From positions 1,542,501 through 1,606,500 of the forward strand of contig NZ_CP040093.1 of the NCBI RefSeq assembly GCF_006016075.1: DNA of 64,000 nucleotides, given 5' to 3'. The DNA comes from Caloramator sp. E03 (GTDB lineage Bacteria; Bacillota; Clostridia; Clostridiales; Caloramatoraceae). The notes under the pieces are model-generated. The model did not search any database. It was not told the origin of the DNA and saw only the letters and a list, made by a program, of their open reading frames with translations. The translations under genes were made by a program, and so were the position numbers. Shown here one piece after another: positions 1 to 64,000 of this stretch. The number at the start of each line of letters is the position of its first letter. The first letter of the stretch is position 1.

Positions 1-2388
1 CCTTTCATCTTCTTTTGTCTTCATTAATGTTACTCCCATAGTATTTCTTCCTTGTCTTGAAATTTGATCAACTTCAAGTCTTATTATGATGTTGTTATTG
101 TTTATAAGCATTATTTCATCACTATCTTTTACTGTTTTTGCACCAACTATTTTTCCTGTCTTATCTGTGACTTTATAGGTTATTATTCCTTTTCCTCCTC
201 TATGATGAACAGTATATTCAGTATACGGTGTCCTCTTTCCATACCCATTTTCACTTACAATAAGAAGATCTTGATTTAAGTCTAAAATTTCTACACCAAC
301 TACAATATCATTTTCCCTTAGAGTTATAGCTTTAACTCCAGCAGCTGTTCTTCCCATAGCCCTTACGTCCTCTTCATTAAATGTAAGACTATATCCATTT
401 TGAGTTACTATCGTTATGATCTGCTTTCCATCCGTAAGCTTTGCACCAATAAGTTCATCAGAATCCTTAAGATTAATTGCATTAAGACCATTTTTTCTCA
501 TTGAACTAAACTCACTTAATATAGTCTTCTTTATAAGACCATTTTTGGTCACAAATAATAGATATTCTTCATCATTAAATTCTTTAATAGAAATTACTGT
601 CTGAATTTTTTCTCGTGGATTTAAAGGTAGTATATTTACAATATTAGTTCCCTTTGCAGTTCTTCCACCTTCAGGTATTTCGTAAGCTTTAAGTTTATAT
701 GCTCTTCCCATATTAGTAAAGAATATAATGTTATTGTGGGTTGAAGTTATAAATAAATGTTCAACAAAGTCATCTTCTCTCGTTGAAAGACCCTGTATGC
801 CCTTCCCCCCACGCTTTTGACTTTTATAGTTATCAATGGATATTCTTTTAATATATCCTGCATGAGTAATAGTTACTGCTACTTCTTCTTCCTGTATCAA
901 ATCTTCAACATCAATTTCTTCAAACTTACTTACTATTTTTGTTCTTCGATTATCGCCATATTTTTGTTTTATCTCATTAAGCTCATCCTTTATTATACTA
1001 AGCAATAACTTCTCATTTTGCAGTACTTCCCTTAGATAATTAATAGTTTTTATAAGTTCTTCGTATTCCTCTTCAATTTTTTCTCTTTCAAGACCTGTAA
1101 GCCTTTGTAGCCTCATATCCAGTATCGCTTGTGCTTGTTTTTCTGAAAGACCAAATCTTTGCATTAATCCTGTTCTTGCAATTTCAACTGTCTTAGAACT
1201 TCTTATAAGATTTATTACTTCATCTATATGATCAAGAGCAATTCTTAAACCTTCTAATATATGTGCTCTTGCTTCTGCTTTATCAAGATCATATTTAGTC
1301 CTTCGAGTTACAACTTCTTTTTGGAAATTTATATAATTAGTTAAAATTTCCTTTAAGTTTAATGTTTTAGGCTCTCCATCTACAAGAGCAATCATTATAA
1401 CCCCAAAAGTATCTTGCATCTTTGTATGCTTATAAAGAAGGTTTAAAACAACATTAGGGTTAGCATCTCTCTTTAATTCTATTACTATTCTCATTCCCTG
1501 CCTGTCTGATTCATCCCTAAGGTCTGATATTCCTTCTATTTTCTTATCCTTTACAAGTTCTGCAATATCTTCAATCAGTTTTGCTTTGTTAACTTGATAT
1601 GGTATTTCTGTTACTATAATTTTATTTCTCCCTTTTTCTTCTTCTATCGTAGCCTTTGCTCTTACAATTATTCTTCCTCTTCCTGTTTCATAAGCCTGTT
1701 TTATCCCATCTTTTCCAAGTATAATCCCTGCAGTTGGAAAATCAGGACCTTTTATTTTAGTCATAAGTTCCTTTATAGTTACATCTGGGTTATCAATAAG
1801 CATAATAGTACCATCAATAACCTCTGTAAGATTATGTGGAGGTATATTGGTTGCCATACCTACTGCTATACCTGAGGAACCATTAACAAGTAGATTTGGA
1901 AATCTTGAAGGAAGAACCGATGGTTCTTTTTCACTTCCATCAAAATTATCTACAAAATCAATGGTATTTTTATTAATATCCCTCATCATTTCCATTGCAA
2001 TTTTTGAAAGTTTTGCTTCTGTATAACGCATTGCAGCTGCACTATCGCCATCAACAGAACCAAAATTTCCATGTCCATCTACAAGCATATATCTTGTTGA
2101 AAAATCCTGTGCAAGTCTTACCATTGCATCATATACAGCGCTGTCTCCATGAGGATGATATTTACCTAAAACATCTCCAACGATTCTTGCACTTTTTCTA
2201 TATTGTTTATCAGGGAAAAGTCCAAGTTCATGCATAGAATATAATATTCTCCTATGAACAGGCTTTAGACCATCCCTAACATCAGGTAGAGCTCTACCTA
2301 CAATTACACTCATTGCATAATCTATATAGCATTTTCTCATTTCATCATTTATATCTACTGATTGAATTTTTTCATTCATCTCTTCCAT
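1..2388 (-). CDS. gyrA: DNA gyrase subunit A (3' end outside window)
   Basis: ATP-dependent negative supercoiling with GyrB. The minus-strand frame is open from the start codon at 2388 to the window edge, giving 796 codons, close to the usual 800-840 residues, so only the C-terminal tail is missing. The active-site tyrosine falls at residue 122 in an AMRYTE context. The quinolone-contact motif GDSAVYD places Ser83 and Asp87 exactly where E. coli GyrA has them, so no classical resistance change is visible. The start is set by GAGGTGA upstream of ATG and lies 14 nt after the gyrB stop. It is the last gene of the leftward dnaA-to-gyrA series. Confidence 0.98.
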
Positions 2389-2402
2389 AACTTCACCTCA
2401 AG

Positions 2403-4307
<1,905 letters not shown>

Positions 4308-4324
4308 TTACTTCACCTCTCTTT

Positions 4325-4582
4325 TTATAGCTCATCTACAAATTCACTGCGTTTAGTAAGAGTAACCGAAGATATTGGAGAAAGATATATAACACTCTTT
4401 TTATTTTGTTCAGTTATAATAAAGGACTTCGGCTCTTCACAAGATATTCTTTTAATAAAACCTTCTTCTTCAGCTGTTTTTAAAAAATGTCTTGTGTCGT
4501 CATTTTTTGTAGAATTAATATCGAATATAGCAATAATTTCAGATAGTGGTATTACCACATTCTCTCCAAGATGTAAAAACAT
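4325..4582 (-). CDS. remB: RemB-like DUF370 regulator
   Basis: Small protein of 85 residues from the DUF370 family (YaaB/RemB of Bacillus). It sits in the conserved position between recF and gyrB. The family is linked to control of extracellular matrix genes in B. subtilis. The protein begins MFLHLGENVVIPLSEIIAI, which matches the family N-terminus. AAGGAGG lies 10 nt before the ATG. Its role in Clostridia is not established, so the name rests on family and synteny. Confidence 0.85.
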   Translation of the reverse strand: MFLHLGENVVIPLSEIIAIFDINSTKNDDTRHFLKTAEEEGFIKRISCEEPKSFIITEQNKKSVIYLSPISSVTLTKRSEFVDEL

Positions 4583-4620
4583 AGAATATTATCCTCCTTA
4601 AAAATCTTTCATCTTAATTT

Positions 4621-5733
4621 TCATGTCTGTTGCCTTGTAATTGTACCTTCTTTTACGCTGAATACAGACTTGTTATCAAAATGAAAAGCATTTATATCAT
4701 TTAAAGTTGTACAAGTTAGAAATGTTTGAATGCTCTTAAAAGCACTCAAAAGATGCTTTTGTCTGTTAATATCCAGCTCTGACATAACATCATCAAGCAA
4801 AAGTACAGGATATTCTCCAACTTCTGCTTTTATTAATTCAAGTTCAGAAAGTTTTAGTGATAAAGCTGCTGATCTTTGCTGACCTTGTGAAGCAAAGATT
4901 CTCGCATCTATACCATTTATTTTAATTATAATATCATCTCTATGCGGACCTTTTAAAGTATAGCCTCTTTCTATATCTTTATCAATTTCATTTAAAAAAT
5001 TGTTTAATAAATTTTTTTTAATCTGATCTTTATTTTCAAAATAAGTACCATCATGCTGATATAGTATTTCTATTTCTTCATCGCCGTTAGTTATTTTTCT
5101 ATGAATTAATCTTGCAATCATTGAAAGCTTTTTTATAAATTCATGCCTTGCCTCAACAATAAAACTTCCATATTCAGCAAGTTGCTCACTAAAAATCTCT
5201 AATTCAGCTTTTAATGAAGATTTATTACTAACTGATTTTAAAAGATTATTTCTTTGTAGAAGTACACGATTATACTGCATCAATGCATGATGATATTTGG
5301 GCCTTATTTGGTTTAACTCATTATCAATAAACTTTCTTCTAACAGATGGGCCTTCTTTTAAAAGTTTTAAATCTTCTGGAGAGAATATTACTACGTTTAA
5401 AATACCTAAAGCATCTGACAGTTTAATATTTTTTGAACCGTTGATTCTTACACCTTTTTTATCTTGACTATTTATAAGTATCTCAATTTTTGTGGTATTA
5501 TTTTGCTTTTTTATTTCTGTTTTTATATATGCTTTATCATTTCCCCATCTTATTAGTTCCCTGTCTTTAAAGGTTCTATAAGATTTTAAACTACCTGAAT
5601 AATATATTGCTTCAACAATATTCGTCTTACCTTGAGCATTTTCTCCAACAATTACATTAAGTCCATTTATTGGTCTTAATGTAATATTGCTGTAATTTCT
5701 AAAATTAATTAGTTCAAGGGATTCTATATGCAT
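4621..5733 (-). CDS. recF: DNA replication and repair protein RecF
   Basis: SMC-like ATPase that helps load RecA at gaps. Walker A is visible near residue 31 (GENAQGKT). The C-terminal part has the ABC-type signature region SQGQQRSAALSLK and Walker B LLLDDVMSELD. The length of 370 residues is standard. The ATG follows the stop of the upstream S4 gene by one base, with GAGGAG as the ribosome binding site, so the two genes are translationally coupled. Confidence 0.97.
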   Translation of the reverse strand: MHIESLELINFRNYSNITLRPINGLNVIVGENAQGKTNIVEAIYYSGSLKSYRTFKDRELIRWGNDKAYIKTEIKKQNNTTKIEILINSQDKKGVRINGSKNIKLSDALGILNVVIFSPEDLKLLKEGPSVRRKFIDNELNQIRPKYHHALMQYNRVLLQRNNLLKSVSNKSSLKAELEIFSEQLAEYGSFIVEARHEFIKKLSMIARLIHRKITNGDEEIEILYQHDGTYFENKDQIKKNLLNNFLNEIDKDIERGYTLKGPHRDDIIIKINGIDARIFASQGQQRSAALSLKLSELELIKAEVGEYPVLLLDDVMSELDINRQKHLLSAFKSIQTFLTCTTLNDINAFHFDNKSVFSVKEGTITRQQT

Positions 5734-5734
5734 A

Positions 5735-5959
5735 TTACTTCTCCTCGACCCTTACAATTTCGAAAGAACCAACATCATTAACAGACACTATATCCTTTGG
5801 ATATATTTTTTTTCCTCTTTGAGTTACCACTTCTCCATTTACTTTAACATCACCATTTTTTATAATAAGTTTTGCATCAGAACCTAAACCTACTATTCCT
5901 GCCCATTTTAACAGTTGATCAAGTTTTATATATTCTGTTTTTATTTCTATTTTTTTCAT
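5735..5959 (-). CDS. yaaA: S4-domain RNA-binding protein, YaaA-like
   Basis: Single S4 RNA-binding domain of 74 residues, the YaaA family located between dnaN and recF in Firmicutes. The core reads LDQLLKWAGIVGLGSDAK followed by NGDVKVNGEVVTQRGKKI. I chose ATG 5959 over the in-frame TTG at 5965, because GGAGG lies 6 nt before the ATG but directly abuts the TTG. It probably contributes to ribosome or RNA function. The precise role is unknown. Confidence 0.88.
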   Translation of the reverse strand: MKKIEIKTEYIKLDQLLKWAGIVGLGSDAKLIIKNGDVKVNGEVVTQRGKKIYPKDIVSVNDVGSFEIVRVEEK

Positions 5960-5987
5960 AAACAACCTCCGATTTTTAACTATACAA

Positions 5988-6009
5988 AACCACCTGTAAT
6001 CAGGTGGTT
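5988..6009 (-). terminator. Hairpin after dnaN, weak terminator or attenuator
   Basis: A 9-bp perfect inverted repeat (AACCACCTG, loop TAAT, CAGGTGGTT) lies just downstream of the dnaN stop. On the minus strand it is followed by TTTTG, a weak T-run. It could reduce read-through into yaaA-recF rather than stop it completely. Confidence 0.5.
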
Positions 6010-6016
6010 AATATAA

Positions 6017-7108
6017 TTATAGTCTAACAGGAAGCACAAGGTAAATATAATTATTTGAATCACATTTTTTTACTACACAAGGACTCACATTAGTAGTAAA
6101 TTCAAGATATATTTCCTCTGAATCTATTACCCTTAGAACATCAAGAAAATATTTTGAATTAAAAGCTATTTTAATTTCATCGCCTTCAAGTTCAACATCT
6201 ACTTCTTCATATACCTTTCCTATTTGTGAATTAGAAGTTATTATCATTTTATCTTGACTAATATCAAATTTAATTAAATTAGTCTTTCCTTCCCTTGCAA
6301 GTAATGAAGCTCTTTCTATACTGTCAAGTAGTTCACCAGTCTTTACTTTTACTCTAAGCTTATATTCGTCAGGAACTATCTGTCTGTAGTTTATAAATTC
6401 TCCATCAAGAAGCCTTGATATAATCTTTGTATTATCAAGGGTAAATAAAATATGATTAGGTGTAAAGGTTATTTTAACAGTATCATCAGTAGGTTCAAGT
6501 ATTTTTGATATTTCACTTAAAGTTTTACCTGGTATAACAGCACTTATATTTTCATAACTACCTATATTTTCACTTTTAAGTGCAAGTCTATATCCATCTA
6601 ATGCAACAAAATTTAACGTTCCATCTTTTATTTCAAAAAGTATACCAGTTAATATAGGTCTTGTTTCATCTGGTGCTATTGCAAAAATTGTTTGTCTAAT
6701 CATATTTTTTAATAAATCCTGAGATAATTCGTACATTATATTTTCATTTATTGAAGGTAATGATGGAAATTCTTCTGGATTACTTCCTATCAATGTAAAT
6801 TCTGATTTTTGGCATTTAATTAGTATGTTATTTTCTTCCATTTTCATACTTATCATATCATTAGGAAGCTTTCTTATTAATTCTGCTAAAAGTTTTGAAT
6901 TTAAAACAGTTGCTCCATTTTTGTTAATGTTTGCATTTATATAAGTTTCTATACCAAGGTCAAGATCTGTTGCTGTAAGGATAACTTTATTATCTTTAGC
7001 TTTTATTAGTATTCCCTCAAGTATAGGATAAGTTGTTTTATTTGAAGCCGCTCTTTGAACTGTATTAATTGCGTTTTCAAGTAATTCTTTTTCACAAGTA
7101 AACCACAT
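6017..7108 (-). CDS. dnaN: DNA polymerase III beta clamp
   Basis: Sliding clamp that tethers polymerase to DNA. The protein of 363 residues contains three clamp repeats and ends in VLPVRL, the usual beta-clamp C-terminus. I chose the ATG at 7108 (MWFTCEKELLEN) rather than the ATG eight codons upstream. AGGAGG lies 7 nt before 7108, and family members start with a short residue run before the first strand. It is the second gene after dnaA. Confidence 0.97.
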   Translation of the reverse strand: MWFTCEKELLENAINTVQRAASNKTTYPILEGILIKAKDNKVILTATDLDLGIETYINANINKNGATVLNSKLLAELIRKLPNDMISMKMEENNILIKCQKSEFTLIGSNPEEFPSLPSINENIMYELSQDLLKNMIRQTIFAIAPDETRPILTGILFEIKDGTLNFVALDGYRLALKSENIGSYENISAVIPGKTLSEISKILEPTDDTVKITFTPNHILFTLDNTKIISRLLDGEFINYRQIVPDEYKLRVKVKTGELLDSIERASLLAREGKTNLIKFDISQDKMIITSNSQIGKVYEEVDVELEGDEIKIAFNSKYFLDVLRVIDSEEIYLEFTTNVSPCVVKKCDSNNYIYLVLPVRL

Positions 7109-7206
7109 TTTAATACCTCCTAAATAATCCACAAAGGATAATTATAATAAAAAAGAGAGAATATATATTTATATTTTAGTAGTAATAGTAATAGTAGCTG
7201 TGAAAT

Positions 7207-7336
7207 TGTGAATAACTTTTAAAAGCTTTTGTTTTTAAGAAACGATTCAAAAAATAATTGTGGATAAGATGTTTACTTAAGAGCACACTTTATCCACATT
7301 GTTATTGCTATATATTTAAAAAAAAATATATCCACA
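7207..7336. promoter_or_regulatory. DnaA-box cluster between dnaA and dnaN
   Basis: Four DnaA-box-like nonamers lie in this AT-rich gap. They are TGTGAATAA at 7207-7215, TGTGGATAA at 7259-7267, TTATCCACA at 7290-7298, and ATATCCACA at 7328-7336 (one mismatch). Together with the cluster on the other side of dnaA they fit a bipartite origin or DnaA autoregulation of dnaN. Seen directly; the function is inferred from box sequence. Confidence 0.75.
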
Positions 7337-7379
7337 GCTTATTCAAAAAGTTATTTACATTTGTTTATTATTTTTTTTA

Positions 7380-8726
7380 TTATTTTTGTTGTATTTTTTT
7401 TGTAAGTTCATCTATGGTATCTTTAAGTGCAGGATCTGTTTCAAGGCTTTCTGTTATTTTTTCAAAGGCATGTATTACTGTTGTATGGTCTCTTCCTCCA
7501 AATTCTTCTCCTATCTTTGGAAGTGATAAGTCTGTAAGCTTTCTTGAAAGATACATAGCAATCTGCCTTGGGTATGCAACATTTTTAGTTCTTCGTTTAG
7601 ATTTAAAATCTTCGGCTCTCAAATTAAAATAACTTGATACAACATCTTGAATGAGCTCAATAGTAATTTGTTTAGAGTTTTTGTTAGATATAATGTCCTT
7701 TAGAGCCTCCGTTGCAAGATCAACAGATATTTCTTTATTTGCCAGTGATGAATATGCAACAACCCTAATTAATGCTCCTTCAAGTTCACGAATGTTAGAT
7801 TGTATTTTATTTGCTATATAGACCATAACTTCGTTTGGAATGCTTAAATTTTCAACATCTGCTTTTTTCTTTAAAATAGCAATCCTTGTTTCAAAATCTG
7901 GAGGTTGAATGTCTGCAATAAGTCCCCATTCAAATCTTGAACGTAGCCTATCTTCTAATGTTGGAATTTCTTTTGGTGGTCTATCACTTGATATTATTAT
8001 TTGTTTATTTGCTTCATATAGTGCGTTAAAGGTATGGAAAAACTCTTCTTGAGTTCTTTCTTTACCAGCAATAAACTGTATATCGTCAATTAAAAGAATG
8101 TCTACGTTTCTATATTTATTTCTAAATTCTATATTTTTATCATCCTTAATTGAGTTTATAAGTTCATTAGTAAATTTTTCAGAAGAGACATAAACTACTT
8201 TTGCGTTTGGATTAGTATTTAATACATAATGCCCTATAGCGTGCATAAGGTGAGTTTTACCAAGTCCAACTCCACCATATATAAAAAGAGGATTATAAGC
8301 TTTTGCTGGAGATTCTGCAACAGCAAGAGAAGCTGCATGGGCAAATCTATTACTATTTCCAACTACAAAAGAATCAAAAGTATATTTTGGATTTAACATT
8401 GAATTTGAAGTATCGTCTATAGTTTTTTCCTTTACATTTTCAGATGAATTTTTCTCAACGTTTTTAAATATATCATCTTCAGGAAGCACAATCTTAATAT
8501 CGTAGTGTTTTGAAGAAGTAAGTTTGATTGCATTTGAAATAAGATCTTTGTATCTTGCTTCAAGTATATTCTTTGTAAATTCGTTAGGTGCTGCAAGAAA
8601 TAAAGTTTCTTGGGTTAATTTTAATGGTTCAAGGCATTTTATCCATGTATTGAAGCCTATCTCTGAAAGTTCTGATTTAATGATATTAAGGACTTTTTGC
8701 CATAAATCAATAAGTTCAGTTCCCAT
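7380..8726 (-). CDS. dnaA: Chromosomal replication initiator DnaA
   Basis: Binds DnaA boxes and melts oriC. The 448 residues show the expected layout: N-terminal DnaB-interaction domain, a low-complexity linker near 85-110, AAA+ core with Walker [10 protein letters not shown] at about 151-159 and Walker [10 protein letters not shown], then the C-terminal DNA-binding helix-turn-helix with the signature [11 protein letters not shown]. The start ATG at 8726 has GAGGAGG at 7 nt. DnaA boxes lie both upstream and downstream, consistent with autoregulation. Confidence 0.99.
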
Positions 8727-8774
8727 GCAATTGCCTCCTCTTAAGTTGATAAATAAAAAATGTTTTTTATATAA

Positions 8775-8824
8775 TTATCAACATTTTTTTATGTAAAAAA
8801 ACCTATTATAAAAAATGTTGATAA
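8775..8824. repeat. 15-bp inverted repeat between dnaA and the oriC boxes
   Basis: TTATCAACATTTTTT at 8775-8789 is perfectly repeated in inverse orientation at 8810-8824, with a 20-nt spacer. It lies in the dnaA leader on the minus strand. A partial third copy of the GTTGATAA core lies at 8746-8753. It could be a dnaA mRNA hairpin or an origin unwinding structure. Function unknown. Confidence 0.6.
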
Positions 8825-8883
8825 AAATAAAAAAAGATATAAACAAGTATGTTAATATGTTAGTATTAAATATAAATTTAAAA

Positions 8884-9118
8884 TTATCCACAAAGTAAAA
8901 ATAACAAAATTAACAGGCAATAACTAATGAAAATACAAGAATAAAATTTAAAATATAACAATTTATACACAAACTTATCCACAAACTGTGAATAAGTTTA
9001 GTTATAAACAAAAAATTATTAGTTATTAACTGTGCATAAATATATTAACAAATAATTAAAATACAAGCAAGAGTTATCCACAAAAAACACATTAAATTAT
9101 TAACAGTATTGTGGATTA
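8884..9118. other. Main oriC DnaA-box cluster
   Basis: The gene-free stretch 8727-9224 holds the probable origin. Boxes seen: TTATCCACA at 8884-8892, 8975-8983 and 9074-9082; TTATACACA at 8963-8971; TGTGAATAA at 8987-8995; TGTGCATAA at 9031-9039; and TGTGGATTA at 9110-9118 (one mismatch). The sequence between them is extremely AT-rich. The minus-strand dnaA-to-gyrA series and the plus-strand rpmH series diverge from this point, supporting a replication start here. Confidence 0.9.
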
Positions 9119-9126
9119 TGTATTTC

Positions 9127-9155
9127 TTGACAGTTTAAATACATAAATATATAAT
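9127..9155 (+). promoter_or_regulatory. Sigma-A-type promoter of rpmH operon
   Basis: TTGACA at 9127-9132 and TATAAT at 9150-9155 are separated by 17 nt. Both hexamers match the consensus exactly. The start codon of rpmH is 69 nt further on. Confidence 0.9.
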
Positions 9156-9224
9156 CTTTATAGTACTCTAATAATAATGATAAAAATCCATTAACATAGA
9201 AAATTGTAAAAGGGGGTGCGTTAG

Positions 9225-9359
9225 ATGTTAAGAACATATCAGCCAAAGAAAAGACAAAGAAAGAAAGAACATGGATTTAGAAAGAGAATGAAAACCCGTT
9301 CAGGAAGACTTGTATTACAAAGAAGAAGAAGAAAAGGAAGAAAGAGATTAACAGCATAA
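9225..9359 (+). CDS. rpmH: 50S ribosomal protein L34
   Basis: Highly basic 44-residue protein beginning [19 protein letters not shown] and ending GRKRLTA, which is diagnostic for L34. The ribosome binding site is GGGGGTG upstream of ATG 9225. It is the first gene of the rightward origin-proximal operon rpmH-rnpA-yidD-yidC-jag. A hairpin follows the stop immediately. Confidence 0.97.
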
Positions 9360-9382
9360 GGCCGCATTTTAGTGGCCTTTTT
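9360..9382 (+). terminator. Attenuator hairpin between rpmH and rnpA
   Basis: GGCCGC pairs with GTGGCC (six pairs, one wobble) around the loop ATTTTA and is followed by five T. It begins directly after the rpmH stop. It probably lets L34 be made in excess over RNase P protein and YidC. Confidence 0.75.
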
Positions 9383-9418
9383 GTGCAATTCATCCTTCTA
9401 TGGAGTGGTATATTAATA

Positions 9419-9793
9419 ATGAAAAAAGAAGAAAAAGTCAGAAAAAATGCACATTTTCGATATATATATAGAAAAGGAAAGGCTATAAACAATGATTTAC
9501 TTGTTTTATATATAGTTAAAAATGGAAAAAATATAAATAGAGTGGGTATTTCTGTAAGTAAGAAGATTGGAAAAAGTGTAGTTAGGAATCGTGTAAAGAG
9601 ACTTATAAGAGAGTGTTTTAGAAAAAACAAAGATAGTATTAAAAAGGGATATGATTTTATATTTATAGCAAGAAAAAAATCTGCTATGGCTAATTATTAT
9701 GATATATATGATTCTGTAAAAAATCTTATTAATAAAGGTGGTTTATTAAAAGAAGGTGAAAAAGATGAAAAGAATATTGATTTTTCTAATTAA
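9419..9793 (+). CDS. rnpA: Ribonuclease P protein component
   Basis: Protein subunit of RNase P, which matures tRNA 5' ends. The 124-residue product has the RNR signature in [14 protein letters not shown] and the N-terminal aromatic cleft region [12 protein letters not shown] 9419 was chosen over the GTG at 9383: the 12 extra residues are hydrophobic and not family-like, and the GTG lies in the terminator tail. A GGAGTGG site precedes the ATG. It overlaps yidD by 29 nt. Confidence 0.95.
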
Positions 9794-9974
9794 GATATAT
9801 AGAAAATACTTTTCGCCTATGAAGCCACCAAGCTGTAGATTTTACCCAACTTGCTCCCAGTATGCAATTGAAGCTATAGAAAAATACGGGGCTATAAAGG
9901 GAAGTTTTTTAGCTATAAAAAGAATATTAAAATGTCATCCTTTTCATAAAGGAGGGTATGATCCTGTACCCTAA
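9765..9974 (+). CDS. yidD: Membrane protein insertion efficiency factor YidD
   Basis: Small membrane-associated protein of 69 residues with the conserved core [15 protein letters not shown] and the tail [12 protein letters not shown], both diagnostic of YidD. It assists YidC-dependent insertion. I preferred ATG 9765 to the GTG at 9756 because the GAAGGTG site lies at a proper distance from the ATG. It overlaps the end of rnpA, which indicates coupling. Confidence 0.93.
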
Positions 9975-9989
9975 AAGGAGGTATAAATT

Positions 9990-10664
9990 TTGAATATACT
10001 GGTAAAGCCTTTAACAAGCTTTTTTGATCTTATAAATCAATTTGTTACAGGTATTGGAATAAAAAACCTTAGTTTAGCTTATTTTTTGGATATTTTTATA
10101 TTTACTCTAATAATAAGATTCATAATACTTCCATTAACAATAAGTCAAACAAGATCATCAGTTAAGATGGGAGAATTACAGCCTAAATTAAAAGAGTTAC
10201 AGGAAAAGTATAAAAATGATCCTCAAAAATTGCAGCAAAAACAAATGGAACTATATAAAGAAGCAGGAGTAAATCCGCTTGCTGGGTGTCTTCCAATTTT
10301 TATTCAATTTCCTATTTTTATTGCTATGTACTATGTAATTTATAATTTTAAAGGATTTGCAGGAGTGCCATTTCTTTGGGTTCCAAGTTTGAGTATGCCT
10401 GATAAATATATGATTTTACCTATTTTATCAGGATTAACTACTTTTTTATCAGGACTTATGATGCAACCAAAGACAGATGATCCTTCAGCTAAAACTCAAA
10501 AACAAATGAATATATTTATGTCTATATTTTTTGTTTACATAAGCTATAAATTTAGTGCAGCTCTTGTTTTATATTGGATAATTGGTAATATAATACAAAT
10601 AACACAACAGTATTTTATAATAAATAGAATAAAGCATAAAGAAGAGGAAAAGCTTGTAAAATAA
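9990..10664 (+). CDS. yidC: YidC/Oxa1 membrane insertase
   Basis: Inserts and folds membrane proteins. The 224 residues include a membrane segment near 30-50 (YFLDIFIFTLIIRFIILPLT), a charged cytoplasmic hairpin with EKYKNDPQKLQQKQMELYKE, and further membrane segments near 100-125, 145-160 and 175-210. It uses a TTG start with AGGAGG at 8 nt. Unlike Bacillus SpoIIIJ there is no obvious lipobox cysteine, as in other clostridial YidC proteins. Confidence 0.96.
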   Translation: MNILVKPLTSFFDLINQFVTGIGIKNLSLAYFLDIFIFTLIIRFIILPLTISQTRSSVKMGELQPKLKELQEKYKNDPQKLQQKQMELYKEAGVNPLAGCLPIFIQFPIFIAMYYVIYNFKGFAGVPFLWVPSLSMPDKYMILPILSGLTTFLSGLMMQPKTDDPSAKTQKQMNIFMSIFFVYISYKFSAALVLYWIIGNIIQITQQYFIINRIKHKEEEKLVK

Positions 10665-10678
10665 GGTGGTGTAAACCT

Positions 10679-11305
10679 ATGAAATCTATAGAGATGGTGG
10701 GTAGAACTGTAGAGGAAGCGATAGATAATGGATTAAAGGTTTTAAGATTAACAAGAGATAAAGTAAAGGTTGAAGTTATTGATAAAGGTAATAAAGGTAT
10801 CCTTGGGTTACTTGGAACTAAGCCTGCTAAAGTAATAATAACTGTTAAAGAAGATTATGAGGTAATAGCAAGAAAATTTTTAAGAGAATTACTTGATAAG
10901 TTGGGTATTAAATGTGAAATACATATAAAGGATGAGGATAATATACTCAAGGTAAATCTTGTTGGGCCTAAAATGGGAATTTTAATAGGGCATAGGGGAG
11001 AGACTCTTGATGCAATCCAATACCTTTTAAGTCTTGTTATAAATAAAAATAATGATGAAAATAGTTATAAAAAGGTAATTCTTGATACGGAAAACTATAG
11101 AAAAAAGAGAGAAGAAACTTTAGTTAAGCTTGCAAATAGGCTTGCTTATAAAGTAAAAAGGTATAACAAGAGCATAACATTGGAACCTATGAATCCTTAT
11201 GAAAGACGAATAATCCATTCAGCTCTTCAAAATAATCCTTATGTAACGACTCACAGCGAAGGGGAAGAGCCCTATAGAAAAGTTGTTATTGAAGTTAAAA
11301 AATAA
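10679..11305 (+). CDS. jag: Jag/KhpB RNA-binding protein
   Basis: 208-residue protein with an N-terminal Jag domain (MVGRTVEEAIDNGL...GLLG), a KH domain with MGILIGHRGETLDAIQYL, and a C-terminal R3H domain (EPMNPYERRIIHSALQ). Homologues bind RNA and affect cell elongation or sporulation. It follows yidC by 14 nt and closes the rpmH operon, with a strong terminator directly after it. Confidence 0.94.
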   Translation: MKSIEMVGRTVEEAIDNGLKVLRLTRDKVKVEVIDKGNKGILGLLGTKPAKVIITVKEDYEVIARKFLRELLDKLGIKCEIHIKDEDNILKVNLVGPKMGILIGHRGETLDAIQYLLSLVINKNNDENSYKKVILDTENYRKKREETLVKLANRLAYKVKRYNKSITLEPMNPYERRIIHSALQNNPYVTTHSEGEEPYRKVVIEVKK

Positions 11306-11311
11306 AAGATG

Positions 11312-11340
11312 GCCTGTATGAGAAAATCATACAGGCTTTT
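11312..11340 (+). terminator. Intrinsic terminator after jag
   Basis: A 10-bp perfect stem, GCCTGTATGA (11312-11321) with TCATACAGGC (11327-11336), has a 5-nt loop and is followed by TTTT. Confidence 0.88.
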
Positions 11341-11416
11341 ATGTGTTAAAATGATGTTTTTTGGTATAATAAAATAATAAATTATAAAAGATATAAAATA
11401 AATGAGGTGGAAAATA

Positions 11417-12799
11417 ATGATTAATGAGGATACTATAGCTGCAATTTCTACTTCAGCTGGTGAAGGAGGAATTGGAATCGTAAGGATATCCGGAAGTAAA
11501 GCCCTTGAGATATTAGATAAGGTATTTGTAAGTCATAGAGGAAAAAGCGTTTTAAATATGAAAAGTTATAGTATGATGTATGGTTATATAAAGGATAAAC
11601 AAAAAGATGAAATAATTGATGAAGTAATAGTAAGCTATATGAAAGCTCCTAATACCTATACAAGAGAAGATATTGTAGAAATTAACTGTCATGGGGGAGT
11701 AATTGCTGTTAAAAGAATATTGTCACTTGTTTTAAGTAATGGAGCAAGACTTGCAGATCCTGGAGAATTTACCAAAAGAGCATTTTTAAATGGAAGAATA
11801 GATTTATCCCAGGCAGAAGCAGTAATAGATATTATAAGGTCAAAAACTGATGAAAGTATGAGACTTGCAATCAATCAGGCTCAAGGTAAACTTTCAGTAA
11901 AAATAAGAAATATAAATGACAGACTTTTAAATATACTTGCTCATATTGAAGCTTCAGTTGATTTTCCAGAAGATGATATAGAAAAAATTATAACAAATAA
12001 ATTAATAAGAGATGCAACAGAAATAGAAAAAGAAATGGATGTACTTATAAGAAATGCTGATACAGGAAAAATAATAAGAGAGGGGTTAAATACAATAATA
12101 GTTGGAAAGCCTAATGTTGGAAAATCCTCATTATTGAATATATTACTTCAAGAAAAAAGGGCAATAGTAACTGAAATACCTGGTACTACAAGGGATATAA
12201 TAGAAGAATATATAAACATCAAAGGTATACCTATAAAAATAATAGATACAGCTGGTATTAGAGAAACTAAGGATTTAGTTGAAAAAATTGGAGTAGAAAA
12301 GACTAAAGAGTATATAGATAGGGCAGATCTTGTTATATTTATGCTTGATGCAAGCAAAATTATAGAAAAAGAAGATTTAATTATAATGGATTTGATATCA
12401 GATAAACAAAAGATAATAGTTATAAATAAAATAGATGCTCCATCTAATCTTGATATTAGTTTGATTAAAGAAAAATTTAAAGATTCTCCTATTATTTTTG
12501 CATCTGTTAAGGAAGAAAAAGGTATTGATGAAATTAAAAATAATATTGTAGAACTTGTATATAAAGGAAAAGTTTTGGGAACAGATGTGTATGTAACAAA
12601 TATAAGACATCAGGAAATACTTAAAAAGGCTAAAGAAAGTGTTAAAAATGGTATAGAAACTTTAAAATCAGGGTTGCCTATAGACTGTGCTTCTATTGAT
12701 TTTAAAGATGCCTACTTAAAACTTGGAGAGATTACAGGAGATACTGTATCTGATGATGTTATAGATAGGATATTTTCTAATTTCTGCATTGGAAAATAA
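11417..12799 (+). CDS. mnmE: tRNA modification GTPase MnmE
   Basis: With MnmG it installs carboxymethylaminomethyl groups on wobble uridine 34. The 460 residues show the N-terminal folate-binding domain, a G domain with GKPNVGKSSLLN, DTAGIR and NKID, and the conserved C-terminus FCIGK. I chose ATG 11417 (MINEDTIAA), with GAGGTGG 6 nt upstream, over the ATG at 11402. A TATAAT-like hexamer lies about 40 nt before the start, which suggests a fresh promoter after the jag terminator. Confidence 0.97.
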   Translation: MINEDTIAAISTSAGEGGIGIVRISGSKALEILDKVFVSHRGKSVLNMKSYSMMYGYIKDKQKDEIIDEVIVSYMKAPNTYTREDIVEINCHGGVIAVKRILSLVLSNGARLADPGEFTKRAFLNGRIDLSQAEAVIDIIRSKTDESMRLAINQAQGKLSVKIRNINDRLLNILAHIEASVDFPEDDIEKIITNKLIRDATEIEKEMDVLIRNADTGKIIREGLNTIIVGKPNVGKSSLLNILLQEKRAIVTEIPGTTRDIIEEYINIKGIPIKIIDTAGIRETKDLVEKIGVEKTKEYIDRADLVIFMLDASKIIEKEDLIIMDLISDKQKIIVINKIDAPSNLDISLIKEKFKDSPIIFASVKEEKGIDEIKNNIVELVYKGKVLGTDVYVTNIRHQEILKKAKESVKNGIETLKSGLPIDCASIDFKDAYLKLGEITGDTVSDDVIDRIFSNFCIGK

Positions 12800-12817
12800 G
12801 AACTTGAGGTGAAAATT

Positions 12818-14698
12818 ATGTATAAAGCTGGAAGTTATGATGTTATTGTTGTTGGGGCAGGTCATGCAGGATGTGAAGCTGCACTTGCCTGTGCAAGGCT
12901 TGGATGTAAAACCCTTGTTATAACTTTAAATCTTGATAGTATAGCATTAATGCCTTGTAATCCTGCAATTGGAGGTACTTCAAAAGGGCATCTTGTAAGA
13001 GAAATAGATGCACTTGGAGGTCAGATGGGAATAAATATTGATAAAACATTTATACAATCAAGAATGCTAAACACTGCTAAAGGACCTGCTGTACACTCAT
13101 TAAGAGCTCAGGCAGATAAAAAGAAGTACCAATTGTTGATGAAACATACTTTAGAGAAGCAAGAAAACCTTGTTATCAAACAAGATGAAGTTATATCTTT
13201 AGATATTGAAAATGGAAAAATAAAAGGGCTTGAAACAAAAAATGGGGCTTATTTTGAATGTAAAACAGCTATACTTACAACAGGAACATATTTAAAAGGA
13301 AGAATAATTATAGGTGAAGTAAACTATAGTGGTGGCCCTAATGGGTTATTTCCTGCTAATGAATTATCTAAGAGTTTAAAGGAAAATGGGATAGAGCTTA
13401 GAAGATTTAAAACAGGTACTCCAGCAAGAGTCAATAAGAGAAGTATTGATTTTTCTAAAATGATTATACAGCCAGGAGACGAAAAGATAGTTCCGTTCTC
13501 ATTTATATCTGGAAATATATATAGAGAACAAATACCTTGTTATCTTACATATACAACTGAAGAAACAAAAAAAATAATCCTTGAAAATATACATAGATCT
13601 CCTTTATATACTGGACAGATAGAAGGGGTAGGACCAAGGTATTGTCCATCAATTGAGGATAAAATAATGAAGTTTCCTGATAAAGAAAAGCATCAGGTAT
13701 TTATTGAACCCGAGGGAGAAGATACTGAAGAGATGTATATACAGGGTATGTCAAGTTCATTACCAGAAGATGTTCAAATAAAAATGTATAGATCAATACC
13801 TGGGCTTGAAAATTGTGAAATATTAAGAACGGCTTATGCTATAGAATATGATTGTATTGATCCTACTCAGTTAAAATTATCCCTCGAACATAAAAATATT
13901 GAAGGTTTATTTTTTGCAGGACAGATTAATGGAAGTTCAGGCTATGAAGAAGCTGCTGCTCAAGGAATAATGGCTGGTATCAATGCAGCATTAAAGATTA
14001 AGAATTTAGAGCCATTTATACTTGATAGATCAGAGGCATATATAGGTGTATTAATTGATGATCTTGTTACAAAAGGTACAAATGAGCCTTATAGGATGAT
14101 GACTTCAAGGGCAGAGTATAGACTACTATTAAGACAAGATAATGCTGATTTAAGACTTACTGAAAAAGGTTATAAAATTGGTATTGTAACAGAAGAGAGA
14201 TACAATATATTTATGGAAAAGAAAATGAAAATACAAGAAGAATTAAAGAGAATCAAAAATTACATAATTCTTCCTACAAAAGAGAATAATGATATATTGA
14301 GACAAATAGGAAGTTCTGAAATTAAAAGTGGTATATCTATGTATGAACTTTTAAAGAGACCTGAAATGAATTATAGTGTAACTAAAGCCTTGGATAAGGA
14401 TAGGCCTGAGCTTAATGATGAAATTTTTGAAGAAGTTGAAATTGAAACAAAATACGAAGGATATATAGAAAAGCAAATGCAACAGGTTGAGCAGTTTAAA
14501 AAACTTGAAGTAAAAAAAATACCAAAATATATTGATTACAATGAAATAAGTGGACTAAGGATTGAAGCAAAGCAAAAATTATCAAAAATAAAGCCAGAGA
14601 ATATAGGACAGGCATCAAGAATATCAGGTGTATCCCCAGCCGATATATCAGTTTTACTTGTATATATAGAACAGGTGAGAAGAAAAAAAGGAGAGTAA
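12818..14698 (+). CDS. mnmG: tRNA uridine-34 modification enzyme MnmG
   Basis: FAD-dependent partner of MnmE. The 626 residues begin with the dinucleotide-binding fold [17 protein letters not shown], include the NPAIGG motif, and end with the helical C-terminal domain [21 protein letters not shown] 12818 follows GAGGTG at 6 nt; the in-frame GTG at 12809 lies within that site and was rejected. It follows mnmE by 18 nt. Confidence 0.97.
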
Positions 14699-14701
14699 TT
14701 T

Positions 14702-15421
14702 ATGGATTGTAAACAGCTATTGGTAAATGGTTGTAAATTATACAATATTGATATTGATCAAATACAAATTGAAAAATTTATTGCTTATAAAGAAATTCTA
14801 AAGGAATGGAATGAAAAAATTAATTTAACTGCTATTGTTGACGATGAAGGTATTGTAAAAAAACATTTCTTAGATTCTATATCTATTATAAGTTCTAATG
14901 TTATAAAAGAAAATTGTAGCATTATAGATATTGGTACGGGAGCAGGTTTTCCAGGTGTACCTTTAAAGATTATAATGCCTTCATTAAAGATTGTACTTTT
15001 GGATTCTTTGAATAAAAGAATAAAATTTTTGAATGAGGTTATAAAAGAGCTTGGATTAAATGATATTGAAGCAATACATGGGAGAGCAGAGGAAATAGCA
15101 AAAGATATTAAGTATAGGGAAAGCTTTGATATTGCAACGGCAAGAGCTGTTGCAAACCTTACTATGCTTTCAGAATATTGTATACCTTATGTTAAAGTTG
15201 GTGGGTATTTTATTGCTATGAAAGGGCCTTCATCAGTTGATGAGATAAATGAGAGTAAAAATGCTATTGGAACCCTTGGAGGAAAAATTAAAGATGTCAT
15301 TGATACAAAAATATATGAAGAGGACATAAATCATAAATTAGTTATTGTCGAAAAAATAAAAATCACTGAAAAAAAATATCCAAGAAAATCGTCGCAAATT
15401 GAGAAAAAACCGATATTATGA
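14702..15421 (+). CDS. rsmG: 16S rRNA (guanine-527 N7) methyltransferase RsmG
   Basis: SAM-dependent methyltransferase (GidB family) of 239 residues. The SAM-binding loop DIGTGAGFPGVPLKI and the downstream ATARAVANLTMLSEY motif are typical. It starts three bases after the mnmG stop, with GGAGAG overlapping the end of mnmG, so it is part of the mnmE-mnmG-rsmG operon. Confidence 0.95.
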   Translation: MDCKQLLVNGCKLYNIDIDQIQIEKFIAYKEILKEWNEKINLTAIVDDEGIVKKHFLDSISIISSNVIKENCSIIDIGTGAGFPGVPLKIIMPSLKIVLLDSLNKRIKFLNEVIKELGLNDIEAIHGRAEEIAKDIKYRESFDIATARAVANLTMLSEYCIPYVKVGGYFIAMKGPSSVDEINESKNAIGTLGGKIKDVIDTKIYEEDINHKLVIVEKIKITEKKYPRKSSQIEKKPIL

Positions 15422-15547
15422 CGAATAATTAATATTTAGAAATAAAAATATGAATAAATATGTTGTATAATTTATGATAAAATATAGCAGGAAAAGAAGA
15501 AAAAATATAGAAATAAACAATAAGCAATTTTAAAAGGGATGGTGGAG

Positions 15548-16336
15548 ATGCAAGCTGAAAGAGAAATAATTAATATACCTATTAATATGATAAAACAAAA
15601 TATTTACCAGCCAAGAAAACAATTTGACTCAAATTCGCTTATTGAATTGTCAGAATCGATTAAAGAATATGGAGTATTACAGCCTATTAGTGTAAGAAAA
15701 AGGGATGATAAATATTATGAGCTTGTTGCTGGTGAAAGAAGACTTAGGGCATCCCAGCTTGCCGGTCTTGAAAAAATCCCTGCAATTGTCGTAGATGTAG
15801 ATGATAGTGAATCGGCTATACTTGCTTTAATTGAAAACCTTCAGAGAGAAGATTTGAACTATATCGAAGAAGCTGAAGGATACTACAACATAATAAAAGA
15901 AATGGGAATAACACAAGAAGAGTTATCAAAAAAAATAGGTAAAAAACAATCAACTATTGCAAATAAAATTAGACTATTAAAACTTTCATCTACAATTAAA
16001 GAAAGGCTTATAAAAGAAGGGCTTACTGAGAGACATGCAAGGGCATTATTAAAAATACCTGATGAAAAAATTCAAAACAGAATTATTGATGAAGTAGTTA
16101 AAAAGAATTTGAATGTGAAAAAAACAGAAGAACTAATAGAAAAAGAAATTAGTAAAAATAATAAAGACATTGAGAATAAAAGTGATAATAAAAATAAAAT
16201 GAAGTGGGCAATAAATCCAAGAATTATAACAAATACAATTAAGCAAATTATGAGTAAAAACGGTATCAATGCTGAATATAGGCATAAAGAAGAAGAAGAT
16301 TATATGGAAATAATAGTTAGGATATCGAAACGATAA
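15548..16336 (+). CDS. noc: Noc-type ParB-like nucleoid occlusion protein
   Basis: ParB-family DNA-binding protein of 262 residues placed right after rsmG, the usual Noc position in Firmicutes. It shows the ParB CTPase-fold motifs (YQPRKQF, ELVAGERRLRA, ALIENLQREDLNYIEEA) and a helix-turn-helix around QEELSKKIGKKQSTIANKIRLL. Start choice: AAGGG lies 9 nt before ATG 15548, while it directly abuts the ATG at 15539. No Noc-box palindrome was found in this window, so the assignment to Noc rather than a second Spo0J rests on synteny. Confidence 0.8.
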   Translation: MQAEREIINIPINMIKQNIYQPRKQFDSNSLIELSESIKEYGVLQPISVRKRDDKYYELVAGERRLRASQLAGLEKIPAIVVDVDDSESAILALIENLQREDLNYIEEAEGYYNIIKEMGITQEELSKKIGKKQSTIANKIRLLKLSSTIKERLIKEGLTERHARALLKIPDEKIQNRIIDEVVKKNLNVKKTEELIEKEISKNNKDIENKSDNKNKMKWAINPRIITNTIKQIMSKNGINAEYRHKEEEDYMEIIVRISKR

Positions 16337-16424
16337 TTTAAAATTATTTAATTTTATTAGCAAACATATTTTGATATAAATTATTTTTTAGAAAGAAAAG
16401 AAGAAAAATAATATTTTTATTTAC

Positions 16425-16482
16425 AAATAGGAACTTTTATGAAAATTGTAAGACTAAAAACATAAAAGTTCCTATTTTTTTA
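16425..16482 (+). terminator. Strong terminator downstream of noc, invaded by IS
   Basis: A 17-bp perfect stem pairs 16425-16441 with 16461-16477 around a 19-nt loop and runs into seven T and an A. The ISL3-type element begins at 16483. The 8-bp target duplication TTTTTTTA (16475-16482 and 17961-17968) is this T-tract itself. Confidence 0.88.
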
Positions 16483-16650
16483 GGTTCTATGTCAATAGTT
16501 GGGGTGGGCATTTTATTCAAATGCCTGCCCTTGCTAATTTTCAAGAAGTTTTAACGAATTAAAGAAAGTGAATCAAAAATTCTCTAAAAATGGGCATAAC
16601 AAAAAGACCAAACTAATGTTGGTTTTTGAAAAATAGAGTACAGTAATCAA

Positions 16651-17826
16651 TTACTTGCAACAATGCAGAATTCTATTTCTAAACCTGTTAAAATTTCTGA
16701 ACCCAAACGCATTTCTTTTAATAACTTTAATCTTGTTGTTAAAACCTTCAACACATCCATTCGTATAAGGAACATCAAAGGAATTAACTATTTCCTTAAA
16801 CCACCTGCTTAAAGTTTCTGCACATGAAATATATTCTTTTATACCGCTTTTTCTTGCTATCTCAATCCATTCCTTTAGTAATATTTTTGCTTCAGAAGCA
16901 GACCTTGCATCTGAAATTTTGTAAAAGGATTCCTTAAGGTAATGGGCATGTCTTAATTCATCATTGTATAAAAGCATAATTTCAAGTTGTCTCTTAGAGT
17001 CTTCATCTAAGGAATCTTTTCTAGCAAGAATGAGTTTTCGACTTTTTTTGTAATATCGCCTTAGTTTCTTATCCATATTCTTTTGAATGCGCTTTCTAAC
17101 GTTTTCTATAGCCCAGGTGTTGTAGCGCATAAAGTGGAACTTATCTATGATGATAGTTGCATTTTTAAAGTATGTTTTAGCAATGTCAGCATATTGACTC
17201 CACATATCAATAACTACATATTTTACCTTATCCCTGTTTTTAAAATTTCTAAAGTAATCCGAAAGGATATGAAATCGTCTATCTTTAATAATATCAATTA
17301 CTTTATGATTAACAGGATCAACTAATATACAGTGATATTTTGAGCCACCAGAATTACCTTTAAATTCATCAATAGATATAACTTCAGGCAAAGAATACGC
17401 AGTATAACTAACAGTATCAAAAATGCGTTTTACAGTATGGGTGGAAACATTGGCTTTTAAGGAAACATGCTTCATGCTATTAACATTAGATAGTTCGTTA
17501 ATTATGAAGAAAGATAAGCGGTTTGTCATTCTATGATAGCGTGGAAGAAAATCTAGCTTTTCATAAAAGCGCTTACCGCATTCTGAGCATACTAATCTCC
17601 TTTTTCTAAGAATGATAAAAGTTTTTTTAAACTGAATGGGTACATCTTTAATTCTTTGTTTTCTGTAATCATGAACTTTAGATGTAGTATAGCCACAAAC
17701 TGGACAAACATGTGGTTTCTTTTTAGTTTCAACAAATATCTCAATAAAATCATCTTTATTAACAACGTTTTTTACAAAAACATCTTTTAAGTTTAGTAAA
17801 TTGTTGATAAAATTATACTTAAGCAC
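16651..17826 (-). CDS. ISL3 family transposase
   Basis: DDE transposase of 391 residues. The N-terminal zinc-finger-like part has CPVCGY and CSECGKRFYEK. The DDE core includes SIDEFKG, VVIDMWSQYADIAK and the C-terminal NGCVEGFNNKIKVIKRNAFGFRNFNRFRNRI typical of ISL3 enzymes. It starts with GTG (MLKYNFINN); GGAGG lies 11 nt upstream. The start codon is buried in a long hairpin. The protein is identical to the copy at 36507-37682, so this element moved recently. Confidence 0.95.
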   Translation of the reverse strand: MLKYNFINNLLNLKDVFVKNVVNKDDFIEIFVETKKKPHVCPVCGYTTSKVHDYRKQRIKDVPIQFKKTFIILRKRRLVCSECGKRFYEKLDFLPRYHRMTNRLSFFIINELSNVNSMKHVSLKANVSTHTVKRIFDTVSYTAYSLPEVISIDEFKGNSGGSKYHCILVDPVNHKVIDIIKDRRFHILSDYFRNFKNRDKVKYVVIDMWSQYADIAKTYFKNATIIIDKFHFMRYNTWAIENVRKRIQKNMDKKLRRYYKKSRKLILARKDSLDEDSKRQLEIMLLYNDELRHAHYLKESFYKISDARSASEAKILLKEWIEIARKSGIKEYISCAETLSRWFKEIVNSFDVPYTNGCVEGFNNKIKVIKRNAFGFRNFNRFRNRILHCCK

Positions 17827-17904
17827 TTTATTGGATGCCTCCTTTCTAAAATTTTGTTTTGGTTAATTTTATTTTAGCAAAGTTGGCATCTGAATAAAGT
17901 GCTT
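17821..17904 (-). promoter_or_regulatory. Hairpin masking the ISL3 transposase start codon
   Basis: Positions 17821-17839 and 17885-17904 form a 19/20-nt inverted repeat with a single small internal mismatch. On the minus-strand RNA the 3' arm holds the GTG start codon (17824-17826) and reaches the edge of the Shine-Dalgarno site. A transcript entering from outside the element would contain both arms. The same structure is at 37677-37760 in copy 2. Confidence 0.7.
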
Positions 17905-18020
17905 TTTTCTATTTAAATAAAAATGTTGAGGTTTACCACCCCAACATTTATTATAGAACCTTTTTTTATAATAAAATAAGGAAAATCTTTAAAAATTTGC
18001 TTTAGATTATATTAGGTTAG

Positions 18021-18290
18021 TTATATTTTATTAAATAAAAGAAGAATACCTATAATTATAAATGCTATTGATGATGCTAATTGAATAATATAAGGAGGTA
18101 TGTATTTATTTATTATTGATCCAAGGAGTACCCCAAGTAACGATGAACAAACTAATGCAAGGGATGAGCCGATAAATACGGAAAGTTTAGAATGGTACTC
18201 TGCAGAAAGAAGCATTGTAGTTATTTGAGTTTTGTCGCCTAATTCGGCAATGAAAACAAGAATAAATGTTGTTAATATTATTTTTAACAT
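18021..18290 (-). CDS. GDT1/TMEM165 family membrane protein (half-length)
   Basis: Short membrane protein of 89 residues of the UPF0016 (GDT1/MneA-like) family. The hallmark ELGDKTQ lies in the first third, and three hydrophobic segments are visible. Family members transport divalent cations such as Mn or Ca, and many bacterial ones are half-length proteins that pair up. ATG 18290 has GGAGG at 5 nt; the ATG at 18302 would overlap its own site. It is transcribed away from parA. Confidence 0.82.
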   Translation of the reverse strand: MLKIILTTFILVFIAELGDKTQITTMLLSAEYHSKLSVFIGSSLALVCSSLLGVLLGSIINKYIPPYIIQLASSIAFIIIGILLLFNKI

Positions 18291-18379
18291 AAAATCCTCC
18301 AAAAGTATTTAATAATAAAACATGTTACTGTAAAATATATATTAGGCTTTATATAAAAATATACAGGGAGGTGATAAGA

Positions 18380-19150
18380 ATGGGAAAAATAATTTCTATA
18401 TTTAATCAAAAGGGAGGAGTAGGGAAGACTACTACTAATATAAATTTATCTGCATATTTAGCTTCAATGGGAAAAAAAATATTAACTTTAGATATAGATC
18501 CTCAAGGAAATACAACAAGTGGAATTGGAATAGAAAAAAGAAAGCTTGAAAATTCGATATATGATGTAATTATGGGACTTCCTGCCGAAAAAGCTATTAT
18601 AAAAACTAAAATTAAAGATTTAGATATAATTCCATCGAATGTTGAATTGGCAGGTGCTGAAATTGAGTTATCAACAAAAACAAATAGAGAAAAGAGAATA
18701 AAAGATGCATTAGAAAGTATAAAAAGTAAATATGATTATATATTAATTGATTGTCCACCTTCTCTTGGATTATTAAGTATAAACGCATTAACTGCTTCTA
18801 ATAGTGTATTAATACCTATTCAATGTGAATATTACGCTCTTGAAGGCGTTGGGCATCTAATGAGTACAATACAGTTAGTTAAAAAGAGTTTAAATAAAGA
18901 TATATATATACAAGGTGTTATAATGAGTATGTTTGATGGAAGGACTAATTTATCAATTGAGGTAGTTGAAGAAGTTAAAAAATACTTTAAAGGGAAGGTT
19001 TATACTACTATAATTCCAAGAAATATAAAGCTTGCTGAGGCTCCAAGTTATGGTATGCCAATAATGTTATATGATAAAAACTCAAAAGGTGCTGAAGCGT
19101 ATAAAAAACTTGCTGAAGAATTTTTAGAATATGATGAAGGAGATGAATAG
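18380..19150 (+). CDS. parA: Chromosome partitioning ATPase ParA/Soj
   Basis: Deviant Walker ATPase of 256 residues that works with ParB and parS in origin segregation. The deviant Walker A is KGGVGKTT near residues 11-18, with Walker B YILIDCPPSLG. ATG 18380 follows GGGAGGTG at 6 nt; the in-frame GTG at 18371 lies inside that site. parB follows two bases after the stop, so the pair is an operon. Confidence 0.96.
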   Translation: MGKIISIFNQKGGVGKTTTNINLSAYLASMGKKILTLDIDPQGNTTSGIGIEKRKLENSIYDVIMGLPAEKAIIKTKIKDLDIIPSNVELAGAEIELSTKTNREKRIKDALESIKSKYDYILIDCPPSLGLLSINALTASNSVLIPIQCEYYALEGVGHLMSTIQLVKKSLNKDIYIQGVIMSMFDGRTNLSIEVVEEVKKYFKGKVYTTIIPRNIKLAEAPSYGMPIMLYDKNSKGAEAYKKLAEEFLEYDEGDE

Positions 19151-19152
19151 AG

Positions 19153-20004
19153 TTGAGCACTAAGAAAAGTGCTTTAGGAAGAGGATTAGGAGCATTAATT
19201 CCTGAAATTAATGATAATAAAGCATCAGAAAACAATATTAATGAGATAGATATAAATGAAATAATGCCTAATGAAAATCAACCAAGAAAAAAGTTTGACG
19301 ATGAGAATATTAAGGATCTTGCGGAGTCAATTAGAGAGCATGGCATTATACAACCTATTCTTGTAAGAAAAGAAGGAGAATATTATAAAATCGTTGCCGG
19401 AGAAAGAAGATGGAGAGCAGCTAGAATTGCAGGATTAAAGAAAATTCCTGTTATAATAAAAGATATGACAGATAAAGAAATGATGGAAATATCTTTAATA
19501 GAAAATCTTCAAAGAGAAGATTTAAATCCTATAGAAGAAGCTCTTGCATATAAGAGATTAATGGAAGAATTTAATTTAACACAAGAGCAAATTGCAATAA
19601 GAGTTGGAAAATCAAGACCTGTTATTACAAATTCATTAAGGCTATTAAATCTTGACAAGAAAGTTATTGATTATATAATAGAAAGTAAACTTTCTGAAGG
19701 TCATGGAAGGATATTAGCATCTATTGAAAATAAACAGCTTCAGGTTGAGATAGCAAAAAAAATAATTGAAGATGGATTAAATGTAAGGCAAACTGAAAAA
19801 ATAATACAAAACATAAAGAATAATAAAACAAAAAAGATTAAAAACAAAAAAGAAGATTCTTATATTAAAGATATACAGGAAAAACTTATGAATCACCTTG
19901 GTACAAAAGTAAATATTAGTACAAAAAGAAAAAAAGGTGTTATTGAAATCGAATATTACTCAAAAGAAGATTTAGAAAGGATATTAGAATTATTCAATAT
20001 ATAA
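19153..20004 (+). CDS. parB: Chromosome partitioning protein ParB/Spo0J
   Basis: CTP-dependent DNA clamp loaded at parS. The 283 residues begin with the ParA-stimulating tail STKKSALGRGLGALIPE, followed by NQPRKKF, AGERRWRAARIAGL, ENLQREDLNPIEEA, the helix-turn-helix (QEQIAIRVGKSRPVITNSLRLL), and a C-terminal dimerisation region. It uses a TTG start. A perfect parS site begins at the base right after its stop codon. Confidence 0.96.
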   Translation: MSTKKSALGRGLGALIPEINDNKASENNINEIDINEIMPNENQPRKKFDDENIKDLAESIREHGIIQPILVRKEGEYYKIVAGERRWRAARIAGLKKIPVIIKDMTDKEMMEISLIENLQREDLNPIEEALAYKRLMEEFNLTQEQIAIRVGKSRPVITNSLRLLNLDKKVIDYIIESKLSEGHGRILASIENKQLQVEIAKKIIEDGLNVRQTEKIIQNIKNNKTKKIKNKKEDSYIKDIQEKLMNHLGTKVNISTKRKKGVIEIEYYSKEDLERILELFNI

Positions 20005-20020
20005 TGTTTCACGTGAAACA
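20005..20020. promoter_or_regulatory. parS centromere site
   Basis: TGTTTCACGTGAAACA is a perfect 16-bp palindrome and an exact match to the Firmicutes parS consensus. It abuts the parB stop codon (20002-20004) with no gap. It is the only full-length match I found in the window. Confidence 0.96.
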
Positions 20021-20052
20021 TTTGATTTAAATTATGAGGAGATGATATAGCT

Positions 20053-20544
20053 GTGATATTGTCTATTCTTAATCAATATCAATCCATAATATATATAGTG
20101 GTTCTGATTTTTGTTATAATACTATTAATAATTGAAATACTAAATAGAATTGAATTAAATAGAATAGAGAAAAAATATAGAAAATTGATGAAAGGTTCTA
20201 CTGGTAAAAATATTGAAGAAATGCTCTTTGAATATAAAAAGAATGTTGAAGAAGCTATTGAAACAGTAAAAAATATTAAAGATGATTATAATGATATTAA
20301 TGAAAGATTAAAAGGATGTGTTCAAAAAGTTTCAATAGTAAGATACAGAGCATTTGATGATGTTGGAAGTGATTTAAGCTTTTCCATAGCATTATTAAAC
20401 GATAAAAATAATGGAATAGTTTTAACTGGTATATATGGAAGAAATGAATGTACAACCTTTGCAAAGCCAATAGAAAATGGAATATCAAAGTATGATCTTT
20501 CAGATGAAGAAAAAATGGCACTAAAAGAAGCTATGTCAAAATGA
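20053..20544 (+). CDS. DUF4446 membrane-anchored protein
   Basis: 163 residues with an N-terminal membrane segment (about 10-30), a charged coiled region (about 35-95), and a C-terminal domain containing VSIVRYRAFDDVGSDLSFSIALL and GIYGRNECTTFAKP, typical of DUF4446. It follows parB in many Clostridia. It uses a GTG start with GAGGAG 11 nt upstream. No function is established. It is probably part of the parAB transcript, which ends in the hairpin at 20557-20600. Confidence 0.82.
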   Translation: MILSILNQYQSIIYIVVLIFVIILLIIEILNRIELNRIEKKYRKLMKGSTGKNIEEMLFEYKKNVEEAIETVKNIKDDYNDINERLKGCVQKVSIVRYRAFDDVGSDLSFSIALLNDKNNGIVLTGIYGRNECTTFAKPIENGISKYDLSDEEKMALKEAMSK

Positions 20545-20556
20545 AAGTTTTGAATA

Positions 20557-20600
20557 AAAAACATCCTCCTTCAAATACTAATCTAAAGGAGGATGTTTTT
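20557..20600 (+). terminator. Terminator whose 3' arm is the next gene's ribosome binding site
   Basis: A 15-bp perfect stem pairs 20557-20571 with 20586-20600 around a 14-nt loop, and the 3' arm ends in five T. That arm contains AAGGAGG, the Shine-Dalgarno site for the ATG at 20601. A read-through transcript would therefore fold the site shut. Translation would need the stem opened or a start inside the loop. Confidence 0.75.
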
Positions 20601-20855
20601 ATGATTGTAAGCGTTGATAATAATTTAGTAGATTTAAAGAAATTCCTCATAAAGAATGGAATTGAAGTTTATAACATAAGTGACGGGGTTGTTTCTGATG
20701 CATATATATATTCTATGAAAAATAACGATATTTTAAAATTTTATAATTCAATTCATGGAAAAGGTGAAGGCTCATTAATTATAAATGCTGATGGTAAGAG
20801 TTTTCAAGACATACTATATTTCTTAAATCATAGGGTATATTCATCTTTATTTTGA
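20601..20855 (+). CDS. UPF0180 (YkuS-like) small protein
   Basis: 84-residue protein resembling the YkuS/UPF0180 family, with an alpha/beta pattern: IVSVDNNLVDLKKFLIKNGIEVYNIS, then AYIYS, then SLIINADGKSFQDILYFL. No function is established. ATG 20601 was chosen over the ATG at 20541 because AAGGAGG lies 8 nt upstream of 20601. The site is part of a terminator hairpin. The 3' end overlaps the convergent yyaC gene by 28 nt. Confidence 0.72.
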   Translation: MIVSVDNNLVDLKKFLIKNGIEVYNISDGVVSDAYIYSMKNNDILKFYNSIHGKGEGSLIINADGKSFQDILYFLNHRVYSSLF

Positions 20856-21430
20856 ATATACCCTAATTTTGTATTTATTTTTTTTAGTGCTGAAAAAAGG
20901 CTTAAAGATATTACATCAGCAAGTTGCATTACAAGGTAAAGCCTTGTACTTTGTAAAACTATATATTCCATAAAGCCGGAAGTATTAACTATACCAGTTA
21001 TACTAATATCACCAACAGGTGTAAGGTTTTTGTTTACTCCAGCTCCAGGATATAAAGGTCCTTTAATAAGATTTATTTTTCCAACATTCTCAATTTTACC
21101 TAATGAAGCATCGACTGCAATAATTAAAGGTTTATTAAAAGATGAGTAAATATTATTTATAGTTGGCTCAAGATTTTTTGCGTGGATAGGCTCTTTAAGT
21201 GTACCTAATACATGTATATATGATTTTTTAATAAGTTTTGAAAGCTTTTCGCCAACTAAAGGCCCAAGACAATCACCAGTTGAACGATCAGTACCTATGC
21301 ACAGAATAATAATATTATTAAAATCATAATTAATGTTTATTAGTAAATTCATAATCTCTTTTGACATTAAAAATATTGACTCAGGTTTAGTTCCATCTAC
21401 AGAAAAGTAAAGAGGTCCATTTTTTAGCAT
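20828..21430 (-). CDS. yyaC: Spore protease YyaC (DUF1256)
   Basis: 200-residue protein of the YyaC family, related to the germination protease fold. Visible motifs are CIGTDRSTGDCLGPLVGEKL, AVDASLGK, and GPLYPGAGVNKNLTPVGDISITGIVN. The family is found in endospore formers, which supports sporulation in this organism. The start ATG at 21430 has GGGAGG at 7 nt, but that site is the 3' arm of a terminator-like hairpin. It converges with and overlaps the UPF0180 gene. Confidence 0.9.
   Translation of the reverse strand: MLKNGPLYFSVDGTKPESIFLMSKEIMNLLININYDFNNIIILCIGTDRSTGDCLGPLVGEKLSKLIKKSYIHVLGTLKEPIHAKNLEPTINNIYSSFNKPLIIAVDASLGKIENVGKINLIKGPLYPGAGVNKNLTPVGDISITGIVNTSGFMEYIVLQSTRLYLVMQLADVISLSLFSALKKINTKLGYIQNKDEYTL
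20831..20865. terminator. Bidirectional terminator inside two overlapping gene ends
   Basis: A 12-bp perfect stem pairs TAGGGTATATTC (20831-20842) with GAATATACCCTA (20854-20865). The stop codon of the plus-strand gene (20853-20855) and the last codons of the minus-strand yyaC (stop at 20828-20830) both lie in or next to it. AT-rich runs on both sides fit termination in both directions. Confidence 0.75.
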
Positions 21431-21478
21431 AAAAAAACCTCCCTTTTGATTATATAAAAAGTTTATCCAAAAGAGAGG
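21431..21478 (-). terminator. Terminator whose 3' arm is the yyaC ribosome binding site
   Basis: On the minus strand CCTCTCTTTTG (21478-21468) pairs with CAAAAGGGAGG (21448-21438). This gives 11 pairs including one G-U wobble, followed by seven T and then the yyaC ATG. The same bases would terminate the upstream transporter transcript and hide the yyaC Shine-Dalgarno site in read-through RNA. It is the second case of this layout within 1 kb. Confidence 0.72.
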
Positions 21479-21494
21479 ATAATTATTCTAAATT

Positions 21495-22538
21495 TTACAG
21501 TACATTCGATTTGTTTAATATTTTATAAAATACTAAGAGAAATAATAAATATAACATTCCAATAAATCCATGAGACATAATTCCAATGAATATTGCTGCA
21601 AGAACAGCAATAGGTTTAAGCCCAAGAGATGAAGAAACTATTTTAGGTTCAAGTATCTGTCTTAAAACTGTTACAATTATATATAGCAATAATATGCTAA
21701 AACAAATAGCATACTTTTTTGAAAAGAAGTAAAAAAGAGCAACTGAAAAATATATTATGCCAATTCCTATAATAGGAAGCAGATCACATATTGCACTTAT
21801 AATACTAAGGGACAATGCATATCTTATCTTAAGTATTGAAAATCCAATTAAAGTTTCTATAAATGTTAAGAATACAATAAAAGTATAAGCTTTTATATAG
21901 CCACTAAACATCTTATTTCCTTCGTTCCAAATCATAACAACTTTATCTTTAGTTTTATCGGAAAATATAGATAAAAACCTACTTTGCATAAGTGCTAAAT
22001 CAATAGAAAATAAATAAGTTCCAATTAGTGTTATAAATATGATTAGAAAAACCTTTGGAAGTTTAATTGCAAAGGATACAGATGTTTTAAGTATTGTAAC
22101 GGTTATAGAATATGCATTTGATAATAATGATATAATTTCATCTTTAAATCTATTCACATATTCAGGGCTAATCTGCGAAAAATATTGTTCATATTTATTT
22201 ATGTAAACTTGAGAAATATTTATTATATTATTTATATCAGGTAGATTATTTAGTATATCTCTAATTTCTATAGATATTTTAAAAATTATTAAAACAATTA
22301 TAAATAATATAATGGTAAATATAATGATAGTTGACAGTAGTGAAGAAATGTTAAGACTTATTTTCAGCCTTTTATTTAAAAAAATGGTAATGGGTTTAAT
22401 CCATAATGCAATTATAAAAGCTAATACAAATGGAAGAGTATACGATAAAGTTGAAAAAAATAAAATAAAGAGCAAAGTATAAACAATAACAAAAATAGCT
22501 ATATTTTTAACCTTTTTAATAAAAGCTTCAGTAAACAT
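21495..22538 (-). CDS. AI-2E family transporter (PerM/YtvI-like)
   Basis: Polytopic membrane protein of 347 residues with about seven to eight hydrophobic segments. It has the family's C-terminal block (ICDLLPIIGIGIIYFSVAL, then LRQILEPKIVSSSLGLKPIAVL, then LLFLLVFYKIL). Related proteins include YtvI of Bacillus and various antiporter-like permeases; the substrate is not predictable. ATG 22538 has GAGGTG upstream. Just downstream lies the hairpin that also serves yyaC. Confidence 0.85.
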   Translation of the reverse strand: MFTEAFIKKVKNIAIFVIVYTLLFILFFSTLSYTLPFVLAFIIALWIKPITIFLNKRLKISLNISSLLSTIIIFTIILFIIVLIIFKISIEIRDILNNLPDINNIINISQVYINKYEQYFSQISPEYVNRFKDEIISLLSNAYSITVTILKTSVSFAIKLPKVFLIIFITLIGTYLFSIDLALMQSRFLSIFSDKTKDKVVMIWNEGNKMFSGYIKAYTFIVFLTFIETLIGFSILKIRYALSLSIISAICDLLPIIGIGIIYFSVALFYFFSKKYAICFSILLLYIIVTVLRQILEPKIVSSSLGLKPIAVLAAIFIGIMSHGFIGMLYLLFLLVFYKILNKSNVL

Positions 22539-22628
22539 TTAATCACCTCTTTTGATATTATAACATAATTCTTTTACATATTGTTTTTTTTAATTACTTT
22601 TATATAATATTGTATAATAATTAAAAGT
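22539..22628. promoter_or_regulatory. Probable original glnA promoter region, now cut off by an IS
   Basis: AT-rich gap between the divergent transporter gene and the IS6-like element. A TATAAT-type hexamer lies near 22614-22619 on the plus strand, immediately before the target duplication TTAAAAGT (22621-22628). The glnA ribosome binding site is on the far side of the 1327-bp element, so any promoter here no longer adjoins its gene. Promoter assignment is tentative. Confidence 0.45.
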
Positions 22629-22817
22629 GATTGTGTTAAGTAAATATGAAAAAATAGCGTAGCTACACGTATAATTACACAAAATTACACAGTTTTTTTA
22701 TGTAATCTAAATTAATAAAATTTGATAATACTGGATTTATCAAAAAAAGGCATGCCGAAGGCACCTACTTAAAACTTAAAATGTAGGTGTGTTAAGAATA
22801 TATGGTTTATTTGAGAA

Positions 22818-23858
22818 TTAAGCAGACAGAAGCCAGTTATTAATATTTTTTTCATCAACTAAAATACCAGCAACTTGTGCAGGAGTTAGATTGTTTAAAG
22901 AATAGTGAGGTCTTAAAAAATTATAATGGAAAATAAACATTGCTATTAGAGTGTTTGCACTTTCAAATGATTTAAAACCTCTTTTACGTTTATACCAGTC
23001 TTTAAATGTATCATTAAAAGCTTCTAGCAAGTTGTTGGATATATCATCTTTAAATGATTGAACTTTTATGTGTTTTGAAGAATTAAAAATAGTTTTAGTA
23101 GCAAGATTATATGAGCCTAATCTATCGGTCACAATAGCCGATGGACATCCAAACTTACTTGCAGATTTAAACAAGGAAAAAGCTTGAGAAGCATCTCTTG
23201 AAGGAGATAAATTAAAACCAAGAACCATTCTGGTTTCTGAATCTATAATTAACCAAAGATAATGTTTTTTACCATTAATAAAAACGACAGTTTCGTCGGC
23301 ATGCCATTCATCAGATGCACTTAAATCAAGATTTTCAGTAAGTTTATTAGCTATACTTAGAAAAATTGGAGCAAATTTTTTTGCACCAAGATGCAATAGT
23401 TACATGAGAAACTTTGACATTGTAGGTTAGTTTAAAAAATTGAGATATTCTTCTTGTTGAAGAACCATTTAGATAATAGAGGTTAAGTGCAGTAAGAATT
23501 AAAAATAATGGAAATCTCATTCTTTTAAAATCTGTCTTTCCTTTAATTAATTCACAAGATGCAGAGGGTATATTAATAGGTTTTGCAACATAAATAGAAT
23601 GACCACATTTTTTAGAGTTGCAAGTATAATGGGAATAGTACTCATAATCATGGTGCAAATAAGTACCACTACCACAAACAGGACAACGAGGATACCCTCT
23701 CAATACACGATTTTCTTACCCTTATAATCTTCAAGAGTAAACTGACGTCTACAGTCTTTACATTGATATTTTTGATTACCTGCTTTGTCTTTCCCAAAGC
23801 GATAGAGATTTTGACTATGGCATCTTGGACATGAAATTTTATTCAATGACTTGCACAT
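22818..23858 (-). pseudogene. Frameshifted IS6-like transposase
   Basis: Compared with the intact gene at 58043-59083, this copy lacks one T in the tract near 23712 (four instead of five) and has one extra T in the tract near 23376 (seven instead of six). The reading frame is therefore broken into three parts: an N-terminal zinc-finger piece from the start at 23858, a middle piece, and a catalytic piece with DEWHADETVVFINGKKHY. The two changes cancel in length but not in frame where they matter. Homopolymer sequencing error cannot be excluded from one sequence. Confidence 0.88.
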
Positions 23859-23929
23859 AATTTCATCTCTCCTTCGGAGGTATTTTGTTTTTCGCTATAT
23901 ATAAGATAACTCAAAGGAGAGATGAAATT
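23859..23929 (-). promoter_or_regulatory. Hairpin masking the transposase ribosome binding site, copy A
   Basis: A 16-bp perfect inverted repeat (23859-23874 with 23914-23929) whose 3' arm on the minus strand is AAGGAGAGATGAAATT, the Shine-Dalgarno region right before the transposase ATG. The same structure occurs in the intact copy at 59084-59154. Confidence 0.75.
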
Positions 23930-23978
23930 CAAATATCATATAACTTAACAAAACTTTAAAAGTTTACAGGAGGTTATT

Positions 23979-25319
23979 ATGAAGGGAAAATACAAAAAAG
24001 AAGATATAATAAGGATTATTGATGAGGAAGGAATAGAATTTATCTATCTTCAGTTTACAGATATTCTTGGTGTTATGAAGAATGTAGCAATTCCTGCTCA
24101 AGAGATATCAAAGGCATTAAATAATGAAGTTGCTTTTGATGGTTCCTGTGTAGATGGATTTGTGAGGATGGAAGAGTCAGATATGTATTTAAGACCGGAT
24201 ATTGATACATTTTGTATATATCCATGGGGTGGAGCTTTTGGAAGAGAAGCAAGATTTATTTGTGATGTTTATAATCCTGATGGTACTCCTTTTGAGGGCG
24301 ATCCAAGATTTATATTAAAAAAAGTTTGTAAAGAAGCAGAAGATATGGGATATAAAATGTACATAGGACCTGAGTGTGAATTCTTTTTATTTCATACTGA
24401 TGATAGAGGAAAACCTACGCTAATAACACATGATGATGCAGGATATTTTGATCTTGCTCCAATTGATTTAGGAGAAAATGCAAGAAGAGATATGGTTATG
24501 ACACTTAAAAAAATGGGATTTGATATAGAAGCATCTCATCATGAGATAGCTCCTGGTCAGCATGAAATTGATTTTAAATTTGAAGAAGCACTATATGCAG
24601 CTGATAAAATAATGACCTTTAAATCAGTTATAAAGATTGTGGCAAAAAATCATGGCCTTCATGCTACTTTTATGCCCAAACCTATAAATGGCATACCTGG
24701 TTCAGGAATGCATATAAATCAAGCACTCTATAGTAATAAGAATAATAAAAATGTTTTTTATGATGAACTTGACAAATATAAATTATCCAAAATAGCATAT
24801 AACTACCTTGGAGGACTTATAAAACACGCCAAATCTATATGTGCAATAACTAATCCAACAGTTAATAGCTACAAAAGACTTATCTCAGGCTATGAAGCAC
24901 CTGTTTACATAACATGGTCTTCAAGAAATACGAGTCCTTTAATAAGAGTTCCTATAAGCAAAGAAGAAAATACAAGGTTTGAATTAAGAAGTCCAGATCC
25001 ATCATGTAATCCATATCTTGCATTGGCAGTGATACTAAAGGCAGGTATTGATGGTATTAAAAATAATATTATGCCACCAAAAAATATTGATAAGACTATT
25101 AATGATATGGATGAAGAATATAGGGATAAAAATTTAGTAGAATCTCTACCGCAATCGCTAAATGAAGCAATTAATTTTTTATGTGATGATGAAGTTATAA
25201 AGGGGGCACTAGGTAAGCATATATTTGAAAGATTTGTTGAAGCTAAAAAAATAGAATGGGAAGAGTATAATAAGAGCATATCTTCTTGGGAGATAGAAAA
25301 GTATCTAACAAGGTTTTAG
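23979..25319 (+). CDS. glnA: Glutamine synthetase type I
   Basis: ATP-dependent ammonia assimilation into glutamine. The length of 446 residues fits the GSI-alpha class that is feedback-inhibited rather than adenylylated. Signature regions are present: DGSCVDGFVRMEESDMYLRPD early, GPECEFFLF, HHEIAPGQHEIDF, and PTVNSYKRLISGYEAPVY with an RNTSPLIRVP continuation. AGGAGG precedes the ATG at 6-7 nt. The gene is followed 10 nt later by an ANTAR regulator. An IS6-like element sits immediately upstream and likely alters its promoter. Confidence 0.97.
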   Translation: MKGKYKKEDIIRIIDEEGIEFIYLQFTDILGVMKNVAIPAQEISKALNNEVAFDGSCVDGFVRMEESDMYLRPDIDTFCIYPWGGAFGREARFICDVYNPDGTPFEGDPRFILKKVCKEAEDMGYKMYIGPECEFFLFHTDDRGKPTLITHDDAGYFDLAPIDLGENARRDMVMTLKKMGFDIEASHHEIAPGQHEIDFKFEEALYAADKIMTFKSVIKIVAKNHGLHATFMPKPINGIPGSGMHINQALYSNKNNKNVFYDELDKYKLSKIAYNYLGGLIKHAKSICAITNPTVNSYKRLISGYEAPVYITWSSRNTSPLIRVPISKEENTRFELRSPDPSCNPYLALAVILKAGIDGIKNNIMPPKNIDKTINDMDEEYRDKNLVESLPQSLNEAINFLCDDEVIKGALGKHIFERFVEAKKIEWEEYNKSISSWEIEKYLTRF

Positions 25320-25328
25320 GAGCAGATT

Positions 25329-25886
25329 ATGTTACGGCTTAGAATTATTTTAGGAGATAACGATGAAAGTTTTATTTTAAGCACGTCGTCTCTTTTAAAA
25401 AGCCTTGGATATAATGTTATTGATACAGATACTTCGGGAACAGCTTTAATAAGAAAAATAAGGACTTTAAAACCAGACGCTGTACTTGTCGATGTAAATA
25501 TAAAAGGTATATCAGGCTTTGAAATAAGCAACATAGTTGAGGGAGAAGGAATTTGCCCTTGTATTATAACTCTTAAAACAAATCCTTCAGAATATGCAGT
25601 AAAGCTTCAACAAAAACTAATATATGCATATTTGCAGAAACCTCTTAACGTATCTAATATTGAATATGTAATTGATAATGCATACGTAAACTTTAAAAAG
25701 ATATTAGAGCTTAATTCTAAAATAAATGAAAGAAAGATAATTGAGAAAGCAAAGGGGTTACTTATGTCAAAATATAACATGAGTGAAGAAAAAGCCTATG
25801 AATATATGAGAAAAAAGAGTATGGATAAATCAACAAGTATGTATAAAATAGCCCTTGCAATAATTGATATAATAAATAAAAAATAA
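25329..25886 (+). CDS. ANTAR-domain response regulator
   Basis: 185-residue two-domain protein. Residues 1-125 form a receiver-like domain with a phosphorylatable aspartate in AVLVDVNIKG. The C-terminal 60 residues are an ANTAR RNA-binding domain (IIEKAKGLLMSKYNMSEEKAYEYMRKKSMD). ANTAR proteins act as antiterminators on two-hairpin RNA targets and often control nitrogen genes. Position right after glnA, with a 9-nt gap, suggests feedback on nitrogen assimilation. No clear two-hairpin target remains next to glnA. Confidence 0.9.
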   Translation: MLRLRIILGDNDESFILSTSSLLKSLGYNVIDTDTSGTALIRKIRTLKPDAVLVDVNIKGISGFEISNIVEGEGICPCIITLKTNPSEYAVKLQQKLIYAYLQKPLNVSNIEYVIDNAYVNFKKILELNSKINERKIIEKAKGLLMSKYNMSEEKAYEYMRKKSMDKSTSMYKIALAIIDIINKK

Positions 25887-25993
25887 ATTAATATTTTAAA
25901 TAGTTTACGATATCATATTGAATTTTTCTATAATTAATATGTTTTATTTCTTTTTTGCTATATTTAAAATATATGAATTAAGGAGGGATTGAT

Positions 25994-26575
25994 TTGAAAA
26001 AAATTGATTGTAGAGGATTGGCATGTCCTAAACCTGTTATAATGACCAAAAAAGAATTGGAAAGCATGGAATCAGGAGAGCTTGAAGTTATTGTTGATAA
26101 TGAGGCTGCAAAAGAAAATGTATCTAAACTTGCAAAAAACATGGGGCTAAACTTTGAAGTTTTCAATGAAGACAAACTATTTCATATAGTTATAAAGAAA
26201 GATTTTACAAGCTGTGATTGTAAAATAGAAACTGAAAGCGAAAAAATAGTGATACTTGTTAGCAGTGATAGATTTGGATCAGGTGATGATAAACTTGGTG
26301 CTGCACTAATGAAAAGTTATTTGTATGCTTTAACTGAATCTGAAATAAAGCCAAAAACTATGATTTTTGTAAATGGTGGTGCAAGGCTTACAATTGAAGG
26401 CTCTGATGTTTTAGAAAGTATTAAAACTTTAGAAAGCAGTGGAGTAGAGATATTAGTATGTGGAACTTGTCTTGATTTTTATGGTATTAAAGATAAGCTT
26501 GCTGTTGGAAATATCACTAATATGTATACCATCGTTGAAAAAATGAATTCTGCCTCAAATACAATAAAATTATAG
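25994..26575 (+). CDS. yedF: Selenium-metabolism sulfurtransferase-like YedF
   Basis: 193-residue fusion of an N-terminal TusA-type domain (DCRGLACPKPVIMTKKEL, with the conserved Cys-Pro) and a C-terminal DsrE-like domain (ILVSSDRFGSGDDKLG, then EILVCGTCLDFYG). This form of YedF is typical of selenium-using bacteria. It has a TTG start with AGGAGGG at about 7 nt. The partner DUF3343 gene starts on the last base of its stop codon. It is relevant to the molybdenum hydroxylases downstream, which in purinolytic clostridia can carry labile selenium. Confidence 0.9.
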   Translation: MKKIDCRGLACPKPVIMTKKELESMESGELEVIVDNEAAKENVSKLAKNMGLNFEVFNEDKLFHIVIKKDFTSCDCKIETESEKIVILVSSDRFGSGDDKLGAALMKSYLYALTESEIKPKTMIFVNGGARLTIEGSDVLESIKTLESSGVEILVCGTCLDFYGIKDKLAVGNITNMYTIVEKMNSASNTIKL

Positions 26576-26844
26576 TGATTTATATGAATGAATATGGTTT
26601 AATTACTTTTGAAAGTGTAAACTTTGCAATGCAGGCAGAAGCAGTACTTAAGGGTGAAAATATATATCATCAGATAATTCCAACACCAAGAGAAATTACA
26701 TTAAGTTGTGGACTTTCCATACGGTTTTCTGTTGATAATGTTAATAATATTAAAACCCTTGTGAATGAAAATAGGATAAAGATTAAAAAAATATATATTG
26801 TAAAAGGGACAGGCAATAATAGAACAATTGAATCTTTAGAATAA
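26575..26844 (+). CDS. DUF3343 protein, YedF partner
   Basis: Small protein of 89 residues (86 if the ATG at 26584 is used) with the DUF3343 pattern ITFESVNFAMQAEAVLK...IPTPREITLSCGLSIRF. DUF3343 proteins are regularly encoded next to YedF and are proposed to carry Se or S through the conserved cysteine. The GTG start overlaps the yedF stop by one base, and neither start has a good ribosome binding site, so coupling is likely. Confidence 0.85.
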   Translation: MIYMNEYGLITFESVNFAMQAEAVLKGENIYHQIIPTPREITLSCGLSIRFSVDNVNNIKTLVNENRIKIKKIYIVKGTGNNRTIESLE

Positions 26845-26868
26845 CAGAATTTTATTCTGTTATTTTTT
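26840..26868 (+). terminator. Intrinsic terminator after the yedF-DUF3343 pair
   Basis: An 11-bp stem pairs 26840-26850 with 26854-26864 around TTT and is followed by a T-rich run. The stop codon of the upstream gene is inside the 5' arm. Confidence 0.82.
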
Positions 26869-26869
26869 A

Positions 26870-26899
26870 TTGTTTTAAAATATAAAAATAGGATATAAT
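26870..26899 (+). promoter_or_regulatory. Promoter for mscS
   Basis: TTGTTT at 26870-26875 and TATAAT at 26894-26899 with an 18-nt spacer, about 24 nt before the GTG start. Confidence 0.5.
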
Positions 26900-26922
26900 C
26901 ATAATGAAAAAGGGGGGATTTT

Positions 26923-27783
26923 GTGGATAATAGTTTTTTTAATTTTAATGATAAACTTTTGATAAATTATGCAACCAGTTTATTAAAAACAGTCGTAATT
27001 TTTATATTAATTAAAATTACAATAAGTTTGGGCAATAAGCTTATAAGTAGATTCTTTAATAAACAAAAGCAGTCTAAATTTGGAATTAACGATAAGAAAG
27101 CAGATACATTAAGTGAGTTATCAAAGAGCATATTAAGATATGTTATGTATTTTATTGGTGTTGTATGGATATTAGAAACATTAGGGCTTAGTATAAAAAC
27201 TGTTATTGCAGTAACGAGTGTTGCAGGAGTAGCTGTAGGCTTTGGAGCACAAAATTTTGTTAAAGATGTGATATCTGGATTTTTTATATTATTTGAAGAT
27301 CAATTTGCTGTAGGAGATTATGTTGAAATAAATGGCCTTTCTGGATTTGTTGAGACATTAGGAATTAGGGTTACAAAGCTTAGAGATTTTTCAGGAGATC
27401 TTCATATAATACCAAACGGAAGTATAGCGATAGTTACAAATAAATCAAGAGGAAATATGAGAGCTCTTGTAGATATTACAATATCTTATGAAGAGGATAT
27501 TGACAGAGCAATAGATATTATTAAAATGGTAAATGATGAAATGAAAAAAGAGTTTAAAGAGATAGTAGAAGGCCCAAGCGTGTTAGGAGTTACAAATTTT
27601 AGTGATTTTGGTGCTACTATAAGGGTAATTGCAAAGACGCAGCCAATGAAACAATGGGGTATTGAAATGGAGCTTAGAAAAAGAATAAAAAATGCACTTG
27701 ATAAAAATAACATTGCTATACCAATTCCAAAAAGGATTATCATGGATTACAAAAAGGGGGAGAAAGATGGTAACAAATTTTAG
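26923..27783 (+). CDS. mscS: Small-conductance mechanosensitive channel (MscS family)
   Basis: 286-residue channel with two to three N-terminal membrane segments. The pore-lining segment VTSVAGVAVGFGAQNFVKDVISGFF is characteristic. The beta-domain contains AVGDYVEINGLSGFVETLGIRVTKLRDFSGDLHIIPNG. It releases solutes under low-osmolarity shock. It uses a GTG start with a run of six G at 5 nt. The end overlaps the DUF951 gene by 17 nt. Confidence 0.94.
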   Translation: MDNSFFNFNDKLLINYATSLLKTVVIFILIKITISLGNKLISRFFNKQKQSKFGINDKKADTLSELSKSILRYVMYFIGVVWILETLGLSIKTVIAVTSVAGVAVGFGAQNFVKDVISGFFILFEDQFAVGDYVEINGLSGFVETLGIRVTKLRDFSGDLHIIPNGSIAIVTNKSRGNMRALVDITISYEEDIDRAIDIIKMVNDEMKKEFKEIVEGPSVLGVTNFSDFGATIRVIAKTQPMKQWGIEMELRKRIKNALDKNNIAIPIPKRIIMDYKKGEKDGNKF

Positions 27784-27988
27784 CCTTGGAGATGTAGTTC
27801 AAACAAAAAAAGAGCATCCCTGTGGAAGTAATCAATGGGAAGTAATAAGGCTTGGAGCTGATATAAAAATAAAATGCTTAGGTTGTGGAAGAATTGTAAT
27901 GCTTCCAAGGCCAAAGTTTGAAAAGTCAGTAAAAAAAATAGTTAAAAAAGCTAATGAAAATGAGAACAATAATATTGCTCATCAATGA
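27767..27988 (+). CDS. DUF951 small protein
   Basis: 73-residue protein of the DUF951 (YyzM) family with the core GDVVQTKKEHPCGSNQWEV and KCLGCGRIVMLPR. The three conserved cysteines suggest metal binding. It is usually encoded next to mscS in Firmicutes, as here. ATG 27767 is used because GGGGGAG lies 5 nt upstream and the alternative upstream start adds 25 unrelated residues. Function unknown. Confidence 0.88.
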   Translation: MVTNFSLGDVVQTKKEHPCGSNQWEVIRLGADIKIKCLGCGRIVMLPRPKFEKSVKKIVKKANENENNNIAHQ

Positions 27989-28003
27989 GAATTATGATAA
28001 AAT
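27975..28003 (+). promoter_or_regulatory. Promoter of rpsF-ssb-rpsR
   Basis: TTGCTC at 27975-27980 and TAAAAT at 27998-28003 with a 17-nt spacer. The -35 element overlaps the last codons of the DUF951 gene. Confidence 0.65.
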
Positions 28004-28020
28004 AGGAATGTTGTAATCCC

Positions 28021-28043
28021 TGCTCACAGCGTGTGAGCCGTTA
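28021..28043 (+). promoter_or_regulatory. Putative S6:S18 autoregulatory leader
   Basis: GCTCACA (28022-28028), loop GCG, TGTGAGC (28032-28038), followed by CCGTTA. A hairpin followed by a CCG element in the rpsF leader resembles the S6:S18 binding motif known in many bacteria, through which the proteins repress their own operon. Family membership is inferred from shape and position. Confidence 0.6.
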
Positions 28044-28067
28044 GTCCAGAGGGAGGAGGTGAACGTC

Positions 28068-28352
28068 ATGAAAAAATATGAAACTCTATATATCATAGCA
28101 CCTACTTTAAATGAAGAAGAAGTTAAAGGCGTTATAGAAAAGGTAAAAGGTGTTGTTGAAAATGGTGGAGGAGTAGTTGAAAATATTGATGAGTGGGGTA
28201 AGAGAAGACTTGCCTACGAAATCAATAAGGTAAACGAAGGCTACTATGTATTAATGAATTTCAGTGCAAATAACGAATTACCTAAAGAATTAGACAGAGT
28301 TTTAAGAATCTCCGACAATATTATTAGGCACATCATTGTTAAACTTGATTAA
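28068..28352 (+). CDS. rpsF: 30S ribosomal protein S6
   Basis: 94 residues beginning MKKYETLYIIAPTLNEEE with DEWGKRRLAYEINK, typical of S6. ATG 28068 has GGAGG at 8 nt; the GTG nine bases upstream was rejected. It is the first gene of the rpsF-ssb-rpsR operon and probably repressed by S6:S18 through the leader. Confidence 0.97.
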   Translation: MKKYETLYIIAPTLNEEEVKGVIEKVKGVVENGGGVVENIDEWGKRRLAYEINKVNEGYYVLMNFSANNELPKELDRVLRISDNIIRHIIVKLD

Positions 28353-28370
28353 TAATAAGGTGGTGTAACA

Positions 28371-28793
28371 ATGAATAAAGTTATATTAATAGGCAGACTT
28401 ACTCGTGATCCAGAGCTAAAATTTACAGCGGGATCGGGGATTGCTGTGGCCACCTTTACTTTAGCAGTTGATAGAAATTATACTAGCCAAAGTGGTCAAA
28501 GGGAAACTGACTTTATTCCAATTGTTTGTTGGAGAAAACTTGCTGAAACAGTTGCAAACAACCTTTCAAAGGGTAGGCTTGTTGCTGTATCAGGTTCTAT
28601 TCAGACGAGAAAATATACTGCACAGGATGGAACTAATAGGTATATAACTGAGGTTATAGCAGATACAGTGCAGTTTTTAGATAGGCCTAAGGATGGAGGT
28701 TCTACTCAAAAAACTGATATTTTAAGTGAAGATCATGATATTGAAGATACGGGTTTCTTCCCAGTAGAAACGAATGATGATATTCCATTCTAA
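28371..28793 (+). CDS. ssb: Single-stranded DNA-binding protein
   Basis: 140-residue SSB with an OB fold (MNKVILIGRLTRDPELKFT, FIPIVCWRKLAETVANNL, SGSIQTRKY) and an acidic C-terminal tail ending DDIPF that recruits repair and replication partners. It lies between rpsF and rpsR, as in most Firmicutes. Confidence 0.98.
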   Translation: MNKVILIGRLTRDPELKFTAGSGIAVATFTLAVDRNYTSQSGQRETDFIPIVCWRKLAETVANNLSKGRLVAVSGSIQTRKYTAQDGTNRYITEVIADTVQFLDRPKDGGSTQKTDILSEDHDIEDTGFFPVETNDDIPF

Positions 28794-28817
28794 TTCTTTA
28801 AGGTAAGGAGGGATAAG

Positions 28818-29060
28818 ATGTCAAATGTAAAGAAGAATCCAAAGCAAAGAAAAGCAAAAAAGAGAGTTTGCACATTTTGCATGGATAAAGCTGAAGTTAT
28901 AGATTACAAAGACGTAGCAAAACTTAAAAAATATATAACAGAAAGAGGCAAGATTCTTCCAAGAAGAATATCAGGAAATTGTGCAAAGCATCAAAGAGAG
29001 CTTACAATAGCTATAAAAAGAGCAAGAAATATTGCCTTGTTACCATATACAACAGAATAA
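28818..29060 (+). CDS. rpsR: 30S ribosomal protein S18
   Basis: 80-residue basic protein with [24 protein letters not shown] and [21 protein letters not shown], diagnostic for S18. Three cysteines (CTFC and NCAKH) suggest the zinc-binding form. AAGGAGGG lies upstream of the ATG. A strong terminator follows the stop. Confidence 0.97.
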
Positions 29061-29097
29061 TAAATAAAAAAGTGCCATTGGCACTTTTTTATTTATT
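29059..29097 (+). terminator. Intrinsic terminator after rpsR
   Basis: An 18-bp perfect stem (29059-29076 with 29080-29097) has a GC core AGTGCC/GGCACT and a three-base loop, and the 3' arm begins with a six-T run after the core. The symmetric A/T arms would also work on the other strand. Confidence 0.88.
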
Positions 29098-29190
29098 ATT
29101 TTACTATCTTGATAATTTCTTTGCTATGTTGTAGCATTACATTAAAAGGTATTTATATAGTTATTTAAACATGGTTGGGGGTTGAATTAT

Positions 29191-29517
29191 ATGAATAATG
29201 AAGATTTTGATATAATGAGTAATATAAAACTTATCGAAAATTATAAGGCTTTTTTATTAGCATCGGTATCAGACTTATTTACGACTATGGCAAAAGGCAA
29301 CAAAGGAAATATAGATGATATTATAGATGAATTATCAGAGATAATAATATTTTCATATCTTCTTGCAAAAAGACTTGGCATTGATTATTCTACAATAGAT
29401 GATAGAGTTATTAAAAAATTAAAAGTTGGTGTTTATGAAGAAAACGTTGTGGAAAAAGAATATCAAGATTATTCAAGGCTTATTTCGTATATAAAAAGTG
29501 GACGAAAATCTGAGTAG
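29191..29517 (+). CDS. MazG-like family protein
   Basis: 108-residue helical protein that fits the MazG-like/pyrophosphohydrolase fold (ENYKAFLLASVSDLFTTM, then DDIIDELSEIIIFSYLLAKRLGIDY with the acidic ELxE-type pattern). It sits between rpsR and the DUF2232 gene. ATG 29191 is preferred to the TTG at 29182 because the run of G lies 9 nt before it. The substrate, if any, is unknown. Confidence 0.68.
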   Translation: MNNEDFDIMSNIKLIENYKAFLLASVSDLFTTMAKGNKGNIDDIIDELSEIIIFSYLLAKRLGIDYSTIDDRVIKKLKVGVYEENVVEKEYQDYSRLISYIKSGRKSE

Positions 29518-29528
29518 GGGGACTTATT

Positions 29529-30491
29529 ATGAGAATTCAAAGTTCAACGAAATCATTAGTAGAATCAGCGATACTAACGGCAATAACAGTAGTATTGATA
29601 CTTCTTAGCCTTTATATACCTGTACTTTATATGATAGGAATATTCCTATGGCCTCTTCCTATTACATTTATTTATGTAAGGCATGGTGTAAAATACAGTA
29701 TAATGTCTCTTATTGTTGCCGGTATAATAACTGCAATCTCTTATGATCCAATATCAGCACTTAATATAACTGCTACTTTTGGACTTGTTAGCATAGTTCT
29801 TGGATATTGCCTAAAAAATAAAAAGGATTTTTTCTTTTCTATAATAGTAATGTCGGCTGCTATGTTTGTATCTTTAATATTGGTAATGAAGGTTTTTAGC
29901 TTTTTTATGGGGCAGGATATTATATCTATGTTAACTCAACAAATGGATGAAATGAGACAAATAGCAATGCAGATGTATTCAAAAATGGGTGTACCAAAGG
30001 AAACCCAAGATATTGCTTTAAATGCTTTTCCAACGGCAGATGTGTTTAAAACCATATTTCCAATTGCTCTTTTGATTGGAAGTATAATGATGGCATTTAT
30101 AAGTTATGTTATTGCAGGTAAAGTTTTCAAAAGATTTGGATATAATTATAGTAAAATAAAGCCTCTTTCAGAGTGGTATATGTCGGTTCAATTTGTAATG
30201 GGAATAATAGGCCTTGTTTTGTTGTCATATTTAATGGTATATTTTAAAATAAAAAATTCTCAAATGTTGTTTATTAATACAACCATACTATTACAGTTTG
30301 CCTTTATCATAGATGGACTTGCAACAGTAGACTTTTTTATGAAGAAAAAGGATGTTACAAAGGGACTTAGAATATTTATATTGATTTTTTTGATGTTATC
30401 ACAGATAGGAAGGCTTTTATTATTTGTAGGGATAATAGATTATGCTTTAAATTTAAGAAAACTCGATGAGAAAAGAATAATAAGAAGCTAA
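29529..30491 (+). CDS. DUF2232 (YybS-like) membrane protein
   Basis: 320-residue polytopic membrane protein with about eight hydrophobic segments. It opens with VESAILTAITVVLILLSLYIPV and contains WPLPITFIYVRHG, which is typical of YybS. It is syntenic with gdpP, rplI and dnaB across Firmicutes. The substrate and role are unknown; related families include ECF-type membrane components. Confidence 0.85.
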   Translation: MRIQSSTKSLVESAILTAITVVLILLSLYIPVLYMIGIFLWPLPITFIYVRHGVKYSIMSLIVAGIITAISYDPISALNITATFGLVSIVLGYCLKNKKDFFFSIIVMSAAMFVSLILVMKVFSFFMGQDIISMLTQQMDEMRQIAMQMYSKMGVPKETQDIALNAFPTADVFKTIFPIALLIGSIMMAFISYVIAGKVFKRFGYNYSKIKPLSEWYMSVQFVMGIIGLVLLSYLMVYFKIKNSQMLFINTTILLQFAFIIDGLATVDFFMKKKDVTKGLRIFILIFLMLSQIGRLLLFVGIIDYALNLRKLDEKRIIRS

Positions 30492-30494
30492 ATA

Positions 30495-30509
30495 CTCCAT
30501 ATAATGGAG
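30495..30509 (+). promoter_or_regulatory. Small hairpin over the gdpP ribosome binding site
   Basis: CTCCAT (30495-30500) pairs with ATGGAG (30504-30509) around ATA. The 3' arm carries most of the Shine-Dalgarno site for the ATG at 30517. It is only six pairs, so weaker than the similar structures at 20557 and 21431. Confidence 0.4.
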
Positions 30510-30516
30510 GGTTATT

Positions 30517-32508
30517 ATGGATAATAAATTTAAAAGTTTTTTTCCTAACACAAGAGTGTATATGCTTATAATAGCTATTCTTATTTTATTGATACTTTTT
30601 TTAGGTCACCTATATGTTGGAATTGCATGTATTTTAATGTTTGGATATCTTGTATTTTACAACTTGAGGAATAACAGGCTAAGAAAAGATGAATGGAAGA
30701 GGTTCATAGAGGATGTTTCGGAAAATCTTGACGTTGCAGGAAGGAACACACTATCCAAAATTCCTATGCCTCTTGTTATAGTAAATAGTGAAGGTCAAAT
30801 ATTATGGGGTAATAGCCTTTTTACATCTATTGCTTCTAAGGATATTTACAGTAAAAATATAAATGTACTCATAAAGGATTTTAATCTTAATAAAATACTT
30901 GAAAAGAAAATAGATGTATTTGAGAAGGTGGCTTTAGATAAGAAGATATTTAATATTCTTGTAAGCCCTATTGAGATAAATAGTAATAAACAGGATACGA
31001 AATACATTGTTATTCTTTATTTTGTTGACAAAACTGATTATTATACTATCTCAGAAATGTATAGCGATAAAAAAACTGTTGTTGCTCTTGTCGAATGTGA
31101 TAACTATGATGAAGTTGTAAAAAGTACAGAAGAGCAAAACAGACCAGCACTTATTGCTGAGATAGACAAACGAATAAATGCTTTTGCCAGTTCTCTTGAA
31201 GGTTTTATTAGAAAATATGATGATAATAAATATATTATTGTTTTTGAAAATAGGTATTTAAGCCAACTTATAGAGAGAAAGTTTGATATACTTGATGCTA
31301 TAAGAGAGATAGATATTGGAAATAAAATGCCTGTTACATTAAGTATAGGAATTGGTAAGAATGCAGATACATTTTATAATGTTCATCAATATGCAGTTGC
31401 AGCAAAGGATCTTGCGCTTGGACGTGGAGGAGATCAGGCTGTTATAAAAGATGGAGATAGGCTTTCATTCTATGGAGGAAAAAGCAAGGAAGTTGAGAAG
31501 AAAACAAGAGTAAAGGCACGAGTTATAGCTCATGCAATTTCAGAACTTATAGATCAAAGCAGTGAAGTTATAATAATGGGACATGATACTCCAGATATAG
31601 ATAGTATTGGTGCAGCTATTGGTATGTATAGAGGATGCAGACAAAGAGGCAAAAATGCATATATATTTTTAAATAAACCTGACAGCTCTGCTGAAAGATT
31701 AGTTGATTTATTTGTAAAAAGTAAAGACCATCAAGGAATTTTTGTTAATAAGGAAAATGCTTTTTCTAAAATCACTAAAAATCCTCTTTTAGTATTAGTT
31801 GACGTTCATAGAAAAAGTTTTGTAGAATGCAAAGAGATGCTTGATAGAATAAATAACATAATAATAATAGATCACCATAGAAAAAGTGTTGATTTTATAG
31901 ATAATGCCACTATATCATATATAGAGCCTTACGCATCATCAGCAAGTGAGCTTGTGACAGAGATTTTACAGTATCTTATTGAGAAACCAAAGCTTCTTGA
32001 TATAGAAACACAGGCTTTAATGGCTGGAATTTACGTTGATACAAAGAACTTTACATTTAAAACAGGAGTTAGAACTTTTGAAGCAGCTGGTTTTTTAAAG
32101 AGGCTTGGTGCTGATTTGATTGAGGTTAGAAAGCTTTTTGCGGATGATTTTGAAACTTATCAAGAAAGAGCAAAACTAATATCGAGTGCAAAGATTAAAA
32201 ATGGAATTGCTGTTGTTATTCAAGGAAATCCAGTTAAAAATAGCATAATAATACCTCAAGCTGCAGATGAACTTTTAAAGATAAATGGAATTGAAGCATC
32301 CTTTGTTATGGCATCCTTAGGAAATGAAATAATGATTAGTGGAAGGTCCCTTGGAGATATAAATGTACAACTTATACTTGAAAGTATGGGTGGAGGAGGC
32401 CACATGACTATAGCAGGGGCCAAGCTTACAGATGTTACAATTAATGAAGCAGAAAAAATGCTTTATAATGCAATAGATAATTACTTAAAGGAGAGTGACA
32501 AAAAATGA
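30517..32508 (+). CDS. gdpP: Cyclic-di-AMP phosphodiesterase GdpP
   Basis: 663 residues: two N-terminal membrane segments (about 12-48), a PAS-like domain (about 85-175), a degenerate GGDEF domain (about 180-320), and a DHH-DHHA1 phosphodiesterase (about 345-655). The DHH metal motifs are seen as [22 protein letters not shown] and IIDHHRK, and the DHHA1 end as [15 protein letters not shown]. It hydrolyses c-di-AMP and so affects osmotic and wall homeostasis. It overlaps rplI by four bases. Confidence 0.95.
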
Positions 32509-32951
32509 AAGTTATTTTAAAACAAGATGTTAAAGGTCTTGGTAAAAAAGGTGATATTGTAAATGCTTCCGATGGATATGCAAGAAATTTTCTTTTTCCT
32601 AAAAACCTTGCAATGGAAGCTACTGAAGGAACTATAAAAGATTATCAAATAAAAAAAGAAAGTGAAGCTAAAAAGAAATTAAAGGAATTGCAAGAGGCAC
32701 AGGAACTTGCTAAAAAGATTTCACAGCTTACCTTAACATTAAAAGTTAAGGCAGGAGAGAATGGTAAACTTTTTGGCTCAATAACTTCAAAGGATATTTC
32801 TGAAGCATTAAAAAACCAGTACGGATATCAAATAGACAAGAAGAAGATAGTGCTAAATGAAGCAATTAAAGTTGCAGGAAGCTATGATGTTGAAGTAAAA
32901 ATATATCCTGAGGTTAGTGCAAAGTTAAAAGTAACAATTGTTCAGGATTAG
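32505..32951 (+). CDS. rplI: 50S ribosomal protein L9
   Basis: 148 residues with the L9 signature [20 protein letters not shown] and the C-terminal domain ([15 protein letters not shown]). The ATG overlaps the gdpP stop as ATGA. It is part of the gdpP-rplI-lonC-dnaB run. Confidence 0.97.
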
Positions 32952-32962
32952 GAGGATTATAA

Positions 32963-34840
32963 GTGAAAAAAGTAGTAACAGTCGAAGCAAAAAATGTGGA
33001 TGAAGTATTAAACGATGCATACAATACGCTGTTTTATCAAGTAGATGAAATATTTGAATTGATAAAGAGAATTTGGGGTGAAGAATATATTTCCTCGGCA
33101 ATAGAATCAGAAGGGCTCAGTGAAAATATTAAAAGTGAAAACATTGAGGATAGGATATATGTTCTTCAAAAGCTTATTTTGAAAAAGGATAGTTATATTG
33201 ACGATCCTATATATGTTATGGAATGTATTAAAAAAGAATTAGCTAAATTAATTGCTAAAGCTAATTTAGAAAATGAGCTTGAAATTGAAGTTGAAAATTA
33301 CCTTAAAGATAAACAGGACAAGCTTATTGATGAGATAAAGCTAAATATAATAAAAAAGAGAAAGGGAAAAGAAAATAAAAATACTTTTAAAAAGCTTATA
33401 TACCTTCAAAAGCTTGATACAATAAAGCTTTCAAAATCAGCAATGGAACTTTTAAGACCGACAAATATAGATGAGATTATTGGTCAGAAAAAGGCTGTGG
33501 CTTCGGTTTTATCAAAACTTGCTTCACCATTTCCACAGCATATAATTTTATATGGCCCTCCAGGCGTAGGCAAGACAACTACTGCAAGGATTGCATTAGA
33601 TATTGCAAAACAACTAAAATCAACTCCGTTTAGAAAAGATGCCCCTTTTATTGAAGTTAATGGAACTACAATAAGATGGGATCCAAGGGAAATTACAAAT
33701 CCTCTTTTAGGATCTGTTCATGATCCTATATATCAAGGCTCAAAAAGGGATCTTGCAGAAACTGGTATACCAGAACCTAAAATAGGGCTTGTTACACAGG
33801 CTCATGGAGGGGTTTTGTTTATTGATGAGATAGGAGAACTTGATTTAGAACTTCAATTTAAACTATTAAAAGTATTAGAAGATAAAAAAGTAGAGTTTTC
33901 ATCATCTTACTATGATCCTGATGATGAAAATATTCCAGCTTATATAAAGAAGTTATTTGAGGAAGGAGCACCGGCTGATTTTATATTGATAGGTGCTACA
34001 ACAAGGGAACCTCATGAGATAAATCCAGCATTAAGGTCAAGATGTGCTGAGGTTTATTTTGAGCCTTTAAGGAAAAAGGACATACAAAATATTGTTTTAA
34101 ATGCAGCGAAAAAGTTAAAAATAGGAATAGATGATAAAGTTGCGGAAATCATAAGCCAATATACCATTGAAGGAAGAAAAGCTGTAAATATACTTGCAGA
34201 TGTATATGGTCATGTGATTTATAAAAGAGGAGAAGAAAACCTTAGAATAACCTGTGAGGATTTATATGAAGTTATATCACTATCAAGGCTCCTCCCTTAT
34301 AATAAAATAAAAGGCAGAAGTGAATATGAGATTGGAAAAGTTTTTGGTCTTGGTGTCAGCGGATTTGTAGGTTCAACAATTGAAATAGAAGCAGTTGCTT
34401 TTGAAAGAACATGTGGAGGCGGAACCATTAGGTTTAATGATACAGCAGGTTCTATGGCAAAGGACTCGGTATTTAATGCCGCATCAGTAATAAGAAGCAT
34501 TACAGGAAAAGATATTTCAAATTATGACATACATGTAAATGTTATTGGAGGAGGAAGGATTGATGGGCCTTCTGCAGGAGTTGCAATTGCAGTTGCAACT
34601 TTAAGTGCAATAACAAAAAAACCTGTAAGGCAGGATGTTGCAATTACAGGAGAAATATCTATTTTAGGGCATGTAAAACCAGTAGGGTCAGTAATTGAAA
34701 AAATATATGGTGCAAGTCAGGCAGGTATTAAAAAAGTTATAATCCCCTTTGAGAATTTTAAAGAAATATCTTTAGAAGATGAGGAGATAGAAATAATACC
34801 TGTAAAAAATATAGATGAAGTCCTCAAAGTTATCTTTTAG
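32963..34840 (+). CDS. lonC: LonC-type ATP-dependent protease
   Basis: 625-residue Lon-like protein lacking the classical Lon N-domain. The AAA+ core has GPPGVGKTTTARI near 195 and Walker B GVLFIDEIGELD. The C-terminal protease domain has the catalytic serine in DGPSAGVAIAVATL and the lysine in GHVKPVGSVIEKIYGA. It uses a GTG start with GGAGG upstream. It lies between rplI and dnaB, the standard clostridial position of LonC. Confidence 0.9.
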   Translation: MKKVVTVEAKNVDEVLNDAYNTLFYQVDEIFELIKRIWGEEYISSAIESEGLSENIKSENIEDRIYVLQKLILKKDSYIDDPIYVMECIKKELAKLIAKANLENELEIEVENYLKDKQDKLIDEIKLNIIKKRKGKENKNTFKKLIYLQKLDTIKLSKSAMELLRPTNIDEIIGQKKAVASVLSKLASPFPQHIILYGPPGVGKTTTARIALDIAKQLKSTPFRKDAPFIEVNGTTIRWDPREITNPLLGSVHDPIYQGSKRDLAETGIPEPKIGLVTQAHGGVLFIDEIGELDLELQFKLLKVLEDKKVEFSSSYYDPDDENIPAYIKKLFEEGAPADFILIGATTREPHEINPALRSRCAEVYFEPLRKKDIQNIVLNAAKKLKIGIDDKVAEIISQYTIEGRKAVNILADVYGHVIYKRGEENLRITCEDLYEVISLSRLLPYNKIKGRSEYEIGKVFGLGVSGFVGSTIEIEAVAFERTCGGGTIRFNDTAGSMAKDSVFNAASVIRSITGKDISNYDIHVNVIGGGRIDGPSAGVAIAVATLSAITKKPVRQDVAITGEISILGHVKPVGSVIEKIYGASQAGIKKVIIPFENFKEISLEDEEIEIIPVKNIDEVLKVIF

Positions 34841-34851
34841 GAGATGGTATT

Positions 34852-36183
34852 ATGGAAGGAGTTAGGGTGCTTCCGCATAATATTGAGGCTGAACAGGCAG
34901 TATTGGGAGCTATGCTTCTTGATAAGGAGGCAATAGCTGCAGCAGCTGAAATTTTATCAGGGGATGAGTTTTATAAAGAATCTCATAAAATATTATTTGA
35001 AACGATAGTTGAGATATTCAATAGGGACGAACCAGTTGATGTTGTTACTTTAGTTGATATTTTAAAAAGTAGGAATCATCTTGAAGTTGTTGGAGGAGTC
35101 TCCTACATTTCATCTCTTGCAGCTTCTGTTCCTACAACAACCAATGTAAAATATTATGCTAAGATAGTTGAGGAAAAAAGTATACTACGAAGGCTTATAT
35201 TTGCATCAAATGGGATTATAGAAAAATGCTATACACAACAGGAAGATGTTGAAGAGGTATTAGGAACTGCTGAAAAAAGCATTTTTGATATTTCACAAAA
35301 AAAAGGTCATCAGGACTTTGAACATTTAAGTACAATTATTACAAGAAGTTTTGATGAATTTGAAAGGCTATATAAAAATAAAGGTCAAATAACAGGAATT
35401 CCTACAGGTTTTACAGAGCTTGATAGAAAAACATCAGGACTTCAAAAAAGTGATTTTATACTGGTAGCAGCAAGACCTTCAATGGGAAAAACAGCATTTG
35501 CTCTTAACATAGCACTTAATGCAGCTTTAAGAGCAGGAAAAAGCGTTGCGATATTTAGCCTTGAAATGTCAAAAGAGCAACTGGCATATAGAATGCTTTG
35601 TTCAGAGGCTAATGTAGATATGCTTAAACTTAGAACAGGAGATCTTGAAGAAGATGATTGGATAAGGCTTGCGAGAGCAGCAGGCCCTATGGCCAATGCT
35701 AAGATATATATTGATGATACCCCTGGGATATCAATAGTTGAAATGAGATCAAAATGTAGAAGGCTTAAAATTGAAAGTGGGCTTGATCTTATTTTAATAG
35801 ATTATCTTCAATTAATGTCTGGCAGTGGTAAAAGCGATAATAGACAGCAGGAAGTATCAGAAATATCAAGATCACTAAAAGCACTTGCAAAGGAAATGGA
35901 AGCACCAGTAATATCTTTATCTCAGCTTTCACGTGCTCCTGAGGCAAGAGCAGATCACAGACCAATCTTGTCAGACCTTAGAGAGTCAGGTTCAATAGAG
36001 CAGGATGCAGATATTGTTATGTTTTTATATAGAGATGAGTATTACAATAAGGAAACGGATAAAAAAGGTATTGCAGAGGTTATTATAGCAAAGCAAAGAA
36101 ATGGTCCAACAGGAACAACAGAGTTAGCATGGCTTGGTCAATATACTAAATTTGGCAACCTTGACAGATATCATAGCAATTAA
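34852..36183 (+). CDS. dnaB: Replicative DNA helicase DnaB
   Basis: 443-residue hexameric helicase. The N-terminal domain begins VRVLPHNIEAEQAVLGAMLLD. The RecA-like domain has Walker A ARPSMGKTAFALNIA, Walker B LILIDYLQLM, and the C-terminal arginine-finger block DLRESGSIEQDADIVMFLYRDEYY. It starts 11 nt after lonC. It completes the replication gene set in this window. Confidence 0.98.
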   Translation: MEGVRVLPHNIEAEQAVLGAMLLDKEAIAAAAEILSGDEFYKESHKILFETIVEIFNRDEPVDVVTLVDILKSRNHLEVVGGVSYISSLAASVPTTTNVKYYAKIVEEKSILRRLIFASNGIIEKCYTQQEDVEEVLGTAEKSIFDISQKKGHQDFEHLSTIITRSFDEFERLYKNKGQITGIPTGFTELDRKTSGLQKSDFILVAARPSMGKTAFALNIALNAALRAGKSVAIFSLEMSKEQLAYRMLCSEANVDMLKLRTGDLEEDDWIRLARAAGPMANAKIYIDDTPGISIVEMRSKCRRLKIESGLDLILIDYLQLMSGSGKSDNRQQEVSEISRSLKALAKEMEAPVISLSQLSRAPEARADHRPILSDLRESGSIEQDADIVMFLYRDEYYNKETDKKGIAEVIIAKQRNGPTGTTELAWLGQYTKFGNLDRYHSN

Positions 36184-36203
36184 GAGGTTGTCTGTTTTTT
36201 ATG

Positions 36204-36232
36204 TTGACATTAAAATAAAAACTAATTAAGAT
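36204..36232 (+). promoter_or_regulatory. Promoter of tRNA-Thr
   Basis: TTGACA at 36204-36209 is a perfect -35. TAAGAT at 36227-36232 is a fair -10, with a 17-nt spacer. The tRNA starts 14 nt later. Confidence 0.75.
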
Positions 36233-36245
36233 ATACTTGTAGAAT

Positions 36246-36321
36246 GCTTCATTGGCCCAGTCGGTAGGGCAACTGATTCGTAATCAGTAGGTCGGGGGTT
36301 CGAGTCCCCCATGAAGCTCCA
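36246..36321 (+). tRNA. tRNA-Thr (anticodon CGT)
   Basis: The cloverleaf folds fully: acceptor GCTTCAT/ATGAAGC, D-stem GCCC/GGGC, anticodon stem ACTGA/TCAGT with loop TTCGTAA (anticodon CGT), and T-stem GGGGG/CCCCC with loop TTCGAGT. CCA is encoded. The gene is 76 nt long. It is a single-gene unit with its own promoter and a terminator that has been split by an insertion sequence. Confidence 0.97.
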
Positions 36322-36338
36322 TAAGACCTTGAAAATAG

Positions 36339-37816
36339 GGTTCTATGTCAATAGTTGGGGTGGGCATTTTATTCAAATGCCTGCCCTTGCTAATTTTCAA
36401 GAAGTTTTAACGAATTAAAGAAAGTGAATCAAAAATTCTCTAAAAATGGGCATAACAAAAAGACCAAACTAATGTTGGTTTTTGAAAAATAGAGTACAGT
36501 AATCAATTACTTGCAACAATGCAGAATTCTATTTCTAAACCTGTTAAAATTTCTGAACCCAAACGCATTTCTTTTAATAACTTTAATCTTGTTGTTAAAA
36601 CCTTCAACACATCCATTCGTATAAGGAACATCAAAGGAATTAACTATTTCCTTAAACCACCTGCTTAAAGTTTCTGCACATGAAATATATTCTTTTATAC
36701 CGCTTTTTCTTGCTATCTCAATCCATTCCTTTAGTAATATTTTTGCTTCAGAAGCAGACCTTGCATCTGAAATTTTGTAAAAGGATTCCTTAAGGTAATG
36801 GGCATGTCTTAATTCATCATTGTATAAAAGCATAATTTCAAGTTGTCTCTTAGAGTCTTCATCTAAGGAATCTTTTCTAGCAAGAATGAGTTTTCGACTT
36901 TTTTTGTAATATCGCCTTAGTTTCTTATCCATATTCTTTTGAATGCGCTTTCTAACGTTTTCTATAGCCCAGGTGTTGTAGCGCATAAAGTGGAACTTAT
37001 CTATGATGATAGTTGCATTTTTAAAGTATGTTTTAGCAATGTCAGCATATTGACTCCACATATCAATAACTACATATTTTACCTTATCCCTGTTTTTAAA
37101 ATTTCTAAAGTAATCCGAAAGGATATGAAATCGTCTATCTTTAATAATATCAATTACTTTATGATTAACAGGATCAACTAATATACAGTGATATTTTGAG
37201 CCACCAGAATTACCTTTAAATTCATCAATAGATATAACTTCAGGCAAAGAATACGCAGTATAACTAACAGTATCAAAAATGCGTTTTACAGTATGGGTGG
37301 AAACATTGGCTTTTAAGGAAACATGCTTCATGCTATTAACATTAGATAGTTCGTTAATTATGAAGAAAGATAAGCGGTTTGTCATTCTATGATAGCGTGG
37401 AAGAAAATCTAGCTTTTCATAAAAGCGCTTACCGCATTCTGAGCATACTAATCTCCTTTTTCTAAGAATGATAAAAGTTTTTTTAAACTGAATGGGTACA
37501 TCTTTAATTCTTTGTTTTCTGTAATCATGAACTTTAGATGTAGTATAGCCACAAACTGGACAAACATGTGGTTTCTTTTTAGTTTCAACAAATATCTCAA
37601 TAAAATCATCTTTATTAACAACGTTTTTTACAAAAACATCTTTTAAGTTTAGTAAATTGTTGATAAAATTATACTTAAGCACTTTATTGGATGCCTCCTT
37701 TCTAAAATTTTGTTTTGGTTAATTTTATTTTAGCAAAGTTGGCATCTGAATAAAGTGCTTTTTTCTATTTAAATAAAAATGTTGAGGTTTACCACCCCAA
37801 CATTTATTATAGAACC
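36339..37816 (-). mobile_element. ISL3-type insertion sequence, copy 2 (1478 bp)
   Basis: Same length, ends and orientation as the copy at 16483-17960, flanked by an exact 8-bp duplication GAAAATAG (36331-36338 and 37817-37824). It lies in the loop of the tRNA-Thr terminator. The identical transposase and the clean duplication indicate recent movement. Confidence 0.95.
36507..37682 (-). CDS. ISL3 family transposase, copy 2
   Basis: 391 residues, identical in protein sequence to the copy at 16651-17826, with the same GTG start inside a hairpin (arms 37677-37695 and 37741-37760). Both copies appear intact and possibly active. See the first copy for motifs. Confidence 0.95.
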   Translation of the reverse strand: MLKYNFINNLLNLKDVFVKNVVNKDDFIEIFVETKKKPHVCPVCGYTTSKVHDYRKQRIKDVPIQFKKTFIILRKRRLVCSECGKRFYEKLDFLPRYHRMTNRLSFFIINELSNVNSMKHVSLKANVSTHTVKRIFDTVSYTAYSLPEVISIDEFKGNSGGSKYHCILVDPVNHKVIDIIKDRRFHILSDYFRNFKNRDKVKYVVIDMWSQYADIAKTYFKNATIIIDKFHFMRYNTWAIENVRKRIQKNMDKKLRRYYKKSRKLILARKDSLDEDSKRQLEIMLLYNDELRHAHYLKESFYKISDARSASEAKILLKEWIEIARKSGIKEYISCAETLSRWFKEIVNSFDVPYTNGCVEGFNNKIKVIKRNAFGFRNFNRFRNRILHCCK

Positions 37817-37846
37817 GAAAATAGTTTTTCAAGGTCTTAATTTTTT

Positions 37847-38163
37847 GGTTTAAATAATATGTTTGAACAGAATTAATTAAAAGTGCATATCATTTTTTTT
37901 TAGAAATATATATAAATAGAGAGGAAAATATTTAATACCATAAGTAACATAATTAGGGATAAAAATATTCAATATTGTTCGTATCCTATTTTATAAGATT
38001 TGTTAGAGCTCCAATTTAACATATCGCACAATGTGTAGCATTTCAAATCTTTGAATCTGAAATTTTCCATTTTCATACATATTGAGAATATAGTTGATAT
38101 TATTAAAAAAAATAAAATATAATATATATAATGGTAAATATAACCAGGCTGGAGGTTATTAAT
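37847..38163. other. AT-rich gap between the IS and a small gene
   Basis: About 317 bases without a convincing gene. I see no tRNA, riboswitch or strong hairpin. A TATAAT-like stretch near 38110-38130 may be a promoter for the small protein at 38164. Confidence 0.5.
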
Positions 38164-38325
38164 ATGTTTAAAAGGTATAGGGTCACTTTTACTTTTGACG
38201 GATATGAGTACCTACTTTATGATGGAAGTGACTTATTATACGCTATACAAATATTATTAATGAACAGCGAACTAAATCCTGTTATTGAAGAATTTCAGTT
38301 TTGTAGATTGCGAAGAATAAAATAA
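38164..38325 (+). CDS. Small protein of unknown function (53 residues)
   Basis: I do not recognise this gene. It encodes MFKRYRVTFTFDGYEYLLYD followed by GSDLLYAIQILLMNSELNP, a compact sequence that alternates basic and aromatic residues and could be a small alpha/beta protein. GGAGG lies 8 nt before ATG 38164, a good start; the upstream ATG at 38131 lacks one. It is isolated between the ISL3 copy and the purine permease. Confidence 0.55.
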   Translation: MFKRYRVTFTFDGYEYLLYDGSDLLYAIQILLMNSELNPVIEEFQFCRLRRIK

Positions 38326-38421
38326 TTAAACAAATAAATAAAAAATAAATTTAAAATTAGTATTTATTGAATAAGATAAAATAAATATAATTATAAAAAT
38401 TTAAATAAAGGGGTGATTTTT

Positions 38422-39807
38422 TTGAGTACAAAAACTCAGACGGCTAAAGCAAATTTAAACAACAAGGGATTCTTTGACAGGTACTTTAAGCTTAAAGAAA
38501 ATAACACTTCGGTTAAGACAGAAGTTATTGCAGGTATAACTACTTTTCTTACTATGGCTTATATTATAGCTGTAAACCCATCTTTTTTATCAACGACTGG
38601 AATGGACAAGGGTGCTTTGGTTACTGCAACCTGTATTGCAGCAGGAGTTACAACTATAATAATGGGCTTTTATGCTAATCTTCCTTTTGCTCTTGCATCA
38701 GGTATGGGTCTTAATGCTTTCTTTGCTTTTACTGTTTGTGGTGTTATGAAGGTTTCATGGAAAGTGGCATTAACGGCTGTATTTATTGAAGGTATAATAT
38801 TTATAATTTTATCTCTTACAAAGGTTAGAGAACTTGTTGTAAATGCTATACCAAATTCCTTAAAGCTTGCGGTAAGTGCAGGTATAGGGCTTTTTATTGC
38901 ATTTATTGGATTTGAAGATGCTAAAATGATTGTTCTTAATGAAGCAACCCTTGTAACACTTGGTAAAATTGCAGATCCAAGGGTTATAATATGTCTTGTT
39001 GGTATTATAATAATTGGAGTACTTGTTCATAAAAATGTAAAAGGCGCTATACTATGGGGAATTATTACTTGTTCGGTAATAGCTTGGATTTATGCAATAA
39101 TAATCGGCCCTGAAAATGCATCAAAGCTTTATGATATACATCTTCCTTCAGCAGCTTTTTCAGTTTATGGAATAGGACCTATTGCAGGAAAATTTGATTT
39201 TTCATTTTTAAAGGACAGCAGAGCTTTATTAAATTTTCTTTCAATTATGATTACCTTCTTGTTTGTTGATTTCTTTGATACAGTTGGAACCCTTGTTGGA
39301 GTAGCTTCAAAGGCAAATATGTTTGATAAAAATGGGAAAGTTTTAAGGGCAGATAGAGCACTTTTAACTGATGCAATAGGTACAACCCTTGGAGCATGTG
39401 TAGGTGTTTCAACTGTTACAACATATGTCGAAAGTTCTGCTGGAGTAGTTGAAGGAGGAAGAACAGGACTTACAGCTGTTGTTACAGGAGTTTTATTTCT
39501 TCTTTCAATAGTTTTAGCACCTATATTTATGGCAATACCAGGATGCGCTACAGCACCAGCTCTTATAATAGTTGGACTTTTTATGCTTCAAAATGTTATC
39601 AAAATAGATTTCTTTGATTATACTGAGGCAATACCTGCATTTTTGGCAATAATACTTATGCCATTAACCTATAGCATAGCAAATGGACTTATGTTTGGTA
39701 TTGTATCTTATGTTGTATTTAACTTTCTTGGAGGTAAAAAAGAAAAAATATCTCCAACAATGTATATTCTTGCTATATTATTCATATTAAAAATGATATT
39801 TATGTAA
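38422..39807 (+). CDS. AzgA-type purine base permease (NCS2)
   Basis: 461-residue transporter with about 12-13 hydrophobic segments of the AzgA/PbuG branch, which imports adenine, guanine and hypoxanthine by proton symport. Typical blocks are EVIAGITTFLTMAYIIAVNP, ALASGMGLNAFFAFTV, DFFDTVGTLVGVASKANM and TYVESSAGVVEGGRTGLTAV. The TTG start at 38422 has AAAGGGG at 8 nt; the GTG at 38413 overlaps that site. It heads the purine region and is followed by its own terminator. No purine riboswitch is visible upstream. Confidence 0.93.
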   Translation: MSTKTQTAKANLNNKGFFDRYFKLKENNTSVKTEVIAGITTFLTMAYIIAVNPSFLSTTGMDKGALVTATCIAAGVTTIIMGFYANLPFALASGMGLNAFFAFTVCGVMKVSWKVALTAVFIEGIIFIILSLTKVRELVVNAIPNSLKLAVSAGIGLFIAFIGFEDAKMIVLNEATLVTLGKIADPRVIICLVGIIIIGVLVHKNVKGAILWGIITCSVIAWIYAIIIGPENASKLYDIHLPSAAFSVYGIGPIAGKFDFSFLKDSRALLNFLSIMITFLFVDFFDTVGTLVGVASKANMFDKNGKVLRADRALLTDAIGTTLGACVGVSTVTTYVESSAGVVEGGRTGLTAVVTGVLFLLSIVLAPIFMAIPGCATAPALIIVGLFMLQNVIKIDFFDYTEAIPAFLAIILMPLTYSIANGLMFGIVSYVVFNFLGGKKEKISPTMYILAILFILKMIFM

Positions 39808-39813
39808 TTTATT

Positions 39814-39848
39814 ATTCAGCATGTATTTTCAATACATGCTGAATTTTT
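39814..39848 (+). terminator. Intrinsic terminator after the purine permease
   Basis: A 14-bp perfect stem (39814-39827 with 39831-39844), three-base loop, followed by five T. Confidence 0.88.
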
Positions 39849-39868
39849 AAAAGGGCAGGTGAAGGAAA

Positions 39869-41542
39869 ATGAATACAAATAAAAAACAGATAGACATGGC
39901 ACTTGGAAAAGAAAAGGCAGAAATTGTACTAAAGAATGGTTTTGTAATAGATGTATTTAATGAGGATATTTTTAAAGCTGATGTTGCAATAGCAGAGGGT
40001 AAAATAATTGGTATTGGAGAATATGATGGTATAAAAGAGATTGATTGCAGTGGCAAATATATTTCACCTGGATTTATAGACTCTCATGTTCATATAGAGT
40101 CTTCAAAGGTTATTCCTAACACTTTTTCTTTAGAACTTTTAAAAAGGGGAGTTACAACATGTATTGCAGATCCTCACGAAATTGCAAATGTGCTTGGCAT
40201 TGAAGGAATTAAATTCATGATTGAAAATTCAAAACAGGCAGCTATAGATATATTTTTTATGATGCCCTCCTGTGTCCCAGCAACGGAATTTGAAGATAGT
40301 GGAGCAGTTCTTAGAGCAGAAGACTTAAAAATATTTAAATGTTATAAAGAGGTTTTAGGTCTTGGGGAAGTTATGGATGTTTATTCAGCAATAAATTTTA
40401 AAGAGGATATGATTGAAAAAATAAATACTTATAGTGATAAAAAAATAGATGGTCACTGCCCTTTAATAGATGAAAAAAGCCTAAATGCTTATATGCTGTT
40501 AGGAGTATGTACAGATCATGAATGTTTTGGTATTGAAGAGGCTTTAGATAAAATTAGAAAAGGAATGTATGTAATGATAAGAGAAGGCTCTGCTGCAAGA
40601 AATTTAAAAGGTCTGATAGGAGCTATAAACGATAAGAACTTTAGAAGGTTTTTATTTTGTACTGATGATAAAAGCATTTTAGATATTGTAAAGGAGGGTT
40701 CAATAGATTATAACATAAAAAAAGCAATAGAGTATAAAGTGGATCCTATAAAGGCAATTACAATAGCAACATTAAATGCAGCCCAGTGCTATGGATTAAA
40801 AAATAAAGGAGCTATTGCAATAGGCTATGATGCTGATATTGTTATACTTGATAATCTCTATAGTATAAAAATAAATGCAGTTTTAAGAAAAGGGAAAATT
40901 AATCCAGAGGTTAAGAATTTTGATTCAATAGATATAAAAAATTCTATGAATATTGATTATATTACAGAGGATAAACTTAAAATTAAATATGATGCAAAAA
41001 ATATTGATGTTATAAAGGTAATCAAAGGTTCTTTAATTACAGAAAAAGTTAAAAGGAATGTTGTTTTAAAGGATGGATATATAGATAGCATTGAGGGTGA
41101 AGATATTTTAAAGATAGGAGTATTTGAAAGACATAAAAATACAGGAAAATTTTCTTTAGGATTTATAGAGGGATTAGGGCTTAAAGGCTGTTCAATTGCA
41201 CAAACTATAGCCCATGATAGCCATAATATAATAGTTGTTGGAGATAATGATGCTGATATAACCTTTGCAGTAAACAGCCTTATAGATATAGGAGGAGGAA
41301 TAGTTGCAGTTTCAAGAGGCAGGATAATAGGTAAGATAAGCTTACCTGTTGGAGGGCTTATGACAACAGATTCAATAGATAAAGTAGTTTATAATTTGGA
41401 AAATCTATATGCATCAGTAAAAAGGTTTTTAATAGATAAGAATATAGACGTATTCTTGACTTTATCCTTTATGGCACTACCAGTGATACCAAAGTTTAAA
41501 ATAACTCCAAGAGGACTTTATGATTTTGAAAATGGATTTTAA
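39869..41542 (+). CDS. adeC: Adenine deaminase
   Basis: Metal-dependent amidohydrolase of 557 residues that turns adenine into hypoxanthine plus ammonia. Signatures include ISPGFIDSHVHIESSKVIPN, TTCIADPHEIANVLG, GLGEVMDV, DGHCP and CTDHECFGIEEALDKIRKGMYVMIREGSAARN, and the C-terminal block HDSHNIIVVGDNDADI. AGGTGAAGG lies before the ATG. It follows the permease terminator and probably has its own transcript. Confidence 0.96.
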   Translation: MNTNKKQIDMALGKEKAEIVLKNGFVIDVFNEDIFKADVAIAEGKIIGIGEYDGIKEIDCSGKYISPGFIDSHVHIESSKVIPNTFSLELLKRGVTTCIADPHEIANVLGIEGIKFMIENSKQAAIDIFFMMPSCVPATEFEDSGAVLRAEDLKIFKCYKEVLGLGEVMDVYSAINFKEDMIEKINTYSDKKIDGHCPLIDEKSLNAYMLLGVCTDHECFGIEEALDKIRKGMYVMIREGSAARNLKGLIGAINDKNFRRFLFCTDDKSILDIVKEGSIDYNIKKAIEYKVDPIKAITIATLNAAQCYGLKNKGAIAIGYDADIVILDNLYSIKINAVLRKGKINPEVKNFDSIDIKNSMNIDYITEDKLKIKYDAKNIDVIKVIKGSLITEKVKRNVVLKDGYIDSIEGEDILKIGVFERHKNTGKFSLGFIEGLGLKGCSIAQTIAHDSHNIIVVGDNDADITFAVNSLIDIGGGIVAVSRGRIIGKISLPVGGLMTTDSIDKVVYNLENLYASVKRFLIDKNIDVFLTLSFMALPVIPKFKITPRGLYDFENGF

Positions 41543-41700
41543 ATTAATAATAAGAATAAATTCAAATAAACGGTAAAAATCAAGCAATATCTGCCAAACA
41601 TATAATCCTACTTAATATGTAAATATTGTAAATAATACCATAAAGCGTATAATATAATTAAGAGGAAAATGAAGGAATTTTTGAAAAAGGAGGAGGTTGT

Positions 41701-42987
41701 TTGAAGGCTTTAATAAATGCTAACATCTATGATTTTATGAATTTTCAAAAAAATAAATATATATTATTTGATAATAAAATAGAGGAAATAGGTGATATGA
41801 AGGATTTTAAATACAAAGAGGAGGCTTATGACTGTAAAGATTCTATAGTTATGCCAGGGCTTATAAATTGTCATACTCATGTTTATTCTACCTTTGCAAG
41901 GGGAATGAACATGCCTTTTAATCCAAAGAACTTTATGGATATACTTTATCAGCTTTGGTGGAAGCTTGATGGAAATCTTGATAAGGAGGCAATATATTTT
42001 AGTGGACTTATCTATGGCATTGATTGTCTAAAGTGTGGGGTAACTACGATAATAGATCATCATGCAAGTGGCCTTTATATAAGGGGAAGCCTAATGGAAC
42101 TTAAAAAATCATTATGCGATTATTTAGGGTTAAGAGGGATATTTTGCTTTGAAAGCAGTGATAGGTTTAATATAGATGAATGTATTGAAGAGAATATTGA
42201 ATTTTGCAAGAAAGCCTCGGACAAGCACTGTGGAGTATTTGGTATGCATGCATCTTTAAGTTTGAATGATAAAAGCTTAAATAAAATATCTAAAGCTATA
42301 GAGAATACTCCAATACATGTACATGTTGCTGAGAGCATAGATGATGTATTGGACTGTTATAAGAAATATGGTAAATCGATAGTTGAAAGACTTGATAGCT
42401 TTAATCTTTTAAAGGAGAATTCTATTTTAGCTCATTGCGTGCATATAAATGAAAAGGAAGCACAGATAATATCTGAAAGGAATTGCTATGTTGTATTAAA
42501 TCCTACTTCCAATATGAACAATGCGGTCGGGGTTTCTAATTACGATGTACTAAGAGAAAATAACATAAAGTGTATGATTGGCAATGATGGCCTTGGGGCA
42601 AATATTACAAGGGATTATCTTAATATATCATTTGCTATGAAAAATAGATTGAAAAGCCCTACTAAATTTTCATTGGAGGATTTAAAAAATGTTATAAATA
42701 ATGGATACGAATATGTTTCAAAAATGCTTGGTATAAAAATAGGGAGAATAGAAAAGGGTTATTGTGCGGATATGATAGTAGTGCCCTATAATCCACCAAC
42801 TCCAATTGATGAATCCAATATATTAGGACATGTTTTTTATGGAATGTTTGATAATTTCCATCCCAGGTATGTATGGATAGATGGTAATTGTCTTTTAAAG
42901 GATTACAATCTTACCTTTGATGAAACTGATATATATGAAAAATCAAAAGAACAGGCCCAAAAGGTTTGGAGAAGGATAGAAAATTGA
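41701..42987 (+). CDS. ssnA: SsnA-type amidohydrolase
   Basis: 428-residue amidohydrolase matching the SsnA family of purine and urate clusters: IVMPGLINCHTHVYSTFARG (zinc ligands HTH), LWWKLDGNLDKEAIYFSGLIYG, CGVTTIIDHHAS, HVHVAES, NPTSNMNNAVG and GNDGLG, ending KVWRRIEN. It has a TTG start with GGAGG upstream. The exact substrate is not proven; a purine-derived intermediate is expected. About 158 bases upstream (41543-41700) hold only an AT-rich leader. Confidence 0.88.
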   Translation: MKALINANIYDFMNFQKNKYILFDNKIEEIGDMKDFKYKEEAYDCKDSIVMPGLINCHTHVYSTFARGMNMPFNPKNFMDILYQLWWKLDGNLDKEAIYFSGLIYGIDCLKCGVTTIIDHHASGLYIRGSLMELKKSLCDYLGLRGIFCFESSDRFNIDECIEENIEFCKKASDKHCGVFGMHASLSLNDKSLNKISKAIENTPIHVHVAESIDDVLDCYKKYGKSIVERLDSFNLLKENSILAHCVHINEKEAQIISERNCYVVLNPTSNMNNAVGVSNYDVLRENNIKCMIGNDGLGANITRDYLNISFAMKNRLKSPTKFSLEDLKNVINNGYEYVSKMLGIKIGRIEKGYCADMIVVPYNPPTPIDESNILGHVFYGMFDNFHPRYVWIDGNCLLKDYNLTFDETDIYEKSKEQAQKVWRRIEN

Positions 42988-42998
42988 GAGGTGAGTTT

Positions 42999-44081
42999 AT
43001 GGATTTAAGTACAAGTATAGGAGGTATAAGTTTAAAAAACCCTATTATGCCAGCATCAGGACCACTTGTTTCAAGCTATGAAAAGATGATTGCTCTTGAA
43101 AAAATGGGAGTTTCATGTATAGTATCAAAGACTATATCAAAGGAAGCTGCAAAGGTTCCAAGACCATGTATTATAGGTGATAATAACAGCATATATAATG
43201 CAGAGTTATGGTCTGAATATCCTTTTGAATTTTGGTTAAGTGATATTTTGCCAAAGTTAAAGAAAAACCTTAAGGTACCTTTGATAATAAGCGCTGGCTA
43301 TACTAAGGAAGATATGGAATTCTTGATTCCAAGGCTTGATGAATTTGCAGATGCCTTTGAAATATCAACCCATTATATAGGCAAGGAACTTAATGTTATT
43401 GGTGATACTGTAAAGACAATAACTAACCTTACTAAAAAGCCAGTTTTTATAAAAATAAGTCCTCATATTACAGATGTTCTGGAATTTGCAAGAGTGGTTA
43501 GGGAAAATAAAGCTGCTGGTATTGTTGCTATAAACTCCTTAGGTCCTGGAATGAAAATAGATTTAAAAAATAGAAGGGTTTTAGTTGGAAACGATAAAGG
43601 AGAACTTTGGATTTCAGGGCCTTCTATAAAGCCAATAGCCCTTGCAATAATAAATAGGATAAAGAGGTTTATGCCTGATTTTACTGTAATTGGAGTGGGA
43701 GGAATAAAAAACGCAGAGGATGTTTTAGAGTTTCTTCTTGCAGGAGCAGACGCTGTTCAGATTTTATCCTCTGCAATGCTAATGGGGAAGCAGATATATG
43801 AAAAGATAATTGAAGATCTGCCTATAGCCCTTGAAAAATACAATTTTAGTAGTGTAAAGGATGTTATTAAAACTTCCCTTGAAATACCTTTAGTTAAATT
43901 TGAGCCAAGCTATCCTAAAATTGATAAAAACAAATGTATTCTCTGTGGATTATGTGAAAAAATTTGCCCTTATTTTGCGTTAAATGTGGATAAAGAAGTT
44001 TATATTGATTATAAAAAATGCTTTGGATGCGGTCTTTGTCAGTCTAAATGCCCTGCAAAGGCTATATCGGCAGTTTTTTAA
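42999..44081 (+). CDS. PreA-like dihydroorotate-dehydrogenase-fold Fe-S protein
   Basis: 360 residues: an FMN barrel of the dihydroorotate/dihydropyrimidine dehydrogenase type (NPIMPASGPLVSSYEKM, IISAGY, FIKISPH, VGGIKNAEDVLEFLLAGADAVQI) fused to a C-terminal 2x[4Fe-4S] ferredoxin domain (CILCGLCEKICP and CFGCGLCQSKCP). Such proteins reduce pyrimidine rings with a PreT partner. No PreT gene is present here, so electrons may come from elsewhere. ATG 42999 has GAGGTGAG upstream. It probably reduces a purine ring intermediate (inference). Confidence 0.8.
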   Translation: MDLSTSIGGISLKNPIMPASGPLVSSYEKMIALEKMGVSCIVSKTISKEAAKVPRPCIIGDNNSIYNAELWSEYPFEFWLSDILPKLKKNLKVPLIISAGYTKEDMEFLIPRLDEFADAFEISTHYIGKELNVIGDTVKTITNLTKKPVFIKISPHITDVLEFARVVRENKAAGIVAINSLGPGMKIDLKNRRVLVGNDKGELWISGPSIKPIALAIINRIKRFMPDFTVIGVGGIKNAEDVLEFLLAGADAVQILSSAMLMGKQIYEKIIEDLPIALEKYNFSSVKDVIKTSLEIPLVKFEPSYPKIDKNKCILCGLCEKICPYFALNVDKEVYIDYKKCFGCGLCQSKCPAKAISAVF

Positions 44082-44094
44082 GGAGGTGCTTTTT

Positions 44095-44874
44095 TTGAAA
44101 ATAAAAAATTTTTTCAGGGCAGAGAGTCTTAAAGATGCTTATGAAGCATTAACTAATGGAGGTACTATACTTGGAGGAGGAGCTTTTTTACATCTTTTAG
44201 ATAATGAAGTTGAAATTGCTGTTGACCTTTCAAGATTAAATCTAAACTATATATTAGAAAAAGAAGATGTAATTGAGATAGGCTCCTATACAACGTTAAA
44301 AGAAATAGAAGATAGTAGTATCCTTTCATCATATTTTAATGGAATACTATCAAAAGCAGCATCAGTTATAGCTGGGGTACAGGTTAGGAATATTGCAACT
44401 ATAGGGGGATGTATAGGAGGATGCTATGGCTTTTCTGACATTTTAACTTGCCTTTTGGCCCTTGATGCAAAGGTTCAGTTATATAATAGAGGAATAGTTT
44501 CCATGGAAGAATTTATTGAAAATAAAGATACAAAGGATATTATTGTAAAAGTAATAATTAAAAAGGATGAAAAAAAAGCTTCGTTTTTAAGTATGAGAAA
44601 CAGCTATACTGATTTTTCCATGTTAAATGTTGCAGTTTCAAACTTAAAAGGAGGTATAAAAATAGCCGTTGGAGCAAGACCTCTTGTAGCTTCTTATGCA
44701 TATAAGGCAATGGATTATTTAAAAGAGAATGGTTTGAATGATGAAACAATAAAAAGGGCAGGAGAAATAGCAAGGGATACATTAAACTTTGGAAGTGATA
44801 TCAGGGCTTCAAGTGAATATAGAAAGGAGCTTTGCAGCGTTCTTGTAAGAAGGGGACTTGAGGAGGTGATATAG
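44095..44874 (+). CDS. Molybdenum hydroxylase FAD subunit, set 1
   Basis: 259-residue FAD-binding subunit of the xanthine dehydrogenase family, with GGTILGGGAFLHLL and RNIATIGGCIGGCYGFSDILTCL marking the flavin pocket and a CO-dehydrogenase-type C-terminal domain. The TTG at 44095 has AAGGAGG at about 8 nt; the longer reading from 43984 overlaps the preceding gene and is not family-like. It shares the stop/start base at 44874 with the Fe-S subunit gene. Part of set 1 (FAD, Fe-S, Mo). Confidence 0.9.
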   Translation: MKIKNFFRAESLKDAYEALTNGGTILGGGAFLHLLDNEVEIAVDLSRLNLNYILEKEDVIEIGSYTTLKEIEDSSILSSYFNGILSKAASVIAGVQVRNIATIGGCIGGCYGFSDILTCLLALDAKVQLYNRGIVSMEEFIENKDTKDIIVKVIIKKDEKKASFLSMRNSYTDFSMLNVAVSNLKGGIKIAVGARPLVASYAYKAMDYLKENGLNDETIKRAGEIARDTLNFGSDIRASSEYRKELCSVLVRRGLEEVI

Positions 44875-45326
44875 TGAAAATACATGTAAGGGTAAACGAA
44901 AAGGATAGGGAAATGGAGATTCAAGGAAGTGAAACAGTTTATGATATACTAAAAAGCCTTAACATAACAAGCGTTAGAAAATCCTGTGATACTGGAGTTT
45001 GTGGGCTTTGTACTGTACTTTTAAATGGTAAGCCAATACCATCCTGTTCATATCTTGCAGCTAAAGCTGATGGATGTTCAATAACAACTATTGAGGGAAT
45101 AGAAGAAGAGGCAGAGAGATTTGGAAAACTTATGAATGAAGAAGGTGCTGTTCAATGTGCATACTGTTCCCCTTCCTTTGTACTTGCGGTAGTATCTATG
45201 AAAGACAATTTAAAGAGCTTTGACGATGAGAGTATAAATAGATATCTTGCAGGTAACCTTTGCAGATGCTCAGGGTATCAAGTACATTTAAGAGCAATTA
45301 AAAGGTATTTAGGGGTGATAGAATGA
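44874..45326 (+). CDS. Molybdenum hydroxylase 2Fe-2S subunit, set 1
   Basis: 150 residues carrying two [2Fe-2S] clusters. The plant-type ferredoxin cluster is in SCDTGVCGLCTVLLNGKPIPSC, and the second cluster is in QCAYCSPSF and NLCRCSGY. It passes electrons from the Mo centre to FAD. The second-cluster motif CAYCSPS differs from the usual CGFCTPG seen in set 2. It uses a GTG start overlapping the previous stop by one base. Confidence 0.93.
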   Translation: MKIHVRVNEKDREMEIQGSETVYDILKSLNITSVRKSCDTGVCGLCTVLLNGKPIPSCSYLAAKADGCSITTIEGIEEEAERFGKLMNEEGAVQCAYCSPSFVLAVVSMKDNLKSFDDESINRYLAGNLCRCSGYQVHLRAIKRYLGVIE

Positions 45327-47632
45327 AAGAGGTAAAAAAGTCAACTCCAAAGATAGAAGGAATGGGACTCATAAAAGGAAGGCCAGCCTATACAATGGAT
45401 TTTGTTCCTTCAAACAGCCTTGTAATTAAAATATTAAGGAGTCCCTATCCCTTTGCAAGGATTAAAAATATTAATACTGAAAAGGCAGAAAAACTTCCTA
45501 AAGTTGCTTGCGTATTAACATTTAAAAGTGTTCCAAGAAATATAGTAACAAGGGCAGGTCAAGGTTATCCAGAGCCTTCACCGCATGATAAATTTATACT
45601 TGATGAGTATGTAAGATATGTTGGTGATGAAGTTGCTGTTGTCGCAGCAGAAGATGAGAAGACAGCTATAGAGGCTTTAAATTTAATTGAGGTTGATTAT
45701 GAAGTTTTAGAGCCTGTTCTTGATTTTGAAAAGGCTGAAGGGAATCCTTCAATTATTCATCCTGAAAAGGAATGCCACGAGATGTTTCCAATAGGATATA
45801 ATCCATCTAAAAATATAGCTGCTGAATATAATATGGAATTTGGAGATGTAGATGAAGTATTAAAGCGTTGCGAATATGTTGTAGAAGAAACATATTATAC
45901 TCAGCCTCAGGCTCATGTTGCTATGGAGCCTCACTGTTGCTTTGCTTATATGGACATACAAGGAAGGATAAATATAGTTTCTTCAACTCAAACGCCTTAT
46001 CATGTAAGAAGGATAGTAGCAGAGGCTCTTTCTATTCCCATTGAGAAAATAAGAGTGATAAAGCCTAGAATTGGAGGAGGATACGGAGGTAAACAAGCTC
46101 TTCATGGGGAATTTTATGTAGCTCTTGTTACATTAAAAACGGGAAGACCAGCAAAACTTGAGTATACAAGGCAGGAGGTTTTTGAAGCAACCTATACAAG
46201 GCATCCTATGAAGATAGAAGTTAAAATGGGTGCCGATAAAAATGGCAATATTAAAGCTATTGATATGCATATACTTTCAAATACAGGTGCTTATGCAGAA
46301 CATGCACTAACTGTATTTATGGTTGCTGGATCTAAGACTCTCCCTCTTTATAATAAAGCAGAGGCAGTAAGGTTTGGAGGAAAAGTTGTATACACAAATC
46401 ATACTCCTGCTGGAGCATTTAGAGGATATGGTGCTGTACAGGGAAACTTTGCCCTTGAATCAACAGTTGACAAGCTTGCGCAAAAATGTGGAATTGATCC
46501 GGTAGATTTTAGAGCAATGAATATGATTAAAGAAAAGGAAACATCTCCAATATTTAAAATAATGGGGGAAGGTACTGAAGGAGTTGACATGATAGTTGAA
46601 AGCTGTAAACTTGATTATTGCTTAGAAAGGGCAGTTCAGCTTAGCGGCTATAAGAAAAAAGATAAACGGGCTAAGAAAAATAATAAAGTTAGAGGTATAG
46701 GATGTGCTATTGCGATGCAGGGTTCTGGAATACCTGCAATAGATATGGGTTCTGCACTTATAAAGTTAAACGATCAGGGTTTTTTCAATCTATTAGTTGG
46801 TGCAACAGATATAGGTACAGGCAGTGATACTATACTTGCTCAAATTGCTGCTGAGGCTTTAGGAGTTTCAGTTGATAAAATAGTAGTTTATTCCTCAGAT
46901 ACAGATCTTACTCCCTTTGATTGTGGTGCTTATGCATCAAGTACAACTTATGTTTCAGGGAACGCTGTTAAAAAAGCAGCAGAAAAGATGAAAAGTATAA
47001 TAATTGAAGAAGGAGCGAAGGTACTTGAAAAGGAAGTTTATGATGTTGAGTTTGATGGGAATATAATCAAAACTAAAGATGGAGAAAAGCAAATCACATT
47101 AAAGGACCTTTCTACAAATCTTTTCTATAGCAAAAACCAAAAACAGCTTGCTGTATGTGAATCATTTTGCGGTGAGGTTTCTCCTCCACCTTTTTTGGCA
47201 GCTTTTGCTGAGGTTGAGGTTGACATTGAAACAGGAAAAGTTGATTTAATAGATTATACTGCAGTAGTAGATTGTGGCACGCCTATAAATCCAGCTCTTG
47301 CAAGGGTTCAAGTTGAAGGAGGAATTGTTCAGGGAATTGGTATGGCAATGTTTGAAGATGTAAAATACAGTACTAATGGGAAGCTTTTAAATAACAGCTT
47401 ATTAACTTATAGAATTCCTTCAAGGCTTGATGTTGGCAAAATAACGGTTGAATTTGCAGATAGTTTTGAAACTACAGGACCTTATGGTGCAAAATCTGTA
47501 GGAGAGATTGGAATAGATACTCCCCCAGCAGCTATAGCCAATGCTATATATAATGCAGTAGGTGTTAGGATAACAAAGCTTCCTATAAAACCAGAGGATG
47601 TATTAAAGGCATTGAAAGAAAAGGAGAGATAG
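45323..47632 (+). CDS. Molybdenum hydroxylase catalytic subunit, set 1
   Basis: 769-residue molybdopterin-binding subunit of a xanthine-dehydrogenase-type enzyme. The catalytic glutamate is residue 728 in SVGEIGI. The substrate arginine is present in GAFRGYG. The position that is Glu in classical xanthine oxidases (GGGFGGKE) is Gln258 here (GGGYGGKQ), so substrate or orientation may differ from set 2. It starts at ATGA overlapping the Fe-S gene. A CTP:Mo-cofactor enzyme gene follows directly, suggesting a cytosine dinucleotide cofactor. Confidence 0.93.
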   Translation: MKEVKKSTPKIEGMGLIKGRPAYTMDFVPSNSLVIKILRSPYPFARIKNINTEKAEKLPKVACVLTFKSVPRNIVTRAGQGYPEPSPHDKFILDEYVRYVGDEVAVVAAEDEKTAIEALNLIEVDYEVLEPVLDFEKAEGNPSIIHPEKECHEMFPIGYNPSKNIAAEYNMEFGDVDEVLKRCEYVVEETYYTQPQAHVAMEPHCCFAYMDIQGRINIVSSTQTPYHVRRIVAEALSIPIEKIRVIKPRIGGGYGGKQALHGEFYVALVTLKTGRPAKLEYTRQEVFEATYTRHPMKIEVKMGADKNGNIKAIDMHILSNTGAYAEHALTVFMVAGSKTLPLYNKAEAVRFGGKVVYTNHTPAGAFRGYGAVQGNFALESTVDKLAQKCGIDPVDFRAMNMIKEKETSPIFKIMGEGTEGVDMIVESCKLDYCLERAVQLSGYKKKDKRAKKNNKVRGIGCAIAMQGSGIPAIDMGSALIKLNDQGFFNLLVGATDIGTGSDTILAQIAAEALGVSVDKIVVYSSDTDLTPFDCGAYASSTTYVSGNAVKKAAEKMKSIIIEEGAKVLEKEVYDVEFDGNIIKTKDGEKQITLKDLSTNLFYSKNQKQLAVCESFCGEVSPPPFLAAFAEVEVDIETGKVDLIDYTAVVDCGTPINPALARVQVEGGIVQGIGMAMFEDVKYSTNGKLLNNSLLTYRIPSRLDVGKITVEFADSFETTGPYGAKSVGEIGIDTPPAAIANAIYNAVGVRITKLPIKPEDVLKALKEKER

Positions 47633-47633
47633 T

Positions 47634-48206
47634 TTGAAAATAGATGGAGTAATACTTGCAGCAGGTTTTTCAACAAGGGCTAATACTTTTAAAATGACTT
47701 TGGAATTTAAAGGTAAGACCATATTAGAAAATGTCATAGATAATATGAGTTTATATGTTGATAGAATAATCATTGTTGGAGGATATAGGATTGAGGAAAT
47801 AGAGAAAATAGTCAAAAGATATGAAAAGGTTGAACTTATATTTAATGATAAATATGAAGAGGGTATGTTTAGTTCTATAAAGAAAGGGATATCTAAGGTA
47901 AGTGGAGATAAATTCTTTTTAACGCCAGGGGATTACCCTTTAATTAAGCCCTTTGTATATAAAAAGCTTTTGGAATGTGAAGAGGATATTGCAATTCCCG
48001 TATATAATGGAAAGAGGGGGCATCCAATCCTTATAAATAGCAGGCTAATAGATAATATTTATAATCCAAAATATACAAATTTAAGAGAATTTATAAAGGA
48101 TAATAATGTTCAATTTATTGATGTTGACTGCATTGGTATTATTAAGGATATTGATACAATGGAGGATTATAGGGAAGCATTAAATCTTAACGACAAGGGG
48201 GGATAA
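47634..48206 (+). CDS. mocA: MocA-like molybdenum cofactor cytidylyltransferase
   Basis: 190-residue nucleotidyltransferase with LAAGFSTRANTFK at the N-terminus, a GDYPL metal site near residue 100, and RGHPILI. MocA attaches CMP to molybdopterin, giving the form used by many bacterial hydroxylases. It has a TTG start with GGAGAG upstream and sits between the two hydroxylase sets, so both probably use the cytosine form. Confidence 0.85.
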   Translation: MKIDGVILAAGFSTRANTFKMTLEFKGKTILENVIDNMSLYVDRIIIVGGYRIEEIEKIVKRYEKVELIFNDKYEEGMFSSIKKGISKVSGDKFFLTPGDYPLIKPFVYKKLLECEEDIAIPVYNGKRGHPILINSRLIDNIYNPKYTNLREFIKDNNVQFIDVDCIGIIKDIDTMEDYREALNLNDKGG

Positions 48207-48208
48207 CT

Positions 48209-50350
48209 TTGATAAGGGATATAGGAGAACCTATTAAAAGGGTTGATGCTAAGTCAAAGATATCTGGAGATGAGAAATATACCTGTGATGTAATTTTTAA
48301 AGATATGCTCTATGCAAAGACTTTAAGGTCAAGGGAAGTTAGGGCAAAAATAAAGTCGATAAAATACCCTGATCTTACAGAGGGTTATTATATAATAGAT
48401 AAAAATGATGTGCCAAAGCTAAACAGAGTTAAAATATTAAAATATGATATGCCAATTTTTGCTGATGGGGTAGTAAATTATTTAGGAGAGCCAATAGCAA
48501 TAGTAGTTGGTAAAGATAAAAAGGTGATAGAGGATATAATTTCAAAGATAGAGGTTGAATATGAAAAGATAGAACCTATACTTTCAATAGAAGAGGGGCT
48601 TTGCACAAAACAACCAATATATGGTGATAACAACCTGTTTGCAGATTATAAGTATTGTAAAGGGAATATTGATGATGCAAAAAAGAGGGCAGCTTATGTA
48701 TTTGAGGGAGAATATGAGACGGGTTATCAGGAGCAGTTTTACTTAGAAACACAGGGGGTTATAGCGACCTTTGAGGATGATAAAGTTACGGTTTATGGTT
48801 CTATGCAATGTCCTTACTATATTAAAAATGCTCTTTTAGAATGTCTTGGATTTGATGAGGATAAAGTAAGGGTTGTTCAGTTTGCAACAGGAGGAGGTTT
48901 TGGAGGGAAAGAGGACTATCCTTCTTTAATAGCAGCACAGGCTGCCTGTGCTGCTATTAAGACTAAAAAGCCTGTAAAAATTGTTTACGATAGGGATGAA
49001 GATATAGAATTTACAACAAAAAGGCATCCTTCAAAGATAAGGCTTAAAAGCTATCTTGATTCAGAATATAAAATAATAGGTATGGAAGCAGAAATAATAC
49101 TTGATGCTGGAGCCTATGCAAGTTTATCAGAGGTTGTTCTTCAAAGAGCTATGTTTGCAATAAGTGGGGTATATAATATTGAAAACCTTTGCGTAAAGGG
49201 AAAGGCAGTTGCAACTAATAAGGCAATTAGTGGTGCTTTTAGAGGCTTTGGAGCACCACAGGCTTTCTTTGCAATTGAAATGCATATAGAGCATACGGCA
49301 AAGAATTTTAAAATTGATCCTTTGGAGTTTAAGGTAAAGCATCTTATAAAAAAAGGGGATAAATCCTCAACAGGAGGAATATTTAGAGAAGAGGTAAGGC
49401 TAAAAGAGATGATAGATAAAGCTTTAGAAATGTCATCCTACAATGAGAAGAAGATAAAATTTAAACAGGAAAAAAAAGATGGTAAATTAAAGGGAATAGG
49501 AATGAGCCTTTTCTTTCATGGAGGTGGATTTACTGGAAGTGGAGAGAGGGATCATATTAAGGCAAAGGTTAAACTTGTTAAAGATGAAGAAACTGTTGAA
49601 ATACTTGTTTCAAATGTTGAGATGGGACAAGGTGCCTCAACAACTCTTAGAAAAATAGTAGCCTACACTCTTAACTTACCAATTGAAAAGATAATATTTA
49701 ATAACCCTGATACTGATAAAGTCCCAGATTCTGGACCTACTGTTGCATCAAGGACAACGGTTATAGTAGGACAGATTTTAAAGGTAGCTTCAGAAAATTT
49801 AAAGAAAAGATGGAATGAGGGTAAAAGAGTTGAGATAGAAGAGAGCTTTAAATATCCTGAAGAATATTTTTGGGATGGTGAGAATTTTATAGGGGATGCA
49901 TATACATCCTATTCCTTTGGGGTAAATGTTGCAGAGGTTGAAGTTGATCCTATAACTTATGAGTGTACTATTAATAACTTTTATGCAGTTTATGATATAG
50001 GAAAAGCAATAGATGAAAGGATAGTAAAGGGACAAATAGATGGAGGTATTGTTCAGGGCCTTGGCTATGGAGGAATTGAAGTTATGGAAAATATAGATGG
50101 AAGATTTAAACAAAGAACAAGTTCTGATTATATAATCCCTACATCGATGGATGTTCCAAATATTTATAGCCATCTTTTATGTGAGCCTTTTAAATATGGT
50201 CCTTATGGTGCAAAGGCTCTCGGAGAATTACCTATTGTTGGGGCAGCTCCAGCTTATGCTCTTGCCATTGAAGATGCTTTAGACATTGATATATGCAGTA
50301 TACCTGTAAGGCCAGAGAAGATTTTGGAGGTAAAAAAATATGGAAAGTAA
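48209..50350 (+). CDS. Molybdenum hydroxylase catalytic subunit, set 2
   Basis: 713-residue molybdopterin-binding subunit. It has the classical GGGFGGKE (Glu235), GAFRGFG substrate arginine, and catalytic Glu673 in LGELPI, all as in xanthine dehydrogenases. It differs from the set 1 subunit in several of these pocket residues, so the two likely hydroxylate different positions or bases. It uses a TTG start after a run of six G. Confidence 0.93.
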   Translation: MIRDIGEPIKRVDAKSKISGDEKYTCDVIFKDMLYAKTLRSREVRAKIKSIKYPDLTEGYYIIDKNDVPKLNRVKILKYDMPIFADGVVNYLGEPIAIVVGKDKKVIEDIISKIEVEYEKIEPILSIEEGLCTKQPIYGDNNLFADYKYCKGNIDDAKKRAAYVFEGEYETGYQEQFYLETQGVIATFEDDKVTVYGSMQCPYYIKNALLECLGFDEDKVRVVQFATGGGFGGKEDYPSLIAAQAACAAIKTKKPVKIVYDRDEDIEFTTKRHPSKIRLKSYLDSEYKIIGMEAEIILDAGAYASLSEVVLQRAMFAISGVYNIENLCVKGKAVATNKAISGAFRGFGAPQAFFAIEMHIEHTAKNFKIDPLEFKVKHLIKKGDKSSTGGIFREEVRLKEMIDKALEMSSYNEKKIKFKQEKKDGKLKGIGMSLFFHGGGFTGSGERDHIKAKVKLVKDEETVEILVSNVEMGQGASTTLRKIVAYTLNLPIEKIIFNNPDTDKVPDSGPTVASRTTVIVGQILKVASENLKKRWNEGKRVEIEESFKYPEEYFWDGENFIGDAYTSYSFGVNVAEVEVDPITYECTINNFYAVYDIGKAIDERIVKGQIDGGIVQGLGYGGIEVMENIDGRFKQRTSSDYIIPTSMDVPNIYSHLLCEPFKYGPYGAKALGELPIVGAAPAYALAIEDALDIDICSIPVRPEKILEVKKYGK

Positions 50351-50816
50351 AATAAGATTTATTTTAAATGGTGAGGGAGTAGAAGTTAAATGTAGTCCTC
50401 TAAAAAGGCTTTTAGATGTTTTAAGGGAAGATTTCAATCTTTTAGGAGTTAAAGAAGGTTGTGGAAAAGGGGAATGTGGTGCATGTTCTGTTTTAATTGA
50501 TGGTGAGCTTATAAATTCCTGCATATATCCTATTGCAATGGTTGAGAACAAATCGGTTGTTACAATTGAAGGTTTCAGAAAAACTAAAAAATTTGAAATA
50601 TTAAGCAAAGCTTATGAGGATGTTGGGGCAGTACAATGTGGCTTTTGTACTCCAGGGATGATAATGGCTTCTGAAGCTCTTTTGAGTAAAATACCAAATC
50701 CTTCTGATAAAAATATAAGGGAAGCTCTTTCAGGTAATCTTTGTAGGTGCACTGGATATAACATGATTGTAGAGGCTATAAAGCTTGCAGCTAAAAGAGG
50801 TGAAGGGATATGGTAA
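50340..50816 (+). CDS. Molybdenum hydroxylase 2Fe-2S subunit, set 2
   Basis: 158 residues with GCGKGECGACSVLIDGE, QCGFCTPGM and NLCRCTGY, the classical motifs for two [2Fe-2S] clusters. Its ATG overlaps the catalytic-subunit gene by 11 nt, and its end overlaps the FAD-subunit gene by 7 nt. Gene order here is Mo, Fe-S, FAD, the mirror image of set 1. Confidence 0.94.
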   Translation: MESKIRFILNGEGVEVKCSPLKRLLDVLREDFNLLGVKEGCGKGECGACSVLIDGELINSCIYPIAMVENKSVVTIEGFRKTKKFEILSKAYEDVGAVQCGFCTPGMIMASEALLSKIPNPSDKNIREALSGNLCRCTGYNMIVEAIKLAAKRGEGIW

Positions 50817-51631
50817 AGGCATATAAACCTTCATGTTTAAAAGATGCATTAGAAATTATAAACAATAAAAAATGTTTACTCTTTGCTGGTGGAACGGACA
50901 TTATGATAAAGAAAAAGAGTTTTTATAGTGCTGAATATAACTTTGAAAACGTACTCTTCTTGCATTCTATAGATGAATTAAAGGGTATAGTGAGTGAAAA
51001 TAGTTATATTAAAATAGGATCTTGTTGCACATTAAGTTATATAGTACAAAGTAAACTAATACCTAAAACTTTTAAAGATGTGGTAGAGTCTATGGCATCT
51101 CCTGCTATAAGGAATGTTGCAACAATAGGAGGCAATATTTGTAATGCATCTCCAGCTGGAGATACTCTACCTTATCTTTATGCTGTAAATGCTATTTTAA
51201 CACTTGAGAGTTTAAGCGGCAAAAGAGAGGTTTATATTGGAGATTTTATAAAAGGACCTAAGATAATAGATATAAAAAATGATGAAATATTAACTGAAGT
51301 TAAGATACCTGTTGAAGATTTTGATATTTCTATATTTAAAAAGGTTGGTACAAGAAAATCAACAGCTTTGTCAAAGGTTTCCTTTGTAGGACTTGCAAAG
51401 AAAAAAAACTTAAAGGATATAAGGATTGCCTTTGGAGCCGTTGGTCCAACAGTTGTGAGAAGTAGGGAGATTGAAGAGAAAATAATTAATATGGATATAA
51501 AAGATATTCATAAAATAATTGATATGTATAGCAATATAATTACTCCTATCGATGATCAAAGGTCTACTTCATTATATAGAAAAGAGGTATCCTTAAGACT
51601 TCTTGAAAACTTTTTATTGTCTTTTAAATAA
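50810..51631 (+). CDS. Molybdenum hydroxylase FAD subunit, set 2
   Basis: 273 residues with FAGGTDIM and RNVATIGGNICNASPAGDTLPYL for FAD binding, and a C-terminal CO-dehydrogenase flavoprotein domain. It is encoded last in set 2 and overlaps the Fe-S subunit gene. With 48209-50816 it makes a complete three-subunit hydroxylase. Confidence 0.92.
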   Translation: MVKAYKPSCLKDALEIINNKKCLLFAGGTDIMIKKKSFYSAEYNFENVLFLHSIDELKGIVSENSYIKIGSCCTLSYIVQSKLIPKTFKDVVESMASPAIRNVATIGGNICNASPAGDTLPYLYAVNAILTLESLSGKREVYIGDFIKGPKIIDIKNDEILTEVKIPVEDFDISIFKKVGTRKSTALSKVSFVGLAKKKNLKDIRIAFGAVGPTVVRSREIEEKIINMDIKDIHKIIDMYSNIITPIDDQRSTSLYRKEVSLRLLENFLLSFK

Positions 51632-51649
51632 TTTTTTATAGGTGATGTT

Positions 51650-52876
51650 ATGGAAAAGGAATTTAAAGAAAAAGAAATTTTAAAACTTGCTGAGAACTAT
51701 AAAGAGGATATTAGCAAGTTTTTGAGGGATATGATAGCTATCCCAAGTGAGAGTGGTAATGAGAAGGAGATTATACTTAGAATTAAAGAGGAAATGATAA
51801 AGGTAGGCTTTGATAAGGTAGAGATAGATCCAATGGGAAATGTACTTGGATATATTGGGAAAGGGAAACACATAATTGCAATGGATGCTCATATAGATAC
51901 TGTTGGTATTGGAGATATTTCTCTTTGGGATTATGACCCTTATATGGGTTATGAGGATGATGAGATAATAGTAGGAAGAGGAGCAAGCGACCAAGAGGGT
52001 GGAATGGCATCAATGGTATATGCGGGTAAGATAATAAAGGATTTAAACCTTTATGATGATTATACATTGATTGTTACGGGAACGGTTCAGGAAGAGGATT
52101 GTGATGGACTTTGCTGGCAGTATATCATAAATGAAGACAAGATAAGACCAGAATTTGTTGTAAGTACAGAGCCAACATCCTGCAAAATTTATAGAGGGCA
52201 AAGAGGAAGAATGGAGATTAAAGTTACAACAAATGGTATAAGTTGCCATGGTTCAGCCCCTGAGAGAGGAGATAATGCTATATATAAGATGGCACCTATA
52301 ATAAATGATTTAAAAGGATTATCAGATAACCTTGGTTATGATGAGTTTTTAGGAAAAGGTTCTCTAACGGTATCTGAGATTTTCTTCTCATCTCCTTCAA
52401 GATGTGCTGTTGCAGATAAATGTACAATTTCAATAGATAGAAGGCTCACATTGGGCGAAACATGGCAAAGTGCACTTATAGAAATTGAAAATCTTCCATC
52501 AGTTAAAAATGCAAAGGCACAGGTTTCTATGTATAGCTATGATAAGCCTTCCTATACAGGACTTATATATCCTACGGAATGCTATTTTCCAAGCTGGATG
52601 ATTCCAGAGGATCATGATGTGTGCAAAATTCTGGTTAATTGCTATAAAAGACTGTTTAAAGATGAGCCTGTAATTGATAAATGGACATTTTCTACAAATG
52701 GAGTAGCTATAATGGGAAGATACAATATACCATGTATTGGTTTTGGCCCAGGACATGAGGAGGAAGCCCATGCTCCAAATGAAAAAACTTTTAAAAGTGA
52801 GCTTGTAAAATGCGCAGCAATGTATGCACTAATACCTATGATGTATGTAAATTTTATACAAAATAAGGAGGGTTAA
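51650..52876 (+). CDS. ygeY: YgeY-type metal-dependent hydrolase (M20 family)
   Basis: 408-residue M20-type zinc hydrolase of the YgeY family. Visible features: [13 protein letters not shown], the metal site [36 protein letters not shown] and [15 protein letters not shown]. YgeY members occur in urate/purine clusters and are described as linked to selenium metabolism. It probably hydrolyses an amide from an opened purine ring (inference). It is followed two bases later by ygeW. Confidence 0.88.
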
Positions 52877-52877
52877 T

Positions 52878-53861
52878 ATGCAAACTTTATTTAGAGGGAG
52901 ACATTTTATAACTCTTCAGGACTATACAAATGAAGAGATAGAAACTATGCTTGAGGTTTCTTTTGATTTAAAAAAGAAATTTGCGATGGGAATTAATACT
53001 CCATACCTTCTTTACAAAACAATATTTTTAATGTTCTTTGAGCAGTCAACAAGGACAAGAAATTCAATGGAGGCAGGCATAGCCCAGCTTGGAGGACATG
53101 CTAATTATCTTGATACGAGCACTATGCAAATAAGTCACGGTGAAAGTGCAAAGGATACAGCTATAATACTTTCAAGATTTGGACACGGAATTGCTTGTAG
53201 GAACTGTTTTTGGGGGATTGGGAATAAATATTTAATGGAAATGGCAAAGTATTCAACTGTACCAATAATGAACCTTCAATGCGATCTTTATCATCCTATG
53301 CAGGCCCTTGCAGATTTGATGACTATCAAGGAAAAATTTGGTGATACAAACAAGCTAAAAGTATCGATAATCTGGGCCTATGCAACAAGCCATAAAAAGC
53401 CTATATCAGTTCCAGTGTCTCAGGTTCTTTTGTTCCCAAGGTTTGGTATGGATGTAACTCTTGCTTATCCTATAGGTTATGAACTACCAGACTGGGTAAT
53501 AGAAAAGGCAAAGAATTATGCAGAGAAATATAAGGGTAGTTTAAAGATAACTCATGATATGGAGGAGGCATATAGGGATGCAGATGTTGTTATACCAAAG
53601 AATTGGGGTAGCTGGGTTACCAATCCAAGTAAGGAGGCTATAGATGACCTTCTTGAAGCAAACAAACACTGGAAGTGTACTGAAGATATGATGAAGTTAA
53701 CAAGCAAAGACTCTATATATATGCATGCTCTTCCAGCAGATAGAAATAATGAGGTTGAAGATTCTGTAATAGATGGACCACATTCTGTCGTATATGATGA
53801 GGCTGAAAACAGGCTACATACAGCAAAAGCTGTTATGACTCTCCTTATAGGAGGAAAGTGA
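52878..53861 (+). CDS. ygeW: YgeW-type knotted carbamoyltransferase
   Basis: 327-residue member of the aspartate/ornithine carbamoyltransferase superfamily, YgeW branch. The carbamoyl-phosphate site is seen as FEQSTRTRNSMEAG, followed by LDTSTMQISHGESAKDTAIILSRF and the LQCDLYHPMQALADLMTI block. YgeW does not use aspartate or ornithine; it acts in purine/urate-linked clusters. It may release carbamoyl phosphate for ATP formation, though no carbamate kinase gene lies in this window. Confidence 0.9.
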   Translation: MQTLFRGRHFITLQDYTNEEIETMLEVSFDLKKKFAMGINTPYLLYKTIFLMFFEQSTRTRNSMEAGIAQLGGHANYLDTSTMQISHGESAKDTAIILSRFGHGIACRNCFWGIGNKYLMEMAKYSTVPIMNLQCDLYHPMQALADLMTIKEKFGDTNKLKVSIIWAYATSHKKPISVPVSQVLLFPRFGMDVTLAYPIGYELPDWVIEKAKNYAEKYKGSLKITHDMEEAYRDADVVIPKNWGSWVTNPSKEAIDDLLEANKHWKCTEDMMKLTSKDSIYMHALPADRNNEVEDSVIDGPHSVVYDEAENRLHTAKAVMTLLIGGK

Positions 53862-53862
53862 T

Positions 53863-55233
53863 ATGTATATGCTGTTGAAAAACATATCTAAGGTTTTAAC
53901 CTTTGATGATAATGACAATATATTTGATGGCGTAGATATATTGATTAAGGATAATGAAATTGTAAAGATAGGTAAAAATATTGAAATAGATAACCTTAGT
54001 GGTAGTGTTGTTGATTGCAAAGGCTTAATTGCAATGCCGGGATTTGTGAACACACATCACCATCTTTATCAAACACTTTTCAGGGGAATAGATGAGGTCC
54101 AGGAAAAGCCTCTTTTTCCATGGCTCATAGGGCTTTATGAGTTTTGGAAACATATAGACAGTGAGGCTGTTTATTATGGTTCTATGGTAGGATTCTGTGA
54201 GCTTTTAAAGACTGGATGTACTACAACAATGGATCACCATTATGTTTTTCCAAAAGGTAAGAGTCCATACCTAATAGATGAGCAGATAAAAGCCTCAAGA
54301 GATATAGGTATACGATTTCATGCTACAAGAGGCTCTATGTCAAGGGGGAAAAGTAAAGGAGGACTTCCACCGGATTGTGTTGTTCAGGATGAGGAGGAAA
54401 TACTTTTAGATTGTGAAAGAGTGATAGATAAATATCATGACAGCAAAAAATTTGCTACGAACAGGATAGCCTTGGCCCCCTGTTCACCCTTTTCAGTAAC
54501 TTTATCTTTAATGGAAAAGTGTAGAGATCTTGCAAGGGAGAAAAAAGTCATGCTTCATACTCACCTTGCTGAAACTTTAGATGAAGAAAAGTATTGCATA
54601 GAAAAGTATGGTAAAAGACCTGTTGAGCTTATGGAAAGTATAGGATGGGTTGGAGAGGATGTTTGGTTTGCCCATGTAATACATGTAAATGATGATGAAA
54701 TTAAGATTTTAAAAGGAAGTGGTGTTGCTCACTGCCCATCTTCAAATATGAAGCTCTCAAGTGGAATATGTAGGACAACGGAACTTGTTAAAGCAGGAGT
54801 TAATGTTGGCATTGCTGTTGATGGCAGTGCTTCAAACGATGGCTCTAATATGTGGGAGGAAGTTAGAAGGGCTTATCTTCTTAATCATTTAAAGTATGGT
54901 AATGAAGGGCTTAGTGCTTATGAAGTTTTAAAAATGGCAACAAAGGGAGGAGCTAAAGTTTTAGGAAGGGACGATATAGGAGAGTTGTCCTGCGGTAAAG
55001 CTGCAGATATCATACTTTTGGATATAAGTGATATTGCTTATGCAGGCTGTCATAATCCTATAGTTGGTATAGTAACCTGTGGAAACTCAAGCCTTGTTAA
55101 TATGACAATAGTTAATGGTAAAATACTTGTAAAGGATGGTCACCTTACCTTAGTTGATGAAGATATGATAAAAAATGAAGCTAATAAAATAGCAATGGAA
55201 ATTGTAAGAAGAGAAAGAGAGAAAATGTATTAA
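53863..55233 (+). CDS. 8-oxoguanine deaminase-like amidohydrolase
   Basis: 456-residue zinc amidohydrolase with AMPGFVNTHHHLYQTLFRG, GCTTTMDHHYVFPKG, HATRGSMSRGKSKGGLPPD, APCSPFSV, HTHLAETLDEEKY and AVDGSASNDGSNMWEEVR. This set matches characterised 8-oxoguanine deaminases, which yield uric acid. In a purine cluster that role is sensible, though guanine or other oxopurines are alternatives. It starts one base after ygeW. Confidence 0.82.
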   Translation: MYMLLKNISKVLTFDDNDNIFDGVDILIKDNEIVKIGKNIEIDNLSGSVVDCKGLIAMPGFVNTHHHLYQTLFRGIDEVQEKPLFPWLIGLYEFWKHIDSEAVYYGSMVGFCELLKTGCTTTMDHHYVFPKGKSPYLIDEQIKASRDIGIRFHATRGSMSRGKSKGGLPPDCVVQDEEEILLDCERVIDKYHDSKKFATNRIALAPCSPFSVTLSLMEKCRDLAREKKVMLHTHLAETLDEEKYCIEKYGKRPVELMESIGWVGEDVWFAHVIHVNDDEIKILKGSGVAHCPSSNMKLSSGICRTTELVKAGVNVGIAVDGSASNDGSNMWEEVRRAYLLNHLKYGNEGLSAYEVLKMATKGGAKVLGRDDIGELSCGKAADIILLDISDIAYAGCHNPIVGIVTCGNSSLVNMTIVNGKILVKDGHLTLVDEDMIKNEANKIAMEIVRREREKMY

Positions 55234-55318
55234 AATCCAAAATTATTGTTTATAATAGAAATAATAGTTCAATCTTTATAATTTTCAATGTTATATTATA
55301 ACAAAGGAAGGGATGATT

Positions 55319-57001
55319 ATGATGGGTAAGGTGCCAAGTGATATTGAAATAGCACAAAAAGCTAAAATGAAGGATATTAGGGAAATTGCAAAATCTGCCG
55401 GGATACTTGAAGATGAGCTTGAATTATATGGAAAATACAAAGCAAAAGTTTCCTTAGATATTTTTAAAAGATTAAAGGATAAAAAGAACGGAAAGCTTGT
55501 GCTTGTTACGGCTATAACTCCAACACCAGCAGGAGAGGGAAAATCAACTACAACTGTAGGTCTTGGACAAGCACTAAATAAGATTGGTAAGAATGCAATA
55601 ATAGCATTAAGAGAACCTTCTTTAGGCCCTGTATTTGGAATTAAAGGAGGGGCAGCAGGAGGAGGATATGCTCAAGTTGTACCTATGGAAGATATTAATC
55701 TCCACTTTACAGGGGATATGCATGCAATAACCTCTGCAAACAACCTACTATCAGCAGCTATAGATAATCACATCCATCAGGGAAACAGTCTTAGAATAGA
55801 TTCCAGGCAAATTATATGGAAAAGAGTTTTAGACATGAACGATAGAGCATTAAGGGATGTTGTAATTGGCCTTGGGGGGAAAGCAAACGGTTTTGTAAGG
55901 CAGGATGGCTTTATGATAACTGTTGCTTCTGAGATTATGGCAATACTTTGCTTATCGGAAGATCTTATGGATTTAAAAAGAAGGATAGGCAAAATAATAA
56001 TTGGATATAATTTCGATGGCGAACCTGTAACTGCAAAGGATTTGAAGGTTGACGGTGCTATGACTCTTCTTTTAAAGGATGCAATAAAGCCTAATCTTGT
56101 TCAAACTCTTGAAAATACTCCTGCACTTATTCATGGAGGTCCCTTTGCAAACATTGCCCATGGATGTAATAGCTTGATTGCAACAAAACTTGGATTGAAA
56201 CTTGCAGATTATTTAATTACTGAAGCAGGTTTTGGTGCAGATCTTGGTGCTGAAAAATTCCTTAATATAAAATGTAGGTATGGGGGATTAAATCCATCAG
56301 CTGTGGTTATCGTTGCAACAATTAGGGCTTTAAAGATGCATGGAGGAGTTAAAAAGACTGATCTTAATATAGAAAACCTTGAAGCTCTTGATAAAGGTTT
56401 TGCAAATCTTTCAAAACAGGTTGAAAACATAAAGAAGTTTGGAATCCCTGTTATGGTTGCAGTTAATAGATTTTCTGCTGATACAGAATCTGAAGTAGAA
56501 CTATTAATTAGAAAATGTAAAGAATATGGCGTGGAGGTTGCTCTTAATGAAGTATGGGAAAAAGGTGGAGAAGGCGGAATAGAAATGGCTGAGAAACTTG
56601 TAGACCTATTAGATAGGGAACAATCAAATTATAAACCTCTATATGACATTGAAAAATCCATACCAGAAAAGATAGAAACAATCGTTAAAGAAATATATGG
56701 AGGAGAGGGAGCTGACTTCTCACCAAAAGCATTAAAGGAAATAAAAAAACTTGAGGAACTTGGACTTGACAAAATGCCTGTATGTATGGCAAAAACTCAG
56801 TATTCCTTATCTGACAACCCTCAGCTTTTAGGGGCTCCAAAGGGTTTTAGGATTACTGTAAATGATGTTAGAATATCAGCTGGTGCTGGTTTTATAGTAT
56901 GCCAGACAGGTGATATAATGACAATGCCGGGACTTCCAAAAGTTCCAGCAGCTGAAAACATAGATATAGATGAGAATGGAGTTGTAACAGGACTGTTTTA
57001 A
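55319..57001 (+). CDS. fhs: Formate-tetrahydrofolate ligase
   Basis: Makes 10-formyl-THF from formate and ATP, or runs in reverse to make ATP. The 560 residues show [73 protein letters not shown] and [20 protein letters not shown], characteristic of FTHFS. In purine fermenters this enzyme recovers ATP from the formyl/formimino carbons. GAAGGG lies 6 nt before ATG 55319; 55313 and 55322 are alternatives. Confidence 0.96.
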
Positions 57002-57014
57002 TATTTATTTTATA

Positions 57015-57051
57015 AATAAGGTGGGCATAATCAACCCACCTTATTTCATTT
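57015..57051 (+). terminator. Intrinsic terminator after fhs
   Basis: An 11-bp perfect stem pairs 57015-57025 with 57035-57045 around a 9-nt loop, followed by T-rich sequence. It closes the purine island. Confidence 0.85.
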
Positions 57052-57116
57052 TGTTTTATGAATACCACGGGCTATGCCCGTGGTTCTAAAAAGCTTATAG
57101 CTATGGGTAGAAAAAA

Positions 57117-57181
57117 TTTTCCTCCTTTGATAGAATAAATGATAACGGTCTGCCAACCGAAATCAAATCAAAGGAGGAAAA
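57117..57181 (+). promoter_or_regulatory. Hairpin masking the tnpA ribosome binding site
   Basis: A 15-bp perfect inverted repeat (57117-57131 with 57167-57181). The 3' arm holds AAAGGAGG, the Shine-Dalgarno site for ATG 57186. IS200 of enterobacteria is known to hide its transposase ribosome binding site this way. Confidence 0.8.
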
Positions 57182-57185
57182 CAAT

Positions 57186-57659
57186 ATGGATAATGAAAGT
57201 TTATCACATACCAAATGGAATTGTAAATATCATATTGTATTTGCACCAAAATATAGACGGCAAATAATATATGGGAAAATAAAAGAAGACATAGGCAAGA
57301 TATTAAGAAAATTATGTGAATATAAAGGAGTAGAAATAATAGAAGCAAACGCATGTAAGGATCATATACATATGCTTGTAAGTATACCACCTAAATTAAG
57401 CGTAGCACAGTTTATGGGATATTTAAAAGGGAAAAGTTCATTGATGATATTTGATAGACATGCAAATTTAAAATATAAGTATGGGAATAGACAGTTTTGG
57501 TGTAAAGGATATTATGTAGATACAGTAGGCAGAAATAAAAAAGTGATAGAAGAGTATATAAAGAATCAATTACAGGAAGACATAGCGTATGATCAAATAA
57601 GTTTGAAAGAATATATAGACCCGTTTACGGGTGAGCCGGTGAACAAAGGCAAAAAATAA
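57186..57659 (+). CDS. tnpA: IS200-like HUH transposase TnpA
   Basis: 157-residue single-strand transposase of the Y1 HUH type. The metal-binding HUH is seen in CKDHIHMLV, and the catalytic tyrosine lies in the C-terminal half (KGYYVDTVGRN context). The length is normal for IS200. It acts on the end palindromes described for the element. It appears intact. Confidence 0.94.
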   Translation: MDNESLSHTKWNCKYHIVFAPKYRRQIIYGKIKEDIGKILRKLCEYKGVEIIEANACKDHIHMLVSIPPKLSVAQFMGYLKGKSSLMIFDRHANLKYKYGNRQFWCKGYYVDTVGRNKKVIEEYIKNQLQEDIAYDQISLKEYIDPFTGEPVNKGKK

Positions 57660-57690
57660 GCCCCTTTAGGGGCAGCCTGAAAAAAATATG

Positions 57691-57778
57691 CGGTTGGCAG
57701 ACAATTCAGCGTGTCTTTAGACACAGCCAGTAATATGCCCTTATAGGGCTAATGCAAACCACCCGTTTTACGGGTGGT
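57691..57778 (+). repeat. Right-end stem-loops of the IS200-type element
   Basis: A 12-nt sequence at 57691-57702 is the inverse of 57148-57159 in the leader of tnpA, so the element is bracketed by a long-range repeat. Further hairpins GTGTC/GACAC and GCCC/GGGC follow before the terminal palindrome at 57758-57778. Confidence 0.6.
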
Positions 57779-58042
57779 CATGATTAATTGCAAAATAAGG
57801 AAAAAATTATAAGTAAAACAAGACCAGCTGTGATAAAATAGTAATAGAATTATGATTGTGTTAAGTAAATATGAAAAAATAGCGTAGCTACACGTATAAT
57901 TACACAAAATTACACAGTTTTTTTATGTAATCTAAATTAATAAAATTTGATAATACTGGATTTATCAAAAAAAGGCATGCCGAAGGCACCTACTTAAAAC
58001 TTAAAATGTAGGTGTGTTAAGAATATATGGTTTATTTGAGAA

Positions 58043-59083
58043 TTAAGCAGACAGAAGCCAGTTATTAATATTTTTTTCATCAACTAAAATACCAGCAACT
58101 TGTGCAGGAGTTAGATTGTTTAAAGAATAGTGAGGTCTTAAAAAATTATAATGGAAAATAAACATTGCTATTAGAGTGTTTGCACTTTCAAATGATTTAA
58201 AACCTCTTTTACGTTTATACCAGTCTTTAAATGTATCATTAAAAGCTTCTAGCAAGTTGTTGGATATATCATCTTTAAATGATTGAACTTTTATGTGTTT
58301 TGAAGAATTAAAAATAGTTTTAGTAGCAAGATTATATGAGCCTAATCTATCGGTCACAATAGCCGATGGACATCCAAACTTACTTGCAGATTTAAACAAG
58401 GAAAAAGCTTGAGAAGCATCTCTTGAAGGAGATAAATTAAAACCAAGAACCATTCTGGTTTCTGAATCTATAATTAACCAAAGATAATGTTTTTTACCAT
58501 TAATAAAAACGACAGTTTCGTCGGCATGCCATTCATCAGATGCACTTAAATCAAGATTTTCAGTAAGTTTATTAGCTATACTTAGAAAAATTGGAGCAAA
58601 TTTTTTGCACCAAGATGCAATAGTTACATGAGAAACTTTGACATTGTAGGTTAGTTTAAAAAATTGAGATATTCTTCTTGTTGAAGAACCATTTAGATAA
58701 TAGAGGTTAAGTGCAGTAAGAATTAAAAATAATGGAAATCTCATTCTTTTAAAATCTGTCTTTCCTTTAATTAATTCACAAGATGCAGAGGGTATATTAA
58801 TAGGTTTTGCAACATAAATAGAATGACCACATTTTTTAGAGTTGCAAGTATAATGGGAATAGTACTCATAATCATGGTGCAAATAAGTACCACTACCACA
58901 AACAGGACAACGAGGATACCCTCTCAATACACGATTTTTCTTACCCTTATAATCTTCAAGAGTAAACTGACGTCTACAGTCTTTACATTGATATTTTTGA
59001 TTACCTGCTTTGTCTTTCCCAAAGCGATAGAGATTTTGACTATGGCATCTTGGACATGAAATTTTATTCAATGACTTGCACAT
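58043..59083 (-). CDS. IS6-like DDE transposase (intact)
   Basis: 346 residues. Two N-terminal zinc-finger-like units (CPRCHSQNLYRFG...CKDC and CPVCGSGTYLHHDYEYYSHYTC) precede a helix-turn-helix segment and a DDE core: first Asp in SDEWHADETVVFINGKKHYLW, second in SAIVTDRLGSYN, Glu in NNLLEAFNDTFKDWYKRKRGFKSFES. The C-terminus FIFHYNFLRPHYSLNNLTP is typical. The Shine-Dalgarno site is in a 16-bp hairpin. Confidence 0.9.
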   Translation of the reverse strand: MCKSLNKISCPRCHSQNLYRFGKDKAGNQKYQCKDCRRQFTLEDYKGKKNRVLRGYPRCPVCGSGTYLHHDYEYYSHYTCNSKKCGHSIYVAKPINIPSASCELIKGKTDFKRMRFPLFLILTALNLYYLNGSSTRRISQFFKLTYNVKVSHVTIASWCKKFAPIFLSIANKLTENLDLSASDEWHADETVVFINGKKHYLWLIIDSETRMVLGFNLSPSRDASQAFSLFKSASKFGCPSAIVTDRLGSYNLATKTIFNSSKHIKVQSFKDDISNNLLEAFNDTFKDWYKRKRGFKSFESANTLIAMFIFHYNFLRPHYSLNNLTPAQVAGILVDEKNINNWLLSA

Positions 59084-59154
59084 AATTTCATCTCTCCTTC
59101 GGAGGTATTTTGTTTTTCGCTATATATAAGATAACTCAAAGGAGAGATGAAATT
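59084..59154 (-). promoter_or_regulatory. Hairpin masking the transposase ribosome binding site, copy B
   Basis: A 16-bp perfect inverted repeat (59084-59099 with 59139-59154) with a 39-nt loop. On the minus strand the 3' arm is AAGGAGAGATGAAATT, directly before the ATG at 59083. A TATATA-type -10 lies in the loop, so a transcript from the element's own promoter would lack the 5' arm and be translatable, while read-through RNA would not. Confidence 0.75.
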
Positions 59155-59204
59155 CAAATATCATATAACTTAACAAAACTAGAATTATTATAAGGAGGGG
59201 GAAA

Positions 59205-60224
59205 ATGAAAAAGGTTAGGGTTGAAGATGCTGTTGGAATGGTACTTGCCCACGATCTTACAAAAATAATTCCAGGTAAATTTAAAGGGGCAGCATTTAAA
59301 AAAGGACACATTATTGAAGAAAAAGATATAATAGAGCTAAAAAGTATGGGTAAAAATCATGTGTATATATTAGAAATTAATGAAGGTATTATACATGAGG
59401 ATGATGCTGCCATAAAAATTGCAAAGGCAGCTTCAGGGGAAAATATTATCCTTCAAGGTCCATCGGAGGGGAAAATAAATTTTATAGCAGAAAAGAGAGG
59501 AATTTTAAAAGTTAATGAAAGAGCACTATATAAGATAAATAGTATAGAAATGATTATGTTTGCTACTCTTCATAACAATACCATTGTAGATAAGAATAAA
59601 TCAGTTGGAGGAACAAGAATAATACCTTTGACTATTGAAAAGGAGAAGATTGATGAAGTTGAAAATATATGCAAAGAATATGGGAAGGTTATAAGTGTAA
59701 AAGAGTTTAAAAGTTGTAAAGTTGGATTAATAGTAACAGGAACAGAAGTATATGAAAAAAGGATAACGGATAAGTTTGGGCCTGTACTTAAAAATAAAAT
59801 AAGTGAATATCAATGTACATTAGATATAATAAAATATGCCAGAGATGATAAAGAAGCTATAAAAAATGTAATTGAAGATCTTATAGATGAAGGATGTGAA
59901 ATAATACTTTTATCTGGGGGAATGTCCGTTGATGCTGATGATGTAACCCCATCAGCAATAAAGGATGTGGCAGATAATGTTATAATATATGGAGCACCGG
60001 TTCTTCCGGGGGCTATGTTTATGATGGCTTATAAAAATAATATACCATTAATTGGAATACCTGCCTGTGGCATGTATTATAAGATTACTATTTTTGATTT
60101 AATATTTCCAAGAATTCTTGCAGGGGAGATTATAACAAGGGATGACATAATAAGATTAGGTCATGGCGGATATTGTGAAAGCTGCAAAGAATGCCGTTTC
60201 CCAAGTTGCAGCTTTGGAAAATAG
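59205..60224 (+). CDS. Molybdopterin-binding protein with C-terminal cysteine cluster
   Basis: 339-residue protein with a MoaB/Mog-type molybdopterin-binding domain: GLIVTGTEVYEKRITDKFGP, EIILLSGGMSVDADDVTPSA, GAPVLPGAMFMMAY and IGIPACGMYYK. The last residues carry a CESCKECRFPSCSFGK motif that could bind metal. It lacks the full MoeA length, so it is MoeA-related rather than MoeA itself. AGGAGGGGG lies before ATG 59205. It leads the ModABC-XdhC run and lies just downstream of an IS6-like insertion. Confidence 0.82.
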   Translation: MKKVRVEDAVGMVLAHDLTKIIPGKFKGAAFKKGHIIEEKDIIELKSMGKNHVYILEINEGIIHEDDAAIKIAKAASGENIILQGPSEGKINFIAEKRGILKVNERALYKINSIEMIMFATLHNNTIVDKNKSVGGTRIIPLTIEKEKIDEVENICKEYGKVISVKEFKSCKVGLIVTGTEVYEKRITDKFGPVLKNKISEYQCTLDIIKYARDDKEAIKNVIEDLIDEGCEIILLSGGMSVDADDVTPSAIKDVADNVIIYGAPVLPGAMFMMAYKNNIPLIGIPACGMYYKITIFDLIFPRILAGEIITRDDIIRLGHGGYCESCKECRFPSCSFGK

Positions 60225-60233
60225 GAGGTTAGT

Positions 60234-61031
60234 ATGAAAAAGAGTATTATTACTATTTTCATAATTATTTTCATTTCTGGGGGGTTATTTAAGCTTTTTA
60301 ATATTAAAATTAAGGCTTCATCTTCAAATAAAGCAGATAAAGAAATTACTGTTACGGCAGCGGCAGATTTAGTATTTGCCTTTAGAGAAATAGGTGAACT
60401 TTATGAAAAAAGTACAGGCAATAAGGTAAAGTTTATTTTTTCATCCTCAGGAACGGCAAGGGAGCAGATTGAAAATGGTGCACCTTATGATGTTTATGCC
60501 AGTGCAAATATTAAATATGTTGATGATTTAATAGGTAAAGATAAGATAATTCCTGATACTAAAAAGATTTATGCCATAGGAAGAATAGGAGTTGCCACAA
60601 ATGTTAAAAGCTCATTAAAAGTAAATGATGTAAGAGATTTGTTAAAGACTGAATATAAAAAAATAGCAATTGCAAATCCGGAACATGCACCTTATGGATT
60701 AGCCTCAAAGGAAGCGTTAGAATCCTTAGGACTTTGGGAAAAACTAAAGGATAAAATAATATACTGTAAGGATATTCAAGATGTTTTAACCATGATAAAA
60801 TCTGGCAATGTGGAGGCTGGATTTATATCTTTATCTGTATATAGAAAGGATGAAGTTAATTTTCTATTAATTGATGATAAACTACATAAACCTTTAAAGC
60901 AGGCTATTGCTGTTGTTAAGGGAACAAAAAATGAAAAAATAGCAAGGGATTTTATAAAGTTTGTAAATGGGAAACAGGGTAGAGATATTATGAAAAAATA
61001 TGGGTTTGTTTTACCAGGAGAGATAGATTAA
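60234..61031 (+). CDS. modA: Molybdate-binding protein ModA
   Basis: 265-residue periplasmic-type binding protein for molybdate: ITVTAAADLVFAFREIGELYEKSTG, FSSSGTAREQIENGAPYDVYASA, and C-terminal FIKFVNGKQGRDIMKKYGF. The N-terminus is a hydrophobic segment of about 20 residues followed by IKASSS, which could be a signal peptidase I site. No lipobox cysteine is seen, unusual for a Gram-positive binding protein that must stay at the membrane. The next gene starts one base later. Confidence 0.93.
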   Translation: MKKSIITIFIIIFISGGLFKLFNIKIKASSSNKADKEITVTAAADLVFAFREIGELYEKSTGNKVKFIFSSSGTAREQIENGAPYDVYASANIKYVDDLIGKDKIIPDTKKIYAIGRIGVATNVKSSLKVNDVRDLLKTEYKKIAIANPEHAPYGLASKEALESLGLWEKLKDKIIYCKDIQDVLTMIKSGNVEAGFISLSVYRKDEVNFLLIDDKLHKPLKQAIAVVKGTKNEKIARDFIKFVNGKQGRDIMKKYGFVLPGEID

Positions 61032-61703
61032 ATGAAAGGAATTGATTTGTTTCCATTGCTTTTATCTTTAAAGGTTGCATCTACATCAACGATTATAAGC
61101 ATAATTTTAGGACTTCCAATTGCATATTTTTTAAGCAAAAGAAATGATAGGCTATCGGATTTTATTGATACTATAACCAATTTACCTGTAGTTTTACCTC
61201 CAACAGTTCTAGGATATTATTTGCTCGTATTTATTGGAAGACAGTCCCTAATTGGAAGATTTCTTGAGGATAATTTTAATGTTATGATAGTTTTTACTCC
61301 TACAGGAGCTGTAATTGCTTCAATGGTAGTATCAATACCTTATATGATAAAAGCCTCAAAGGTATCTTTATCAGAGGTAAATGAGGATTATATAAACGCA
61401 GCAAGGTTACTTGGCAGGGGAGAAATTAATATATTCTTTACAATTATTATTCCAATATGCTGGAGAGGGATAATGTCTGGAATTACTATGACCTTTGTAA
61501 GGGCATTGGGAGATTTTGGGACAACCCTTATGGTTGCGGGAAGCATACCAGGTAAAACTCTTACTATGCCTATTGCAATATATGATGCACTTCAATCTGG
61601 CAATAATGCAATGGCAAATTTTCTTGTTTTTATTATGACATTTATTTCAATAATTGTACTTTATATATTAAACTGGCTTGAAAAGAAGATAAAAAGGGGA
61701 TGA
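61032..61703 (+). CDS. modB: Molybdate ABC transporter permease ModB
   Basis: 223-residue membrane protein with about five segments and the permease coupling motif in INAARLLGRGEINIFFTIIIP. It contains LPVVLPPTVLGYYLLV and RALGDFGTTLMVAGSIPGKTLTMPIAIYDAL, typical of ModB. It starts directly after the modA stop. Confidence 0.95.
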   Translation: MKGIDLFPLLLSLKVASTSTIISIILGLPIAYFLSKRNDRLSDFIDTITNLPVVLPPTVLGYYLLVFIGRQSLIGRFLEDNFNVMIVFTPTGAVIASMVVSIPYMIKASKVSLSEVNEDYINAARLLGRGEINIFFTIIIPICWRGIMSGITMTFVRALGDFGTTLMVAGSIPGKTLTMPIAIYDALQSGNNAMANFLVFIMTFISIIVLYILNWLEKKIKRG

Positions 61704-61707
61704 TTTT

Positions 61708-62760
61708 GTGCTTGAGGTATCTATTTCTAAAACTATTGGGAATTTTAAACTTACATCCTCTTTTTGCTGTGAAAAAGAAATCTTGGGGATTATTGGACCT
61801 TCAGGCTGTGGGAAAAGTATGACTTTAAAGTGTATAGCTGGGATTTTCACCCCTGATGATGGATATATAAGGCTTTACGGGAAAGAACTTTTTAATTCAT
61901 ATAAAAAAATAAATGTTATTCCTCAACAAAGAAATATAGGATATGTATTTCAAAATTATGCTCTTTTCCCACATCTTACTGTATATGAGAACATAGCCTA
62001 TGGAATAAGTAAAATTGAAAAGAAAATTCGCCATAATAAAGTTATGGATATGATAGATAAAATGCAGCTTAATGGACTTGAAAAAAGGTATCCATCCCAG
62101 CTTTCTGGAGGACAGCAGCAAAGGGTTGCATTAGCAAGGAGTCTTATTACAGAACCTAAACTTTTACTTTTAGATGAGCCTTTTTCAGCTCTTGATACAA
62201 ATGTTAGGAATACTTTAAGAAAGGAACTTTTAAATATAGTAAGGCAAAGATATAATGGCATAGTGATTCTTGTAACTCATGATATCGAAGAGGCCTATGA
62301 GATGAGCAATAAGATATTAATAATGAATGATGGGAGGGTTGTTCAGGCTGGAGATAAAAAAGAGGTTATTAGAAATCCTGCTTCTTTAATAGCAGCAAGG
62401 ATTACGGGATGTAAAAATTTTTTTGATGCAAAACTTATAGGTAAAGAAGGAGAATATACAATTATAAAATCAAAGGAAATTATGCTATATGTTAAAAAAA
62501 ATAATTTTTTATCATATTCTAATATAATTGCAGGAGTAAGAGCAGAGGATATAACGATTTTACAAGAAAATAATGGTAAATTGAATACATTTAATTGTAA
62601 AATTATTGATATAATAGAAGGATTATCTCATACAATGATTATTGCTGATTGTATGGGTATACCCCTTGAGGTTCAAGTTTCAAATAATGACACATATTTA
62701 AAAAATAAAGAAAGAATACTTTTACATATACCTCCAGATAGAATATTTTTATTAAAATAA
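61708..62760 (+). CDS. modC: Molybdate ABC transporter ATPase ModC
   Basis: 350-residue ATPase with Walker A GPSGCGKSMTLK, Q-loop, signature LSGGQQQRVALARSL, Walker B LLLLDEPFSALD and switch histidine VTHDIEEA. The C-terminal 100 residues form a Mop-type molybdate/nucleotide-binding domain that is usual in ModC. It uses a GTG start (MLEVSISKT) after GGGGATG. Confidence 0.95.
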   Translation: MLEVSISKTIGNFKLTSSFCCEKEILGIIGPSGCGKSMTLKCIAGIFTPDDGYIRLYGKELFNSYKKINVIPQQRNIGYVFQNYALFPHLTVYENIAYGISKIEKKIRHNKVMDMIDKMQLNGLEKRYPSQLSGGQQQRVALARSLITEPKLLLLDEPFSALDTNVRNTLRKELLNIVRQRYNGIVILVTHDIEEAYEMSNKILIMNDGRVVQAGDKKEVIRNPASLIAARITGCKNFFDAKLIGKEGEYTIIKSKEIMLYVKKNNFLSYSNIIAGVRAEDITILQENNGKLNTFNCKIIDIIEGLSHTMIIADCMGIPLEVQVSNNDTYLKNKERILLHIPPDRIFLLK

Positions 62761-62772
62761 AGAGGTGAGCTT

Positions 62773-63567
62773 ATGTCAGAAGATATTATAATTGAAAAGT
62801 TAAACGAGGCTATTAAACAAAATAAAGGTGCAGGCCTTGTTAGTGTTGTTGATTCGACTGGCTCAAGCCCAGGAAAAAAGGGATTTATTATGGCAGTTTT
62901 TGATGATAAAAGTACTGTTGGTACAATTGGAGGTGGAGAGGTAGAAAAGTTAGTAATAGAAAAAGCAATAAAATGTATTGATGAAGGAAGAGATGAACTT
63001 TTAACTTTTAAGCTTGAAGATAAAGGAGATCTTCACATACAGTGTGGGGGAACAATCACCATATTTATAAAAACCTTTGGAAGAAAAGATAAGCTTTTGA
63101 TTGCTGGAGGAGGGCATGTTTCAAAGGCAATATATGAAATAGCAAAAAATTTTAATTTTAAAATAGTTATCTTCGAAGATAGAAAAGAATATGGAAACAT
63201 TGAAAGGTTTCCAAACTGTGAGATTATTATTGGAGATATAGGTGAGAATATTAAAAATTATAATATCGATAATAGGTGTTATATTGTAATAGTAACAAGA
63301 GGGCATATACAGGATGAAAATGCTTTAAAAGCTTCTTTAAATAGAGGTGCAGCTTATGTTGGTATGATAGGAAGCATAAATAAAACAAAACATATAATGC
63401 AAAATCTATTAAATGAAGGATATTCAAAGGATGAACTTGAAAGAGTTTATGCTCCAATTGGTATTTGTATTGGAGGGGATAGTGCAGAGGAAATAGCTCT
63501 TAGTATTTTGTCGGAAATATTTATTGTTAAAAATAAGGGGCAATTAAGACATAAAAGGGATATTTAA
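62773..63567 (+). CDS. XdhC/CoxI-type molybdoenzyme maturation factor
   Basis: 264-residue accessory protein with the N-terminal XdhC/CoxI domain (GLVSVVDSTGSSPGKKGFIM, VGTIGGGEVEKLVIEKA) and a C-terminal Rossmann domain (LLIAGGGHVSKAIYEIA, VTRGHIQDENALKASLNRGAAYVGMIGS). XdhC proteins handle the cofactor and its sulfur (or selenium) before insertion into xanthine-dehydrogenase-type enzymes. It lies directly after modC, 13 nt apart, and serves the hydroxylases 11-18 kb upstream. Confidence 0.88.
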   Translation: MSEDIIIEKLNEAIKQNKGAGLVSVVDSTGSSPGKKGFIMAVFDDKSTVGTIGGGEVEKLVIEKAIKCIDEGRDELLTFKLEDKGDLHIQCGGTITIFIKTFGRKDKLLIAGGGHVSKAIYEIAKNFNFKIVIFEDRKEYGNIERFPNCEIIIGDIGENIKNYNIDNRCYIVIVTRGHIQDENALKASLNRGAAYVGMIGSINKTKHIMQNLLNEGYSKDELERVYAPIGICIGGDSAEEIALSILSEIFIVKNKGQLRHKRDI

Positions 63568-63612
63568 GTATTTTACATGGTATGAAACAAATAAACAGGA
63601 AGAAGGGATGCT

Positions 63613-64000
63613 ATGAATGAGTATATTCTTTCTATTGATTGCGGTACACAAAGCATAAGAGCACTTATTTTTGATACAAAAGGGGAATTAATTGCAAAGG
63701 AATCAATGGAATTTAAAAGGCCATATTATTCTAATTATCCAGGGTGGGCTGAACAGGATGCTAATGTTTATTGGAATGGACTTTGTAATGTATGTAGAAG
63801 CATTAAAGAAAAAAATGAGAATATTTTTGAAAATATAGCAGGTGTTACAATAACAACTATGAGAGATACAGTTGTAAACATTGATAAAAATGGACAGCCT
63901 CTTCGTCCTGTAATACTTTGGCTTGATCAGAGGATGGCAAAGTGTGAGGAACCTATACCGTTTTTTTATAATATAATATATAGCTTAATAGGTATGAAAA
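63613..64000 (+). CDS. FGGY-family carbohydrate kinase (3' end outside window)
   Basis: Only the first 129 codons are in the window. The N-terminus NEYILSIDCGTQSIRALIFD is the phosphate-binding loop of FGGY sugar kinases, and YPGWAEQDANVYW and LDQRM match the family core. The substrate cannot be told from this part. GAAGGG precedes ATG 63613. It may begin a separate sugar operon or belong to the XdhC transcript. Confidence 0.82.
   Translation, partial: MNEYILSIDCGTQSIRALIFDTKGELIAKESMEFKRPYYSNYPGWAEQDANVYWNGLCNVCRSIKEKNENIFENIAGVTITTMRDTVVNIDKNGQPLRPVILWLDQRMAKCEEPIPFFYNIIYSLIGMK

Follow-up and report, generated by a model that had tools for sequence, protein, structure and literature searches.

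A UacX-type urate gene island in Caloramator sp. E03 and a remote hydantoinase operon predicted to complete it

The window, a 64,000-nucleotide stretch of Caloramator sp. E03 DNA analyzed as a whole, carries between positions 38413 and 55233 a run of mostly abutting genes on the plus strand that corresponds to the published gene set of the reductive (anaerobic) urate pathway in its UacX type, with syntenic clusters in other genomes of the same order. The 12 genes from ssnA to the 8-oxoguanine-deaminase-like gene (41701 to 55233) are spaced by −11 to +18 bp, computed with the ATG at 42999 as the uacX start. With gaps this small, the "mostly overlapping" of a preliminary description of this DNA is fair if taken as overlapping or abutting. 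The genes it named were all found in place on the plus strand, and gene content and synteny bore out its view of the island as a variant of the ygeW/ygeY/ssnA purine and urate cluster system. Proximity to the replication origin was likewise confirmed: dnaA (7380 to 8726), with dnaN and gyrB adjoining, lies ∼30 kb from the island start, GC skew switches sign near 8 kb, and five of seven perfect DnaA boxes fall within 7259 to 9082 (0.85 expected in the window). The features are given below, with score pairs here and throughout as bits/NCBIfam cut-off.

36507-37682, 57186-57659 and 58043-59083: transposase genes
38413-39807, plus strand: purine permease, Xan_ur_permease family (Pfam PF00860, 139.6 bits)
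39869-41542, plus strand: adenine deaminase (TIGR01178, 607/472.5, over cut-off)
41701-42987, plus strand: SsnA-type aminohydrolase, predicted ring opening (PRK07203, 423.6/444; synteny with ssnA of relatives)
42999-44081, plus strand: putative UacX, DHO_dh and 4Fe-4S domains (Pfam; open reading frame listed from TTG 42966)
44092-44874, plus strand: Xdh1 FAD subunit (glyceraldehyde dehydrogenase beta best at 118 bits, XdhB second at 81; gene context)
44874-45326, plus strand: Xdh1 2Fe-2S subunit (NF043084, 137/217)
45323-47632, plus strand: Xdh1 molybdenum subunit, XdhD type (insert with a Glu equivalent to Escherichia coli XdhD Glu606)
47634-48206, plus strand: MocA-type molybdenum cofactor cytidylyltransferase (TIGR03310, 150.7/186.45)
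48209-50350, plus strand: Xdh2 molybdenum subunit, no XdhD insert (profile models and alignment)
50340-50816, plus strand: Xdh2 2Fe-2S subunit (NF043084, 175.6/217)
50810-51631, plus strand: Xdh2 FAD subunit (NF043083, 163/310)
51632-51649, plus strand: 18-bp gap where the same-genus genome G002 has hyuA
51650-52876, plus strand: YgeY M20 hydrolase, predicted ureido-group cleavage (TIGR03526, 712/321.5, over cut-off)
52878-53861, plus strand: short YgeW-like carbamoyltransferase (WAYxxxxxKPxSVP loop; below YgeW models)
53863-55233, plus strand: 8-oxoguanine-deaminase-like amidohydrolase (PRK08203, 587.6/532, over cut-off)
55313-57001, plus strand: formate-tetrahydrofolate ligase, FTHFS (962/652, over cut-off)
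59205-60224, plus strand: MoCF/MoeA-like molybdopterin protein (PF00994)
60234-62760, plus strand: modABC molybdate transporter (ModA and ModB over cut-off)
62773-63567, plus strand: XdhC-family maturation factor (NF045664, 233.9/350)
C1:558-563 kb: compact PALP2-PALP1-HyuA operon, about 1.03 Mb from the island

The permease ortholog in G002 is 36 to 39% like E. coli GhxQ. A homolog of the 8-oxoguanine deaminase adjoins the module or lies within about 8 kb of it in all six relatives read that far, and the enzyme is likely the entry point of (8-oxo)guanine as urate. SsnA scored just below both SsnA models (423.6/444 and 391.7/455.5), with the next non-SsnA family 257 bits lower, at 166.6. In the PreA-like protein Pfam found no FAD domain, and no YgfK over cut-off was identified in the genome (best match, 291/835). 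UacX (X1) is documented as a YgfK replacement with such neighbor genes in the accessible portions of two reports (PMC12507026, PMC4016543), and on its domains and the genomic lack of YgfK the PreA-like gene fits UacX, which would account for the absence of ygfK. The earlier proposal that other proteins here fill the ygfK and ygeX roles thus appears sound for ygfK, with UacX in the island; for ygeX, a remote operon is the most likely substitute. UacX matches at an E value of ≤1e−60 were present in 33 of 117 genomes, this one included; among the 20 uacX loci read, one (G079) had no pathway neighbor and another (G052) had ssnA only.

Xanthine-dehydrogenase models scored best for five of the six hydroxylase subunits, all six being below curated cut-offs. 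Assignment of the hydroxylases to the xanthine type rather than to nicotinate or aldehyde oxidases therefore stands for these five, and the XdhD insert of Xdh1 agrees with it, but the Xdh1 FAD subunit matched glyceraldehyde dehydrogenase beta best and XdhB second, both below cut-off. In an alignment of 34 hydroxylases, the insert and its Glu occurred in 10 rows (XdhD, the Xdh1 molybdenum subunit, and eight orthologs of the latter) and were absent from the Xdh2 molybdenum subunit; the Xdh1 orthologs score 37 to 38% to XdhD. The importance of Glu606 derives from a structural model in the reductive-urate paper (PMC12507026), whose accessible portion gives Clostridioides difficile XdhD as just 25.63% like that of E. 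coli, so the insert may not define the whole type. From these sequence features, the Xdh1 molybdenum subunit likely converts urate to 2,8-dioxopurine, and Xdh2 likely hydroxylates hypoxanthine and xanthine (or guanine). A MoeA-like homolog adjoins the cluster in G002, G003, G023, G033, and G110, and the modABC order, in which the ATPase is below the ModC cut-off and was assigned by context, is the same in G002. The MoeA-like, modABC, and XdhC-type genes (59205 to 63567) are probably a functional part of the block, extending it to 63567.

The carbamoyltransferase, previously called YgeW, carries the proline-containing WAYxxxxxKPxSVP loop of YgeW, which the genome's own ornithine carbamoyltransferase does not. 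At 327 amino acids, it nevertheless represents a short sister type rather than YgeW proper: it scored far below two YgeW models (202/453 and 190/500) and, in a tree of 22 rows that includes one very long ornithine carbamoyltransferase branch, stood apart from the YgeW sequences of 396 to 427 amino acids. It is 82 to 94% identical to full-length copies in G002, G003, G017, and G110 (94% in G002), and YgeY is 87% identical to its G002 copy. Carbamate kinase is also encoded in the genome, adjoining arginine deiminase and ornithine carbamoyltransferase.

The island lacks both hyuA and ygeX, as described previously. The hyuA gene lies directly upstream of ygeY in six of eight relatives read at that site. 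A genome search returned no YgeX over cut-off (TIGR03528; best match, 32.4/532), and YgeX matches at an E value of ≤1e−60 occur in 93 of 225 genomes of the order. The search for hyuA did return a hydantoinase over cut-off (465.9/393), but a remote one at C1:558674-560011. Its operon joins it to two pyridoxal phosphate (PLP) proteins: PALP1, which resembles threonine synthase, and PALP2, which resembles cysteine synthase. In G002, hyuA is inside the island and PALP1-PALP2, its only matches to either, adjoin it, so these three functions are in or beside the G002 island and neither in nor beside the island studied here. The hyuA and ygeX roles are most likely filled by the remote operon.

PALP1 and PALP2 both match Pfam PF00291. 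PALP1 exceeded the general thrC cut-off (TIGR00260, 228/167) and fell just below PRK08197 (289/303). All four solved threonine synthases compared have the Arg of the NPxR..GQKT motif, which we take to be phosphate binding in that enzyme; of 94 PALP1 rows, 93 have Leu, Cys, or Met at this position, and one does not match the motif. PALP1 thus lacks this feature of threonine synthase, although its TIGR00260 score points the other way. Nor does it have the features of YgeX: it is below TIGR03528 (32.4/532) and has Thr in all 94 rows at the position of E. coli YgeX Asp120, presumably a catalytic residue.

Across the 225 genomes of the order, PALP1 was present in 9 of 10 genomes with YgeY and without YgeX, versus 4 of 65 with both (genus-collapsed P = 0.0015); G164, a draft genome, has YgeY and neither YgeX nor PALP1. 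YgeY was found in 13 of 14 PALP1 genomes versus 62 of 211 without PALP1, and in 32 of 36 PALP2 genomes versus 43 of 189 without PALP2. Where both genes occurred, PALP1 lay ≤20 kb from ygeY in 8 of 13 genomes and PALP2 in 18 of 32. Among the 33 UacX genomes, PALP1 was carried by four of the five without YgeX and by none of the 28 with it. In a wider genome collection, 80 PALP1 loci were judged within the stretch covered. PALP2 was present in 61, and 43 had ygeY, ssnA, ygeW, ygfK, or uacX, a count that takes in short-type ygeW at 45% or more and drops to 38 without the short carbamoyltransferase; the other 37 had no core gene in the stretch covered, which was at least 20 kb in 10 of them. Carriers of PALP1/PALP2 include Oscillibacter, Flavonifractor, Blautia, and Treponema.

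The explanation that we consider probable is a complete but split UacX-type reductive urate pathway in which PALP1/PALP2 would replace YgeX, with HyuA and the last step encoded remotely. Gene content, synteny, the lack of YgeX and YgfK over cut-off, the co-occurrence statistics, and the PALP1 tree are observations; each reaction in this organism and the service of the remote operon to the pathway are inferred. Adenine would be imported and deaminated to hypoxanthine, Xdh2 would oxidize hypoxanthine and xanthine towards urate, and the 8-oxoguanine deaminase would add urate from 8-oxoguanine. Xdh1 would then reduce urate to 2,8-dioxopurine, UacX and SsnA would reduce and open the ring, and the hydantoinase, relocated with the last step to C1:558-563 kb, would open the second ring. 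The two ureido groups would then be lost through the YgeW-like enzyme and YgeY, giving carbamoyl phosphate, a source of ATP via carbamate kinase, and 2,3-diaminopropionate, which the PALP pair could cleave in a PLP-dependent reaction in place of YgeX. From hypoxanthine, two oxidations and two reductions would offset each other, a balance that would account for the pairing of two hydroxylases in a single operon and suggests that adenine or hypoxanthine is fermented redox-neutrally along this route. Against this explanation, SsnA, the hydroxylase subunits, and the carbamoyltransferase are below curated cut-offs, and one subunit matches glyceraldehyde dehydrogenase best. The 37 PALP1 loci without a core gene, the draft genome G164, the uacX loci of G079 and G052, and the 41 to 46% identity of the remote HyuA to its counterparts also count against it.

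The main counter-evidence to PALP1/PALP2 standing in for YgeX is their coexistence with it in some clusters. As PALP1 occurs with YgeX in four genomes of the order and in 9 of the 80 collection loci (e.g., Desulfosporosinus), it need not be a replacement, and PALP2 also adjoins YgeX in several clusters. We see an even balance for and against the broader proposal that PALP1 and PALP2 form a second, unrecognized solution to the diaminopropionate end, either replacing YgeX or working alongside it in Bacillota, Treponema, and other lineages, and that here the pair arrived with the hydantoinase as a remote operon replacing the island copies; PALP1 may act on one stereoisomer, and PALP2 may handle or interconvert the other. 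The same coexistence, together with the Thr at the Asp120 position, would fit a doubtful but possible alternative in which the remote operon completes the pathway and the PALP proteins are not diaminopropionate ammonia-lyases but use a different intermediate (the other stereoisomer, or a ureido amino acid), either in addition to the known steps or in their place; the strong exclusion of YgeX and PALP1 within the order argues against it. In the PALP1 tree, the copy of this genome grouped (99/85) with Fusobacteriota/Peptococcaceae-type loci that hold PALP1, HyuA, and carbamate kinase but show neither SsnA nor a close YgeY in the stretch covered, and from this grouping the remote operon might act on some other, related heterocycle.

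It is improbable that the island represents a urate pathway in decay, truncated so that it stops short of pyruvate, in which nitrogen and carbamoyl phosphate are salvaged, a ureidomethyl-hydantoin or ureido compound is excreted, and the remote operon is unrelated. Such decay would fit the absence, in and next to this island, of three features that G002 has in or next to its own (hyuA, the PALP pair, and a YgeV-type activator gene), and the remote HyuA is only 41 to 46% identical to its 14 best-matching counterparts. However, the remaining genes are open and abutting, the strongly conserved YgeY and carbamoyltransferase act after HyuA, and a single operon brings together the three enzyme functions that the island lacks.

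The split pathway preferred here resembles the reductive uric acid pathway of E. coli and C. difficile, as far as the accessible portions of its description extend (PMC12507026; commentary, PMC12990295), in its XdhD-type reductase, UacX for YgfK, a probable SsnA, YgeY, a carbamoyltransferase, and the location of the hydantoinase and carbamate kinase genes at other genomic sites. It differs in having no YgeX over cut-off, a remote hydantoinase, the PALP1/PALP2 pair, two three-subunit molybdenum hydroxylases per operon, a short carbamoyltransferase, and built-in adenine deaminase and 8-oxoguanine-deaminase-like enzymes. The X1 dehydrogenase neighborhoods of PMC4016543 combine X1 with hyuA, ygeW, ygeY, ssnA, xdhABC, a permease, and carbamate kinase; here, neither hyuA nor carbamate kinase belongs to the island, and the accessible text of that report does not mention the PALP pair. 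The DioR σ54 regulon of Clostridiales, as partly available (PMC6615313), shares ygeW-ygfK-ssnA-ygeY, xdh-related, and pbuX-type genes, whereas no YgeV-type gene was found in or adjoining this island, and −24/−12-like sites were not in excess in the window (30 versus 27.9 expected).

This kind of cluster is known, and the candidates for its last step here include two PLP enzymes hitherto uncredited with this job. The SsnA-neighborhood survey in the accessible part of PMC12507026 marks YgeX by PF00291. If PALP1/PALP2 do perform this step, surveys of that sort pool distinct enzymes, degraders like this one would escape a search for ygeX itself, and genes now labeled threonine or cysteine synthase would have a place in purine catabolism.

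FTHFS is a neighbor rather than a gene of the module, as the genome has this single copy and it adjoins the cluster in one of six relatives with the flank read (G002). The role in conserving energy from one-carbon units given to it in the preliminary description was thus unsupported, and the reductive pathway as described in the accessible part of PMC12507026 releases no formyl unit. An older alternative, the clostridial xanthinase route leading to glycine and formimino-tetrahydrofolate, with FTHFS making ATP from formyl-tetrahydrofolate, is very improbable despite the adjoining FTHFS and a formimidoyltransferase in the genome, since UacX, SsnA, YgeY, and the carbamoyltransferase are members of the reductive route, FTHFS is so distributed, and the formimidoyltransferase, the lone match, is of the glutamate type and adjoins urocanate hydratase (both over cut-off), which places it in histidine breakdown. 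Anaerobic purine use and FTHFS in the genome are shared with that pathway, whose chemistry differs according to the portions available (PMC12507026, PMC3519856).

The one-strand purine-catabolism gene run near the replication origin claimed in the preliminary description was present in the window. It is a genuine and well-preserved representative of a pathway type already known, reductive urate degradation of the UacX type, with a split gene set. Its new element is a pair of PLP proteins, the threonine-synthase-like PALP1 and the cysteine-synthase-like PALP2, which are encoded elsewhere in the genome. The relevant features of the window are as follows.

About 7.3-9.1 kb: origin of replication, with dnaA, dnaN and gyrB, a skew sign change and five perfect DnaA boxes
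38413-57001, + strand (every module gene): purine permease, adenine deaminase, SsnA, PreA-like dehydrogenase, three-subunit molybdenum hydroxylase Xdh1, MocA, second such hydroxylase Xdh2, YgeY, carbamoyltransferase, 8-oxoguanine-deaminase-like enzyme and formate-tetrahydrofolate ligase (FTHFS)
59205-63567: second block of MoeA-like, modABC and XdhC-type genes

The island lies about 30 kb from dnaA, and the 12 genes spanning 41701-55233 have intergenic spacings of −11 to +18 bp. The second block would provide molybdate uptake and cofactor maturation. IS200-type and IS6-type transposase genes separate it from FTHFS; in G002, a relative from the same genus, one 205-aa reading frame takes the place of these transposases and the MoeA-like-modABC-XdhC order is the same.

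Pfam searches of the PreA-like protein identified a DHO_dh domain and 4Fe-4S matches, with no FAD domain among the hits. UacX is described in the main text of PMC12507026 as taking the place of YgfK in C. difficile, and hyuA, ygeW, ygeY, ssnA, xdhABC and a permease are named in sections of PMC4016543 as gene neighbors of the X1 dehydrogenase family. The PreA-like protein fits both, the C. difficile UacX being compared by its description. The absence of ygfK noted for the window held genome-wide at the profile cut-off, with this UacX candidate present in the island; a YgfK hidden elsewhere was rejected, the three best matches, all under the cut-off, lying between positions 426 and 887 of 1012.

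UacX matches (E value, ≤1e-60) were found in 33 of 117 genomes: Caloramator sp. E03 itself, 13 relatives sharing 53-73% identity and 19 sharing 38-42%. The loci of 20 of the 32 relatives were examined, comprising all 13 close and 7 of the 19 distant ones. Nine close relatives (G002, G003, G023, G049, G076, G017, G110, G103 and G115) shared the order ssnA-uacX-xdh1-mocA-xdh2. Three more (G112, G073 and G091) carried an Xdh2-type enzyme adjoining uacX and a separate long hydroxylase, without Xdh1. In G052, ssnA was the only gene of the set beside uacX, and in the distant relative G079 uacX had no pathway neighbor.

An alignment of 34 hydroxylases placed the E. coli XdhD insert bearing Glu606 in XdhD, Xdh1 and the eight Xdh1 orthologues; the remaining 24, Xdh2 among them, had a gap. 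Glu606 is cited in PMC12507026 as a reason, drawn from a model, why 2,8-dioxopurine forms, and on the basis of this insert and that model Xdh1 is predicted to be the likely urate reductase. The division of labor between Xdh1 and Xdh2 could differ, since clusters with an Xdh2-type enzyme but no Xdh1 exist. Placement of the hydroxylases with xanthine dehydrogenases was borne out by the top models of five subunits but not by that of the Xdh1 FAD subunit (glyceraldehyde dehydrogenase, 118 bits; XdhB, 81), and all six subunits scored under cut-off. Reaching urate from hypoxanthine takes two oxidations, and going on to dihydro-2,8-dioxopurine takes two reductions; from known chemistry, these would cancel in redox terms.

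The gene initially called YgeW encodes a carbamoyltransferase that retains the WAY-KPxSVP loop but falls under the YgeW cut-offs; at 327 aa it is, judged by sequence, a short sister type of YgeW. Full-length copies in G002, G003, G017 and G110 were 82-94% conserved. In G017 and G110 the short gene occurs twice close to the cluster; G049 has a copy that reads as a pair of fragments and another nearby (loci L081, L094 and L084). The 8-oxoguanine-deaminase-like gene was beside or within ∼8 kb of the module in all six relatives covered there (70-87% identity), in two of them outside the module's run, and its product would likely bring guanine in as 8-oxoguanine. Among the papers listed in a literature search, none was found by title and abstract to link 8-oxoguanine deaminase with anaerobic urate use, and 8-oxoguanine is unmentioned in the main text of PMC12507026. 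Membership of FTHFS in the purine system, as initially proposed, was rejected on its single copy in the genome and its poor conservation with the cluster; among six relatives examined, it adjoined the module in the same genus only. The formiminotransferase match was likewise dismissed as a mark of a xanthinase route, being a glutamate formimidoyltransferase adjoining urocanate hydratase.

The genome is a single contig (C1; 2,984,770 bp, 97.8% complete), in which the preliminary description's missing genes could be sought. No YgeX scored over the profile cut-off (top score, 32.4 bits), in keeping with the stated absence, but a D-hydantoinase over cut-off was located outside the island at C1:558674-560011. 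There, PALP2 (498 aa with the start chosen here), PALP1 (416 aa) and HyuA (459 aa) form a tight run. The carbamate kinase sought was also found, adjoining arginine deiminase and ornithine carbamoyltransferase. Another protein resembling hydantoinases, at 2.78 Mb of C1 (L012), is only 28-30% like them.

Six of the eight relatives with both xdh2 and ygeY in the cluster carried hyuA directly upstream of ygeY, where the window has just an 18-bp gap. The other two, G049 and G076, instead had a 490-aa protein, an NCS1-type transporter by its best matches, under cut-off (G049 copy tested). A YgeV-type activator gene preceded ssnA in 7/9 relatives; the window has 158 bp there, and the only YgeV-type match within it was a 147-aa partial one far away. 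In G002, hyuA lies inside the island, and PALP1 and PALP2 form a pair transcribed divergently to the permease gene, with no further PALP1 or PALP2 match. Thus, the three enzyme functions wanting in the Caloramator sp. E03 island relative to that of G002 are the three in its remote operon.

Co-occurrence was assessed in 225 genomes of the order (E values: YgeY, 1e-120; YgeX, 1e-60; PALP1, 1e-90; PALP2, 1e-50), of which 75 had YgeY, 93 YgeX, 14 PALP1 and 36 PALP2. YgeY was present in 13/14 genomes with PALP1 versus 62/211 without (p = 3e-6) and in 32/36 with PALP2 versus 43/189 without (p = 5e-14). Within the 75 YgeY genomes, PALP1 occurred in 9/10 lacking YgeX versus 4/65 carrying it (p = 5e-8); with every genus entered once for each YgeX state, which corrects roughly for relatedness but is not tree-based, the figures were 8/9 and 2/13 (p = 0.0015). 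All 32 genomes with both YgeY and PALP2 also had YgeX or PALP1. PALP1 was <20 kb from ygeY in 8/13 genomes and PALP2 in 18/32; in some genomes of the order (L087, L083, L080 and L085) PALP2 stood by itself, no pathway gene being visible close by. A neighborhood map by PF00291 would count PALP1 and PALP2 as YgeX. No paper on point for PALP1/PALP2-type enzymes in urate clusters appeared among the titles and abstracts searched, and the word "threonine" is absent from the main text of PMC12507026.

A PALP1 pattern scan of an 84,980-species collection gave at least 547 confirmed relatives. In the best 80 of these, PALP2 was found at 61 loci within the available stretch, a core pathway gene at 43 (38 if the short carbamoyltransferase is not counted) and ygeY at 29, 8 of which also had ygeX; 10 of the 37 loci lacking a core gene were stretches of at least 20 kb. 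Two Moorella loci (L133 and L135, 5600-15200) carry PALP2, a hydroxylase, PALP1, hydantoinase and a YgeW-like carbamoyltransferase in a single run. PALP1 and YgeX shared a locus in 9 of the same best 80 of at least 547 (Desulfosporosinus and others). This counts against PALP1 being a replacement for YgeX, and PALP1 may act at another point, for example on one stereoisomer.

PALP1 is nearest threonine synthases (291 bits to the best solved structure versus 37 to E. coli YgeX) and scores over one general threonine-synthase cut-off. However, where those enzymes have Arg in the NPxR..GQKT motif, 93 of 94 PALP1 rows have Leu, Cys or Met, the motif being unmatched in one. PALP2 is nearest cysteine synthases. 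The Caloramator sp. E03 PALP1 clustered with PALP1-HyuA-carbamate kinase loci of Fusobacteriota and Peptococcaceae type, apart from its own family (support, 99/85; long branch), pointing to horizontal acquisition. Those loci (L129, L130, L131, L132 and L134) carry PALP1, hydantoinase and carbamate kinase with no SsnA in view; some also have a hydroxylase and carbamoyltransferase nearby, and L129 has an M20 hydrolase 38% identical to YgeY. With these neighbors they look like a related, perhaps undescribed, heterocycle pathway.

A σ54 promoter scan allowing up to two mismatches gave 30 matches against 27.9 expected and therefore no signal. The sole Rfam match at gathering thresholds was a tRNA-Thr (CGT) at 36246-36321, just upstream of an ISL3 element at the island border. 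Two identical 391-aa ISL3-type transposases are encoded on the − strand at 16651-17826 and 36507-37682, the second adjoining the island. The IS200-type transposase gene at 57186-57659 has an identical copy at about 2.30 Mb of C1 (L011, 13205-13678). Just downstream of the window, tandem IS1634-type transposase genes (L013, 12191-13921 and 14283-16013) encode 576-aa proteins one residue apart.
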